DNA from: Rhizophagus irregularis
Taxonomy: Eukaryota; Glomeromycota; Glomeromycetes; Glomerales; Glomeraceae
Assembly: GCF_026210795.1 (NCBI RefSeq)
Contig: NC_089431.1
Coordinates: forward strand, 4,464,001 to 4,528,000
DNA length: 64,000 nt
Reading direction: 5' to 3'
The notes under the pieces were generated by a model. It was not told the DNA's origin. It did not search any database and saw only the letters and a program-made list of their open reading frames with translations. The stretch's first letter is position 1, and every line of letters starts with the position of its first letter. Made by a program: the position numbers and the translations under genes. This document shows, in pieces, positions 1 to 64,000 of this stretch.

Positions 1-90
1 CAATGTTATATATATTCGCTTACATAAATAAATAATGATATTCCTGCTAATTTAGATTATTCAAAAAAGTTAGCAGCAAGCTACCATGTT

Positions 91-203
91 TCTTTCTGTT
101 TATTTAAACCATATGATTTATCTTTCTGTTATTCTAAACCATATGATTTATCTTTCTGTTATTCTAAATCATATGATTTATCTTTCTGTTATTATAAACC
201 ATT
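91..203. repeat. 30-bp tandem repeat, about 3.8 copies
   Basis: The unit tctttctgttattctaaacc followed by atatgattta is repeated head to tail at 91-120, 121-150, 151-180 and 181-203, with one or two changes per copy. There are no unique spacers, so it is a minisatellite and not a CRISPR array. Confidence 0.85.
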
Positions 204-1329
204 CTGTAATAAACAAAAAAGTTCATACATCCTCCTAATCGAGGGGTTGTAGTATTTTTATTTGATAAATGAAAAAACCTCCCTACATTCCAAGTATCTG
301 GTTACAAATAGAAATGTTTCATTAGAGACGTTTTGTAAATAATCAATAAACCTCACTTGCCCGGCTTTGTCAAAACCAGCAGCATATCTAAAATAAATGA
401 AATATTTTGTTAGGAATTTTTTTTAATAATTAGCAAAAAATAAAAATAAACAAATTCCTCACTTACTCACAGTCATAACAACCGGATTAATCAAAGCCAG
501 TATTCCAGGAGTATTTCATTAAATTTAAAATTCACCTTGGTGAACTTCCATGTGCTGATTTACATATTTTGAATAGTGATATTACGAGATGATCAGCAGA
601 TGCCAAGACAAATTCTTGAGTGGACATTCCCCTAAAAGCATTTGTTCTCGACATGATATTGTCCCGACATGAAATTTTCCCGAAATCAAAATCAAATTAT
701 TAAAAATGTAACTTTGGTTGAGTATATAGTATTTAACAATAAATAACACATTATAACTGGTAAATCGCAAATATTTAAATTTTAATTAGTTTTTTATTAT
801 TAACCCATTTATCAAATAATTCGATAGATTTTTTTCGTGCTGAAACGATGATCATATCGTGGAATGTATTAGATCATTTACAATCATATCTTGATTAGAT
901 TTACATTTTTAATCAAAAAAAAAAAACCGAAAAATACAAAAATAAAAAAGGAAATGATCTCCATTTTTGATCTTTTTCGTAAAAAAAATTATTTATTTTA
1001 TCTCTCTATATATCCAAACTTTTTATCAAAAAATTCATAAAATTCACTTCGTAAGTAATTAAAAAAAATATATAGAATCAAATGAATTTTTTCCTTAATT
1101 AATAATTTTTAATTATTCTTTAAACTTTTTTTTTTAAAAAAAGTGATTAATCTTAAAAAGGAAATCATTTTTTTTTATTTTAAACTAGTAAAAAAAGTTT
1201 TAAATTGATGAAAAAAGAAAAGATTGCAATAAAAAAATATTTGACTAATCTAAAAAGAAAAAAGAAATATTATTTATAATATTTCAAATTAAATAAATTA
1301 GACAATATTCCTAAACTGTAAATAGTGCT
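204..1329. other. AT-rich spacer, no gene seen
   Basis: Long A/T runs and no reading frame with recognisable protein similarity. The short frame at 582-770 has low-complexity composition and no family resemblance. Confidence 0.6.
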
Positions 1330-1560
1330 CCGTACGGGTTGGGTCAAACCCGGGTGATCGACCCGATCCGAATTTTTAAATCGAGTCGGGATTGCTGTTT
1401 TGCACATCTAAAATCTGTGACAGGTTACGCCGAAATGTGGCGCAACTGTCAAATGATCTGTCTAGCTGTACATAGTTGGGCACGCGATTTTGTGATCTGC
1501 CCAATAGCCATTCGCATGATCGTGTTGCTTTGATAAGCCCTATTATCTCCTTGTGAAATA
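1330..1560. other. GC-richer island in AT-rich spacer
   Basis: This roughly 230-bp stretch has clearly higher G+C than its surroundings and contains the near-palindrome gggtcaaacccgggtgatcgaccc. Short overlapping frames run on both strands, but none looks like a protein. It could be a repeat remnant or an upstream region for the kinase-like pseudogene at 2130; neither can be shown. Confidence 0.3.
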
Positions 1561-2129
1561 TTTTTTTTTTTGATTTTCTCACACACACTCTTTCCAGGAA
1601 GAACGATTAATTTTCCCTCAATTTAAATGTGGTAGTCTTTTATAAAATTACTTAAATACTCTTATATTAGCAGAGAAAAACTACTAAAAAACTATATACT
1701 TGATTTTAAAAAATTAAAGTTTATAAAAAGTTACACAACTTCGTGAAACAAGTATGGAAAGCGATAACAGTGAAGTGATAACACTACACAAGTAAGTCAA
1801 TTTTACACTAGTTTCGTTACTTTTGAATAGTTACTTTTCAAGATTTTAGAATAAGATTTGTATAAAAGAGAAAATAAAAAAAAAAAATTCCAGATTTTTG
1901 GGTTAACTTTATTTCGTGAAAATATAATATTTATATTGTTATATTATTTTAAATATTATTATATAGAATGTTGTGTACATTTGTTTTTTATAAGCTTTTT
2001 ATTAGAGTTTACCGTTTATTATATTTAATGTATTATCTTTACAATGCATTGTTACTATAATTATAAAGCATTATAAACATTCATTTTATCATTAAAGTAT
2101 TAATTATAAAGCATCAATTTTTTATTAAT

Positions 2130-3757
2130 TTGCAGATCTTTTCCTGGGAATCACTACCGGAAGAATTAAAACCTGTTCTTCCCCAGTATTACACGTATCT
2201 GATTCAAAATTTTGAAAATAAGCTATCATATCGAACATATGAAGGTTTTGAAGTTCCAAATTTTGAGTTGGACGCGTTTGTGAATATAAATAATGAAGAA
2301 ACAGCATCTGAGTGGATTAAAACATTCAATCACATTCAAAGACAACGATGGCACAAACAAGGGGCTATAAATCAAAGGAAATCGAGTTATATTTTGAGAA
2401 ATATATCATTGCATTCACAGTCATGATGTAAAAAAAAAACAGGGTAAAGTTGAGGTGAAACGTTCTCAATCATCCCGGGCAAGAGATACATCCTGCACCG
2501 CAACTATCCATATTCGGTTAGAGCGTAAACGACTCCTATTCACCCATCCCTTAGAAATTAACTTGAAATATACTCACAATCATGTCACTGCATCTGATAT
2601 TTATAGTATTGCAATTCTTATGTGGGAAATTTCATCTGGACAACCACCATTTATAAATTATGAACATGAAAATGATATTGTAATGAATGTTATTAACGAT
2701 ATAAGACCAAAAATTGTGCCAGGAACTCCATTAGAATATAAAAATTTAATGAAAGAATGTTGGGATGCTGTTCCATTAAAAAGACCTGACGTTTATGCAC
2801 TTGAGAAAAGAATGAGAAGAATTAACTTAGATTATCAAAATATGACAGATGAATTATTCAAATCAGAAATGGATGAATAAAGTAGAAGAAAATTATACGA
2901 GTAGCAGATTATTTACAAGTAAAATTCACAACTTTGAAAATCTACCTGAACCAAGAAATGCAACAGAAGGTATAAATAAGTGTATAATATTTTATTAGCG
3001 AATGTATTTATTTTAAAACATATTATTAATGTTGTCTTTTATTATAATAGAAGAACAAGAAGGTATAACTGTATAAATAATAATTTCTACCATTTTATTT
3101 GGCTACTAAAATAATTTACTTTATATTACTACTAATAGCGTTTCATAGTAAATTGTATAAATTGTATGATTTTAACATTCCTAACGATAGTAAGTATTTA
3201 TTAACATTACAGCGTGATTTTAATAAATCAAATGAGCAGAATAGTTCAAAAGTAATTACTACTTTTGAATGTAATATATTTTAATTGTCAATCAAGATTG
3301 AATTTTTATATTAAATCAATATCTTAAATTTTAGATAGTAATGAAAAATTATCTAAATTATTTAAAAAGTTGCAAATAAATTCAAATGGTAAGAATAGTA
3401 ATAAATTACTAACAAATAAAGTTTCATTATTTATTAAACGTGACTTTTATTTAAATTTAGATGATGAAAAAGAAATAACTCAACAACAAATAAAAAAGAA
3501 AAGTATTAATGTCGATGGTAAGTGAAAATTTTACGTAATAACAAATAATTTTTATACCATTTTAATTCTATTTATTTTTTTTTTCTCCTTATAGATGATG
3601 ACGAAGTATATAATAATCCAAATTTTCATTCAAAAGAGCAAGATGAACTGGAAATTCCTGATGGTAAGCTCTTAAATTAAATTAGGAAAATAAATTTCTT
3701 TATAAGGCAAATAATTAATTTATAATTTGTTATTTTTTAACTTTAGATGGATTTTAA
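2130..3757 (+). pseudogene. Degenerate protein kinase (C-lobe and tail) fused to zinc-cluster segment
   Basis: Residues from about 2590 to 2880 read as a kinase C-lobe: ASDIYSIAILMWEISSGQPP, then PKIVPGTPLEYKNLMKECWD and LKRPD, typical of TKL-like kinases expanded in AM fungi. The catalytic loop and N-lobe are absent. The 5' part (2130-2580) instead carries a C-x-H-x-H segment (CIHSHDVKKKQG at about 2410, HPLEINLKYTHNH at about 2550) of the kind found in MULE/FAR1-type transposases; that assignment is tentative. Both parts share one open frame from 2455 to 2880. Lesions are visible: stops at 2368 and 2395 in the zinc-cluster frame, and a stop at 2878 with continuation in the +1 frame (VEENYTSSRLFTSKIHNFEN). 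Downstream exons remain recognisable, including a 12-nt microexon at 3051-3062, an exon at 3139-3189, and tail exons ending DGF-stop at 3757 with phase-consistent GT..AG borders. A possible first exon (ATG at 1754, donor gtaagtc) does not join in frame. Probably a pseudogene. Confidence 0.65.
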
Positions 3758-4332
3758 ATTATTTAAATAACAATTTTTTTATTTTATATCTTAAATTATT
3801 ATCATTATTTATTTATTTTGAATTATTTAAACACTAAGACTAGAATAGTAAATGTTTTACAAAATTCTTAGTTTGTAATTTAAATAATTTTAATAAATTT
3901 ATTCAAATTATTAAATGACCTCATGTGCACACGTTCTATATTAAAAAATTTGTTTTTAATTTTTTACAATAACCTCTTGTTAATTCCATAAAATTTATTA
4001 TGTATTTGCACTAATATATAATAAAATACATAATTCTCATAATAATTAATAAAAAACTTTTATTGTAAATTACTTGATGCATCAAAATTCTTTTTCTATA
4101 ACATAAAAGTAGGAACTCAAACAGCCTTAAGGTTAAGCTGTTTCAAGAAAAAGAACTTTAACGTATTAGTTAGCATCTAATTTAAAATATACAATTAAAT
4201 TAAGGTAAATTATAAAACTATTTAACTAAACGAATTAGATAAGCATGATATTGTCACTTATTTTTTATATCTAAAAATAGTTAAAATGTTCGTTGTTTAA
4301 TCTACTAAATTTTTTTTTTTTGGATCATAATT
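3758..4332. other. AT-rich spacer, no gene seen
   Basis: Only low-complexity A/T sequence. From about 4270 it becomes part of a block duplicated at 15965. Confidence 0.55.
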
Positions 4333-4335
4333 TTA

Positions 4336-4507
4336 GGGCAACGCTAATTTGATTTTTCGGTTCGCGTAGCATTGAAATTTGAAAAAAAATTTCAATTTTA
4401 AAAAAGTTCACCCGGCAAATTTTATAATAAACAATGCTATAAAATTTTTTTCGAAGTTTTGCAAAAATTGACATGACCAGGTGACGTGAAATCAAATTTG
4501 TGTGGCC
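4336..4507. mobile_element. 172-bp MITE, TTA target duplication (PIF/Harbinger-like)
   Basis: The ends are imperfect inverted repeats: gggcaacgctaatttgattt on the left, and ggccacacaaatttgatttc when the right end is read on the minus strand. TTA flanks both sides (4333-4335 and 4508-4510). The paralogous flank near 16010 reads aattttagatcatcag with one TTA and no insert, which is an empty site. A TTA duplication with GGSC-type termini fits PIF/Harbinger non-autonomous elements. Confidence 0.8.
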
Positions 4508-5141
4508 TTAGATCATCCGGGCTTCGAAAGATCGAGATTAACCTTCCAAGAAATTTTGATTCAAGAATTATTTCGAATCAAAATGTCGAATTAATTTTAA
4601 AATGGATAATTATAAAGTTACAAAATCATAAAAATTAAAATCTTTGAAACCAAGTTTTTAAAATTAAGTTCTTTGTTTGGTTCAGATTAATGCTTCGTGA
4701 TCTCGTGATGGATTTAATCCTGATGTAACAATTTTTGTTTTAAATCACATGGCAAGTGAAAATATAATAATTTGTTTTTACCAGCTTGGAAGCAATTGTT
4801 TTAATTATTGTTTTTTCAGGGGATAAACCGACTAGAGAAACTGATGATAGAAGGATATGTAGTAAATTATAAGGTATTGACATCAATTTATGCGCTTCAT
4901 TTCATTTTTATTTTATTATTTTATTTATTTATTTATTTATTTTAGAAAAAATTAATTAAAGATAAAAGTAGAACGTAAACTTCGGCTTATACTGTATGTC
5001 AAGTGGTATATTGGTTTTAATTTACGCTTCGAAATTTATCAAGCTAAACTTTTTAGTAATAGAAATTAGACTAAGGATGTAAAAGAAGAAAAGAATATAC
5101 AAATAAGTCAAAACAAAATATTATTAAACAAAAATATATAA

Positions 5142-6730
5142 CTAAATATTAATCTGAAATACTTCATAGTCTTCTATAAAAAACTTATCTTCAGATTTTC
5201 TGATAGGTTTTTCATAGGATGACTTTTTACAATAACACTTATTAGCTCTTTTACCATCAATTATAAAGCAAGTTGCTCCTAATAATGTAAGATCACCTTC
5301 ACCAAATGATGGACACAATTTCTTTGAAAAATTTATGGCATGCTCTTTATCTTTTACTCTACTTAGAAGATAATTTTCAATACTTTCACTATTAGCAAAA
5401 GAAAATATAAAACTATCGTTAGTAACGCCAAAGTTCTCGGACTTCCATTCAATCGGATTATACCCTCCAAGAATTTCATCACTGTCTTTTACTTTAAAAA
5501 TTGATATAGTATGAGATTTGTCATCGCAATTTTTATGAAATCTATAACCTTTAAACCCATCCCGAGTTGCACGATAAATCAATTTAAATTCGTACAAATT
5601 TTTTGCCTTATCTGTAATTTCTAATATATCAATCCATTTTGAGATTAATTCAGCATGTTGTGTTGTAATAATTATCGAATCTATATTTATTGAATCAACA
5701 TTTGAAATTGATTCAATCTGTTTGTTTGAGTTGACACTCTCTGAACTGATTGTTTGGATCGTTTGAAGTGCGGCTGGCCTATAATCATGATTCAAAAAAA
5801 ATTTCAATGATTCCTTATATAATTCCTTTGGTAAAATTTTCTTATAAGGTAAAACTTTATCCATAAATTCTTTAGAAGACAAAGTAAAGAATTTAATAAA
5901 AGGAATACATTTGTGTATGGTATTCTTTAAAATATCGAAATCATCTTTTGAAAAGTTGGCAGGATCAGAAGGGAGTTCAGGATTTTGAGCGAGTCCCCAT
6001 TTAAGAACATTTTCCCAGACTTGAATTTCATTCATTTGAAGATTATCATGTCGAAGAAAAGAAATCAAAGTTTTCTCTGAAATTGAAGTAAAATCGAGTG
6101 AATTAAAAAAATTTTCCGGCTGTTTAGAAATTATTTCAGTACAAAACTTTTGAAGTTCTAAGAAAGAATCACTCTCAAAGCTAGTTTGATACATTAGAAC
6201 AAAATTTTGTTCAATCCAGTTTGCTTGGTTATCAATCAAAAATGATTGCGAATGGGGTATTAGTTCCTGAAGACTTAGTTCATTGGCAGCAACCATGATT
6301 TTAACAATATACGAAGCATCAAATTCTTCCAAAGAAAGTTTTCCTCCATAAATATATCTAATAAAAAAAGAAAAATTATTTTTTTATGAAATAGTTGAAA
6401 TAGTTACAATATATATATTTATATATGATAATTATATATTAAAATGAATATTTAAAATTTAATCCGTACTTACTTTAAAATTATTTGAAAAATTTCAGGT
6501 GAAATATTTGGTAATTTAATATGCGTTAACGTTCCATCATTCTTCTTTTTATTTGTTGACAAAATTCTTCTCAAATAAGGGGAACGATAATTTAAAATAA
6601 CCATGTGAGAACGAAATATTTGAACATAAGGGTCATTACCAACTTCTATTGTAACATCATAATATTCTTCATCACCTAAAATTTCGAGTAAATTTTGTGA
6701 TAATATTGGTAAAAATTTATTATCCGACAT
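5142..6730 (-). CDS. BTB-BACK-TLDc protein, 490 aa
   Basis: Two exons: 6730-6474 and 6357-5142. The 116-bp intron has donor GTAAGT and acceptor TAG, and splits a Lys codon (phase 2); the spliced length is exactly 491 codons. The ATG is the first in frame before the BTB motif (DEEYYDVTIEVG, residues 20-31). The BTB fold runs to about residue 110, BACK (NWIEQNF, VWENVLKWG) lies at about 130-240, a variable hinge spans about 282-312, and TLDc runs from about 315 to the end (DEILGGYNPIEW, PSFGEGDLTLL, IEDYEVFQI). By family analogy BTB/BACK modules adapt substrates to Cullin-3 ligases, and TLDc proteins act in oxidation resistance or bind V-ATPase. It is odd in having ATRDGF where all paralogs have [GR]SRDG[FL]. 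Closest paralog: 16831-18420. No function has been tested here. Confidence 0.93.
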
Positions 6731-6760
6731 AATGAATGAAATGGAAAATAAAGTTTTTTT

Positions 6761-6780
6761 TGCAGATCGACAGATCGTAT
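6761..6780 (-). promoter_or_regulatory. Shared upstream element, doubled copy
   Basis: On the minus strand this reads ACGATCTGTCGATCTGCAA, about 31 bp upstream of the ATG at 6730. The core GATCTGCAA matches the element upstream of the other array genes. It may be a promoter or transcription-start motif; this is inference from position and conservation. Confidence 0.5.
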
Positions 6781-6942
6781 CCGAATGTTTTGAATTTATA
6801 GTGTTACCTGCATCACGTGCTGTTACACAAACTTTTTTGTCCGAATTAAAAAATTAGAATACAGCATTTGTATAGTATATAGTACCAATTCTCATCCTAC
6901 TATTTACTTTACATTATAATGTATTAAGTCAAGGGATTCCTA

Positions 6943-7130
6943 CTCTATAAAAAATTTTATCCGTTATTTCTGTAAAAACTCCGTAAAAATGAGCCTTTCA
7001 CAGATCCATTCACGGAAATAAAATGTAAATAATTCGATAAATTCCGTGCTATAAGGTTATTAATTCCGGAAAGATGAGCTTTTACGGAAAAAGATGGAAT
7101 ATAAAAAACGGATCGACTTTTTTTACAGGG
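6943..7130. mobile_element. 188-bp MITE with CTA target duplication
   Basis: The ends are CTCTATAAAAAATTTTATCC and, read from the right, CCCTGTAAAAAAAGTCGATC, followed internally by inverted ccgtaaaaatgagc / ccgtaaaagctcat segments. CTA flanks both sides (6940-6942 and 7131-7133). The termini resemble the element at 34450-34681. Confidence 0.65.
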
Positions 7131-7133
7131 CTA

Positions 7134-9556
7134 TAAAAAAGGAACATTTAGAAAACATACATAAATAAATGTAAAATATGCAACATACATAAAATGTCTA
7201 TAGAATCTATAGAATGTTCCATAAATATATAGGAAATATACAAAAATGGATTACTGTATACAAACGTACAAAAAATATACATTAACATTGATACTGTCAC
7301 TTTTGGGTTTCGGGTACCATTGCAATTTACCATTGCATTGTAAACGGCTTATGAGAATAACTGGCCCATTTACTGTTATATGAAATAGGTATATATGAAG
7401 ACATTCAAATCCTCAACACTAAATTTGTTAAAAAGCATAATTATTCCATCACATAAATTTTCTACACGGTAATTTCCTAATAGTATCTTAAAATTATTAA
7501 TTGAATCATTTACATAACGAGATTTCTTGATACCGTCACATTTTCCATCCTGGGAATATTGTAATCAGCTTTCTTTTTCCTTGATATGGCATCGACTTTC
7601 GTCAACATTTCTATTTTCTAAATTATCTAATTTCTCCATATTTCGGGATTTTTCACATACAATGCGAAAGTAGTTATTTATTTTATTATTTTTCACAATA
7701 CTAATTGTAGCATGTATTAATGTATTCATCATAGTAAATACATTACATCAACATCAATAATTGTTAATTTATAGTAGTCAGCAAATACATTTTTCGGAAT
7801 CTTTTATTGAATATGTAAATACAGTATATAATTTTTAACATACAGTATATCTAATCATTAAATATAACGATATTGGTGATTTTAATGAAATGAGCGTTGC
7901 TAAATTCTTTATTTGAAATAGTCTGTTCAATTATACTTTTATTTACGCAACAAATCTTGGTTTTAAAAGCTGCGTAAATTTCGAATTCAATAATTGGAGA
8001 ATGTAATCGCGAAGAAGAGTAATTGGATATGAGTGAAAATTAGTGGCACATTTCATTTTCTAATCAGTAAAATAATAGTTTGTAAGCGCTATTTTTAGAT
8101 TAGGTACGTAGTTTCAGGACTCGGACAGACATGTAATGTCGGTATAAACGACCAAATTTCGTTTTAAGTGCACTTGAATTTTTTTTGCAATTATTTTTCT
8201 AACGACCGGTTTTCAAAACTTTTTTGCCATGACTGTCATGACTTTTCAATTCATAATAAAATCGAGCATATATAATGTTCATTAATTTCTTACCCAATAA
8301 AATTTATGATAGTGCAAACAAGGTACATGAATTAACATAAAGATTTTACATATTTTTAAAAAAATGAAATCATGATAACTAGTTTTATGAAAGTCAGTTT
8401 TTTATAATCAAGGGATAAAGTTAATTGTTCTTAGGTACAAAACTATATTACAATTATTCACCTTTTTTATACATAAAAAAAAAAGATATTAAATAGGTGA
8501 AAGTTAAAACCGTAATTCTTTTTTAAAGCAATAGGAAATTCAAGTATAATTTTTTTTTTTTGCTTGTATTATTTTGTTATATTTTTGTCTATTAATCTAA
8601 TGTTATATTAAAATCAATAAATTGTATATCGTAATGTTCCCTAATGTGATATTTATAAACACTATTTTTCGATGCCGCTGTATTTGAGGTATATTTGATT
8701 TGTTTTATAATTAAGGCTTTGAAATAAGTGAGAATCATCATTTGATATGTAGAGCATTAATTCTGCAATTGAACTTACTGTTACTTGTTACTGTATAATC
8801 TTCGATCATTATTTAACTACTTGGAACTAACGGTAAAATGGCTAAGAGATTTAATGATTTCACGTTGTAACATTTTTGTATTAGTTTTGAAGCAGAGCGA
8901 ATTTAAACCGAGAAACCTAAAATTTTCTATTTATATTGTTGCCAAGAATGAAGTGGAGTCCAGGTAACAAATACTAACAAAATTTTTTATAATTCTAAAT
9001 ACACCATCATTCAAAAAGTAATCTGTAATATTCATCATTTATAAATGGTCAATTTTATCGAAGCATATTAGAAAAAGACAAAAAAATTGCGCTAAATAAT
9101 ATATGAAATTAAAATATTATTCACCATAAACTGAGCTTTATGAATGATTTGGGATGTTCTCAACCATCCTTTTTTTTATAGAGCTGCGCTGACTGGCTAA
9201 AATTTATCATCAACCCTTGTACACACTCTTTACACCATGAATTTCCCGAGATTACTTCAAGAGATCAGGCATTACTAGCTGATTTCTATTGAAAAAGTGC
9301 TCGAGAGCTCTTGATCGGTTCAATTATTTATGAAATTCAACATCACGGCCAAACAGACATCTTATCCGAAAATGTATCGCGAGTAATTCATTATTAAAAG
9401 TTAATACTGTACATGATAACATTAATTTATTTCTAAAACATTATTTAATTTTTAAATAACAAAATTTTAAATTGATAGAATTATTATTGAACATTGACGA
9501 AGCAAAATATTTATTTAAATTGTAAATGAGGAAAAAAAAGTTCAAAGTATCAACCT
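7134..9556. other. Long AT-rich spacer, no gene supported
   Basis: Short frames (for example 7148-7333 and 8785-8967) have no family features. A slightly GC-richer patch lies at 9180-9360 without coding signs. Confidence 0.5.
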
Positions 9557-11229
9557 TCAATTCTTCAATTTAGTATTAAAACCAAGCTCTAAAGCTTTTC
9601 CTGCCGAATATTCAGCCAACTCTCGGGAGCTGATTCCATAAATGCTGTTACGGATGATCGGCCGAATCTCCGAGACGAAAAAATTGATCGGGACTACACT
9701 TGTTTCAAGATCCATTATCTCAATGTCTAATAAATCACGGTCACCTTCTGCTTCGCGAATACTTTCGATATTTTGCTCAATACCTGCAAGTAAGCTTCCT
9801 ACAATGGTACGATATGAAGTGGAGACTGCGGTACCTTGCACCTGTTGGCTGGCCAACCCGGCTAAAGATTCTAACCTTTTAATCGGAGAGAGAATTAAAA
9901 TTATTTGAATGTAAATAATGGAATTGAATTTTGGAAATCTTACAATAAACAAGTCGAGTTAATTGACGGATTGCCATATTTTCTCAATATCTGGAGGATT
10001 TCTTTCTCAAAATTATCTACTTCTTTTTCCTTCCTCGCAATTTGTTCATCTATATTGCTGAGTCGCGTCTCCTTAGTAATTTTTGCTCTCTCGACTCTCT
10101 TTTTTGCCAATTTTAACGTTTCCGTTAGAGATGCGAGCTCTTTCTTACATATTGATTCATATATTTTTTTTTGATCTTCTTGACAGTCAATTTCAGATAT
10201 TTCTTGTTTGACAATCATTTTTTGCTTCCGTAAAACTGCCAACATATGAAATTTATTATTAGAGTCTAAGTTTATTTATGAAAAATCTTGATATAATTAT
10301 AAGTTTCAAACCATCAAGATTGTTATTCATGAAATGGAAAAAATTTCTGATTTTGGTTGCAGACTCAAGAGCTTGTCTTTCAAGAATATCCCGATGCTCT
10401 TGGAGTATTTTCTTCTCTTTCTGAAGATCATTCTTCAGGTACTCATGATCCGTCAATTGTGATTGATAGAATTCCATTTCACCAATAATTTTGGCCACTT
10501 CTTCATATCCCATAATATCCTCCATGAATATTCTTTGCCTTTCATTTTCAAGATTTTCTAGTTCTTTCTTACACTGAGCTTGTTCATTAACCCAATCTGG
10601 GATAGCTTTGGAACCCGAGATATTCATAAAAACAACAAGATTATTCTTGAGCGTTGAAACCTTTTGAGTGTCAAGCTCACATGTCTTGTATAAAAGGATT
10701 TTTAACCTTTTCTCGGGAGTTTCTATGCAATGGAGAAACTTATCAAGAGGTTTATTCTGAAATTTCTCATTTTTGGCGAATTTTACGAATTTTGCAATTC
10801 CCTTGGAAAGTTGTTCCATAATGCCAGTAATTTCTATCAAATTATTTCGAATGTTTACACTCTCAACGAGAATATCGGAAAGTTGTTGAGGAATTTGTTT
10901 ACTGTTAAGAAATAAATAAAGTATTATATAAACGAACAAACGTTAAAAGGACTAATTGACAAATGAATAACTAACATTTCTTCAGATAAATTTTTTCCGT
11001 CTTCTTCCACGAAGGCAGTATGAGAATGAACGAAAAAACAAGTTCTTATAACATTCATTTGGCTCACAACCAAATCATACATCGGGTTAATCAAGCTAAA
11101 TTTTTTTACATTGGCATTAAAAGGGTTTTGATAGGGAATTTCGACCTTGGTATCTTGAGATTCTTGTTGAATTTTCAACTTCTTTTCAAACTTTTGAATA
11201 AGTTGGTCATTTTCATTATTTTCATCCAT
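9557..11229 (-). CDS. Four-exon coiled-coil protein, 484 aa, unknown function
   Basis: Exons 11229-10976, 10901-10312, 10235-9944 and 9875-9557 join across introns of 74, 76 and 68 bp to give exactly 485 codons. The donors are GTTAGT, GTTTGA and GTAAGA and the acceptors are CAG, CAG and AAG. The ATG at 11229 is the first in frame. The protein is Lys/Glu rich with long predicted coiled coils (about residues 30-45, 160-240 and 265-370; for example KKELENLENERQRIFMED and IDEQIARKEKEVDNFEKEI). A C-terminal segment (LLESLAGLASQQVQG to ALELGFNTKLKN) looks helical and less charged. There is no signal peptide or membrane segment. I do not recognise the family. The N-terminal HSHTAF resembles no catalytic motif I can name. 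The near-perfect phasing of four exons argues for a living gene. Confidence 0.85.
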
Positions 11230-12190
11230 GGGAACAAAAAAATGAACTTTAAATGAAACTGAAAGCTTTGGCCAAGGAAAAAGAACCAAATCCTACTTTT
11301 ATAAAATTGAGACAAAACGGGCGTATTCACATGTGGATTTTTTTAATTGATATACTAAACTATGGCGGATAAAATTATTGGAATGAATTACACAAATTTG
11401 AATTGTGGTTTGCTGACTTATTTATTTAAAGAAATGGGTATTCCCGACTTTTTAAAAAAGAAAAAAAAAATTGTATGAGCGTTATTAAATATCTATTTTT
11501 TTATAAGATGTAATTATTATATAAAAATTGATTTATTTATTACCAATAAGTTATTAATAAGCAATTACATATTTTTTTTATATATTACCCGTCCAATTTT
11601 TTAACTTTAAATGGAAAAACTTTTGTGTGACTACATGTATATTCTATTAATTCAGGTATTGTATTTTTTTTTTCTTTTAAAAAAAGGTCATAAAAAAAAA
11701 ATCTTGTGGCGAAAAGAAAATTTATAATTAATAATTTTCATGATAATTTATCATAGTAATTACTGTTTACCATTATCACGTTCATGTTTTATCATTTCCA
11801 TCATTTTCACCAGATTCATTACGTATCATGTTCATCATTTCACCACTTTTTTTTTGTCATTTTATTACTTTATTAGGAAATTAAGAAAATTACAAAAGAT
11901 CTACATTATATAACATTTCCGGATCTAAAGTTCTAAACAGATCCTTATGTTAGCGGATATCCAGTTTTATTTTAGATTATCTTTCGCACCGGGACCAATG
12001 AGTTTGTTTAAATAGAAAATTTTAGTATTATATAAATTATATTGAGAATTGGTAAGGGTCTTCGATCACGCGGCAGATTTAATATTTTTGATTGGCCAGA
12101 TTGGCCACATGATCGTGTCATGTTAATTTGTTTACCGAATCTCATTTTCGTTATAGGTTCGAGGTTCGTTTCCTGGGTTCTTTCGGTCTC
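11230..12190. other. AT-rich spacer upstream of the coiled-coil gene
   Basis: No recognisable gene. Repeated cattttcatca-like strings at 11770-11870 form low-complexity sequence. The leader of the gene at 9557-11229 lies at the left end. Confidence 0.45.
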
Positions 12191-12775
12191 GAGGTATTTT
12201 TCTTTTTTTCTTTTTATTTTTATTTCTAACTTATATTCTTACACTTTGTTTCTTACTAGCTCTATTTCATTATATTTAGGTCTTTTAGTCCTTCCAGTTC
12301 TGCAATTAAGGTTCGGTTGTTTTTCGATTTATATTTCGTTTCTTATTTTTTATTTTTTTTATTTTGTTTCCGTTTCATATTTCGTTTTTATTTCATTTTT
12401 TTTTAGATCTTTTAGTTCTTTCAGTTCTACAATTAATAAAGGTATGTTTTTTATTTTTATTTTGTTTCTATCTTATATTTCGTTTCTTACTAACTTCAGT
12501 TTTTTTTACTTTATGGCTTATTTGTTACTTGGTTTCCTATCATTATCTTTTGCTACCCAACCTCCTATCATGATCATTTTTTTATTTTTGTCTCATCATT
12601 TTTCACTTCCTATTACTTCTCATTATTCCATTCTTTTCGTCTCTCATTATTTTCTATTATATCTTTTCATTTTCCATTATTTCTTTTTCTCTCCTGTTTA
12701 CTTCCCATCATTTCTTTTTGTCTCTCATCACTCCTTTTCGTCTCCCATCACTCCTCTTCATCGGATAAGATTATT
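12191..12775 (+). repeat. Polypyrimidine (T/C-rich) low-complexity tract
   Basis: About 580 bp of almost pure T/C on the plus strand, with recurring ttttcgtctc, catcatttttc and tcatttttt strings. A 245-codon frame runs through it, but it encodes only Phe/Ser/Leu/Tyr-rich low-complexity sequence as expected from the base composition. A similar tract lies at 56280-57290. Confidence 0.7.
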
Positions 12776-13372
12776 TTGAATAAATATGTTTGCAAAAAAA
12801 TTTTTTTTTTAAATATCTTTTGCGATAAAATTTTTGGTTTGAGAAAAAGATGAAAAATCTAAAAAAAAGGAACCAAAAAAAGCTAAAAATATTTGAAAAA
12901 AAAATCGGACAAAATAAAATTAATAATCAAAAAAAAATTCCGATTGAGGTAAAATTTCATTAACTGAAATTGGATTAGTTGATTGGTTTTTGCGGAGGCA
13001 TGTCACGGGTTTTAATTATATGGGATTCCCATGGAATTTCAGGAATTTATCGGGATCTGTGCAAATTTTACATTAGTAATATCTGATATTGTACAAACCT
13101 CATAAAATTCGCGTAACGGTTAATTAACCCCATGGGATTTCAAGTTACACAATTCAGACTATTTATACATGCTAGTCTAAACGTTACGGTTACACGTGTA
13201 TTTTTTTAGTTTTAAGAAATGCTAAATGCCAATCTGAACAAATGTAATAAATCTTCAGTGTTCCACTGCATGAATTATAAAGTATTAAAACGCGTCGCGA
13301 CCGTCGCGTTAATCTCATCATTTTTTTTTTTAGTATCGTATTACTTGTCACTATTTTTATATTTTTGACGAT
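12776..13372. other. Left flank of the hAT transposase gene
   Basis: No convincing counterpart of the right-end CCGGATA-type repeats (15770-15925) is visible, so the left terminus of the element is not located. The short palindromic string acgcgtcgcgaccgtcgcgt lies at about 13289-13310. Confidence 0.4.
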
Positions 13373-15587
13373 ATGGCACAACACCAAAGTAGCATTACTC
13401 CCTTTTTGATTTCTCCCCCAAACGTACCACCTAATGAAGATTCTATCCAACCAGTAAGAAAGAAAAAAAAAATTTCAAGGAAAAAAACTAGTTGGATATG
13501 GGAGCATTTTATTGAAGGACATACTGATAATGATGAACCAGCCATTATCTGTCAAGTGGAAAAGGAAAATGGTACGAAATGCAATGTAAAACTTAAACAT
13601 GATAGTAGTGGAATTAGTCATCTATGGTCTATTCATAAAATGACTAACAATGGAAAACAGCCAGTATGAATATTTATTATTTAATTAAAAAAATGATGAT
13701 TGATACTTATATTTAATAATTATGACTAATTTGTTTTTACATAAATTTATTTTATTTAATTTATAAAAATATAGGATAAACAACAAAAACTCAATGTAAC
13801 TGAAAAATATTCAGAAGCACAGCAAGATAGACTTCGTCAATTTCTGGTTAATTGGGTTATTGATGATTTACAACCTTTCTCAGTTGTTAATAGCCCATCA
13901 TTTCGTATTTTTTGCAATGAATTAGACCCTGCGTTTTTAATACCAGAGGCAAAATCTGTAAAAGCAATGATTCATCAGGCATATAATTTTACGTATCCAA
14001 GAATGATAGAACAAATTGGAAAAGAAGCAAAATCTGTTGCATTAACAGCAGATCTGTGGACTGGCAGAAATCATAAAGGATTTCTTGGAATCACATGTTC
14101 ATATCTTGATGCAGATTTTATTCTTAAAGAAGTTATACTTGCTATAGAATACGTCCGATACCCACATACCGCAGAACATATAGCTGAATGCTTTGAAAAT
14201 ATCTTAAAACAGTGGAATATAAGACATATCACGACTACAATCACAACAGATAATGGCTCCAATATGAAAAATTCTGTTGAATTGTTAAATGGAATTAGTT
14301 GGATAGGATGTTTTGCACACACATTACAATTGGTAGTGGGTAAAGGATTATATGTAGCAAAAACCTTGATATTACGTGTGGAACGTTTGATAGATTTTTT
14401 TATGACGACTAAACAATCCAAAAGACTTGAAAAGATTCAAAAGGAGCATCCTTCTCTTGCTAATAATGAAGAAGGTGATGAACCTATAGTACGTATTATT
14501 ACTTAAATTTAAATTATTTATATTACAAAATTACAATAATTATTAATTGCATTTAATTTATTTGTCTTAGGATGCTGCTAAAACTTCAAAATACCTCAAT
14601 GCTATTGCTGACGTTTCTACCAGATGGTATTCTAGTTATTTGGCCTGGCGTCATCTTACCAAATTAAAAGGATATATTAAAGGATTAGTTAATCATCTTG
14701 AGCTTGAATCTGATCCTGATTCCCGAAAGGATGCAAAGCTACTAAAAAATATAATGATAAGTGATGATGAATGGTCATTAATTTTGGATTTAACCGAAAT
14801 TCTTTCTCACTTTGCAGATGCAACAAACTATTTGGGAGAAAGTAAATATTGTACTTACAGCAGCATGAATCCAACTATTATAGAGATCATGAAATGGGTC
14901 CGTCCATCTTCAAGTAACAATGGCCTTACTGATATTGATGTTGATAGAATTAATGATGCTTTTGGAGAAGTTTCTGAATTAGAAAAAGATAGAGAAATCA
15001 ATACACCTGTTGATACTTACGATCTTTTAGATCAAATAAAAAAAATTTTATATGGTGCATTGATTCATTACTTTAATCCTACATCATCTGAAGCTCTTTT
15101 GGCTGCTCTTCTTGATCCACGGTTCAAAAACTTACATTTATTTACACAAAACCAAAAGCAAGATGCTATAGATGAATTGCAAAATAGGTATAGTAAGATG
15201 AAATTGGAACAATCTACTACTTCAACTACACCTCCAGCTCAGCCCCGAAAAAAAAGATCATTGTTTTATGCTTTTACCAAGTCATCAACATCAACAGCCG
15301 AAAATGAAGTGAATGAATATTTAGCATTGGACGAGATTCCATTTGAAAGTGATCCATATGCTTGGTGTAATGATAGAAAAGAAAAGTTTCCGGTTTTAAG
15401 TCAATTGGCTAGAAAGAAATTAGGTATTCGAGTAGCATCTACTCCTTCAGAACGACTGTTCTCTGACGTAGGGAATCTGTTAACTGTTGAAAGAACAAGA
15501 ATGAAACCTGAGTTATTTAGTCGTGTTATGTTCTTGAAACGGAATGGTCACCACTTTTCTAGTATTCATCCCCACCTCAAAAAATAA
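13373..15587 (+). CDS. hAT-family transposase with BED finger, 673 aa, apparently intact
   Basis: Three exons: 13373-13663, 13775-14488 and 14571-15587. Introns of 111 and 82 bp (GTATGA..TAG and GTACGT..TAG) both fall in phase 0. Exon 1 carries a basic KKKKISRKK patch and a BED-type finger (SWIWEHF, CQVEKENGTKC, HLWSIH). Exon 2 carries the RNase-H-like core: TADLWTGRNHKGF with the first Asp, TTDNGSNM with the second Asp, and GCFAHTLQLVV with the Cys-His pair typical of hAT proteins. Exon 3 has the helical insert and the C-terminal dimerisation block (SQLARKKLGIRVASTPSERL, FSDVGNLLT, RTRMKPE). It would cut and paste DNA in the nucleus. No frame lesion is seen, so it could be active. The sequence from 15770 to 15925 holds probable subterminal repeats of the element. 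Confidence 0.93.
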
Positions 15588-15759
15588 TAACTCCTATTGA
15601 TGTTATTAATGTTTAAAAAATCTTTATTCTATACTTTACAATAAAATCAATATAGCTAATGTTTTCAGTTTTTGAAGAAAAAAATATTATTATACAATGT
15701 AATAAATAAAACTATAATAAAAAAAAAGTAAAAACTATCGTCAATTATTCGACTTTAGA

Positions 15760-15925
15760 TATTAAATTCGCGGATATACAAACATCTGCGAAGATCACGG
15801 ATTAATTCGGATGGATATCCGGTTTCGCAAAAAAAATATTTTAATAGATAACCGGATATGAAAATTCTTTAACAGTGCGGATTTATTTTATCCGGATACT
15901 AGCCGGATACAAACACTATAAATTG
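15760..15925. mobile_element. Probable right-end subterminal repeats of the hAT element
   Basis: Clustered ggatat, atccgg and ccggata strings (for example ggatggatatccggtt, ataaccggatatg, ttatccggatactagccgga) end in cggatacaaacacta. hAT transposases bind short repeated subterminal motifs of this kind. The matching left end was not found, so the element's borders are uncertain. Confidence 0.5.
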
Positions 15926-16830
15926 ACACTTAGAAAAAATAATAAATAAATCACATCACAAAGTACATTGGACGTTAATTTACTAAATTTTTTTGGATCA
16001 TAGTACTAATTTTAGATCATCAGAGTTTCAAATGATCGAGATTATCGAATCATAATGTGGAATTAATTTTTAAAATGGATATTTATAAAGTTTTAAAATC
16101 ATCAAAGTCAAAATTTTCGAAACTAAATTTTTTAAAATTAAGTTCTTTGTATGAATTCAGATCAATTTTTCGTGATCTCGTGATAGATTTAATCCCGATG
16201 CAACAATAAAGATTCTTAGAGGGTATAATGACTATAATCCAGTTAAACGAAAAAAGCGTTTAATAATGCAAGATATATTTACACTTCATTTAATAGTAAT
16301 TATAGTGAAAATTTTGTTTAAATCGCATAGCAAGTGAAAGTAGTATAATAATTCTGAATACGGTTGTTTCACTGGCTTGGAAGCAATTGTTTTAATTATT
16401 GTTATTTTTATGGGAAAATCCGGTTAAAAAGTTAATTATAAGGTACTGATATCAAATTTTTTGAAATTTATGTTCGTTTAATTTCATTTTATTATATTAT
16501 ATTATATTATTTATTTATTTATTTTTTTCAGAAAAAAAATAAAGACGAAAGTAGAACGTAAATTTCGGCTTACATGCCAAAGAATATAGTAAAATTTTAC
16601 GATTTTATCGAATAATAACAATCGAAATTTAATTTCGTCTAGAATTATTTAATTAAATTAAACAAGTCACATAAAGGTATACTGGGAAATTTAATTTACG
16701 CTTTGCAATTGATCAAGACAAACTAATTGGTATAATTCTTTTCTTCTTTATATTCTTATAAATCTATTAATCTAATAATTTCTATTACACAAAAAGTCAA
16801 AAATAAAATTTTAAACAAGGAAACATATAA

Positions 16831-18420
16831 TTAAATATTAATCTGAAATATTTCATATTCTTCTATAAAAAACTTATCTTCGGTTTTTCTGATAGGTTTT
16901 TCATAGGATGACTTTTTACAATGACACCTATCAAATTTCTGCACTAAATCACCACCACTAATCATTATAACTTCGGATAATGTAAGGTCACTTTTACCAA
17001 ATGATGGACCAAGTTTCTTCGAATAATTTATGGCATACTTTTTATCCTTCACTCTACTTAGAAGATAATCTTCATTATTTTCATTATTCATAAGGGAGAA
17101 TATAAAACTATCGTTAGTAATGCCAAAACCTCCAGATTTCCATTTAATCGGATTATACCCTCCAAGAATTTCATTACTACCTCGTACTTTAATAACTGTT
17201 ACGGTATTAGATTGATTATCACAAATGTTGTGAAATTTTTCAGAAGTCAATCCATCACGAGATCTACGAAAAATTAATTTAAATTCATATAATTTGTTTG
17301 CCTTATCTGTAATTTCTAATCTATCAATCCATTTTGAGATTAATTCAGCATGTTGGATTGTAATAATTTTCGAATCTATACTCATTGAACCATCTTTTGA
17401 AATTGATTCAATCTGTTTGTTTGAATTGACTATTGAATTAACGCCCCTTGAACTGATTGTTTTGATCGTTTGAGGTTCGGTTGGCATATAATCATGATTC
17501 AAAAAAATTTTCAATAATTCCTTATATAATTCCTTCGGTAAAATTTTCTTATATGGTAAAACTTTATCCATAAATTCTTTAGAAGACAAAGTAAAGAATT
17601 TAATAAAAGGAATAGATTGTTGTAAGGTATTCTTTAAAACATTGAAATCATCTTTTGAAAAGTTTGCAGGATCAGAAGGGAGTTCAGGATTTTGAGTGAG
17701 TCCCCATTTAAGAACATGTTCCCAGACTTGAATTCCATCCATTTGAAGATCATCATGTTGAATAAGAGAAATCAAAGTTCTCTCTGAAATTGAAGTAAAA
17801 TCGGGTGAATTAAAAATTTTTTCCGATTGTTTAGAAATTAATTCCGTACAAAACTTTTGAAGTTCTAAGAAAGAATCACTCTCAAAACTAGTTTGATACA
17901 TTGGAATAAAATTTTGTTCAATCCAGTCTGCTTGATTATTAATCAAAAATGATTGTGTATAGGGTATTAATTCCTGAAGATTTAGTTCACTGGCAGCAAC
18001 CAAAATTTTAACAACGTACGAAGCATCAAATTCTTCCAAAGAAAGTTTTCCTCCATAAATATACCTAAAAAAAAAAAGAAAAATTATTTTTTTTTATGAA
18101 ATAGTTACAAAATTATGTAAACTATATATTAAAATAAATATTTCTAATTTAATCTTTTCTTACTTTAAAATTATTTGGAAAATTTCAGGTGAAATATTTG
18201 GTAATTTAATATGTACTAACGTTCCATCATTCTTCTTTTTATTTGTTGACAAAATTTTTTTCAAATAAGGGGAACGATAATTTAAAATAACCATATGAGA
18301 ACGAAATATTTTAACATAAGGGTCGATACCAACTTCTATTGTAACATCATAATATTCTTCATCATCTAAAATTTCGAGTAAATTTTGTGATAATATCGGT
18401 AAAAATTTATTACCTGCCAT
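16831..18420 (-). CDS. BTB-BACK-TLDc protein, 496 aa
   Basis: Exons 18420-18164 and 18064-16831 flank a 99-bp intron (GTAAGA..TAG, phase 2); spliced length 497 codons. BTB (DDEEYYDVTIEVG near residue 19), BACK (DWIEQNF, VWEHVLKWG) and TLDc (NEILGGYNPIKW, GPSFGKSDLTL, IEEYEIFQI) are all present. The hinge is slightly longer than in its sister at 5142-6730 (extra GVNSIVNSNKQ). TLDc contains RRSRDGLTSEKFHNICD and a C-x-C pair (CHCKKSSYEKPIR) near the end. It is the recent duplicate of 5142-6730, and both sequences diverge most in hinge and TLDc. Confidence 0.93.
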
Positions 18421-18439
18421 AATAAATGAAATGGAAAAT

Positions 18440-18452
18440 TAGCAGATCGTAT
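18440..18452 (-). promoter_or_regulatory. Shared upstream element
   Basis: On the minus strand this reads ATACGATCTGCTAA, about 21 bp upstream of the ATG at 18420. It is the closest spacing in the array. The CAACAA half is altered. Confidence 0.4.
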
Positions 18453-18480
18453 CCGATGTTTGAATTTATAGGGGTACAAA

Positions 18481-19503
18481 TATATCACTGCTGTTACACA
18501 AATTTTATTTGTCCTCTATTAATACAACATTTGTATCGGTTCGGATGATTGTCATTCAACTTATGGTTAGCTCAGTTTACTGGAAACGTAATTAGGAGTT
18601 AGGAAGTTAGCAAATATTCTGGTAAAAATGCCGTAAGACTCGCTCACAAATTATAAATAAACAATTAAACCCAAGGTAGATGATAAACTATTAACTATTT
18701 ATTTATAGAAAAATAGAAGGAATTTGTTATTAGGCAATTAAAGTAGCGATAACTTAAGTTATTTGACTCTACTAATTCCTTATTTTAACATTATTTTCAA
18801 CATTTATCAAATGATTCGAGATATTTCCTCATTACATTTATCTCATCATTACATAAATCTACTTCTAATCCACTAAAATTTTACAAACTGATCATTACGT
18901 GACATCACATGTACATTTTGTAACGTTTTAAAATCAATTGTAGTAATAAAATACTTTGAAATGATAATATTAAGTAATTGATAAATTGAAGTTTTTATTT
19001 TATTTTCATAATTTCATATTTTTTAATTGTTAATAAATAAAAATTTGTAATTATCAAATATTTATTATTAATGTTAATAAAAAGATTTATAATTACTATT
19101 ATTATAATAATTATTTAAATTAATTCATAAAAAAATCTTATTTAAAAACAAAATTTCATAATTTCCATTAATTTTAAAATTCAATATAATTTTCAATTCT
19201 TATAAAATTCTTTTTAAAAATTTTCATCATCATTTGAAATATTTAAACTGATTTAAAGACGTGAGTATCTTATTTTTAAGATTTTTTTTTTGCGAAGGTC
19301 TCTTTCTTTCAAGCGTAATTCAAAAGGATTATTATCAATATTCTTTTGGAAAAATAATTACTCGTATTCCGAAGAAACGATCAAACTTTTAAGGGAATAA
19401 CTTTATTAGCTGCGCCACAAGATTACAAAAAAAAGAAGTAATAAATATGAGATAACCAAAAATTTGTAACTTTTTATTAGATATTTTATATTTTATTACA
19501 ATA
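18481..19503. other. AT-rich spacer, no gene seen
   Basis: Low-complexity A/T sequence without coding or repeat structure that I can support. Confidence 0.5.
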
Positions 19504-19505
19504 TA

Positions 19506-19934
19506 CAGTCGACTCTGGTTATAACGAACCTGTTTGTACCGAAACCTCGTTATACCGAATCATAATTTCCAGAACCGATTTTTTATAAATAATTTCACTG
19601 GATATAACGAACTTTTATAATAAAACACTATATAACGCATCCGAACCAAACTTAACCAGCCCCTATATATCAGCTATATAATAACTTTATACTTTCTATA
19701 ACGAACGGTCATGTGACTATATAGTAGTCCAGGCCAATTTTATAGTGCTGGCTAGAATTACTAGTAATTTTTTCGAAAATTTATGTTAAAAAGAAATTAT
19801 AATTTTGGCCAGCATTACAAATTTGGCCTAAATTGCCTATAAAGAAAACTAGTTCGGTATATTATATAACGAATTCACAATATACCGAACTAAACCTCCT
19901 GGAACGGAGGGTTCGTTATATCCAGAGTTGACTG
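19506..19934. mobile_element. 429-bp pogo/Fot1-like MITE with TA target duplication
   Basis: The left end is CAGTCGACTCTGGTTATAAC and the inverted right end is CAGTCAACTCTGGATATAAC. Both continue into GAACC and are flanked by TA (19504-19505, 19935-19936). Several internal ataacgaac and tataccgaa strings repeat the terminal motif. CAGT...ATAACGAAC termini at TA sites are typical of the pogo/Tigger/Fot1 branch of Tc1/mariner. No transposase is inside. Confidence 0.85.
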
Positions 19935-20153
19935 TAGTCATATACTCATATACATGTACTGAATGTATAATAACAATTAAATCTTGCGTCATAAATATAT
20001 ATAATATTGGATAGTGTAAATATAGTTTCAAAGGCACAATATTTTTAAAATAATAAGAAATCGAAAAAATATAGATAGATTTCAAACAAAAAAAAAACTT
20101 CGGCTCTTATATTAAATAGTATAAAAATACAATGAAAATCACCTCGCCAATAT

Positions 20154-21684
20154 TTATGATTTAATATTAATTTGAAATACTTCATATTCTTCAATAGAAA
20201 AATGATCGAAAGTATTTCTGATCTGCTTTTCATAAAAAAATTTTTTACAAAAATTGGTATTATTACAAAAAGAATCACTAGCGTAAAGGCCTCCAAATAC
20301 CGTGAGGTCACCAATACCAAATGATGGACCGTAATATGAAAAATAATTTACGGCATAGCTTTCATCTACTACTCGACTCAAAATATAATCATTAATATCT
20401 TCCTTAAAAGAAAATATGAAACTATTTTTAGTTTTACCATAATGTTTGATCGTACTTTTAGATTTAGAATCCCATTTAATCGGATTATATCCTCCAAGAA
20501 TTTCATTACTGTTTTTTACTTCAATAATTGTTACAGTATGAGATCGATTATCACAAATTTCATGGAACTTTTTAAATGTAAATCCGTCACGAGATCCTCG
20601 AAGAATTAATTCGAATTTATACAAATTGTTCAACTTGTTCGTGTTCTCTAATCTATCAATCCATTTTGAGATTAATTCAACATGTTGATTTGTAATGATT
20701 TTTGAATCAATATTCTCATTAGAATCAATTTCTTTGATTTCTTTGATTTTTCTATTTGATGGTCTATAATCATGATTAAGAAAAGTTTTCAATAGATCAT
20801 TATATAATTCTTCCGGTAAAACTTTTCGATAAGGAAATACACTATCCAAAAATTCTTTTGAGGTCAAATTATAAAATTTAATAAAAGAAATACATTGTTG
20901 TAAGGTATTCTTCAAAGTATTATAATTGTCGTTTGAATAGCTTGAAGGGTCTGAAGAAAGTTCAGGATTTTGACCAATACCCCATTTAAGAACATGTTCC
21001 CAAATTTGAACTTCCCTCATTTGAAGATTATCATGTTGAATAAGAGAGATTAATAAATTTTCTGAAATTGAAGTAAAATCAGTTGAATTAAAAATTTTTT
21101 CTGATTGTTTGGATATTAACTCTGTACAAAAATTTTGAAGTTCTGAGAAAGAATCATTTTCAAAGTACGTTCGAAATATAAAATTAAAATTTTGTTCAAT
21201 CCAGTCTGCTTTGTACTTAATTAAAAATAATTGAGTATTCGGAATTAATTCTTGAAGACCTAGTTCATTTGCGGCAATTAAAATTTTAACGATATCAGAA
21301 GCATCATATTCTTTATAAAGAATTATTCCTCCATAGATATACCTAAAATGAAAACGTTTATAAAATCATACAAAACAAATAATTGTTCACTAAATAATTT
21401 AAATATTGTTACCTTAAAATTATTTGAAAAATTTCAGGTAAAATGTTTGGTAATTTTATATGTGTTAAAGTCCCGTCACTTTTCTTTTTATTAGTTGACA
21501 AAATTCTTCTCAAATGAAAAGAACGATAATTTAAAATAGCTATATGAGCACGAAATATTTTTACGTGAGGATCATCACCAACTTCAATTGTAATATCATA
21601 ATATTCATCATCATCTAATATTTCAAGTAAATTTTGAGATAATTTTTGTAAATATACATAACGATCATTACGAAAACGAACCAT
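20154..21684 (-). CDS. BTB-BACK-TLDc protein, 486 aa
   Basis: Exons 21684-21413 and 21342-20154 with a 70-bp phase-2 intron (GTAACA..TAG); spliced length 487 codons. I chose the ATG at 21684 (MVRFRNDRYVYLQKLSQNLL) because the sequence just upstream belongs to an inserted inverted-repeat element. Exon 2 is open from the splice site through IILYKEYDASDIV, BACK (DWIEQNFNFIFRTYF, IWEHVLKWG), a short hinge (IKEIKEIDSNENI) and TLDc (RGSRDGFTFKKFHEICD, NEILGGYNPIKW, GPSFGIGDLTVFG, IEEYEVFQINI). A Lys-Ser pair precedes the stop. Family roles are as for the other array members. The leader is split by the element at 21698-22237, which may change its expression. Confidence 0.92.
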
Positions 21685-21697
21685 TATAATTGAAATA

Positions 21698-22237
21698 TGG
21701 TGCCGGAACTCTATACTCAAAAATAAAATTGTGATAATTATAAATCTTTCAACACTTTAATAAAATAGAATTTCAAAGAAATAAACCGGTAACTTTGTTC
21801 TACAAGACAAGTACTATTAAATTACCGGTCAGATTTTCAAAAAAATATCTACATAAAAAGTTATAAGCGTTTGAAATTTGGTTATTTTTATATGATTGGC
21901 CCAAATTTGAAACAAAAAGTCACATAAATGCATTTATTTTATGAGAATTTACATAAATCGTATTGACATTTAATTATTTTAAGGCTTAAAATGGCTTAAA
22001 ATGTCCTTAATTTACTTAAAAGTCAAAATTCAACCCCATTTTAGCTTGATTGTTCTTAAATAAATACTACTTTCTGCTTTATTCTTTAGCCGATTTCCTT
22101 TTTTTTCCTTTTTTGTACATGCTCGTATCTGTTTTTTCTATTTTTTGTCCAAAATTGTGAGTTTTTATTGGCTATTATGCTTCTCACGTGATAAATTGAA
22201 AATTTGAACCATTTTTGAGTATAGAGTTCCGGCACCA
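21698..22237. mobile_element. 540-bp MITE in the 5' leader, perfect 27-bp inverted ends, TA duplication
   Basis: The first and last 27 bp are perfect inverted repeats beginning TGGTGCCGGAACTCTATACT. TA lies on each side (21696-21697 and 22238-22239). Removing the element restores attgaaatagaaaaataaaa, which matches the leader of the gene at 31463-33067 (attgaaatagaaaagtaaaa). TA duplication and perfect termini point to a Tc1/mariner-type non-autonomous element. The left end begins only 14 bp upstream of the start codon. Confidence 0.9.
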
Positions 22238-22257
22238 TAGAAAAATAAAAAATAAAG

Positions 22258-22280
22258 TTGTTGTAGATCATGTAGATCAT
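22258..22280 (-). promoter_or_regulatory. Shared upstream element displaced by the MITE
   Basis: On the minus strand this reads ATGATCTACATGATCTACAA followed by CAAC, a doubled core. It lies about 575 bp upstream of the ATG at 21684, but would lie about 30 bp upstream without the inserted element. Confidence 0.5.
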
Positions 22281-22299
22281 ATATGTATTTGAATATATA

Positions 22300-23240
22300 C
22301 TAAAGTAGTATCACCAGAGTCGGATATAATAAAACCCGATTCCGATTACGCATCAATAGATAGATGAGATTCCGATGTTCACATTAACGAAAATCTTTTT
22401 CTACCTATCATAAATTTCAATCGCACTGACTTTGTGTTTAGACGCATAATACATTAGACAATTTACAGTCTTATATATATGATTCGATAATACATCAGAA
22501 AAATTATACAAGTAAGTTGTTATCTTAATCTTACAGTGTTTAAGAAATCCGTTCAAAAATATTATGGTAATTTTTTCTATGAAATCTATTCACTAATATT
22601 CATTATGTATTTATTATAACTTGTTGATGATTTTGTATATATCTTTCTTTTGGTATTTTGGCAATTTGAATATATACCAATTAAAAAACACATATATCGG
22701 TTATCTACTAGTTTCATGAATGGTTTTTAACGGTGTACTTACTGTATGATAAATCAAGTTTGTAGAATTAATTATTTTGGGTAACCAGACTTTTCGCCGA
22801 AGGCCAAAGCCATTTCGCCGAAAAATTATTTATTCCATTTGGTTAGTTTATTGTTTTTATACTAAATACATAAAGAAATGTTTTCTAGAAAATCTTTGAA
22901 TTAGCTGATTTTATTAAATTTATCTCGTTGTTTATAATATATCAATAGTCTTTTTTTTATTTACTTTTTCGTGAGTAAATGAAATGTTTTCAAGAAAATA
23001 AAGTATTTATTTATTTCTTAATAATTAATATCAGTTACTTGAATGTTAAAGTGATAATATCTGGAAAAAAAAAAAATCTCTAAAAATAATTTATTTAATA
23101 TTTATTTTCATTGCTACCATTTTTCGGCGAAATCATAAGTAAAAAATTTTCAAAAATAATTAAATATCTATACCTTTTATCGCTGTTTTCAGAATTCTTC
23201 TACCTCATGCAAATTACTTAATAAAATAAAATTATAAGAT
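22300..23240. other. AT-rich spacer, no gene seen
   Basis: Contains only short frames. The string ttttcgccgaaggccaaagccatttcgccgaaaaa near 22790-22830 is a short imperfect repeat of unknown origin. Confidence 0.4.
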
Positions 23241-23244
23241 TACA

Positions 23245-23310
23245 GGGTGATTTATACCAGACAATAACCGGACAATTTGTCCGGTAATCGATCTGTAATT
23301 ATAATCACCC
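23245..23310. repeat. 66-bp foldback centred on a perfect palindrome
   Basis: gggtgatttata and tataatcaccc are inverted at the ends, and the centre ccggacaatttgtccgg (23268-23284) is a 17-bp palindrome. It lies just past the 3' end of the pseudogene at 23364-24901. It could be a MITE remnant or a 3' hairpin. Confidence 0.5.
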
Positions 23311-23363
23311 AGCAATCACAACGTACACAGAAATCTGAAAATTGCAATAATTATTTTGATCGG

Positions 23364-24901
23364 TTATCCTATATAAATCTGAAAAACTTCATATTCTTCT
23401 ACAGCAAAATCAACTTCAGCTTCTCTGATTTGTTTTTCATAAGATTTATTTATACAATAATTAGAACAATTACTAAAAGAATATTCAGGATTTAAAAGGT
23501 CTCCATATATTGTAAGGTCTCCACGACCAAATGATGGTCCATCATAAAGAGAATTATTTATAGCGTACTTTTCATCCTTCACCCGACTTAATATATGGTT
23601 TTTAATATCTTTCTTATTATTAAAAGAAAATATGAAACTATCTGTAGTCTTACTATATTCATTAGAAAATGCTTTACTGCACATTTTGGATTTCCACATA
23701 ATTGGATTGTACCCTCCGAGAATTTCCTCACTGCTTTTTACTTTGATAATTGATACAGTATGAGATTTATTATTACAAATTTCATGAAAATTTTCGGCCG
23801 TAAATCCATCACGAGACGAAGAATTAATTTAAATTCGTATGAATTTTTCAATTCATCTGTAAACTCTAGTCTGTCAATCCATTTGGAAATTAATTCAGCA
23901 TGTTAAATTGTAATGATTTTTGAATCTATGTATTTTAAACCAATTTCTTTAGTTTCTTTGATTGTCTGTGGCACCGACTTTTTACTTGGTTTATAATCAT
24001 TATCCAAAAAACATTTAATCAAATTTTCGTGTATCTCTTCAGGAATAATCTTTTTATATGGATACACTTTATTCAAGAATTCTTTAGAAGTAAATTCAGT
24101 AAATTTAATGAAAGGAATTATCTGTTGTACAGTATTTTTTAAGGCATTAAAATCATCGTTTGAATAATTTGAAGAATCCGAGGAAAGTTCAGGATTCTGA
24201 GCAATACCCCATTTAAGCACATGTTCCCAAATTTTAACTTCACTCATTTGAACATTATCAAGTTGAATAAGAGAGATTAAACTTTTTCCTGAAATTGAAG
24301 TAAAATCGGGTGAATTAAAAATTTTTTCCGGTTGTTTAGACATTAACTCCGTACAAAAATTTTGGAGTTCTGAGAAAGAATTATTTTCAAAGCTCGTTCG
24401 ATATATCAAGTTAAAATTTTGCTCAATCCAGTTTGTTTTGCTCTTAATCAAGAATAATTGAATATTCGGAATTAATTCTTGAAGTCCTAATTCACTTGCA
24501 GCAACTAAAATTTTAACGATATTAGAAGTATCATATTCTTCTAAAGTAAGTTTTCCCCCATAAATATACCTAAAATGAATCCGTTTAAAAATTAAATAAA
24601 AAAGAAAAATAATTTACTTATTTAGTTAATTTAATAATTCCTACCTTAAAATTGTTTGAAAAATATCAGGTAAAATATTTGGTAATTTTATATGTATTAA
24701 GGTTCCATCACTTTTCTTTTTATTAGTTGACAAAATTCTTCTCAAGTAAGGGGAACGATAATTTAAAATAACTATATGAGCACGAAATACTTTTACGTAA
24801 GGGTCATTACCAACTTCAATTGTAACATCATAATATTCTTCGTCATCTAATATTTCAAGTAAATTTTGTGATAATTTTTGAAAATATACATTACGAACCA
24901 T
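23364..24901 (-). pseudogene. BTB-BACK-TLDc pseudogene, near full length, two lesions
   Basis: Exon 1 (24901-24645) and the 75-bp intron (GTAGGA..TAG) are intact, and exon 2 from 24569 reads normally through BACK (NWIEQNFNLIYRTSF, IWEHVLKWG). In the conserved IITIQHAEL segment the Gln codon has become TAA (about 23903). About 80 bp further on, the conserved RGSRDGF codons have lost 4 bp, shifting the frame. The rest of TLDc is open again (SFIFSF, ILSRVKDEKYAIN, GPSFGRGDLTIYG, VEEYEVFQI) to a stop at 23364. With just two lesions, inactivation looks recent. A truncated BTB-BACK protein could still be made, so non-functionality is inferred. Confidence 0.88.
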
Positions 24902-24933
24902 TATATTAAAATGAAATAGAAAAAATAAAGTTA

Positions 24934-24948
24934 ATTGTGCAGATCGTA
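24934..24948 (-). promoter_or_regulatory. Shared upstream element
   Basis: On the minus strand this reads ATACGATCTGCACAATT, about 35 bp upstream of the pseudogene's start codon at 24901. Confidence 0.45.
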
Positions 24949-24959
24949 TGTGTATTTTC

Positions 24960-26204
24960 ACCATACTCGGATATAATAAAATCCGAATCACTTTCAAAAA
25001 TAATACTAACTCTTTATATATTATATGACTCAAGAATACAGCAGATATACAAGTAAGTTATCTTAATCTTATTATTTAAGGAATCAGTTTAAAAATATTA
25101 TAATAATTTTTCTATGAAAATTTTATTGATACTAGATATCAATTAAAAATTTTCGCGAATGATATTTAAATTTATAGAATTTATTATCTTGACTCGTTTG
25201 GTATTTAATTCAAAAAATTTATATCGATTAATTATTGCAGTATGGGATAAAAGTGAGTTTAATCGAACAAATAAGAAAAAAATATGTGGTTATTGCAATC
25301 ATCGATGACCGGTATGTGTTTATTTATTCTTTTTTCTCATCATCATCTGTCAATATATTAAATTTTTTATAATAAAAATTTGTATAAGACTAATTTTAAC
25401 CCGGGGTGATTTAACCTGGGCGATTTAACCTACTAATAAGTATATAAGTTTGCCCAAATTTAAACATAAGAGTCATTGTCAAAAAATGTCCAAATAAATA
25501 AAATCTATGTAAAGTGAAATGAATAAAAAAAAAATAATCGGCAAAAAATCATGTAAAATATAAAAATATAAATTTTTAGGGGGGCGATTTAACCCATGTT
25601 ATTTAACCCAGGGACAAGTTAGCAAAATTCTAAAAATTTAATTACTAATTTGATCAAATTAGACTAAAGTCAGATTCAGATATATACACTATTTTATTGC
25701 ACCTATACTATAAATATTGGTAGGTTTCTTTTCTTTCTTTTCTTCATCTTTCCATATTGTAGTTAGTTGGTGGTTTTGTTTATCTATTAATCTATTAAAT
25801 ATTTTTTCTCACTCTTACGTATAAACATAGCAGCACAGAAACTCTGTTACACATTAATGTTTATTAGATTAAAATAATTTCATGAATGTTAATATCACAT
25901 ATAATCAAATATTATTTCATTCATTACTACTGTATCCTTCCACTTTATTAATAAAATTCGCACGACATTTTTTTTTAAAAAAAATATACTGAAACTCTGT
26001 GAATACGATTTAATTCTAAAACCGGAGAAAAATATATTTTCGGAATAAACATGTTAATTTATATATAAATTAATAAATCAAATGAAAACAAATTGACAAA
26101 GTAACAAACTAATACAACTAATACAAAATTTTTAATGCTTAACAATACTATAAATAATAATTTTCCAGAAATAATTTTATATCACTCAAAATTATTTTGA
26201 TTAT
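24960..26204. other. Spacer with repeated gcgatttaacc strings
   Basis: No gene seen. Between 25400 and 25620 the strings ggtgatttaacc, ggcgatttaacc and ggcgatttaaccc recur, with inverted ggttaaat counterparts; this may be a decayed inverted-repeat element. The stretch 25700-26200 resembles the 3' flanks at 42850-43300 and 48830-49260, marking it as part of the duplicated gene unit. Confidence 0.45.
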
Positions 26205-27727
26205 TTAAGTAACTATAATCTGGAAAATTTCATATTCTTCTATGGCAAATTTATCACCAGTTTCTCTTATCTGTTTTTCATAGGATGATCTTTTACAATA
26301 ATTACCATAATCATGAAAAAAGTCTCCACAAATTACAAGGTCAGATATACCAAATGATGGCCCCAATGAAATACTATTATCTATGGCGTAATTTTCATTT
26401 TCCACCCGGCTTAAGATATGATTTTTAATATCAACCTTATTATTAAAAGAAAATATGAAACTATCTTTAGTTTTACTATAATCATAATCGCTAAAATCGT
26501 AGTCTCTAGATTCCCACATAATTGGATTGTACCCTCCAAGAATTTCATCACTGTTTTTTACTTTGATAATTGATACAGTATGAGATTTATCATCACAAAT
26601 TTCATGAAATTTTTCAGGCGTAAATCCATCACGAGATCCACGAAAAATTAATTTGAAATCATATGAATTTTTCAATTCATCTGTAATGTCTAATCTATCA
26701 ATCCATTTTGAGATCAATTCAGCATGTTGAATTGTAATGATTTTTGAGTCTATATTTTTTAGACTAATTTTTTTAGTTTCATTGATCGTCCGTTGTCCTG
26801 ACTTTTTACTTGGTTTATAATCATTGTCCAAAAAACAGCTAATCAAATTTTCATGTAGGTCTTCAGGAATAATCTTTTTATATGGGTACACCTTATTCAA
26901 GAATTCTTTAGAAGTAAATTCAGTAAAATTAATAAAAGGGATAAACTGTTGTAAAGTATTTTTTAAAACATTAAAATCATCGTTTGAATAATTTGAAGGG
27001 TCCGAAGAAAGTTCAGGATTCTGAGCAATACCCCATTTAAGCACATGTTCCCAAATTTGAACTTCACTCATTTGAACTTTATCTAGTTGGATAAGAGAGA
27101 TTAAAACTTTTTCTGAAATTGAAGTAAAATCAGGTGAATTAAAAATTTTATCCGGTTGTTTGGAAATTAATTCTGTGCAAAACTTTTGAAGGTCCAAGAA
27201 AGAGTCATTTTCAAAGCTTGTTTGATATATCGAGTTAAAATTTTGTTCTATCCATTTTGTTTTGTTTTTAATCAAGAATGATTGCAAATGGGGAATTAAT
27301 TCTTGAAGACTTAGTTCACTAGCAGCAACCAAAATTTTAACGACATACGAAGTATCATATTCTTCTAAAGTAAGTTCTCCCCCATAAATATACCTAAAAT
27401 AAAAAACCGTCGATAAAATTATAAATATAAATTATAAACAATAACTTGTCTACAACAATTAATTAAATACCTTAAGATTATTTGAAAAATTTCGGGTAAA
27501 ATACTTGGTAATTTAATATGCGTTAAAGTTCCATCATTTTTCCTTTTGTTAGTTGACAAAATTCTTCTCAAGTAAGGAGAACGATAATTTAAGATAACCA
27601 TATGGGCACGAAATACTTTTACGTAAGGATCGTTACCAACTTCAATTGTAACATCATAATATTCTTCGTCGTCTAAAATTTCGAGTAAATTTTGGGATAA
27701 TTTTGATAAAAGTAGTTCATTAGCCAT
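26205..27727 (-). CDS. BTB-BACK-TLDc protein, 481 aa
   Basis: Exons 27727-27471 and 27393-26205 join across a 77-bp intron (GTATTT..TAG, phase 2) to 482 codons. The ATG at 27727 (MANELLLSKLSQNLL) gives the same N-terminus length as its paralogs. BTB motif DDEEYYDVTIEVG, BACK motifs WIEQNFNSIYQTSF and IWEHVLKWG, a compact hinge (SKKSGQRTINETKKISLKN), then TLDc with FRGSRDGFTPEKFHEICDD, DEILGGYNPIMW, GPSFGISDLVICG and IEEYEIFQI. The segment between GGYNP and SFIFSF is Tyr/Asp rich (RDYDFSDYDYSKTKD) and differs in every paralog. Its closest relative is the pseudogene at 23364-24901, sharing DYKPSKKS in the hinge. Confidence 0.93.
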
Positions 27728-27773
27728 TATATAAGTCAAAAAAACGCTAAAAAGAATAATTTTTCTTTTTATA

Positions 27774-27788
27774 TTGTTGTAGATCATT
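27774..27788 (-). promoter_or_regulatory. Shared upstream element
   Basis: On the minus strand this reads ATGATCTACAACAATA, about 47 bp upstream of the ATG at 27727. It is followed upstream by aaattaggga, as at 50898 and 59475. Confidence 0.5.
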
Positions 27789-27799
27789 TCAAATTAGGG

Positions 27800-29598
27800 A
27801 TGGCACTTGGTTCGGTTAAACGATATAACCGATTCGGATCTACAGAGTGACTCGAACCGGTTTTCTAAATGATATACTTAGGGTGCTATTTAAATGACAT
27901 TAATTTCTATTGATTAAAAATAATAATATAACTTAGTATTTTACTATTTTACTACTACTTTAACTATAACAAATTAAGATACGGTAGCGTATGAGCACTT
28001 TTTAAATAAAAACGTTGAGAGTAATTAGCTACTCGAATTAGATAATTCTGACGATTAAATTCGGTTTTACTGTATGTTAGTGCTGAACCATTTAAGACTT
28101 GTGTTTAAGAATGAAATTTACTTTGACTGCGCAGTATCCCAGTGCATAGTTACAATTTGAAAACTTAAAATAGTGTATTATTTTTTTGTGTAGAAATAAT
28201 GTCTTTTGAAGAAACATCTTTCCATAAAAAAAAATAATTTTTAAAAATTTGTGCATTCCAACAACCAATAATTTATTATATTCATTTTATACCTCAAGAG
28301 AAGTATATTTTATTGGAATGGGGATAAAATAGAATAGAGGTGGAAGTAGAAATAGATGTTAAATGATAAGTTTATATTAATGAAATGAAAAAAATCTGGA
28401 ATTTGATTAAATCATTTATTTATATTATAACTAAAAAAGATATTGATGTAAAAAAAAAAGCCTTTAATAATGAAATTTTGATATAATTAAAATTTTCAAA
28501 TTTTTTAAAAATTTTTAAAAGAGTAAAAACTCTCTCAAATTTTGCGATCTTAAATGACAACATAAAATAGAAAAATTGAAACGCTTTAAACTTACATTTT
28601 TTTTACAAACATTATTTCAATTATTAAATATTATTTAATTTATAAGTATTTATTTATTTCAATTTATTAATCAAGTAATTTAATAAATGAATATAATTAA
28701 TTATACATGTATAAACAAGTCAATATATTTTCAATTTTTTGTACATAAAAAAATGATTAATGAATTTTATACACGTTTCTTAATAATCGACCGTGATTTT
28801 TTATGGGTGATGTTTATTTAAAAGGATAAACTAAAAAGTCTATCAGTAGTTTAAAATTGTATACGGGACTGCTTCCCATCTAATAACACAAGACTAAGTC
28901 ATGAAATCTAGTTTGTTTGGAACCATCAAAAAAAGGTCTTAAGTGGTTAACCAAAGGGTATTAACCGGTTAAAATTAATAGCTTAGGAATTTTTGTCCTA
29001 ATAAATGTATAATAATTAATAAATTTAATAATATAAATTTAACACACAGTAAGATCAATTTTTATCACAAATGAATTTAAAAATAGATATTCTACACTTT
29101 GAACAATTATCTCACATGAACAATCTACGACTTCCATATCTGTTATTATAAAATAAACTCTTAGTACACATATTAAGAGATCAATTTATTTTATCATGAA
29201 AGAAAACACAAAATATTAGCGTAACGGTAAGGATTCACGAAAAAGTATTTCAAAATTTGCTGTTTTAAATATTTTATACAGATCATTCAAATTTTTTGAT
29301 TCGATATAATTGTGAAAAATAAAATACGTTTAATAACCCAATAGATGATAGATGAGAAGCAAAATTTATACCTACAATAATACTAGTACATAAGTACAGT
29401 ATTTAACATGACTATTTTAATAGACTAATTTTTATACAAGATAAAATCAAATTAACGATGATTAAAATTTCATTATCATTGCTAAGTGCATAAAATACAA
29501 ATTTTTTCTTTATTAATAAAAAAATATGAAGAATTTCTATCGTTGATGAAAAATAACCCAAAATATTTTGACCTAATACTTTAATAGGTTAAAAAACA
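27800..29598. other. AT-rich spacer, no gene seen
   Basis: The first 250 bp share strings with other gene-upstream regions (cgaaccggtt, atacggtagcgtatga). The rest has no supported feature. Confidence 0.5.
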
Positions 29599-31185
29599 TT
29601 AAAATTTGATCTGAAATATTTCATATTCTTCTACAAAATATTTATCTACTGTATATCTGATCTTTTTATCATAAGAATTTTTTTTGCAATAACCAGTTCT
29701 ATTATTAAAGGTTTTAAGGTCTTCCCGACCAAATGATGGTCCAAATGAATAAAAATTATTTAACGCGTGTTTTTCATCCTCCACACGACTTAATATATGA
29801 TTTTTAATATTAAAAGAAAATATAAAACTATCTTTAGTTTTACTATATTCATTATTGGGAAGTAAAGATTGAAGATCATATTTAGATTGCCATGTAATCG
29901 GATTGTATCCTCCTAGAATTTCGTCACTATTCTCTACTTTAATTATTGTTATAGTGTGAGATTTATTATCACAAATTTCATGAAATTTTTCAGCCGTAAA
30001 TCCATCACGAGATCCTCGAAGAATTAATTCGAATTCATATAAATTTTTCAACTCATCTGTATTTTCTAATCTATCAATCCATTTTGAGATTAATTCAACA
30101 TGCTGATGCGTAATAATTTTTGAATCAATAATCTTAGCAGAACTGATTTCTCTGATTTCTTTAGTTTCTTTGATTTCCTTTGTTTCTTTAATCTCTTCCG
30201 TTTCACTGGTTTCTTTAATTTCTTTAGTTGATGGCCTATAATCATGATCAAGAAAAATTTTCAACAAATCATTATATAATTTGTCTGGCAAAATTTTTCG
30301 ATAAGGAAATATATTGTCCAAAAATTCTTTTGATGACAAATTATAAAATTTAATAAAAGGCATGCAATTTTGCAAGGTATTCTTTAGTTTGTTATAATCA
30401 TCATTTGAATAGTCTGAAAGATCTGAAGAAAGTTCAGGATTCTGAGCAATACCCCATTTAAGAACATGTTCCCAAACCTGAACTTCACTAATTTGAAGAT
30501 TATCATGTTGAATAAGAGAGATTAATGAATTTTCTGAAATTGAAATAAAATCAGATGAATTAAAAATTTTCTCCGGTCGTTGAGACATTAAATTAATACA
30601 AAAATTTTGAAGTTCTAAGAAAGAATCGCTTTCAAAGCTCGTTCGATATATCATGTTAAAATTTTGTTCAATCCAGTTCCTTTTTCTTTTAATCAAAAAT
30701 GATTGTATATCTGGAATTACTTCTTGAAGACCTAGTTCATTTGCCGTAACTAAAAGTTTAACGATATCGAAAGCATCATATTCTTTCAATAAAAGTATTC
30801 CTCCGTAGATATACCTAAAATGAAAATAATTAAAATAAAAATAAAATAATGTATTTGTTTTATTAATTAAAATTAAAAAATTTCTTAGTTACCTTAAAAT
30901 TATTTGAAAAATTTCGGGTAAAATGTTTGGTAATTTTATATGTGTCAAATTTCCATCACTTTTCTTTTTATTAGTTGATAAAATTTTTTTCAAATGAGGA
31001 GAACGATAACTTAAAATAACTATATGAGCACGAAATACTTTTGTGTGAGGGTCATCACCGACTTCTATTGTAACATCATGATATTCGTCGTCATCCAATA
31101 CTTCAAGTAAATTTTGAGATAATTTTTGTAAATGTTGTGGATATAAATTGCGATTATTACGAATACGATTACGATTACGAACCAT
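29599..31185 (-). CDS. BTB-BACK-TLDc protein, 502 aa, with KETKEI-repeat hinge
   Basis: Exons 31185-30893 and 30814-29599 flank a 78-bp phase-2 intron (GTAACT..TAG); spliced length 503 codons. The N-terminus is extended by an Arg/Asn stretch (MVRNRNRIRNNRNLYPQHLQ) before KLSQNLL. BTB, BACK (NWIEQNFNMIYRTSF, VWEHVLKWG) and TLDc (RGSRDGFTAEKFHEICD, DEILGGYNPITW, GPSFGREDLKTF, VEEYEIFQI) are complete. The hinge at about residues 285-320 is a repetitive Lys/Glu/Thr/Ile run (EEIKETKEIKETKEI), encoded by tandem gaaacaaaagaa-like DNA. A charged helix or flexible spacer is likely. The closest paralog is 40353-41957, with the same NRTGYCKKNSY-type C-terminus. Confidence 0.93.
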
Positions 31186-31217
31186 TATAATTTAAAGAAA
31201 AAAATGGAGTTAAAATT

Positions 31218-31232
31218 TTTGTAGATCATATT
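31218..31232 (-). promoter_or_regulatory. Shared upstream element
   Basis: On the minus strand this reads AATATGATCTACAAAAA, about 36 bp upstream of the ATG at 31185; CAACAA is reduced to CAAAAA. Confidence 0.45.
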
Positions 31233-31462
31233 TCATCGTATATTCATTTATACACAAAAACAGTCATGTGGTCACACAAAATCCTTAACAATTTAGCCAC
31301 GACAATTTTGGGAAACTTTGTGAAAAAAAAAAAAAAAAAAAAATATCAAAAATATTAATTTATGGCATATTGATAAACTTTGTTACCAAAAAATGAAAAT
31401 AAACTTATACATTTTTATTATTTAATAATAATTTTGTATCTCTTAACAATTATTTTGATCGA

Positions 31463-33067
31463 TTATCCTGACATAATCTGAAAAACTTCATAGTCTTCTA
31501 CAGCAAAATTATCTTCAGTTTCCCTAATCGGTTTTTCATAAGATAATTGTGTACAAGAATTTGTACAATTATTAAAAGATCGTCTAGAGCCCCCACGTAT
31601 TTTAAGATCCTTACGACCAAATGATGGTCCACATATAAGATAATTATCTATAGCGTACTTTTCATCCTCCACTCGACTTAATATGTGATTTTTAATATCT
31701 CTCTTATTTTTAAAAGAAAATATGAAACTATCCTTAGTTTTACTATATTCAGCAAAGTTTACTGTGCTTGCTTTAGATTCCCAAATAATCGGGTTGTACC
31801 CTCCGAGAATTTCATCACTATCTTTTACTTTAATAATTGCTACAGTATGAGATTTGTTATTACAAATTTCATGAAATTTTTCAGGCATAAACCCATCACG
31901 AGATCCACGAAAGATTAATTTGAATTTATATAAATTTTCTAATTTGTCTTCGTACTCTAATCCATCAACCCATTTTGAGATTAATTCAACATGTTGATGC
32001 ATAATAATTTTTGAATTAATACTCTTATTAGAATTAATTCCTTCAATTTTTTCGATTCCTTCGGTTTCTTTTATTTCCTTTGATTCTTTAATTACTTTTT
32101 TTTCCTTGGCTTCTTTGACCGATGGTCTATAATCATGATCAAGAAAAATTTTCAATAGATCCATATATAATTCTTCTGGAAAAAGTTTTTGATAAGGAAG
32201 AATATTATCCAAAAATTCTCTTGAGGTTAAATTATAAAATTTAATAAAAGGAATACAATGTATCAAGGTATCCTTTAGAATGCTATAATCATCATTTGAG
32301 TAAGTCGTAAGATCTGAAGGAAGTTCAGAATTTTGAGCAATACCCCATTTAAGAACATGTTGCCAAACCTGAACATCACTCATTTGAAGATTTTCATTTT
32401 GAATAATAGAGATCAAAGCTTTTTCTGAAATTGAAGTAAAATCGGATGAATTAAAAATTTTTTCAGGTTGTTTAGACATTAACTCCGTACAAAAATTTTG
32501 AAGTTCTGAGAAAGAATCATTTTCAAAACTCGTTCGATATATCAAATTAAAATTTTTTTCAATCCAATTCATTTCGTGCATAATCAAAAATAATTGTGTA
32601 TTCGGAATTAATTCTTCAAGATTTAACTCATTTGCGGCAACTAAAATTTTAACGATATCGGAAGCATCATATTCTTTCAAAGAAATTATTCCTCCATAAA
32701 TATATCTTAAAATGAAATCAACGATTATAAAATTAATATAATAAAATAATAATAATAATAATAATGTATTTATTTTTTTTTAATTAAGAAAATTTTCTTA
32801 CCTTAAAATTATTTGAAAAATTTCAGGTGAAATGTTTGGTAATTTTATATGCGGCAAATTTTCATCACTTTTCTTTTCATCATTAGTTGACAAAATTTTT
32901 CGAAAATAAGGAGAACGATAATTTAAAATAATTGAATGAGCATGAAACGTTTTTACGTAAGGATCATCACCGACTTCAATTGTAACATCATGATGTCCAT
33001 CATCATTCAATATTTCAAGTAAATTTTGAGATAATTTTTGTAAATATACATTATCGGTAGCATCCAT
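31463..33067 (-). CDS. BTB-BACK-TLDc protein, 502 aa
   Basis: Exons 33067-32802 and 32705-31463 with a 96-bp phase-2 intron. The acceptor here is AAG and not TAG, but the joined frame (503 codons) is open. The N-terminus is MDATDNVYLQKLSQNLL; the BTB motif is altered to DDGHHDVTIEVG. BACK has NWIEKNFNLIYRTSF and VWQHVLKWG. The hinge has diverged KESKEIKETEGIEKIEG repeats. TLDc has FRGSRDGFMPEKFHEICNN, DEILGGYNPIIW, GPSFGRKDLKIRG and VEDYEVFQI. It lies only 278 bp from the 3' end of this copy to the start codon of the next gene (29599-31185), so the two are tightly packed head to tail. Confidence 0.92.
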
Positions 33068-33091
33068 AATTGAAATAGAAAAGTAAAAATC

Positions 33092-33110
33092 AATTGTTGT
33101 AGATCGTATT
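33092..33110 (-). promoter_or_regulatory. Shared upstream element, best example
   Basis: On the minus strand this reads GAATACGATCTACAACAATT, about 30 bp upstream of the ATG at 33067. The leader between them (tttctatttcaattat) matches that of the gene at 20154-21684 once its MITE is removed. Confidence 0.55.
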
Positions 33111-33235
33111 CATCGTATATTTCATTTATATGCACAAAACTAGTCATATGGTCACACGAAATTCTTTTAATTTTTAGCCATGATTATTTTGGGTAAAGTT
33201 TGTGATCGCCATATACTAATTATTATGATCGATTG

Positions 33236-34368
33236 TCTTGTCCTGAAAACCATAGCAACATTATCTCAGTTCTCTGATCTGTTTTTCATAAGATAATCTT
33301 TTACATTTACTAGTACAATTATTAAAAGAGTGTTTAGAGCGTCGTATTCAAATATAAGACAATTATCTATAGCGTACTTTCATCCTCAACTTTAGGGTTA
33401 TGGTTAGGGTTAGGGTTATGCTATGGAATTTCTAATATAAATTGTAAGTATTTTAATTATATAAGCATTAAATATAGTAATATTATGAAGTTATATGTTA
33501 AATATAGAAAACGGATTTTACAATAAAAATTGCTTTATAATGATCTATTTTTTTTTTTTGTGTTTTTTTTAGTATATGACTATTAATATCTTTCATTCTT
33601 TCTCATTTGATAAAAGAAAACATGAAACTATCTTTAGTTATATCATATATATCATCGGGTTTGTTGCAAATTCTTATTTCCCACATAATTGGATTGTACC
33701 CTCCCAAAATTTCATTACAATATAGTATGAGATTTATTATCACAAATTTCATGAAAATTTTTAGACGTAGATCCACCTTGTACCTGGGATGACGAAAGTA
33801 CCCGAAATAGTGAAGGATAGCTTGACATTTTAATTATATGTCATATATACATATATATATATTTTACGAGCTATGGGTCTGTAATTACTACGAACTGTGA
33901 GTCAGCGATGTTTCAAGGATCAAATGCAATTATGAAAAAAATTTATCAATAAAAATGAGGATGCCGATCAACAGGATCATGGGATCCTTCAAATTATTCA
34001 AATGATATAAAATTTTAAGGAATACCTTTGCAAAAATTTATTCCTTTTACTAAATTTCATAATTTGATCTCAAAAGAATTTTGGATTATCAAAAATTTTT
34101 ACCAGAAGAATTATTTATTGATCTATTGAAAATTTTCCTTGATCATAAACCAACCAATTAAAGAAATCAAAAGAATCAGAGAAACAAAAGAAACAAAAGA
34201 GATTAAAGAAACAAAGAAACTGTAGAATCAGAGAAATCCGAGAAAATAGTTCTATAAAGAATATTAAATCATTACGTATCAACATGTTCAAAATGGATTG
34301 ATATATTAGAGAATACGGACAAATTGAACAATTTATATGAATTCAAATTAATTCTCCGAGGTGGATTT
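33236..34368. pseudogene. BTB-BACK-TLDc pseudogene broken by insertion and inversion
   Basis: TLDc fragments lie on the minus strand at 33236-33389 and 33571-33778 (IREL, SYEKQIRELR-like end; MKLSLVI region; NPIMWEI-like segment). They are separated by about 180 bp that starts with TTAGGG-like repeats. The BACK end, the hinge and the first part of TLDc then lie on the PLUS strand at about 33985-34368 (DPSNYSND, FIPFTKFHNLISKEF, KEIKRIRETKETKEIKETK, LYEFKLILRG). Gene order requires these pieces to be collinear, so one part has been inverted. Several stops and frameshifts are present. The plus-strand part ends abruptly inside the conserved RGSRDGF motif. Confidence 0.85.
33391..33420 (+). repeat. 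Telomere-like TTAGGG tract
   Basis: It reads ttagggttatggttaggg, then ttagggttatg: three exact TTAGGG units plus TTATGG/TTATGC variants. It lies at the edge of the roughly 180-bp insertion in the pseudogene at 33236-34368. Confidence 0.7.
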
Positions 34369-34449
34369 GAGAAAAATTCACCACTTGTTAGGTATCCAAA
34401 AAGTCTTTTATTTGTATTATACTTACTTTTTTTATTTCACTTTTGCAGA

Positions 34450-34681
34450 CCCTATAAAAAATATTGTCCAAACACCGTTCGGTTTTTTGTTCGGAAAATA
34501 GACCCCGTTCCGAACATTTACTTGACATTTATTGGACATTCATCATGGTATTGTACGTTTTTTATGTGGTTAAAAATTCTCAATCTTCGCATCTTGTATT
34601 AAATATTGTAAAATAGCGTGCGAGTGTCCGGAAAAATTGACCCCATCCCGAATATTTATCGGATAAACATTTTTTATAGGG
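34450..34681. mobile_element. 232-bp MITE with AGA target duplication
   Basis: The left end CCCTATAAAAAATATTGTCC and the inverted right end CCCTATAAAAAATGTTTATC match at 13 consecutive positions and continue imperfectly inward (ttcggaaaatagacccc / tccggaaaaattgacccc). AGA flanks both ends (34447-34449, 34682-34684). The termini are related to the element at 6943-7130. Confidence 0.75.
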
Positions 34682-34699
34682 AGAAGATATGGCTGTTTT

Positions 34700-35489
34700 A
34701 TTTTAGGTAACGTAGTCAGCTTGTCAACTGATGATTTTAAAGGCCACAAGAAAACGATTCTTTAACAACTTTTTAGTGATCAGCAATAGACTTATTTTCT
34801 ACTGGTAATGATAGTACTGAATATTCTAATTGCTTTAATTGTTCCAGGGTTGAAATATTCATACGCATCATTGGTTCGCTGCAAGAACAACACTATATCG
34901 AAAAACATCATATTCTGGAGTTAATTTCTATTCCACATGTACAATATAAAAGATATTGAAGACTGCTGCAATAGACAAACGACCGAATTCAATAATATTC
35001 AATGGAACCTTCGCTATCGCTTTTATCAATAAATTTAAAAGATTATTATTTTTCATTAATGACAATTTTCCCGCAAATTTAGATAATAATCGTGTGTTAT
35101 GTAACAAGCTATTGCAATGGCATATTTTATATAACTTACAACTAGAATAACTTACACTATCGGTAACTTACATATAGAATAACTTACAGAATATACGCGT
35201 TGAAGATACTGTAGGTATGAATAGACTCGCTGTTGAAAGATGGATTTTATGGTTTAGTTTATAGTTAATATTAGCTAAGTGAGGCGGCAATATTGTTAAT
35301 TCTGTTATTAGCACTTATTATTTGCATTTACTGTTATCGTTATATATTATTTGTTATATTTAAATAAAGTCGACATACCTTAAATTTCCGAGTCTATCAT
35401 AAACTATTCGATAAACTATTTCTGCTACTGTCACGTCATCTGACGCAGACCTGAAAGTAATAATTGCTATATACCGACTCTGGTGAAGG
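34700..35489. other. Spacer, no supported gene
   Basis: An open stretch at 34956-35150 has near-coding composition (KRLLFFINDNFPANLDNN) but no recognised family. A direct repeat of taacttaca...atagaataacttaca lies at 35140-35190. Confidence 0.35.
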
Positions 35490-35723
35490 ATGTATTTGAA
35501 AAGTAGCCCAAAAAATAGATTATCTATAATTAATAGTGAAGAGAATAATCTTTATAATGTAACCGGAGAACAACATGACTTGCCGTTAATCCAGATGCTT
35601 GGAAAAGTTTTATTTTTCTTGTTTATCGCACCAGTTATCTATTTATTTCTGATATCTACTACAGTACATCATCCAACAGGAAATTTTTTAAGCGTAACCA
35701 TGCGACGAGGTGTGTTTACGTAA
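35490..35723 (+). CDS. Possible small membrane protein, 77 aa (weak)
   Basis: The frame starts MYLKSSPKNRLSIINSEENN and contains one hydrophobic segment (VLFFLFIAPVIYLFLIST, about residues 39-56) that could be a membrane anchor. G+C and codon composition are better than in the surrounding spacer. Its last codons overlap the foldback at 35701-35808, so the true end may be lost or spliced. No family is recognised. It may equally be an exon of a larger gene or chance. Confidence 0.3.
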   Translation: MYLKSSPKNRLSIINSEENNLYNVTGEQHDLPLIQMLGKVLFFLFIAPVIYLFLISTTVHHPTGNFLSVTMRRGVFT

Positions 35724-35808
35724 ATTTGTGTAAATATGCGTAACTTGTAAGCTTGTGTAAATTTCTTATGAAAATTTACGTGAACTTGTGTAAACTTACC
35801 CCATCGCA
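35701..35808. repeat. 108-bp inverted-repeat element (foldback)
   Basis: The left end TGCGACGAGGTGTGTTTACG mirrors the right end read on the minus strand, TGCGATGGGGTAAGTTTACA. The interior repeats tgtgtaaat and acttgtgtaaa. A target duplication is not clear. Confidence 0.45.
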
Positions 35809-36625
35809 GGACTACGAATTCTTTACATCTAAGATAATTTCCGTGTCATTTCTTTATTTTCTCTGCTCAGACTCTTTTTTGCGTTGGAACAGCTTTGTCA
35901 TTTAGAGTACTTGTCGTCTTGCCGCATCGTCATGAATGTGCACAAGTATTCATACATGTATCAAGTTTTCCGTATATTAGTTCAAGGAATCTTGATACGG
36001 CATAAAAAATTATAAGTTAAATGGATACATTTCGTATATTTCGTATTTTTTAATGCCGTGCGTACTGGTTTTCTAGTTAAACGTTTTTTATTTTAGCATT
36101 CAGTCATGTCATAATAAGCATAAAATTTAGGAAAGATGAGTGAAAACATTGACTTTAGTGAAATTATAATAATTTATTAACATGGTTTATAAATTATAAA
36201 ATATATATAAATAAGCTATTTTTTTTAAAACGTTCTATATTGAAAAAAAGTAGAATTTAGAACTTTATATTTAAAAAAAAATCCTAAACAGACATGGATT
36301 ATCAAATTCCAAACATGTTATAATGTATTTCAAAAATAAAAAATGTTATAATAGTGAACTCATTAATATTAATATATATGAAACGATTTTAATAATAAAT
36401 ATGGGAGATCTGTTTTTTATCGACGCAACACAAAATTTATGTGAAACGAATCAAATTGATTTATTCGCATATGCAATATAAATGATACAAACAGTGAGGT
36501 ATATGAATTTTTAAAATTTATCTCCGCAGCAGATTATAGAATTTATTACAGAGGACCGAAGTTATTTTCTAGGAAACTAATTTTATATTATAAAATTTTT
36601 AAATTAATAAATTAACTTCCTTTCA

Positions 36626-36741
36626 GTTACGGCCATACACAGTGAAAAGCACCGGAACCCGTCCGATCTCCGAAGTTAAGCCACTGATGGCCCAGTCAGT
36701 ACTACGGTTGGGGACAACGTGGGAATACTGGGTGCTGTAAC
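36626..36741 (+). rRNA. 5S ribosomal RNA
   Basis: It has the 5S landmarks in order: GTTACGGCCATAC at the 5' end, AAAGCACC, CCCGTCCGATC, the box-A like GAAGTTAAGCC, AGTACTACGGTTGGGGAC (intermediate element and box C) and GGGTGCTGTAAC, which pairs with the 5' end. The length of 116 nt is close to the usual 118-121. It is a single copy here, not in a tandem array, and is transcribed by RNA polymerase III from internal promoters. Confidence 0.97.
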
Positions 36742-36751
36742 TTTTTTTTTT
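36742..36751 (+). terminator. Pol III terminator of the 5S gene
   Basis: A run of about ten T residues follows directly after the 3' end of the 5S gene, the usual RNA polymerase III stop. Confidence 0.9.
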
Positions 36752-37110
36752 GCGTTGAGAATTCTAATTTATAATAGAAAACTTAAACTTTCAAATTTCA
36801 GGAACAAGAGGTAGCCTTCTAAATTGAATGTATAAACCGTAATTGCGACGTTCGAAATTTTTAATAATAATCTGTCAATCAAAATGCAATAATTCAAATA
36901 ATTATGTGACAAAGTATACGACATTTATTTTAATTGTAAAAATAAAGTTCCTTCACCAGTTTCATTAAATTATAATTTGAGAGAAAAATTTAAATTGATT
37001 ACGTAATTTTAAAAACAATTCTTGAGTTCGCATCGATTTAATAAGATTTATAAAAATTTTGAAATATTAATAATGCGGACGCATTAAAAAAATCATAAAT
37101 TTTTAATTTA

Positions 37111-37141
<31 letters not shown>

Positions 37142-37360
37142 TTCAAAATATTACTTACGTCTTGCGCCTCACAATAATAAATCTACGAGTAATAATAAAT
37201 CCTTGATTGTTAATACTATTTACATATTTTTATATTTTTATATATTAGTAATTTTTCATTATAATTTATATATACAACTCTAAAAGATAAAATAAAAATA
37301 AAAAAAAATAAAAAATAAAAAACCAAGATGAGAATAATTACTAATTTGAAAATAAGAAAA
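36752..37360. other. AT-rich spacer with TA dinucleotide repeat
   Basis: A tatata run lies at about 37108-37142. Nothing else is seen. Confidence 0.5.
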
Positions 37361-37361
37361 A

Positions 37362-37957
37362 TCCTTTACTTCCCAACTCGCTAGTAATTTTATAACGTGC
37401 AGCGTCACCTAAAAGTAGTGCAATACTAGGAACACTCGCGAAGGAGTTCTAAAAAACGGATTCAAACGTAAAGATCATTTTGCCATTGCCACAAAGTCAA
37501 ACCATAGGCGCAGTAAATTTTGCGTTCAAACCTTGCAGATCTCTGACTACTTTGCGTAAATCGACAAATAAAATATGATGACTAATATTTTATCATTTTT
37601 TTAGTAGCAAAAATATGACTAACGACTAACGTCGAATGGCTGGAAATTTTCTGCGTCTGCTGCGGAAAAAGAATTTACTACATTATTACGTAATCATTTG
37701 AAATCCCATAATTCTCATTTTCTTGAATTTTGATATAAAATAACATCGTAATGCGCCAAGGTTTTGTTACTTATCCTCTCTTGCCTATTGGCTAAGATCA
37801 AGTGTAGTATCTGTTATTTTCAGTATAATATCTGAAACTTTACACACAGGAGTTCCTTGGCTTGCCAATACTCCCTCATGAGTGTCCCTATTATTGCACT
37901 ACCTCTAGGCGACGCTCACATTTTAAAATTACTAGCGGGTTGGGAAGTGAAAGGGTG
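37362..37957. mobile_element. About 596-bp element with long (~85 bp) inverted ends
   Basis: The left arm begins CCTTTACTTCCCAACTCGCT and continues through agtgcaatactaggaacact. The right arm read on the minus strand begins CCCTTTCACTTCCCAACCCG and continues agtgcaataatagggacact. The arms match for about 85 bp with scattered changes. No coding frame is inside. This fits a foldback or long-TIR MITE; the target duplication is not clear. Confidence 0.75.
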
Positions 37958-39150
37958 TTACTGTACATATTAATCATAGACATTTTTTTAACAATACATA
38001 TGTCATAGGTGTTCGCCATTTACGACGTACAGTATCTTTTCAATTAAAAAACTATACGTAATCAATTTAACTTTTTTATTTTATTCATAACTTTTTTGTA
38101 TTATATTATTTTAAATATCAATTAGATTCGTACCGTGAAGAGAAGCGGATCGAGATGCTTTAAATTTTTTTCAATCATCTATCACGCATACGCATCTTTG
38201 AGTCAGTTAAATACCCTAAGCGTACTTTACAGCCGAAAAGTACAGCTTCTTTTTAACTTGATAAGTGCACAATACTTCCATGTCACTTTGTCTAGTACTT
38301 TAAACTAATTTAGAATTTATCGACTTTATCTAACAACTAGTATAAGATAAATAAATTATCGATATAATTAATACTGAGTGGTGTACCACGTAATGTCTAA
38401 ATTTAATTTAGGTACTTTGAGATTCTAATCTTTTTACAAGTTTTTACGATTAAAGTCATCATAGCCTAATTCATAATATAAAATTATAGACGCCAACAGC
38501 CTCGTCTTTCGTAAATTTTCAGTTTGTAAGTAATTATTGGTGTATTAATTGTTTTAGATAATAATTTTCTTTATTCCTGGAATATTTCAGGACCTGGCTA
38601 CCAATGCCAAAAGCTCCAAACCGCCAGCAACCGTTCCCTACCTAAACATTCTAAATGAAAAATATTAATTTTATTTAACAAAATGTAAATACTTAAAGGA
38701 ATTATTAATTAAAAAAAATTAATCAATCATCGTTAGATCAAACTACTAAAATAGATCATTTGACCTATATGGTGATAACACTGACGTTTTTGTTAGCCAC
38801 TCGGAATTTGAAACAGTCGCGTTATAATAATAAAATAGTAATAAGTTTTACTTTTTTTTTGTTTACATGTAAACTCCTCGAAGTTATTGTTTACCATATT
38901 TATTATAAAAATCCACTGACTATTTTATATGTAAACTAATTGCTTTATATATATAAACAATATTAATAGTTTTTATGAATAATCTCTCGGAGAACTTTAG
39001 TACAAAAACATTTTTTAAACATGAAAGAAATAAATATTGAAACAATAAACTATCATTTCATTTCAACTTTGCATTATCAAGATACATTTATATTAAAAAA
39101 AATCTAGATTTTAATAGACTTTTTTTTTACAAATGATATTGTATTTTGGA
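37958..39150. other. AT-rich spacer, no gene seen
   Basis: No supported coding or RNA feature. The segment 38140-38640 is slightly less AT-rich but has no long frame. Confidence 0.4.
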
Positions 39151-39152
39151 GA

Positions 39153-39571
39153 CTTTCATTAGAGTGGTAAGTGTAGGTTTACTGTGGATGCAGAGTTCTT
39201 GGTGGGATTATCCTCTCCTCTGTTATGTTCAAATTCTTTAGACAAAAAGTGATTCTAACACAATGCATGGGTGTATTAAGTTGTTCTCTCTCTGAAAGAT
39301 GACCTCTAAGTCACTGAGTGTGAACTTTATGCTTACTACTTTGATTGTTATTAGCAATGTCTGGGATCTCTAATATCCTGATGTTATTAATAATATTGCC
39401 TAGGATCTCATATTTTTGTTTTATTATTATTATTAGATTCTGCAAGAAAGTTGGAGTTGATATTAATTCAATGACAAGTTCAGATGTGCACTCTCATTAG
39501 ATTGGTAAGTTTCAGTAGACGCAGAGTTCTTTGGTGGGATTATACTCTCTTCTGCTATATTTAAATTCTTT
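39153..39571 (+). repeat. Pair of ~85-bp direct repeats
   Basis: 39153-39242 and 39490-39571 share tcattaga.tggtaagt, gcagagttctt, ggtgggattat and ctctcctctg/ctctcttctg followed by ttcaaattctt/tttaaattctt. About 250 bp of unrelated sequence lies between them. Confidence 0.6.
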
Positions 39572-39597
39572 TATCTAATTAATTGCCGATTCGTCTA

Positions 39598-40083
39598 AGA
39601 ACGGCACTGCGTTACTAATAAAATTCGGGGTTAAATTTGTCGATTTTGTGCTAGAACACAATCTTCAGAAAGGGATATTTTCATAGACGACATATTAACT
39701 ATAAATAAAAGCCATATGATATACTGAAAAAATACTTGAAAAAAAAGAATTTGCAAAAAAAAATTATACGTTCATATGCAAAATAATGAGTTTACTATGT
39801 ACGCGCGTCAGATTTACACCTTAAAATGTAAGAAATTTCAATATTTTATTTTACTATATTATGTTATTTACATTACAAACATATATTTTTTGGCTTTCTA
39901 AGCTTTTTTTAAAGACTTTTTTTTAAATATTTTTCTTTATAGAACTAGTAAAAAATTGAAGGGTAGTTTTATTTGTGAAATGGGTGAAATGGGTGAAAGT
40001 TTATCCCGCGCGTGAGATGTAAAAAACGGGTTTTTTTATTATCGTTATTATCCCGAATTTTATTAGTAACGCAGTGCCGATTT
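39598..40083. mobile_element. About 486-bp MITE with 28-bp perfect inverted repeats
   Basis: CGGCACTGCGTTACTAATAA plus aaattcggg (39602-39629) is repeated exactly inverted at 40052-40079. The symmetry extends imperfectly outward to taagaa / ttttta, giving candidate TA target sites. The interior is non-coding. Confidence 0.75.
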
Positions 40084-40352
40084 TAGATGGATTGGCAATT
40101 AATATATTTAAACTTCAACGAAGATTACAATATTTTGAATATTTTGTCCAAAATTTTTTTTTATCTCTGTAAATACACACATACCTATTCTTGTCTCAAC
40201 ACATGGTTTTTTATACAGTACGAAATTATCTTAATGATTATATTTTATTACAAATGCATAAAATACAAGATTTATCTTATTTTATTTTTTTAATAAATAT
40301 TAAAAATTTTAACAAAATATTTAATTTAATACTTTAGTATCATGAAAAACAT

Positions 40353-41957
40353 TTATAATTTAACAATAATCTGAAATATTTCATATTCTTCTATTAAAAA
40401 TTTATCTACTGTACCTCTGATTTGTTTATTGTACGAATCTTTTTTGCAATAACCAGTTTTGTTATTATATATTATAAGGTCTTCACGACCAAATGATGGT
40501 CCAAATGAATAAAAATTTACTATGGCGTGGTTTTCATCCTCCACTCGACTTAATATACGATTTTTTTTATTTTCCTCATTATTAAAAGAAAATATAAAAC
40601 TATCTTTAGTTTTACTATGTTCGTAATTGGAAAAAGAAGGTCGTAGATATTTGGATTCCCATGCAATCGGATTGTATCCTCCTAGAATTTCACTACTGTC
40701 TTCTACTTTAATTATTGTAATAGTATGAGATTTATTATCACAAATTTCATGAAATTTGTCAGACGTAAATCCATCACGAGATCCACGAAAAATTAATTTG
40801 AGTTCATACAAATTTTTCGACTTGCCCGTAAGCTTTAATCCATTAATCCATTTTAAGATTAATTCAACATATTGATACGTAATAATTTTTGAATCAATAC
40901 TCTTATCAGAACCAATTTCTTTGATTTCTTTAGTTCCTTTGATTTCTTTAGTTTCTTTGATTTCATTTTCTTTGATTTCATTAGTTTCTTTGATTTCCTT
41001 TGTTTCTTTAATCTCTTTTGTTTCCTTAGTTTTTCTAGTTGATGGCCTATAATCATGATTAAGAAAATTTTTCAATAAATCAATATACAATTCTTCTGGT
41101 AAAAGTTTTCGATAAGGAAATATATTATCTAAAAATTCTTTTGAGGACAAATTATAAAATTTAATAGAAGGAACACATTGTTGCAAGGTATTCTTTAGAA
41201 TTTTATGATCATCATTCGAATAGCTTGAAAGATCTGAAGAAAGCTCATGATTCTGAGCAATACCCCATTTAAGTACATGTTCCCAAACCTGAATTTCACT
41301 CATTTGAAGATTATCATGTTGAATAAGAGAGATTAATAAATTTTCTGAAATTGAAGTAAAATCGGGTGAATTAAAAATTTTTTCTGGTTGTTTAGACATT
41401 AACTCTGTACAAAAATTTTGAAGTTCTAAGAAAGAATCATTTTCAAAGCACGTTTGAAATATAAAATTAAAATTTTGTTCAACCCAGTCTGTTTTATTTT
41501 TAATCAAGAATGATTGAATATTTGGAATTAATTCTTGAAGACCTAGTTCATCTGCGGCAACTAAAATTTTAACGATATCAGAAGTATCATATTCTTTCAA
41601 GGTAAGTCTTCCTCCATAAATATACCTAAAAAATGAAAGCATTTATAAAATTAAAAAAATTATTTATTTTATTAATTTAAAACTTTCCTACCTTAAAATT
41701 ATCTGAAAAATTTCAGGTAAAATATTTGGTAATTTTATATATGTTAAAGTTCCATCACTTTTCTTTTTATTAGTTGACAAAATTCTTCGTAAATGAGGAG
41801 AACGATAATTTAAAATAACTATATGAGCACGAAATATTTTTACGTAAGGGTCATCCCCGACTTCGATTATAACATCATGATATTCGTCGTCATCCAATAC
41901 TTCAAGTAAATTTTGAGATAATTTTCGTAAATATACATTACGAATATTATGAGCCAT
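40353..41957 (-). CDS. BTB-BACK-TLDc protein, 512 aa, longest KETKEI hinge
   Basis: Exons 41957-41692 and 41625-40353 join across a 66-bp phase-2 intron (GTAGGA..TAG) to 513 codons, the longest intact member. The start MAHNIRNVYLRKLSQNLL fits the paralogs. BTB (DDDEYHDVIIEVG), BACK (DWVEQNFNFIFQTCF, VWEHVLKWG) and TLDc (FRGSRDGFTSDKFHEICD, SEILGGYNPIAW, GPSFGREDLIIY, IEEYEIFQI) are complete. The hinge, about residues 285-325, is a run of KETKEIKETKEI, NEIKEN and KGTKEI units, encoded by tandem 12- to 18-bp DNA repeats (tttctttgatttctttagt on the plus strand). The length differences against 29599-31185 are whole codons, so repeat slippage has kept the frame. Confidence 0.93.
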
Positions 41958-41979
41958 TGCGATTGAAACAGAGAGAAAA

Positions 41980-41995
41980 AATTGTTGCAGATCGT
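41980..41995 (-). promoter_or_regulatory. Shared upstream element
   Basis: On the minus strand this reads GACGATCTGCAACAATT, about 24 bp upstream of the ATG at 41957. Confidence 0.55.
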
Positions 41996-42009
41996 CGAAT
42001 CTGTATCAA

Positions 42010-43302
42010 CCATCGTCGGATAAATAAGACCGATTCCAAATTTAACGATGATCATTCCCATTTTTAATTGGGAATTTATATTTAACGAACTACGCAAGGT
42101 GATACAAAATGCGCGGAACGTGAGTATGTTTTCGGCTAATTTTGTGTTTGAAATTCATTAATTACATTAAGTACCTCTGTTAAAAAAGTTTTGTATGTCA
42201 TAATTATAGTTCGTTTTTAATACCTTTATTATTGGTACGTTGACTAGAAATCAATTCATGATAGATTTCAATTAGCCTGTTTTCAGGAATAATTTCTTAA
42301 AAGCTGAATGAATATGATTGTGATTTTAAAGTGGTATGACATTTCTATATATATCAGTAACAATGATTATTGATTTCCAGATACTAAACATTCATTCCTT
42401 TTTTTTCCTCTCATTTTAAAAAGTTTAATATAAGCAGAAAATTATTATATTTATTTTTTCTTCCTTCCTTCCTTCCTTCCTTTCTTATTTAATTTTTAAA
42501 TATAATAACTTTTTTTTTAGTGATGTATACTAATAATCTTTCAAATTCATATCCTCATGTTCTTAAAAAGCAATAAAGATAATGAGTATCATATTCTAAA
42601 TTTTTACATTCAGATTCATTAGAAACTTAAAAATAAAATAATTATTTACCCATTTCTCTTGGAACGAGTTTTATTGAATGAATCTTTACGGCTTGATTAA
42701 AAGGAATAGAGATCAAAAGTTGTTCATGAAAACTTCATAATCCGCCATATATTAACTTATTAATTTACTATTTTAATTAAAGACAATAACTGTTTCGAAG
42801 AACATATTCAGGAATCAGGAAGTAACCCTTTTTGCTAAATTTATATTATAAATATTAGTTATTCTCTCTTTATCTTTTCCGTATTGTACGTATTGTAATA
42901 AATTTGTGGTTTTTGTTTATCTATTACATGTTGTTCACCCTTCTTAGTTCGATGTATTATAAAAGCACAATAAAATTTTGTTATCCGTTATTATTTATTA
43001 GCTTATTGCAGAAACAATTTCGTGATTACTTTTAAATTGATTTGAAATATCAGATCTATGTTTCATTAATCTATATATTCATTTTATTAGTAAATCCGTT
43101 AGTTATTTATTAAAAATATTGAAATATGAACTTTTATAAAAAAATTTATTCCTAGAACCGGATAAAAAATTTTTTTCAGGTCATATTAATAAAATCAATT
43201 GCCAAGAAATGAAAACAAACTAACACAAATTTTTATTTTTTATAATATTATAAACTAAAAATTTATAAATAATTATTTGTAACTGTTTTAATCAATTATT
43301 CT
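42010..43302. other. AT-rich spacer with (TTCC)n microsatellite
   Basis: ttccttccttccttccttcc lies at about 42461-42482. The part from about 42850 resembles the 3' flanks at 25700 and 48830. No gene is seen. Confidence 0.55.
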
Positions 43303-43475
43303 GTATTATCTGAAAAACTTCATATTCTTCTACAGAAAAATTATCCCTAGTTTCTCTGATCTGCTTTTCATAAGATCCTCTTTTGCAATAACTAGAGAGG
43401 ATCTAAGACCTCCACAAATTTTAAGGTCCTTACGACCAAATGATGGCCCATAATGAAGATAATTATCTATGGCGT
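43303..43475 (-). pseudogene. TLDc C-terminal remnant
   Basis: Read on the minus strand it gives the end of a TLDc domain (AIDNYLHYGPSFGRKDLKI, then a break, SYEKQIRETRDNFSVEEYE, VFQI). There is a frameshift near 43400, and everything upstream of the GPSFG region is missing. The left-hand flank resembles other gene 3' flanks, so a full gene once stood here. Its upstream side is cut off by the repeat-rich region beginning at 43478. Confidence 0.85.
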
Positions 43476-43477
43476 TT

Positions 43478-44757
43478 GCACCCATCAAACATTATTAAAA
43501 TATCACACACATCAATGGAAAACTGAAAAAAAAGACTAATTAGTAAGAAAATGAAAATCACCTCCAAGAATTGAACTTGGACACAAAAATTGTGGAACCA
43601 ACGGTGATGGATAATGTTGAGTTAATAAGTTATTAAGGAAAGAACTCAACAAAGGAATGAAATAAAGGGTATCACATGTGAAGAATGAAATCACATGAGA
43701 TAGATCAAATGATCAAGAAAGGTAAATTTTACAAGACAAAGGATCTCTCTGACACCAATTTGCATAGTACAAAGAGGGCGATGCAAACGATCCCCTTGTA
43801 AAATTTATCTATATAGGAATGGTCAAATGATCAAAAAAGGGTAAATTTTTATAAGACAAAGGATCTCTCTGACACCAATCAGCACGGTGCAATGCTTCAT
43901 GGGCGATGCAAACGATCCCCTTATAAAAATTATCTATCTAAGAATGGCCAAGTATTCCCCAGTTGACCAAAGGGTAAAAGATTACGTCTCCATGCTATAT
44001 TTGGTAAGCAATGGACCTAGCTACGTAATATAAGATTATTGAGAAAGAAAAAAGAAAAGAAAAAGATAGTAACTAAGCTATTGGGAAATTAAAAGGATAA
44101 TATTATTTAATAAATAGGTTAATTTATAAAGCAAAGAATAAAAAAAGTGGAGAATATAAATTATGCAATTAAGCAAATAAAGAAGATGAAGAAGAATTGA
44201 TGATAAGGTAGATAATATATAAAGAGTAAATGATAATAATATATATAGCAAAAAATTTTTAAAAGAGTAAAATAAATTATAGAGATATGAAGGAAGAGAA
44301 GGGAGATGTTTAAGAATGAAAAAGAGTATAGTAATTATGTGTTTCAATGAAATAAAAAACAAAACAATTATATGATTGAGGAGATTTGTATTGATGAGAA
44401 GGATTATAAAAAGAATGTAAAAAAGTAATGGAAGTAATGGTAGATGTTGAAATAATGATGGATGTTGAAGAGTTTCAATTTGTTGAGGAAGATTATAGCA
44501 TTTGTTGATTGGTATTTCATTGAAAACAGTAGAGATAATATTTGCGCACAATTGATAAGACATTTTCAGTTGATATAGAAGATTAATATTTGAGAGAAAA
44601 ATAATATTTGAGATTTGAAAAATAATACTTGAAAGTTTGAAAAATAATATTTGAAATTTGAATTTTTTCTTGAGGAAGTGAGGGTATATATATACTTGTA
44701 AAAACATTTGATAGCTCATAAAAAAAATAAAGATTATCATGTATGAGTCACATTTGT
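43478..44757 (-). mobile_element. Possible truncated LTR retrotransposon 5' end (minus orientation)
   Basis: On the minus strand TTGGTGTCAGAGAGATCC occurs twice (43741-43760 and 43861-43880). It looks like a tRNA primer-binding site of Copia type (TGGTRTCAGAG). Upstream of it (44757 down to 43883) lies sequence with a TATA box (AAGTATATATATACCCTC near 44690) and a possible TGTGAC start, as in an LTR. A 220-codon frame at 44078-44740 is hydrophobic low complexity and not a known retroelement protein. No gag-pol or second LTR is seen. The inner end stops at the TLDc remnant, which suggests truncation. This is inference from motif layout only. Confidence 0.35.
43705..43947. repeat. Tandem duplication, two ~120-bp units
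   Basis: 43705-43822 and 43823-43947 are close copies starting tcaaatgatcaa and sharing ggatctctctgacaccaat and gggcgatgcaaacgatcccc. The duplication includes the candidate primer-binding site. Confidence 0.85.
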
Positions 44758-44759
44758 CA

Positions 44760-46730
44760 CATCAGTTGATTCATAAGCTAATTGATCTGAAACTTGTACT
44801 GTAATATGAATCTTAACAGTTAATTAAAAAAAAAAAAATTATCAAGTTTTTTCTAAAAATATCATAATCAAAAATAATAAAATTTAAAGTAAATTAATAT
44901 TGGTAAAGGATAGATATTGCTATATTTACTATATTTTTGCTTTGGACATTTAGCTACAAGTAATTTTGAGCGATGTAATTATCACTGCATAAGCTTTTTC
45001 AGCAATTAGATACAATGACACAGATTTATACATTACAGGTAATAGAGGTATCATAATAAGTGTTACATACTTGGGAAGTATTATTTGACCGTGACATAGC
45101 TTATAGCATCATTTAATATCGGATATTGATTATTTTTTAATAGCCCAGACAATAATAATATTATAGGTATTATAGTATGTGGGCATATCACATGGATTAA
45201 TTGATGATCGGCTATAAATTTTTACTGATGTGGCCAACCATGTGAGTCAAACTTTTTTATTATCACAGGTATAGCCAAACTAAACAAATATACGTTGTTG
45301 TAAATTGAAATGTTATTGATATTGTATCTCATTATAGCTTATAGCTTTATCAAAATTTCTTCAGAAATGTAAGATTGACATGGCAACAACTAAAAAAATT
45401 AATAAATGATGAACTTCATTAATAAAATCATACTGTATTTTCAATAATGAGACTGTTTTTTATAATATTATAATTTTTTCATGTTAATAAAATGAACAAT
45501 TTAATTGAAAAAACTAGTAGATATCAACATATTACATGAAACAACTGAGATATCAGATCAGTTACATCTGTGATTTATATTATAGATTTTATGTTCGCCA
45601 AAAAGATGAAATAGTATCCGCAATTATCATATTTTGATAAAAAACAAAGATCATTATCTTTAACTTTGAACTTCAAAGAACAGAACTCGTATTAGCGTTA
45701 GATTTAAATATGTATAAAATACAAATTATCATTTATTTTATACCTAAATTTCCGTTTTATATAATATGGCTGAAAATTTTCATTTAATTCTATAATATTC
45801 TTGTTCCCTTATAACCAGGATTCAAATCACATCCTTCCAGCTGTTGAAAATGACCAATCATCTATTCATCCACAAGCTTGTAATACTTTGATTCATTTAC
45901 AAAAGATCTTCCAAAATCTAGCCGTAGTACCGCAGTACAGCAATTATTTCGTGCACAGTATGTATAATGACGTCATCATAAGAATTTTTTTATAAGCCAC
46001 ATTATAAAATATATTTTAGTATAAATCAAATTTCAGTTGATGTTATTGATTTTACATAGTATGTTATTTCTAATAAAAACTTTCTTTTAAATTAAAAAAA
46101 AATTGTTAAAACTTTTAAATTTTTAATTTTTTATAGGAGCTTCAATTGAAAATGAAAGTGAAAAATAACAAATTAGTAATTATAAAACTTTTTTACTATA
46201 AATGAATAAAATCAGTTTGTGATTGAGCAATAAAGTCAAATCGTAAAGACTTATTAAATGAATAAAATGATATAGAGTATATTCTTTCACAATAAAGTGT
46301 GGAATATATAATGAAAAGATTAATTAGAATGATATTTATCTGGACTATAAATTATTATTGCTTGTATAAATTTGATTATAGAATTATAGGTTCAATATTT
46401 TGCAAATGCTCATAAAAATAAAACATTAAATAAAAAAAAAAGAATATAATTTTGTGAGGGAAATTGAGCATTTTTCGTTAATTCTTATTTTAATTAAATT
46501 TTACAAAAAAAAAGACAATTTTTAATTACAATTATCTTTATAACAGATAACAATTTTTTTGTAAAATAAAAAAATTAATTTAGTATGTTACACGTCATCA
46601 TGCAATATGAAATCTGATTTTAAAAGTACGGATATAATAAATAGATTAAAATCACTCGCTTGGATAAAGTTCCAGCAGTTCGGTAAACAATATGAAAAAA
46701 TACACTTTAAGGTGGCACAAAATTTTAACA
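44760..46730. other. AT-rich spacer with one exon-like stretch
   Basis: Between 45820 and 45995 an open stretch (DSNHILPAVENDQSSIHPQA, then LIHLQKIFQNLAVVPQYSNY) is preceded by a fair acceptor (ataaccag) and is less AT-rich. It could be an orphan exon of an unrecognised gene; no neighbouring exon was found. Nothing else is supported. Confidence 0.35.
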
Positions 46731-46734
46731 GACC

Positions 46735-47040
46735 GTCGCATGTTAATAAAGTTTTGTGACACGGTAAACATTTTCCGATTAGTAATAGGTTGTTGTAGAT
46801 CGTTTCAAATTGGGGATAAGTTGTTCCTTAGTTTGGCGGATCGACTCCGAGGTCCGAGCAGAGCATTCCGAATAATCGGCTCAGATCGAACCGGTTCTAC
46901 AAAATGGTTCCTGATTATAACAGAGATTTGATTCCATTTTTATGTCTTAAATATTTTACCAGATCGTTAGAAAGAAATTATTTCTTCCAAATTATATTGG
47001 AGCTTATTTTCATATAACGATAGCATATTACGCGGTAAGT
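46735..47040 (-). promoter_or_regulatory. Orphan copy of an array-gene upstream region
   Basis: This stretch matches 50840-51070 and 59405-59650, the upstream regions of two array genes: ttttgtgacacggtaaacat, ttgttgtagatcgtttcaaa, cagagcattccgaataatcg and ataacgatagcatatta. It includes the shared element (46789-46803). No BTB-TLDc coding sequence follows on the minus strand below 46735, so this is a gene-less copy. Confidence 0.7.
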
Positions 47041-47342
47041 ATTAAATTATAAGGTTTAATCATTAAAAAAACAGATTGTGTAATGTACGGTCAATAATGG
47101 TGGGAAAGTGCCACTTCCTATTTTGGTCAGTCATAACTCTGCTGCTATTTCGATTTGACCATTATTTGTATCAGATTGTACAGTCACTACAGTGTAATAC
47201 TCAATAAATAGTAATTTCATTTGGTATTGTTGGTTGGCCACTATTTTTTTTTAATATTACCCGATCACTATTAAATTTATTTATAAAATTTCAGGAAACA
47301 GTTAATGAACAAGAAATTTTCTTTTGTTTTGTAAACGGTATA

Positions 47343-47580
47343 TCAGGACCCAGAAATATATATAAAAGGGTCAGGTTTGAGTTTGCGTATTTTGAACTAA
47401 AAAAATCATGAATATCTTTCCTTTTTTAGATAATTTTTTATAATGCCGGTCAGAATTTTATTTCCTAATATAGTAACTGACTGACATTTTCATAATTCCG
47501 GCCCTGAAAAAATGCGTACAGCTCATAGTAAAAAATTTTTTTCATCACCTGACCCCTATATATATATTTCTGGGTCCTGG
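47343..47580. mobile_element. 238-bp MITE, TA target duplication
   Basis: The ends TCAGGACCCAGAAATATATA and, inverted, CCAGGACCCAGAAATATATA continue into gggtcaggt on both sides. TA lies at 47341-47342 and 47581-47582. The termini are about 38 bp long, and the type is probably Tc1/mariner-like. Confidence 0.75.
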
Positions 47581-47582
47581 TA

Positions 47583-48300
47583 TATCACCTTTTTACAAAC
47601 TTCTAAATTTTATTATTCTGAATAATAATGCATTAAAGTTATGCTTTGAAAAAAAAATATCACCAAAAATTTGTAAATTTTCCTTTAATAACAGGTTTAT
47701 ATTACCTATTTTACAGTTCAGATCTTAATCCTACTGTAAATATTTTGAATGCTTTGAAATAATTTGGAAAATAAATTTATTAATAAAACAAAAGCTAGTA
47801 TCTAAACTGTATTATATGAAAAAGCAATGAAATTTTTGGTAATGAGTGGTTAAAAATTTTTTTTGCTATATCAAATTTAATTGGCAACATATAATATAAG
47901 TTATTCTATAACGTAGTTAGTATTTCAATTTTTAAAACATTTATTTTATTCAAATTACTAATTTAATAAAGTAAAATTTATATATATGTGTCATTTTTTG
48001 TTCAATATTTGAATTTTATGGGTTGATGATTATTATAATTATACTTTTAAATCATGCACTGTGTATATCGATTAATTATGCGTATAATCGCACAATTAAT
48101 AACCTAAAAGGTGACCTAAAGCCAAATATTTCATTTATTTACAAAAATTCGTAGAAATATGACTATGGATCAATTTGATCATCTAGATTTATCGATTAAA
48201 ATTCAGCCAAGTTATTACCAAAAGATGACTTAAGCGAAAATTTTTCTTTTTATCTACATACTGTAAATATGATACAGTAATACTAATTATATCTTATAAA
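47583..48300. other. AT-rich spacer, no gene seen
   Basis: No supported feature. Confidence 0.5.
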
Positions 48301-48302
48301 TA

Positions 48303-48822
48303 TCATGATTTTGAGCAATGCCCATTTAAGAATGAGTTCCCAAATTTGGACTTCATTCATTTGATGAACAACATGTTGAATAATAGAGATCAATGAATTT
48401 CTAAACTCAGCCAATCAGGTGAATTGATATTAACTCTGACCGGCCGTTGGCATTCCTAGTACTACTATGACCTTTTACTCTTTAATAATCATTTTTCAGC
48501 TCATTTGGTGGATTAGGCCAAAATTTTCTCCATCCATGCAAAACTAATAAACTTAATTCACTGGGATTTTAATGATATTTAGGGTATCATATTCTATCAC
48601 AGAAATTCTTCCGCCATAAATATATCAATACCAAACCGTGAATTATTTACTGTATATAATGAATTATTTATCATCTTAAAATTGTTTGAACATTTTCATG
48701 TAGAATACAGTAATTAGTAATTTAATATGTGTTGAAGTTCCATCATTTTCCTTTTTATTAGTTGATAACATTTCCTTTAAATAGGTTTAAAATAACTATA
48801 TGAGCGCGAAATATAGGATCAT
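48303..48822 (-). pseudogene. Highly decayed BTB-BACK-TLDc remnant
   Basis: A BACK piece (48303-48430: WELILKWALLKIMI-like, QMNEVQIWELILKW) is followed after about 130 bp of diverged sequence by the exon-2 start (YIYGGRISVIEYDTLNI-like at 48545-48625) and an exon-1 piece (48670-48822: GTSTHIKLL, FRAHIVILNL). All pieces are on the minus strand in gene order, with many indels and stops. Hinge and TLDc are absent. Confidence 0.8.
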
Positions 48823-49262
48823 TCCATATATTAGATCATTCCATATATTAATCTTTTTTCACTCTTCTTAGATCGAATATATTAACATAACACATTGACA
48901 CAGAGAAATCTTGTTATCTATTGATTATTAGCTTATTTCAGAAAATAATTCCGCTTATTGTGTTAAATTGGCTTATTGAACGTAGTATTGACATAACTTA
49001 TAATTCAATTATACTTCGTTCTTCCTATCCCATTTTATTGATAAAATAAGTTACAAAAATACTGAAATATAAACTTTATAAATACGATGCATTTATAAAA
49101 AATAATATTCCTAGTATTAAAACTGGAAAAAAGAATTATTTCACGGCATAATAAAATCTATTGTCAAAAAATGGAAACAAACTAACACAAATTTTACTTT
49201 TAATGATATCATAAAAAAAAAAAATTTAAAATATAAAATATTATTATTTGTAAATGTTCTAG

Positions 49263-50769
49263 TCAATTATCACGTACTATCTGAAAAACTTCATATTCTT
49301 CTACAGAAAAAACATCTTCAGTTTCTCTGATCTGCTTTTCATAAGATGCTCTTTTATTATAAGAGGATTCAAAGCCTTCACGAAATTTAAGGTCCTCACG
49401 ACCAAATGATGGTCCATATGAATAATAATTATCTATAGCGTATTTTTCTTCCACCACCCGGCTTAATATATGATTTTTAATATCTTTCTTATTGTTAAAA
49501 GAAAATATGAAACTATCTTTAGTTTCACCATATTCACAATTAGATATTGAAATGTAAATAGATTTCCACACAATCGGATTATATCCTCCAAGAATTTCAT
49601 TACTATCGTCGACTTTAATTATTGATATAGTATGAGATTTATTATCACAAATTTCATGAAATTTTTCAGCCGTAAATCCATCACGAGATCCACGAAGAAT
49701 TAATTTGAATTCATATGAATTTTTCAATTCATCTGCAATCTCCAATCTATCAACCCATTTTGAGATCAATTCAGCATGTTGAATTGTAATGATTTTTGAG
49801 TCTATGTTTTTAAGACTAATTTTTCTAGTTTCTTTGATTGTTTGTTGTTCTGACTTTTTACTTGGTTTATAATCATTGTCCAAGAAACATTGAATTAAAT
49901 TTTCATATAGATCTTCAGAAATAATCTTTCTGTATGGGTACACCTTACTCAAGAATTCTTTTGAAGCAAATTCAGTAAATTTAATTAAAGGAATAAATTG
50001 CTGTAAAGTATTTTTTAAAGCATTAAAATCATCATTTGAATAACTTGAAGGATCCAAGGAAAGTTCAGGATTCTGAGCAATACCCCATTTAAGCACATGC
50101 TCCCAAATTTGAACTTCACTCATTTGAACTTTATCAAGTTGAATAAGAGAGATTAATACTTTTTCTGAAATTGAAGTGAAACTAGAAGAATTAAAAATTT
50201 TTTCTGGTTGTTTAGATATTAATTCTGTGCAAAACTTTTGGAGATCCAAGAAAGAATCATTTCCGAAACTCGTTTGATATATTAGATTAAAATTTTGTTC
50301 TATCCAATTTTCTTTATTTTCAATCAAAAATGATTGTAAATGGGGGACTAATTCCTGGAGACTTAGTTCATTAGCAGCGACCAAAATTTTAATGATATCC
50401 AAAGTATCATATTCTACCAAAGAAATTTTTCCACCGTAAATATATCTAGAAATAAAATTCTCAAAAAATTAAAAATAATTTTACAAAATATATCTTATAG
50501 CAATTAGATTAATACCTTAAAATTATTTGAAAAATTTCAGGTAAAATGTTTGGTAATTTAATATATAATAAAGTTTCATCATTTTTCTTTTTATTTGTTG
50601 ACAAAATTCTTCTCAAGTATGAAGAACGATAATTTAAAATAACCATATGGGCACGAAAAACTTTTACGTGAGGGTCATTACCAACTTCAATTGTAATGTC
50701 ATAATATTCATCGTCATCTAAAATTTCGAGAAAATTTTGCGATAATTTTGACAAAAATTTATCAGTCAT
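49263..50769 (-). CDS. BTB-BACK-TLDc protein, 478 aa
   Basis: Exons 50769-50516 and 50445-49263 flank a 70-bp phase-2 intron (GTATTA..TAG); spliced length 479 codons, the shortest intact copy. The start MTDKFLSKLSQNFLEI is chosen by paralogy; the frame continues upstream without an ATG-supported domain. BTB (DDDEYYDITIEVG), BACK (NWIEQNFNLIYQTSF, IWEHVLKWG) and TLDc (RGSRDGFTAEKFHEICD, NEILGGYNPIVW, GPSFGREDLKFREG, VEEYEVFQI) are complete. It alone lacks the Cys that precedes SYEKQIR in all other intact copies (here YNKRASYEKQIR). Sister gene: 57755-59332, with almost identical exon 1. Confidence 0.93.
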
Positions 50770-50878
50770 TATAATGTTAATGAAAAAATGAAAAAAGGTC
50801 GATAATATAATAAAAAATTTTTTCTCATTATTTAAAACAAATTTTGTGACATGATAAACAATTTCCGATTTGTAATAG

Positions 50879-50893
50879 ATTGTTGTAGATCGT
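50879..50893 (-). promoter_or_regulatory. Shared upstream element, with a short uORF downstream
   Basis: On the minus strand this reads AACGATCTACAACAATC, about 110 bp upstream of the ATG at 50769. Between them lies a short upstream frame (ATG at about 50854, MSQNLF then stop) that is also present upstream of 59332. Confidence 0.5.
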
Positions 50894-51010
50894 TTCAAAT
50901 TAGGGATAGCCGGATAGGCGGGTTCGTTTAGTTTTGCGAATCGATTCCGAGCAGAGCATTCCGAATAATCGGCTCGGATCGGTCCGGTTCTACAAAATGG
51001 CTTTGACCAG

Positions 51011-51343
51011 TCAGTTCCTTTCAAAGTATATTTGAGATTTATGTAACGATAGCGTATGACGCAGTAAAGTACTATTTATTTTTTAATTAAAAATTAACAG
51101 CAGTTCGTGTCAGACATAACTCTACCATTAGACTTTTAGTTTACTAGTGTGTGAACTATTAACTCTTATTTTTAAACTTTTATTCATGATGTAAACAACA
51201 TGATTAGCACAAAAAAGCACAAATACCGGTAAAAAATTAAGCGCTAATTAAGCGAGCGGCTATAGTGTTCAACAAAAGGACATTATTCGTGTGATTGGCG
51301 CAATTTCCTGAGATAAACCTATCATTGCTCATAAAGTCATTTA
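51011..51343. other. Spacer upstream of an array gene
   Basis: Continues the block shared with 46930-47040 and 59590-59770 (aacgatagcgtatga, attaagcgctaatta). No gene is seen. Confidence 0.45.
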
Positions 51344-51508
51344 CAGTTCAACCTCACTATGGTGAATCCCGTTGGCTGGAGATTAAAATTTATTATAGTG
51401 AGAAATTCACTATACTAAGGGTTATTTTATTATATATATAAAAAAATCTGTACCTGAACTTTTTTTCATTATAGCAAGTTATTCACTATATAAAAAATTC
51501 GTGAACTG
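51344..51508. mobile_element. 165-bp pogo-like MITE (TA sites)
   Basis: The left end CAGTTCAACCTCACTATGG and the inverted right end CAGTTCACGAATTTTTTATA share CAGTTCA. They continue into tatRgtgaat repeats, with several inverted agtgaataa / ttcactata copies inside. TA lies at 51342-51343 and 51509-51510. The element is weaker than the one at 19506-19934. Confidence 0.55.
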
Positions 51509-52024
51509 TACTTGGTGACTAGAATGATTTTTCTATGTAAAATTTTGCGATGAATACTGATAAATTTGAAATAAAATGTTATTTGATAATTTCATTATTT
51601 TTATTTTAATTATTTGATGTGTAGAAAATAGATCTTTTGTATTATTCAAAACTATTCAATAAAAGATAAATAAATTATATAAAATATAATAATTAATTTT
51701 TCGCAGTGCAAACATTCAGAAGCTATAATTAAAAGAGTATTGTGATCATAATATATTTAACAAAATTAGGCACTTATTGGAGTTACTGACGTTGATCTCT
51801 TTTACATCTATTATAATAAACTGTTAATAAATACTTTTAATGTATTAAATACTTTTTTTTTTCTATAAAATATTAATAATAATAAATTCACCTGATTTGT
51901 ATTGAAATAAGGATAAATCAGTTAAATTAACTAGTTCCGGAAGATTTAAAAGTCTTGTTGTATAAATGGCTTATGGATACGTAGATTTCGAATTATTTTC
52001 ATTTTCATTTTATCAGTTCATTAG

Positions 52025-52985
52025 TTCATTGCTCTAATTTTTCAAATTCTTTATTAGAGCATAAATTTTACCAAGAATAATTATATATATATCATTTTCC
52101 AATTTTTTTAATATTCGATATATTTCTTTAGAAGTTAATTTATTCTCTACTTTATTAATCAAATTAGCAACCAAATTTGGTGTGTCTTCAGAAATTTTGG
52201 TCTTAGTCTTCTACATATTTTAATGGCTAAAGTAAGGTCATGGGGAATGTTATAATAAAGAATTTCTTTTGACATATTCATTTATTATTATTCCAAACGA
52301 ATAAATAATATCTGCAATCACGTAAAACATCTAGAGACATTTAAGGTAATACTCCATAAACGTCTTTTTCAATCGATCTCTTTCAGTTTCATTATTTGCT
52401 AATTGACACATTCCTAAATCATTAATAAACGGATAGGTACGACCATGGAATAATACGTTTCCTGAACGAAGATACAGTAATGTTGGAATTTTCATATTTA
52501 GAAGCCCATTGACAATTTTCACTAAACTTATAAGTTTTGATTGATAAACCAAGGATTATTTTAAACAATCTCTCAAATCTCCAAACTTTAAAATCATAAT
52601 CTCTAGTACTATTTGGTAGTCCGTAACATTAAATTTTAAGTTATATACTTCTAAATTTTTTGATAATAAATGAAAAATGATCTGAAATATAAGTTTTAAC
52701 CTAATACCCGAATTATTAGATCTTAGGATTCTATACATATTCCATATACTTCTTTTTTTCCTAAAACATCCATAAAAGCTACTAATCTAGCAGAATTTTC
52801 TGATTTGGTACTTTAACAATAATTGGTCGAATTTTTGTTTAAACTTAATTATTTATTATAATAATAATAATTTTTATTTTACCTGAAAAATTTTCACATA
52901 ATTATCTTCTATTGTAGCTGTATTAATATTTCTATCGTAAGATTTTATTTTTGGGTCTTCTAACATAAACTTATTAAAAAGTTTA
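52025..52985 (-). pseudogene. Protein kinase pseudogene
   Basis: On the minus strand, in order: TDYQIVLEIMILKFGDLRDC (hinge region), LISLVKIVNGLLN, SGNVLFHGRTYPFINDLGMC (the DFG position reads DLG, as in many AM-fungal kinases), YGVLP, VLRDCRYYSFGIIINEY, then in another frame SKEILYYNIPHDLTLAIKIC and RLRPK. The HRDL catalytic loop has been lost (IPTLLYLRSGN in its place). Stops occur at about 52330 and 52556, and there are at least two frameshifts. It is a pseudogene of the kinase family also seen at 2130-3757 and 60220-61320. Confidence 0.8.
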
Positions 52986-52989
52986 ATTT

Positions 52990-54134
52990 CGAAAAATAAT
53001 TATAAAAAGTGGACTAATATTGGTTATTATTTATGTAAAATTATGTAAAGAATAATTTATATTACATAAATTTTAATTTGATGATAATATAAACTTTGCA
53101 ACGTTAGACCTAATAATAACCGGAGTTTATATTTTACAAAAGGTGGTTAGTAAGTGTATTAGGAATTGTGCCCTTACTTGCGTAATGATGGAATGAACAT
53201 GATATGAAAAATCTTATTAAGATAATGTAGGAGCTGTTTATTTATGAGATATTAAGCCTTAACAGGGTAGATTTAAAAAGATTCTCATCATTTCAAAATA
53301 CCAGATAAAATTTAATTATTTGAAGCATTCATTGTAGAAAAGATGTTTACTGTATTATTGTTATCAACTGTAGCGAATGAATAAGTTATTTTGGACCATT
53401 TTTTATGCTAATAAAATACATAAAGAACAAGAAAAAACTTATTAATCTTTACTGCAAAACTTTAACTTATAAAATTAATCAGTTGATAACTTTACGGTAT
53501 TGATAATTGTCCTGATATTCATTCTCTTTATAAAAAAAAAAATTCTGCATTTTTTTTATTGAAAACTTTAAATAAATAACGCTTAAACTTTAAAAGTATA
53601 AATAAAGAATTTATTGTTCAAATACTCAATTTATGCCAGCCATTTATTATTTGCATATTTTATCCAAGTCTAATGAATCGAGGGATAATTTGTCACCTCA
53701 ATAATTATATAAATACGCAATATACTTTTACGTTAAAGTAACTAACAAATCCGTCTTTTATAATAAATTCTTAAACGTTGTTGATAAATTTAGTAAATAA
53801 AATTCATTATTTATTATTTATTATTCATTTTATCAATTTGCTATGCTTAAAAGGTAAAACTTGGCTGAAGAAGTTTGTAATAATTATTTCATACTAAACA
53901 ATTAAATGTTAGATTATAAAATATTCCATAATCTGAATATTTATTTATTACCCGACATAATATTGTTAATACTGATAAAATCACATAATAGAACTTCGGT
54001 GGAAAGGTGATAAAATTGAGACAAATTTTTTCTAATTGGCTAAGTTAATAATGATAAATAATACAATTTAATTTGAAAATAAAATCATTCATTTAGAGCT
54101 ATTTAATGTAAACTATTTAATTACTGAAAAATTT
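52990..54134. other. AT-rich spacer, no gene seen
   Basis: No supported feature. Confidence 0.5.
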
Positions 54135-55697
54135 TTAAATATCTTTTGCAATTTGAAATATTTCGTATTCTTCTATAGTATATTCACCATCAGTTTTCCT
54201 GATTGGAATTTCGTAATTAGCATTACTACAATAACAATAGTTAAATTTTCTGTCGGTGTTGTCCGTCGAAGGTGAACCTTGAAACGTATTTATTAACTTA
54301 TTAATTTTTTTCACAACATTATTACTATACACTACTATATTGATGTCCCCATCGCCAAATGATGGTCCATAATTCCAATAATTATTTATAGCATGTTTTT
54401 CATCTTTCACGCGACTTAAAATATAATTATCATTATTTTTAAAAGAAAATATAAAACTATCTTTAGTAATCCCATAACTACTATCAGATTTCCATTCAAT
54501 CGGATTATATCCTCCAAGAATTTCATTACTATCTTTCACTTTAATAATTGTTATAGTATGAGATTTATTATCGCAAATTTCATGAAATTTTTCAGGCGTA
54601 AATCCATCACGAGATCCACGAAGAATTAATTTGAACTCATATGAATTTTTCAATTCATCTGCAATACCTAGCCTATCAATCCATTTTGAGATTAATTCAG
54701 CATGTTGACGCGTAATAATTTTTGAATCAATATTGTTAGGCTTAACTTCTTTTTTGATTATCTGTGGTTCAGATTTTTTATTCGGTTTATAGTCATTATC
54801 CAAAAAAGATTTTACTAAATCTTCATTTAACTCGTCAGGAATAATCTTTTTATACGGATATACCTTATTCAGAAATTCTTTAGAAGTAAATTCAGTAAAT
54901 TTAATTAAAGGAATAATTTGTCGTAAAGTATTTTTTAAAGCGTTAAAGTCATCATTTGAATAACTTGAAGGATCCGAAGAAATTTCAGGATTCTGAGCAA
55001 TACCCCATTTAAGAACATGTTCCCAAACTTGAACTTCACTTATTTGATTACCATTATGTTGAATAAGAGAGATTAAAGCCTTTTCTGGAATCGAAGTAAA
55101 ATCAGAAGAATTGAAAATTTTTTCTGGTTGTTTAGATATTAATTCTGTGCAAAATTTTTGGAGCTCCAAGAAAGAATCATTTTTGAAGCTCGTTTTATAT
55201 ATAAAGGCAAAATTTTTCTCCACCCATTTTGTTTCATTTTTAATCAAAAACAATTGTAAATAAGGAATTAACTCTTGAAGATTAAGTTCACTAGCAGCAA
55301 CCAAGATTTTAATGATATCTAAAATATCATAATTTACAAGAGAAAGTCTTCCGCTATAAATATACCTAAATAAAAAAAACAATCAATAAAAAAAAAAATT
55401 TTATAGAACAATAACTTAACTATAGAAATTAATTTAATACCTTAAAATTATTTGAAATGTTTCAGGTGAAATATTTGGCAATTTAATGTGTGCTAAAGTT
55501 CCATCGTTTTTCCTTTTATTAGTTGATAAAATTCTTCTCAAATAAGACGAACGATAATTTAATATAACCATATGAGCGCGAAAAATTTTTACGTGAGGGT
55601 CTTTACCAACTTCAATTGTAATGTCATAATATTCTTCATCGTCTAAAATTTCGAGTAAATTTTGAGTCAATTTTGATAAAAATTTATTATCGGCCAT
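54135..55697 (-). CDS. BTB-BACK-TLDc protein, 495 aa, with TLDc insertion
   Basis: Exons 55697-55441 and 55365-54135 join across a 75-bp phase-2 intron (GTATTA..TAG) to 496 codons. The start is MADNKFLSKLTQNLLEI. BTB (DDEEYYDITIEVG), BACK (KWVEKNFAFIYKTSF, VWEHVLKWG), a short hinge (NKKSEPQIIKKEVKPN) and TLDc (RGSRDGFTPEKFHEICD, NEILGGYNPIEW, GPSFGDGDINIV, IEEYEIFQI) are present. Between GPSFGDGD and the final Cys block there is an extra stretch of about 25 residues (SNNVVKKINKLINTFQGSPS and following), not seen in other members. The Cys block is CYCSNANYEIPIR. Sister gene in the other unit: 61786-63333, sharing PETFQ in exon 1 and FQI[AT]KD near the end. Confidence 0.92.
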
Positions 55698-55717
55698 TAT
55701 GGAAAGAATCAAGAATA

Positions 55718-55733
55718 AAGTTTGTAGTCTGTA
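55718..55733 (-). promoter_or_regulatory. Degenerate shared upstream element
   Basis: On the minus strand this reads TACAGACTACAAACTTT, about 22 bp upstream of the ATG at 55697; it is the most divergent copy. Confidence 0.3.
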
Positions 55734-55799
55734 CACCGACACCTTTTATAAAAGGCACGGTGTGGCAGTTGTGCAACTAGGGCGATCCAGAATGACGGT

Positions 55800-56279
55800 A
55801 CACAAAGTTGAAAATCAATAAATTTATATTTAACGAAATTTGTGTAACCGTAATTGAGTTACTTTATTTTGCGATTAAACATCAATTTTAATATACTACG
55901 CCCACACTGATTAAGTAATTTGGTAAATCATCATGTGGCCTACTAGTTTTACAAAATAAATTTCTTTTTTTCGCAATTTTTTTTTTTCTGCATTTACAGG
56001 AAATTACCCTAAAAAACGCGCTTTTTTAAGATCCTTTTAAAAATAAGAAAGAAAATATGGTTTCGGAAACAAAAATATTTTACGAGAAGAAAAAGATTTT
56101 CTAAGCTTGTAATGTCAGTTATTCAGAAAGATTTTGTGTAAAATACAAAAAATCGAATTTGTTTTTTAAAAAAGTGTATACGTTTATTCTTATTAATTAC
56201 CAATTTATTCTTGTATATACAGTACAACTTTTTTAAACTATATTTGTTAAATTTAATAGTGTTTTCAGTCTATATTTAT
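55800..56279. other. AT-rich spacer, no gene seen
   Basis: No supported feature. Confidence 0.45.
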
Positions 56280-57290
56280 TATTAATTTTCTTTTTCTTAT
56301 TTTTTTTTAGTCATTATGATATTCTCTCAGTTTGGGTTTTTGGCTAAGGAATTTTAATAATAGTAAGAAGCATTTATTCAAATTACCGATTTATCTTTTT
56401 TCTTATAGGTTAGAAATAGTTAAATTGTATTAATTTATAGTCTACGGTTCGTTTTTGAAGAGTCTAGTAACAGTAAAAGTAAGTTCTTGTCTTTTCTTTC
56501 ATTTTCATTTCACAATTTGTTTCGTTCATATTTTATTTTTTTTTCTTATTTTATTTCTTTGGTGAGTTAAACGTCTTGCTTTTTTTATATTAATTTTTCG
56601 TCTTCCTTTTCAGAGTGTTCTAGACTTTCTTTGATTTTTTCTTTTATTTTGTTTATTTGTTTTATTTTTTTTATTTATTCTTTGTCTTCTTATTCTCCTT
56701 TTATTTTCTATTCTTATTTTATCCTATAAACTAAATTGAATTCATTTTCACAAGTTCATTAATAGTTCCTTTTAAAAATAATAATTTATCTTTCATTTAA
56801 TCTCTTTGTCATATTCGATTATTTCACGAATTTTTGGCAATCCGTCCTTAATATTCAGCCAGACAAATGAATTTCTATTATCCTCTTAGTATTTTTACGA
56901 TACAATTTTATTTGAGGCAGCGGTTTATGATCGGGTGAGTTCAATACCTTTTATTTTGTTTTTGTTTCTTTTAATTTTTTATTCGTCTATTCACTTTTTA
57001 TTTTTTTTTATTTTATCTTTTCATCTTCCATACAAATTCTATTGTGTCCAGATATTCAAAACTAACAGCCGCCAATTTTCGTCAAAATCTTTTTTTGGGA
57101 TTTCCAAACAAGTCATGTCAAAAAGCAAACCCACTTTTTATCTGGCATAAGATTTGCTGCTGAACGGTAGTGGGCATTTTTATTATTTCCATTTCTTTTT
57201 TCTCCTTCCTTTGTTTCTTTTTTCTTTTGTTTTCTCACTTTTTCTTTCACTTTTCCTTTTTTCTTATTTTATTTTTTTATTTTAGGTTAT
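56280..57290 (+). repeat. Polypyrimidine (T/C-rich) low-complexity region
   Basis: Interrupted runs of tttctt, ttttattt and tctttt strings on the plus strand, similar in composition to 12191-12775. Short frames inside are Phe/Leu/Ser/Tyr rich and not credible genes. Confidence 0.6.
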
Positions 57291-57754
57291 GATTCGGTTC
57301 GAAATGTTGGTTCACGATCAAAGCGAGTTTAAGGCGTATTCACTTTCCAAGAATTAATGAATAAAAAAGAATATAAAAAATTGATTAAGTGAAGAAGGAA
57401 AAATGGACAAAATTTTTTTAAAACTAACAAGAGGTTTCTCAGTTTACTGTATATATTTATTTAATATATTTGATAATCAAATTATATATCTATTCATTTT
57501 ATTGATAAATCCGTACGTTGTTTTTATAAGTAAGCCAAAAACATAATCTCTGTGAGTATGATAAAATTTATGGAAAATACATTCTTGGTACTAAACAAAA
57601 AATTTATTTCCATGGATAAAATGTATCATATTAATAAAATTATTACCAATAAATTATTACTGTATTAATATAAAGTCAGCTCTCGATATAACGAATTCTC
57701 CGGTTTTCATCTATAAACATGCTAATTTATAAAACAAATTAATACAAAATTTTA
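57291..57754. other. Spacer with a solo pogo-like terminal repeat
   Basis: agtcagctctcgatataacg at about 57672-57691 resembles the left end of the element at 19506 (cagtcgactctggttataac). No partner end was found nearby, so it is a fragment. Confidence 0.45.
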
Positions 57755-59332
57755 TTACTTAATAATACTATAAATAAAAATTTTCAAAAAATAGTTAAAT
57801 ACCTCATTAGTATCTTTTATAATCTGAAAAACTTCATATTCTTCTATCGCAAAATAATTACCAGTTTTTCTTATCGGCTTTTCATAAGATGATCTTTTGC
57901 AATAACTAAAATGCTTATTAAAAGAGTTTCCACCAATTTTAAGGTCATTACGACCAAATGATGGTCCACATGAACAATCATTATCTATAGCGTATTTTTC
58001 TTCCTCCACCCGGCTCAATATATGATTTTTAATATCTTTCTTATTGTTAAAAGAAAATATGAAACTATCTTTAGTTTTACTATATTCACCATCAGATCCT
58101 GGAATGTAAGTTCTAGATTCCCACATAATCGGATTATATCCTCCAAAAATTTCATTAGTATCTTTCACTTTAATAATTGATATAGTATGAGATTTATTAT
58201 CACAAATTTCATGAAATTTTCGAGGCGTAAATCCATCGCGAGATCCACGAAGAATTAATTTGAATTCATATGAATTTTTCAATTCATCTGTAATCTCTAA
58301 TCTATCAATCCATTTTGAGATCAATTCAGCATGTTGAATTGTAATGATTTTTGAGACTATGTTTTTTAGACTAATTATTTTAGTTTCTCTGATTGTTTGT
58401 TGCTCTGACCTTTTCCTTGGTACATAATCATGATCCAAAAAATATTTGACTAAATTTTCACACATCTCATCAGGAATAATCTTTTTATACGGATACACCT
58501 CATTCAGGAATTCTTTAGAAGTAAATTCAGTAAATTTAATTAAAGGAATAAATTGTTGTAAAGCATTTTTTAAAACATTAAAATCATCATTTGAATAACT
58601 TGAAGGATCTGACGAAAGTCCAGGATTTTTTGCAATACCCCATTTAAGTACATGTTCCCAAATTTGAACTTCACTCATTTTAATTTTATCATGCTGAATA
58701 AGAGAGATTAAAGCTTTTTCTGAAATTGAAGTGAAATCAGGTGAATTAAAAATTTTTTCTGGTTGTTTAGATATTAATTCTGTGCAAAACTTTTGGAGAT
58801 CCAAGAAAGAATCATTTTCGAAACTCGTCTGGTATATTAGATTAAAATTTTGTTCTATCCAATTTTCTTTATTTTCAATCAAAAATGATTGTAAATAAGG
58901 GATTAATTCCTGGAGACTTAGTTCATTAGCAGCGACCAAAATTTTAATAATATCCAAAGTATCATATTCTATCAAAGAAATTTTTCCACCGTAAATATAT
59001 CTAAAAATAAATTCTCAAAAAAATTAAAAATAATTTTACAAAATATATCTTATATATATAGAAATTAGATTCTAATACCTTAAAATTATTTGAAAAATTT
59101 CAGGTAAAATGTTTGGTAATTTAATATGTGTTAAAGTTTCATCATTTTTCTTTTTATTTGTTGACAAAATTCTTCTCAAGTATGAAGAACGATAATTTAA
59201 AATAACCATATGGGCACGAAAAACTTTTACGTGAGGGTCATTACCAACTTCAATTGTAATGTCATAATATTCGTCGTCATCTAAAATTTCAAGGAAATTT
59301 TGCGATAATTTTGACAAAAATCTATCAGCCAT
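57755..59332 (-). CDS. BTB-BACK-TLDc protein, 499 aa, with C-terminal extension
   Basis: Exons 59332-59079 and 59000-57755 flank a 78-bp phase-2 intron (GTATTA..TAG); spliced length 500 codons. The start is MADRFLSKLSQNFLEI. BTB (DDDEYYDITIEVG), BACK (NWIEQNFNLIYQTSF, IWEHVLKWG), hinge (PRKRSEQQTIRETKIISLKN) and TLDc (RGSRDGFTPRKFHEICD, NEIFGGYNPIMW, GPSFGRNDLKIGG, IEEYEVFQI) are complete. GGYNP is preceded by IF where others have IL. Past FQIIKDT the frame runs on for about 19 residues (NEVFNYFLKIFIYSIIK), where paralogs stop. This may be a lost stop, or a donor (GAG|GTATTT) for an unseen intron. Confidence 0.92.
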
Positions 59333-59455
59333 TATAACGTCAATCGGTCAATATCAATTAAAAAAGGCGATAGAATAATAAAAAATTTTTTCTCTTTATT
59401 TAAATATTTAAATGAAATTTTGTGACATGATAAACAATTTCCGATTAGTATTAGA

Positions 59456-59470
59456 TTGTTGTAGATTGTT
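59456..59470 (-). promoter_or_regulatory. Shared upstream element
   Basis: On the minus strand this reads AACAATCTACAACAATC, about 125 bp upstream of the ATG at 59332. One core base differs (AATCT for GATCT). A short upstream frame (MSQNFI then stop) lies between. Confidence 0.45.
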
Positions 59471-59479
59471 TCAAATTAG

Positions 59480-60215
59480 GGATAGTCGGATAGGCGGTTT
59501 GTTTAGTTTTGCGAATCGATTCCGAACAGAGCATTCCAAACAATCAGCTTGGATCGGTCTGGTCTCGCAATTGCTACCTTTGACAAGATCAGCAGAAAGA
59601 AATTGTTACCTTCCAAGTATATTTGGTTTAGATTTATATAACGATAACGTATGATTATTATATATTTAATTGAAAATTAGCAGATCGTGTCAGACATACT
59701 CTATTCATTTTTAAACCTTTATTCATAATACCGGTAAAAATTAAGAGCTAATTATACGAGTATTATTCCATGCGATCAGAGCAATTTCCTGAGATAAAAT
59801 TACTATTATTATTTATAAAATGATTTATTCGGTGACTAGAGTGATTTTTTTACGTAAAATTTTAACTAAATACTGACGGATTTATATATAAATTAGAATA
59901 AAATGTTTAATTATTTGATATGTATAAGATTTATTATTCAAAACCATTTCAATCATAATCATGCATATACAAAATAATAAATTATATAAAATAAAATTTA
60001 CCATTTAATTAATTAAATTTCGCAGCCCAAACATTTAGAAGCTATAAGGAAAAAAAAACAATAAAAAAAATATTGTATTGAACAATTGATTAAATAACTT
60101 ACTTGAATTTATCGATGTTGATGGAATAGTTTCTTTTACATCTATTAATAATAAATTGTCAATAAATATCTTTAATGTAAAATATTTTTTTATATAAAAT
60201 ATTAATAATAATAAA
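59480..60215. other. Spacer shared with the other duplicated unit
   Basis: Aligns in pieces with 50900-51340 and 51510-51890. The pogo-like element at 51344-51508 has no counterpart here. Confidence 0.45.
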
Positions 60216-60219
60216 TTCA

Positions 60220-61320
60220 CCTGATTTGTGTTGAAGTAAATATAATTTAGTTAAATTCACTGGTTCTGAAATATTTTTGAAATTTAAAAGTCTGGTTGTA
60301 TAAATGGCTTGTGGATGTGTTAGACTTCAAATATTTCATTTTCATTTGACTGGTTCTTTAATTTATTTGTCTTAATTTTTTCAACATCCTTTATTTGAGC
60401 ATAAAATTTACCAAAATTATCTTTCAGTTTTTTTTAAAAATTTGTTATATTTCTTTAGAAGTTGATCTATTCTCTACTTTAGCACCCCAACATTTAATAA
60501 TCGACATATATTTATTTATTATTATTCCAAATGAATAAATGTCTGCAACCATTGTATACTGATAACTACATATAGCAGTTATAGCACGTAAGGTAATACC
60601 CCATAAATTCCTTTTTCAATCGATCGCTTTTCATTATTGATGATTGAAACATTCCTAAATCATTAATAAATGGATAATATTACTACGATATAATATATTG
60701 TTTGAATGAGAAGCTTTATGAATTTTTCCAGCATTGAAGCCTATTGGCAATTTTTTTTAAACTAGTTTGTTTGATAATCCAAGAAAAATTTATTTAGTAT
60801 TTGGATCTTGAGTTATTCCGTAACATTTGGTTATAACCGAAAAATTACCCGAGATATAAGGTTTAACATTATTGGATCCTAATACACAAATATACAAAAA
60901 TAAGTTTTTAAATATAATAAAATTTTTATTTATTACCCATTTAAAAATTCCGTACTTATATCTGAAGAATTGTCTAAGCTTTTTAATGAAACTTTTGATA
61001 CTTTTTCTTTGCCATCTTTGACTTTCAGTATCTCAAAATTTGATATACACTTCAAGCCAGCAAGTTGGATAAATTTTGCTAAACCCTCCACTGGTAATAA
61101 AAGTAGTATTTTTGAAAACGTCAAAAAAAGGAATCCACTCAAGACATTTTCTAGGATGTACAGTATTGAGTTGTAACTTCAATTTAATTTATCAATAATT
61201 TTATTTCACTTGTCCATTTTTTAAAGTTCACTTAAACCTTTTAGTATTACAAAGTTGACACCATCTTTATCTTGTGCTTGGTTTATTGCATTCGCCACAT
61301 ATTCCATATACTATGTTTAT
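60220..61320 (-). pseudogene. Protein kinase pseudogene with N-terminal CxxC segment
   Basis: On the minus strand, near 61310: YGICGECNKPST and WCQLCNTKRF, the double Cys-pair N-terminus of AM-fungal kinases. Then KCLEWIPFFDVFKNTTFITS and GGFSKIYP (glycine-rich loop), and LKSLDNSSDISTEFLNG ending at a donor (GGTAATAA near 60930). After a short intron the C-lobe remains as degraded pieces (YTMVADIYSFGIIINKYMS near 60530). Many stops and frameshifts exist. It is the counterpart of 52025-52985. Confidence 0.8.
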
Positions 61321-61785
61321 TATTATATAAAAGATAAATTATTTTGTGAATAACGACAAACCTGAAAATGTTGCTACGTTTTAATGATATTTAAAACCTT
61401 ACAAACTTCAAAAAAATCAAATTTTTAGTGGAACATTGCAGTTAAATAATTAACAAGTAAAAATGACAACGTTTTATTGTTATAACCAAAAATCAAGAGA
61501 TTTGCGTAATTAATTGTGCTCTGGTATTAATGTTTATTATTTAGTTTATGTTTTACGAGGGATTACGATTTACGACCCGGTTAAAATTTATAGTAATACT
61601 CTATAAAAAAAGTAAAAGCTTGTAAAATTTATTATAAGAATTTTGTAATAGTTAATTAATAAATAAATAACTATAAAACATGAATGTAATAATAAATTTT
61701 AAAAAAAATTCCTTTAATTTCTAATTCAATAATTTAAAACAATGTGTTTTAACCCTAATAAGTAAATAAACCCATCTATTGTAAA

Positions 61786-63333
61786 CTATTTATTAATTTT
61801 TTGTGAAAATGTATAAGTATCTTTTGTAATTTGAAATATTTCGTATTCTTTTATAGTATAACCATTTCCTGTTTCTCTGATCGCGTTTACATAAGAATAT
61901 TTTTTACAATAACAGTGATTAAAATCTTTTTTGGAGCTAGAAAATAAATAGTTGCTTTTTATTATAAGGTCACCATAACCAAACGATGGTCCATAATTCA
62001 AATTATGAAATAAAGCTTTATTTTCCTCTTTCACACGACTTAAAATATAATCATCAATATCATTATTTTTAAAAGAGAATATAAAACTATCTTTAGTATT
62101 CCCATAACTATCATCAGATTTCCATTCAATCGGATTAAATCCTCCAAGAATTTCTTCACTACCTTCCACTTTAATAACAGTTATAGTACAAGATCTACTA
62201 TCACAATTTTCATGAAATTTTTCAGGTGTAAATCCATCACGAGATCCACGAAGGATTAATTTGAACTCATATGAATTTTTCAATTCATTTGTAATATCTA
62301 GCCTATCAATCCATTTTGAGATTAATTCAGCATGTTGAATTGTAATAATATTTGAATCAATATTTTTTAAATCAATATCTCTAGTTTCATTCTGTTCTGA
62401 ATTTCTATTTGGTATATAATCACGATTCAAAAAGTATTTGATTAAATATTCATTAGTTTCATCAGGAATAATCTTTTTATACGGATCATATACCTTATTC
62501 AGAAATTCTTTAGAAGTAAATTCAGTAAATTTAATTAAAGGAATAAATTGTTGTAAAGTATTTTTTAAAGCGTTAAAATCATCATTTGAATAACTTGAAG
62601 GATCTGAAGAAAGTTCAGAATTTTGAGCAATACCCCATTTAAGCACATACTCCCAAACTTGAACTTCACTCATTCGAAGATTATCATGTTGAATAAGAGA
62701 GATTAAAGCTTTTTCTGAAATCGAAGTAAAATCAGGTAAATTAAAAATCTTTTCAGGATGGTTAGATATTAACTCTGTACAAAAATTTTGAAGTTTTGAT
62801 AAAGAATTATTTTCAAAACTCGTTTGGTAAATCGAGCAAAAATTTTGTTCCAACCAGCTCGTTTTGTTTACAATTAAGAATGATTGTAAATGAGGAATTA
62901 ATTCATAAAGATTTAATTCACTAGCAGCAATCAAAATTTTAATGACATCCGAAGTATCGTGTTCTGCCAAAGAAAGTCTTCCGCCATAAATATACCTAAT
63001 TTAAAAATCGATGATAAGAAAATTAAAAATAATTTTATAAAACGATAATTTGTTTATAAAAAAATGAGTTTAATACCTTAACATTACTTGAAAAGTTTCA
63101 GGTAAAATATTTGGTAATTTAATATGAGTTAAAGTTCCATCATTTCTCCTTTCATTAGTCGACAAAATTCTTTTCAAATAAGGAGAACGATAATTTAAAA
63201 TAACCATGTGAGCACGAAAAATTTTTACGTGAGGGTCAATACCAACTTCAATTGTAATATCATAATATTCTTCGTCATTTAAAATTTCGAGTAAATTTTG
63301 AGACAAATTTGGTAAAAATTTATTATCAGCCAT
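61786..63333 (-). CDS. BTB-BACK-TLDc protein, 488 aa
   Basis: Exons 63333-63077 and 62995-61786 join across an 81-bp phase-2 intron (GTATTA..TAG) to 489 codons. The start is MADNKFLPNLSQNLLEI. BTB (NDEEYYDITIEVG), BACK (SWLEQNFCSIYQTSF, VWEYVLKWG) and TLDc (RGSRDGFTPEKFHENCDS, EEILGGFNPIEW, GPSFGYGDLIIKS, IKEYEIFQI) are complete. GGFNP replaces GGYNP. The Cys block is CYCKKYSYVNAIR. A C-terminal tail (KDTYTFSQKINK) follows FQI. The hinge is short (NRNSEQNETRDIDLKN). It is the sister of 54135-55697. Confidence 0.93.
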
Positions 63334-63362
63334 TATAGAAAGAAATGAAAAAGAATAAAGGA

Positions 63363-63380
63363 GATTGTTGCAGATCGTTT
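63363..63380 (-). promoter_or_regulatory. Shared upstream element
   Basis: On the minus strand this reads AAACGATCTGCAACAATCTC, about 34 bp upstream of the ATG at 63333. Confidence 0.55.
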
Positions 63381-63499
63381 GTACTCCGCCGCCTTTTTAC
63401 GCCTTTTTATAAAAATCATGATGATGGTGCGACGGTTGTGTTACTCTGGTGATCCAGATATAATTTTTCTTGACGGTACACAAAAATCTATGTGACGTA

Positions 63500-64000
63500 A
63501 TTTTAGTAAAAATACGGTTTACTATATAGTAATGTTTTTTTTTACGTATTCCATAAAAAAAAAAATAATGAATTTTTTTTATTAAATTTATTTATTTACA
63601 TTTCATTTTATTATACTTTATAATTAATTTATCTTTGAATTTAATAAATATAATGTAATCTATATATTTTATATACAACCAAAATTAATTTAATATGAAA
63701 ATATCAAAAAAAAAAAGAAAAGAAAATCCAAGAAATAAATGAAAGTTTGTGTTCCTCATAAAAATTAGGCAAAAATAATTTACTTTATCAATAATGAAAT
63801 GCATTATTGAATTTTATAATTTAAATAATAATAATTTTTTTATTTAATTACAAGTTTAAAAAATTCATGTTGAATCAGCACAATAAATAGTTTATATGCA
63901 AGAGCTGATAAAAAGAAACAATTATATGGAATATAGAGGATGTAAAGAACTTGATGCGGGAAGTTATTAGTATCAAATATTAACCTTGTAATACTAAAAT
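63500..64000. other. AT-rich spacer, no gene seen
   Basis: Low-complexity A/T sequence to the window edge. Confidence 0.5.

Follow-up and report, generated by a model that had tools for sequence, protein, structure and literature searches.

A 64-kb stretch of the Rhizophagus irregularis genome (contig NC_089431.1, positions 4,464,001 to 4,528,000; hereafter the window) carries, almost entirely on one strand, a dense series of genes joining BTB, BACK and TLDc domains, and raises the question of what kind of repertoire such an array represents. Our analyses describe a two-part gene present in hundreds of copies, with a front half that changes slowly and a back half that has been reshuffled and evolves rapidly at a small number of fixed positions, and the whole looks like a large recognition toolkit.

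The window contains 15 minus-strand BTB-BACK-TLDc loci, 11 of them intact with two exons and four decayed, which confirms the count in the preliminary description of this sequence. With a decayed plus-strand fragment absent from that description and a weaker plus-strand match, the family has left 16–17 traces:

4534..4611, plus strand: weak match (19 bits) to the TLDc start and the sequence immediately preceding it, a possible remnant
5142..6730, minus strand: intact gene 1, intron 6358-6473
16831..18420, minus strand: intact gene 2, intron 18065-18163
20154..21684, minus strand: intact gene 3, intron 21343-21412
23370..24901, minus strand: decayed copy, BTB exon and BACK open, frame broken where TLDc starts
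26205..27727, minus strand: intact gene 4, intron 27394-27470
29599..31185, minus strand: intact gene 5, intron 30815-30892
31463..33067, minus strand: intact gene 6, intron 32706-32801
33270..33780, minus strand: decayed copy, TLDc pieces
34028..34365, plus strand: decayed fragment, BACK end and TLDc start
40353..41957, minus strand: intact gene 7, intron 41626-41691
43298..43476, minus strand: decayed copy, TLDc end only
48316..48829, minus strand: decayed copy, BTB and BACK pieces
49263..50769, minus strand: intact gene 8, intron 50446-50515
54135..55697, minus strand: intact gene 9, intron 55366-55440
57755..59332, minus strand: intact gene 10, intron 59001-59078
61786..63333, minus strand: intact gene 11 (488 aa, the numbering reference), intron 62996-63076

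Each of the 11 intact genes is canonically spliced, with one GT-AG intron of 66–116 nt at an identical place and phase. Pfam matched BTB, BACK and TLD, in that order, in all 11 proteins (E ≤ 0.001; 66.7, 63.6 and 33.9 bits in member 1, each above the curated cut-off) and found neither MATH nor any further effector domain in them. Outside the genes, homology between copies is short, reaching no farther than ~370 nt ahead of the start codon and 171 nt past the stop; two values of 1500 were discarded from this estimate of the duplication unit because the flanks of the two neighboring genes concerned overlap. Composition and tRNA searches of the window revealed nothing relevant to the array, and the sole relevant result of a tandem-repeat search was a set of short repeats in the hinges of two genes.

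Genome-wide, the family has about 840 TLDc sites, of which the array makes up a small share. A codon signature of the TLDc motif GGYNP occurs 849 times in 146.7 Mb, compared with 12 times for the reversed control, and the window holds 12 signature sites where the genome average predicts about 0.4; the array is thus not a chance accumulation. The window belongs to a longer region on C3: among the matches listed, 40 of the 45 sites at 3.90–4.53 Mb, an interval picked by eye, lie on the minus strand. Directly preceding it, at 3.74–3.84 Mb, the matches listed include five plus-strand and four minus-strand sites, so the one-strand order is local. We drew 20 unselected sites from the signature matches listed on C1–C3 and found BTB-exon sequence at 16; 13 looked intact and seven did not, intactness being defined here as profile coverage in a single frame with splicing left aside.

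A further 80 loci were picked from 150 listed TLD matches, a choice biased toward intact copies, and 74 of them gave a two-exon model while six did not. Loci L017, L057 and L073 have the BTB exon and no clean gene model; L047–L049 are TLDc genes in which the BTB exon was not found, and one of these (L049) is mEAK7-like. Five of 86 gene models were excluded for length (w23903, L016, L040, L046 and L085), leaving 81 intact proteins. On a tree of the family proteins we delimited by eye a clade A of 22 genes, including the 11 of the window, and a clade B of 38 others, with 21 of the 81 belonging to neither. Relatives were also searched for among viral contigs and the genomes of bacteria and archaea, and none was confirmed there.

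Mean amino-acid diversity among the 11 window proteins was 0.24 in BTB, 0.30 in BACK, 0.51 in the hinge and 0.38 in TLDc, with peaks in the hinge, in the stretch between GGYNP and SFIFSF and around GPSFG, where the preliminary description had placed them. Its proposal of constant coupling and variable recognition stands insofar as BTB and BACK are constrained and the hinge and TLDc vary most, but at the observed diversity its wording of BTB as almost constant was overstated. In the 81 proteins, most length changes fall in the hinge and in the C-terminal loops of TLDc, with none in three N-terminal TLDc loops, and core TLDc residues (e.g., G370, G371, F424, Y454 and E471) are identical throughout. 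The dN/dS comparison that the same description had suggested gave a divided answer: gene-wide, the ratio stays under 1 in all domains, and only in TLDc do site models and pair counts show an excess of amino-acid change.

In the site models, the comparison of M8 with M8a gave p values for TLDc of 0.032 (11 window genes), 4.7e-8 (clade A, 22 genes) and 3.6e-5 (clade B, 38 genes), and of at least 0.29 in all six tests of BTB and BACK; these values are approximate, as they come from our own code, in which nucleotide trees fixed the relative branch lengths under a single common scale. All eight fast TLDc sites of clade A are also found among the 27 fast sites of clade B (hypergeometric p 2.8e-7). 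In disjoint close pairs, with sites chosen in the other clade, pN/pS was 1.48 (5–95% bootstrap 1.17–1.92; 15 pairs), and a second cross-clade set gave 1.43 (1.12–1.83; 17 pairs); BTB stood at 0.52 and 0.43 beside these two sets. When the silent rate was shared, omega at the chosen sites was 1.00 on clade A data and 1.47 on clade B data. When it was left free, the silent rate at these sites was up 2.0-fold and 2.9-fold, respectively, and omega was 0.55 and 0.49, significantly below 1, while unweighted counting over five window pairs gave 0.99 (0.75–1.35). The last two results weaken the simple statement that TLDc is under positive selection, and because of them imported divergence or loose constraint could account for part of the fast change. 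We consider adaptive selection on TLDc sites likely.

The trees of BTB, BACK and TLDc are mutually incompatible (AU p ≤ 0.0056), and the genes are therefore mosaics. The trees of BTB-BACK and TLDc conflict within clades A and B, too, and the PHI test gave a recombination signal (p 0.001). In gene 6, TLDc groups, with low support, with another gene set than its own BTB-BACK. In 28 of 32 pairs, silent sites too have diverged more in the C-terminal half of TLDc than in BTB, so the contrast between BTB and TLDc partly reflects recombination.

We put at about an even chance the explanation that the array forms a repertoire of two-part recognition proteins evolving by birth and death. Purifying selection keeps BTB-BACK, TLDc retains its core residues and fold while loop lengths and the same few loop sites, mostly C-terminal, diversify, and gene conversion or recombination shuffles parts among the copies. 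BTB-BACK may act as a constant hub, forming a dimer and probably docking to Cullin-3; the TLDc loops may bind many different or fast-changing partners, and a partner thus bound would then be ubiquitylated. The design would be comparable to the nematode MATH-BTB and F-box adaptors, with TLDc replacing the reader.

The structure models were of middling confidence (mean pLDDT 66.8 and 65.0). The BTB-BACK part best matched KBTBD2 and KLHL11 entries, several of them in CUL3 complexes. Like the BTB-BACK-Kelch CUL3 adaptors KLHL11, KBTBD2 and gigaxonin, the last being their best sequence match in the PDB, the array proteins have the BTB-BACK architecture and fold with a C-terminal domain after BACK; unlike them, they end in TLDc rather than Kelch. 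They also lack the phi-X-(D/E) motif: phi-X-E was found in the α3-β4 loop of none of the 11 window proteins, and phi-X-D was absent on reading their alignment. A family-wide scan, for E only, recovered phi-X-E in four of the 74 readable loops of the 81 proteins (three VNE and one VFE past the loop). The motif is not absolutely required in A55, according to the excerpted text of PMC6484134. Since the canonical motif is missing from the 11 window proteins, we did not class the array proteins as CUL3 adaptors. The fungus has three neighboring CUL3-like loci on C8; one exon of locus L002 matches Cullin-3 at 6.2e-28, and the other two loci are alike by eye only.

For the proposed reader half, a sequence profile built from the 11 TLDc domains did not hit any TLDc structure, and we instead used fold comparison and the mEAK7-like gene L049 as a bridge. 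The TLDc model (mb6cf6cc808a2; pLDDT 65) matched 11 TLDc entries at Z 10.5–13.1, the next row being at Z 5.0; the entries comprise NCOA7, OXR2, TBC1D24, mEAK7, Oxr1 and Rtc5, several solved on the V-ATPase. Four of eight mEAK7 contacts with the V-ATPase were used (G276, H277, P316 and Q317), with Y341 and T354 lying in alignment gaps, K384 outside the stretch and Y367 placed unreliably at L429. G276 aligns to G340, conserved in 79 of the 81 proteins, whereas P316 and Q317, which contact subunit A, align to variable sites 381 and 382; site 381 passes 0.9 in clades A and B and site 382 in clade B. The array domains thus share with the TLDc regulators of the V-ATPase (Oxr1, Rtc5, NCOA7 and mEAK7) the fold and, where alignable, the glycine, but they are fused to BTB-BACK and exist in hundreds of copies, and the loop by which mEAK7 touches subunit A is one of those that vary.

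Two further readings concern the V-ATPase. Five mammalian TLDc proteins interacted with the V-ATPase and the isolated TLDc domains of Tbc1d24 and Tldc1 did not, as stated in the excerpted text of PMC8608904. If every array TLDc still gripped the V1 part, where BTB-BACK dimerises or brings a ligase, the family would be a set of diversified V-ATPase regulators, as the mammalian interactions, the predicted fold and the kept glycine would suggest. The variable equivalents of P316 and Q317 speak against this, as do the TLDc genes retained with no BTB exon found, one of them mEAK7-like; it is not obvious why a single V-ATPase would need hundreds of variable partners, and we judge the reading improbable. 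Tentative, and somewhat more plausible, is a reading in which TLDc, known for gripping the V-ATPase, has come to serve as the variable reader in a repertoire for intracellular recognition that numbers roughly 500 intact genes. Gene conversion would move readers from one BTB-BACK backbone to another, and the loops that face the V-ATPase in mEAK7 would form a specificity surface for foreign or rapidly changing proteins.

The pattern could also arise by genomic drift in a duplicating family, most copies having little specific function, with a weakly constrained TLDc and gene conversion spreading divergent pieces. The gene-wide dN/dS below 1 in all domains, the omega of about 0.5 at fast sites once the silent rate is free, the raised silent divergence of TLDc and the decay of four of 15 minus-strand copies, along with the seven unselected sites that are not intact, fit such drift. 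The 13 closest pairs, however, show pN/pS of 0.53 in BTB and 0.57 in BACK, implying that copies are maintained; the same few fast sites recur in a separate clade, and the invariant TLDc core is unlike that of a decaying domain. We see drift as rather unlikely on this balance, and as least likely of all a self/non-self (allorecognition) set acting when hyphae of different strains meet. Allorecognition systems typically show tandem layout, mosaicism and diversified loops, as the array does, but Pfam found no additional effector domain in these 11 proteins, and other functions produce the same pattern.

The proposed repertoire of two-part recognition proteins has a known parallel in C. elegans, where MATH-BTB and F-box adaptors show excess amino-acid change in the substrate-binding and not the Cullin-binding domain, as given, with reference to earlier work, in the excerpted text of PMC4334554. 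Those families share with ours large size and the birth and death of copies; a reader excess is seen in the array by M8/M8a and pair counts, but not with a free silent rate or in unweighted window pairs. The array differs in having TLDc rather than MATH as the reader, in the presence of BACK and in its host, an arbuscular mycorrhizal fungus, and also in its clear mosaicism between parts, the missing Cullin motif and a Cullin binding that is putative.

If true, this reading would provide an independent fungal case of the nematode MATH-BTB pattern and would show the TLDc fold put to a new use. Should one large block of the BTB genes of arbuscular mycorrhizal fungi be a mosaic, reader-diversifying adaptor repertoire, their high number becomes a testable question: the variable sites, among them 381, 417, 418, 426, 432, 452, 457 and 464 in the numbering of gene 11, have been listed, the constant parts have been identified, and the CUL3 and V-ATPase of the fungus itself offer two obvious baits. 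Our literature search found no paper pairing TLDc with Rhizophagus irregularis, nor TLD and BTB with arbuscular mycorrhizal. High-copy BTB/POZ, Kelch, Sel1 and kinase genes are reported for R. irregularis, with mention of tandem arrays of expanded families, in PMC8647823, whose main text does not contain the term TLD; the array genes are very probably counted within its BTB/POZ set.

Six-frame searches of the window confirmed the BTB-BACK-TLDc array reported in the preliminary description. We found 11 intact two-exon genes and four decayed copies on the minus strand, with one decayed piece and one weak match on the plus strand. All 11 intact genes match Pfam BTB, BACK and TLD and contain a single phase 2 GT-AG intron (66-116 nt), located between a conserved exon 1 end, ..L(R/K), and YIY(G/S)G. 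The window also contains the following features:

2398-2877, plus strand: partial protein kinase-like gene, domain end only (Pfam PF07714, E 1e-11)
9560-10942, minus strand: open frames, coiled-coil-like by eye; two scanned, no Pfam match
13775-15587, plus strand, opposite to the array genes: hAT-type transposase open frames, the second with a C-terminal dimerisation region (Pfam PF05699, E 5.6e-12)
36625-36743, plus strand: 5S rRNA gene within the array, in a gap separating two intact BTB-BACK-TLDc genes
37773-37924, plus strand: U2 spliceosomal RNA gene, in the same gap

High-copy BTB/POZ genes, and tandem arrays, are already known from R. irregularis (PMC8647823); a literature search covering a minority of the subscription journals found no domain-level account of BTB-BACK-TLDc in the species. 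Across the genome (146,748,485 bases, 32 contigs), a codon pattern encoding the GGYNP signature of TLDc matched 849 times, vs. 12 for the reversed pattern. We took 20 sites, regardless of score, from the listed part of these matches on three contigs: 16 had an at least partial BTB exon, and 13 had both a BTB exon and a second exon in a single frame, the other seven not looking intact. Scaled roughly from this small sample, the counts suggest about 500 intact family genes genome-wide; the TLD family search scored 150 of 986 candidates and therefore provides no total. Two-exon models were obtained for 74 of the 80 higher-scoring loci, with the same intron phase in every one. On C3, where the window occupies 4464001-4528000, 40 of the 45 listed sites at 3.90-4.53 Mb lie on the minus strand. 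The binomial p of 8e-8 is an underestimate, since neighbouring duplicates are non-independent and the interval was chosen by eye; the listed sites at 3.74-3.84 Mb are five plus and four minus.

In a tree of 81 intact family proteins, the window genes, named here by start coordinate, form three local groups: 5142 and 16831; 20154, 29599, 31463 and 40353; and 26205, 49263, 54135, 57755 and 61786. Loci from C1 (L060) and C6 (L061) join C3 neighbours in the set sister to the third group. The tree therefore suggests a probable nearby origin for most window copies, together with some transfer between chromosomes.

The variation is concentrated where the preliminary description had placed it. Pairwise dN/dS among the 11 genes was 0.30 for BTB, 0.29 for BACK, 0.48 for the hinge and 0.47 for TLDc. 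Across 32 close pairs, the ratio was 0.35-0.56 in BTB windows, about 0.87 in the hinge and 1.04-1.08 for windows lying within positions 381-460 (numbered by the 488-residue protein of gene 61786-63333). Among the 81 proteins, the hinge and the stretches 377-389, 393-404 and 425-454 differ in length. The stretch 407-421 differs little, and three N-terminal TLDc loops are constant in length. Two minus-strand genes have short tandem repeats in the hinge (30144-30226 and 40915-41040; period 9 and multiples) encoding KETKEI-like units, and hinge length may therefore change by slippage.

We analyzed selection with codon site models (own code, relative branch lengths fixed from nucleotide trees, p values approximate) in the window genes and in two clades picked by eye, A (22 genes, including the 11) and B (38 genes from outside the window). 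In TLDc, M8 was preferred over M8a in all three sets, with p 0.032 for the window genes, p 4.7e-8 for clade A (omega 2.2) and p 3.6e-5 for clade B (omega 1.4). For BTB and BACK, the same comparison gave no p value below 0.29 in any of six runs; four of these runs reached nominal significance for M7 vs. M8 (p 0.014-0.05). Eight TLDc sites in clade A and 27 in clade B passed 0.9, and all eight were shared (p 2.8e-7); this recurrence of the same fast sites in two clades goes beyond the preliminary description. Counts over disjoint close pairs, with transitions weighted and sites chosen in the other clade, put pN/pS at 1.48 and 1.43, the 5-95% range exceeding 1 in both cases; counting with transitions unweighted in five window pairs gave 0.99 (0.75-1.35). 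With a free silent rate, that rate rises 2.0 and 2.9 times at those sites, and both omega values, 0.55 and 0.49, are significantly lower than 1. If the silent rate is shared, omega does not exceed 1 for the clade A data (1.00) and is 1.47 for those of clade B (p 0.00015).

Silent divergence is higher in C-terminal TLDc than in BTB in 28 of 32 disjoint close pairs and uneven along the gene (p < 0.05) in 11. For the 11 genes, each of the six cross-comparisons between the BTB, BACK and TLDc trees ended in rejection (AU p ≤ 0.0056), and the BTB-BACK and TLDc trees likewise rejected each other in both clades. The PHI test gave p 0.001, a signal to which rate variation along the gene can add. Gene 31463 has its BTB-BACK in one group (support 100) and its TLDc with another (support 56, low). 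On this sequence evidence, the genes are mosaics family-wide, a feature absent from the preliminary description. In our reading, the diversification at fixed TLDc sites is real; exchange of divergent pieces accounts for part of it, and selection is a probable but unproven second driver.

The preliminary description paired constant coupling, perhaps to Cullin-3, with variable recognition, a reading that the data support in part. The BTB-BACK fold matches KBTBD2 and KLHL11, several of the matches being in CUL3 complexes, and the sequence matches gigaxonin. The genome, which has many BTB genes, carries three neighbouring CUL3-like loci at C8:2628369-2641458 (L001, L002, L005); one has an exon that matches Cullin-3 at 6.2e-28, and the remaining two are similar by eye. 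The phi-X-(D/E) motif, which PMC6484134 presents as the suggested key CUL3 determinant but as not absolutely required in A55, is absent from all 11 window proteins. Docking to CUL3 is therefore a reasonable conjecture, not a finding, and we do not class the family as CUL3 adaptors because a defining feature was looked for and not found. In design, the family is similar to the nematode MATH-BTB adaptor families.

For the variable half, fold comparison matched the TLDc domain to 11 TLDc protein entries in the PDB at Z 10.5-13.1, several of them structures determined on V-ATPase. Eight mEAK7 TLDc contacts with V-ATPase are given in PMC9263379, and four could be placed in our alignment, the other four being unplaceable. 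G276 aligns to G340, kept in 79 of the 81 proteins, and H277 to 341; P316 and Q317 align to 381, a fast site in both clades, and 382, fast in clade B. The overlap of contacts and fast sites is suggestive only, as exposed loops vary in most proteins. Elsewhere in the genome, no BTB exon was found at three TLDc genes (L047, L048 and L049); L047 and L048 look Rtc5-like, and the sequence of L049 resembles mEAK7.
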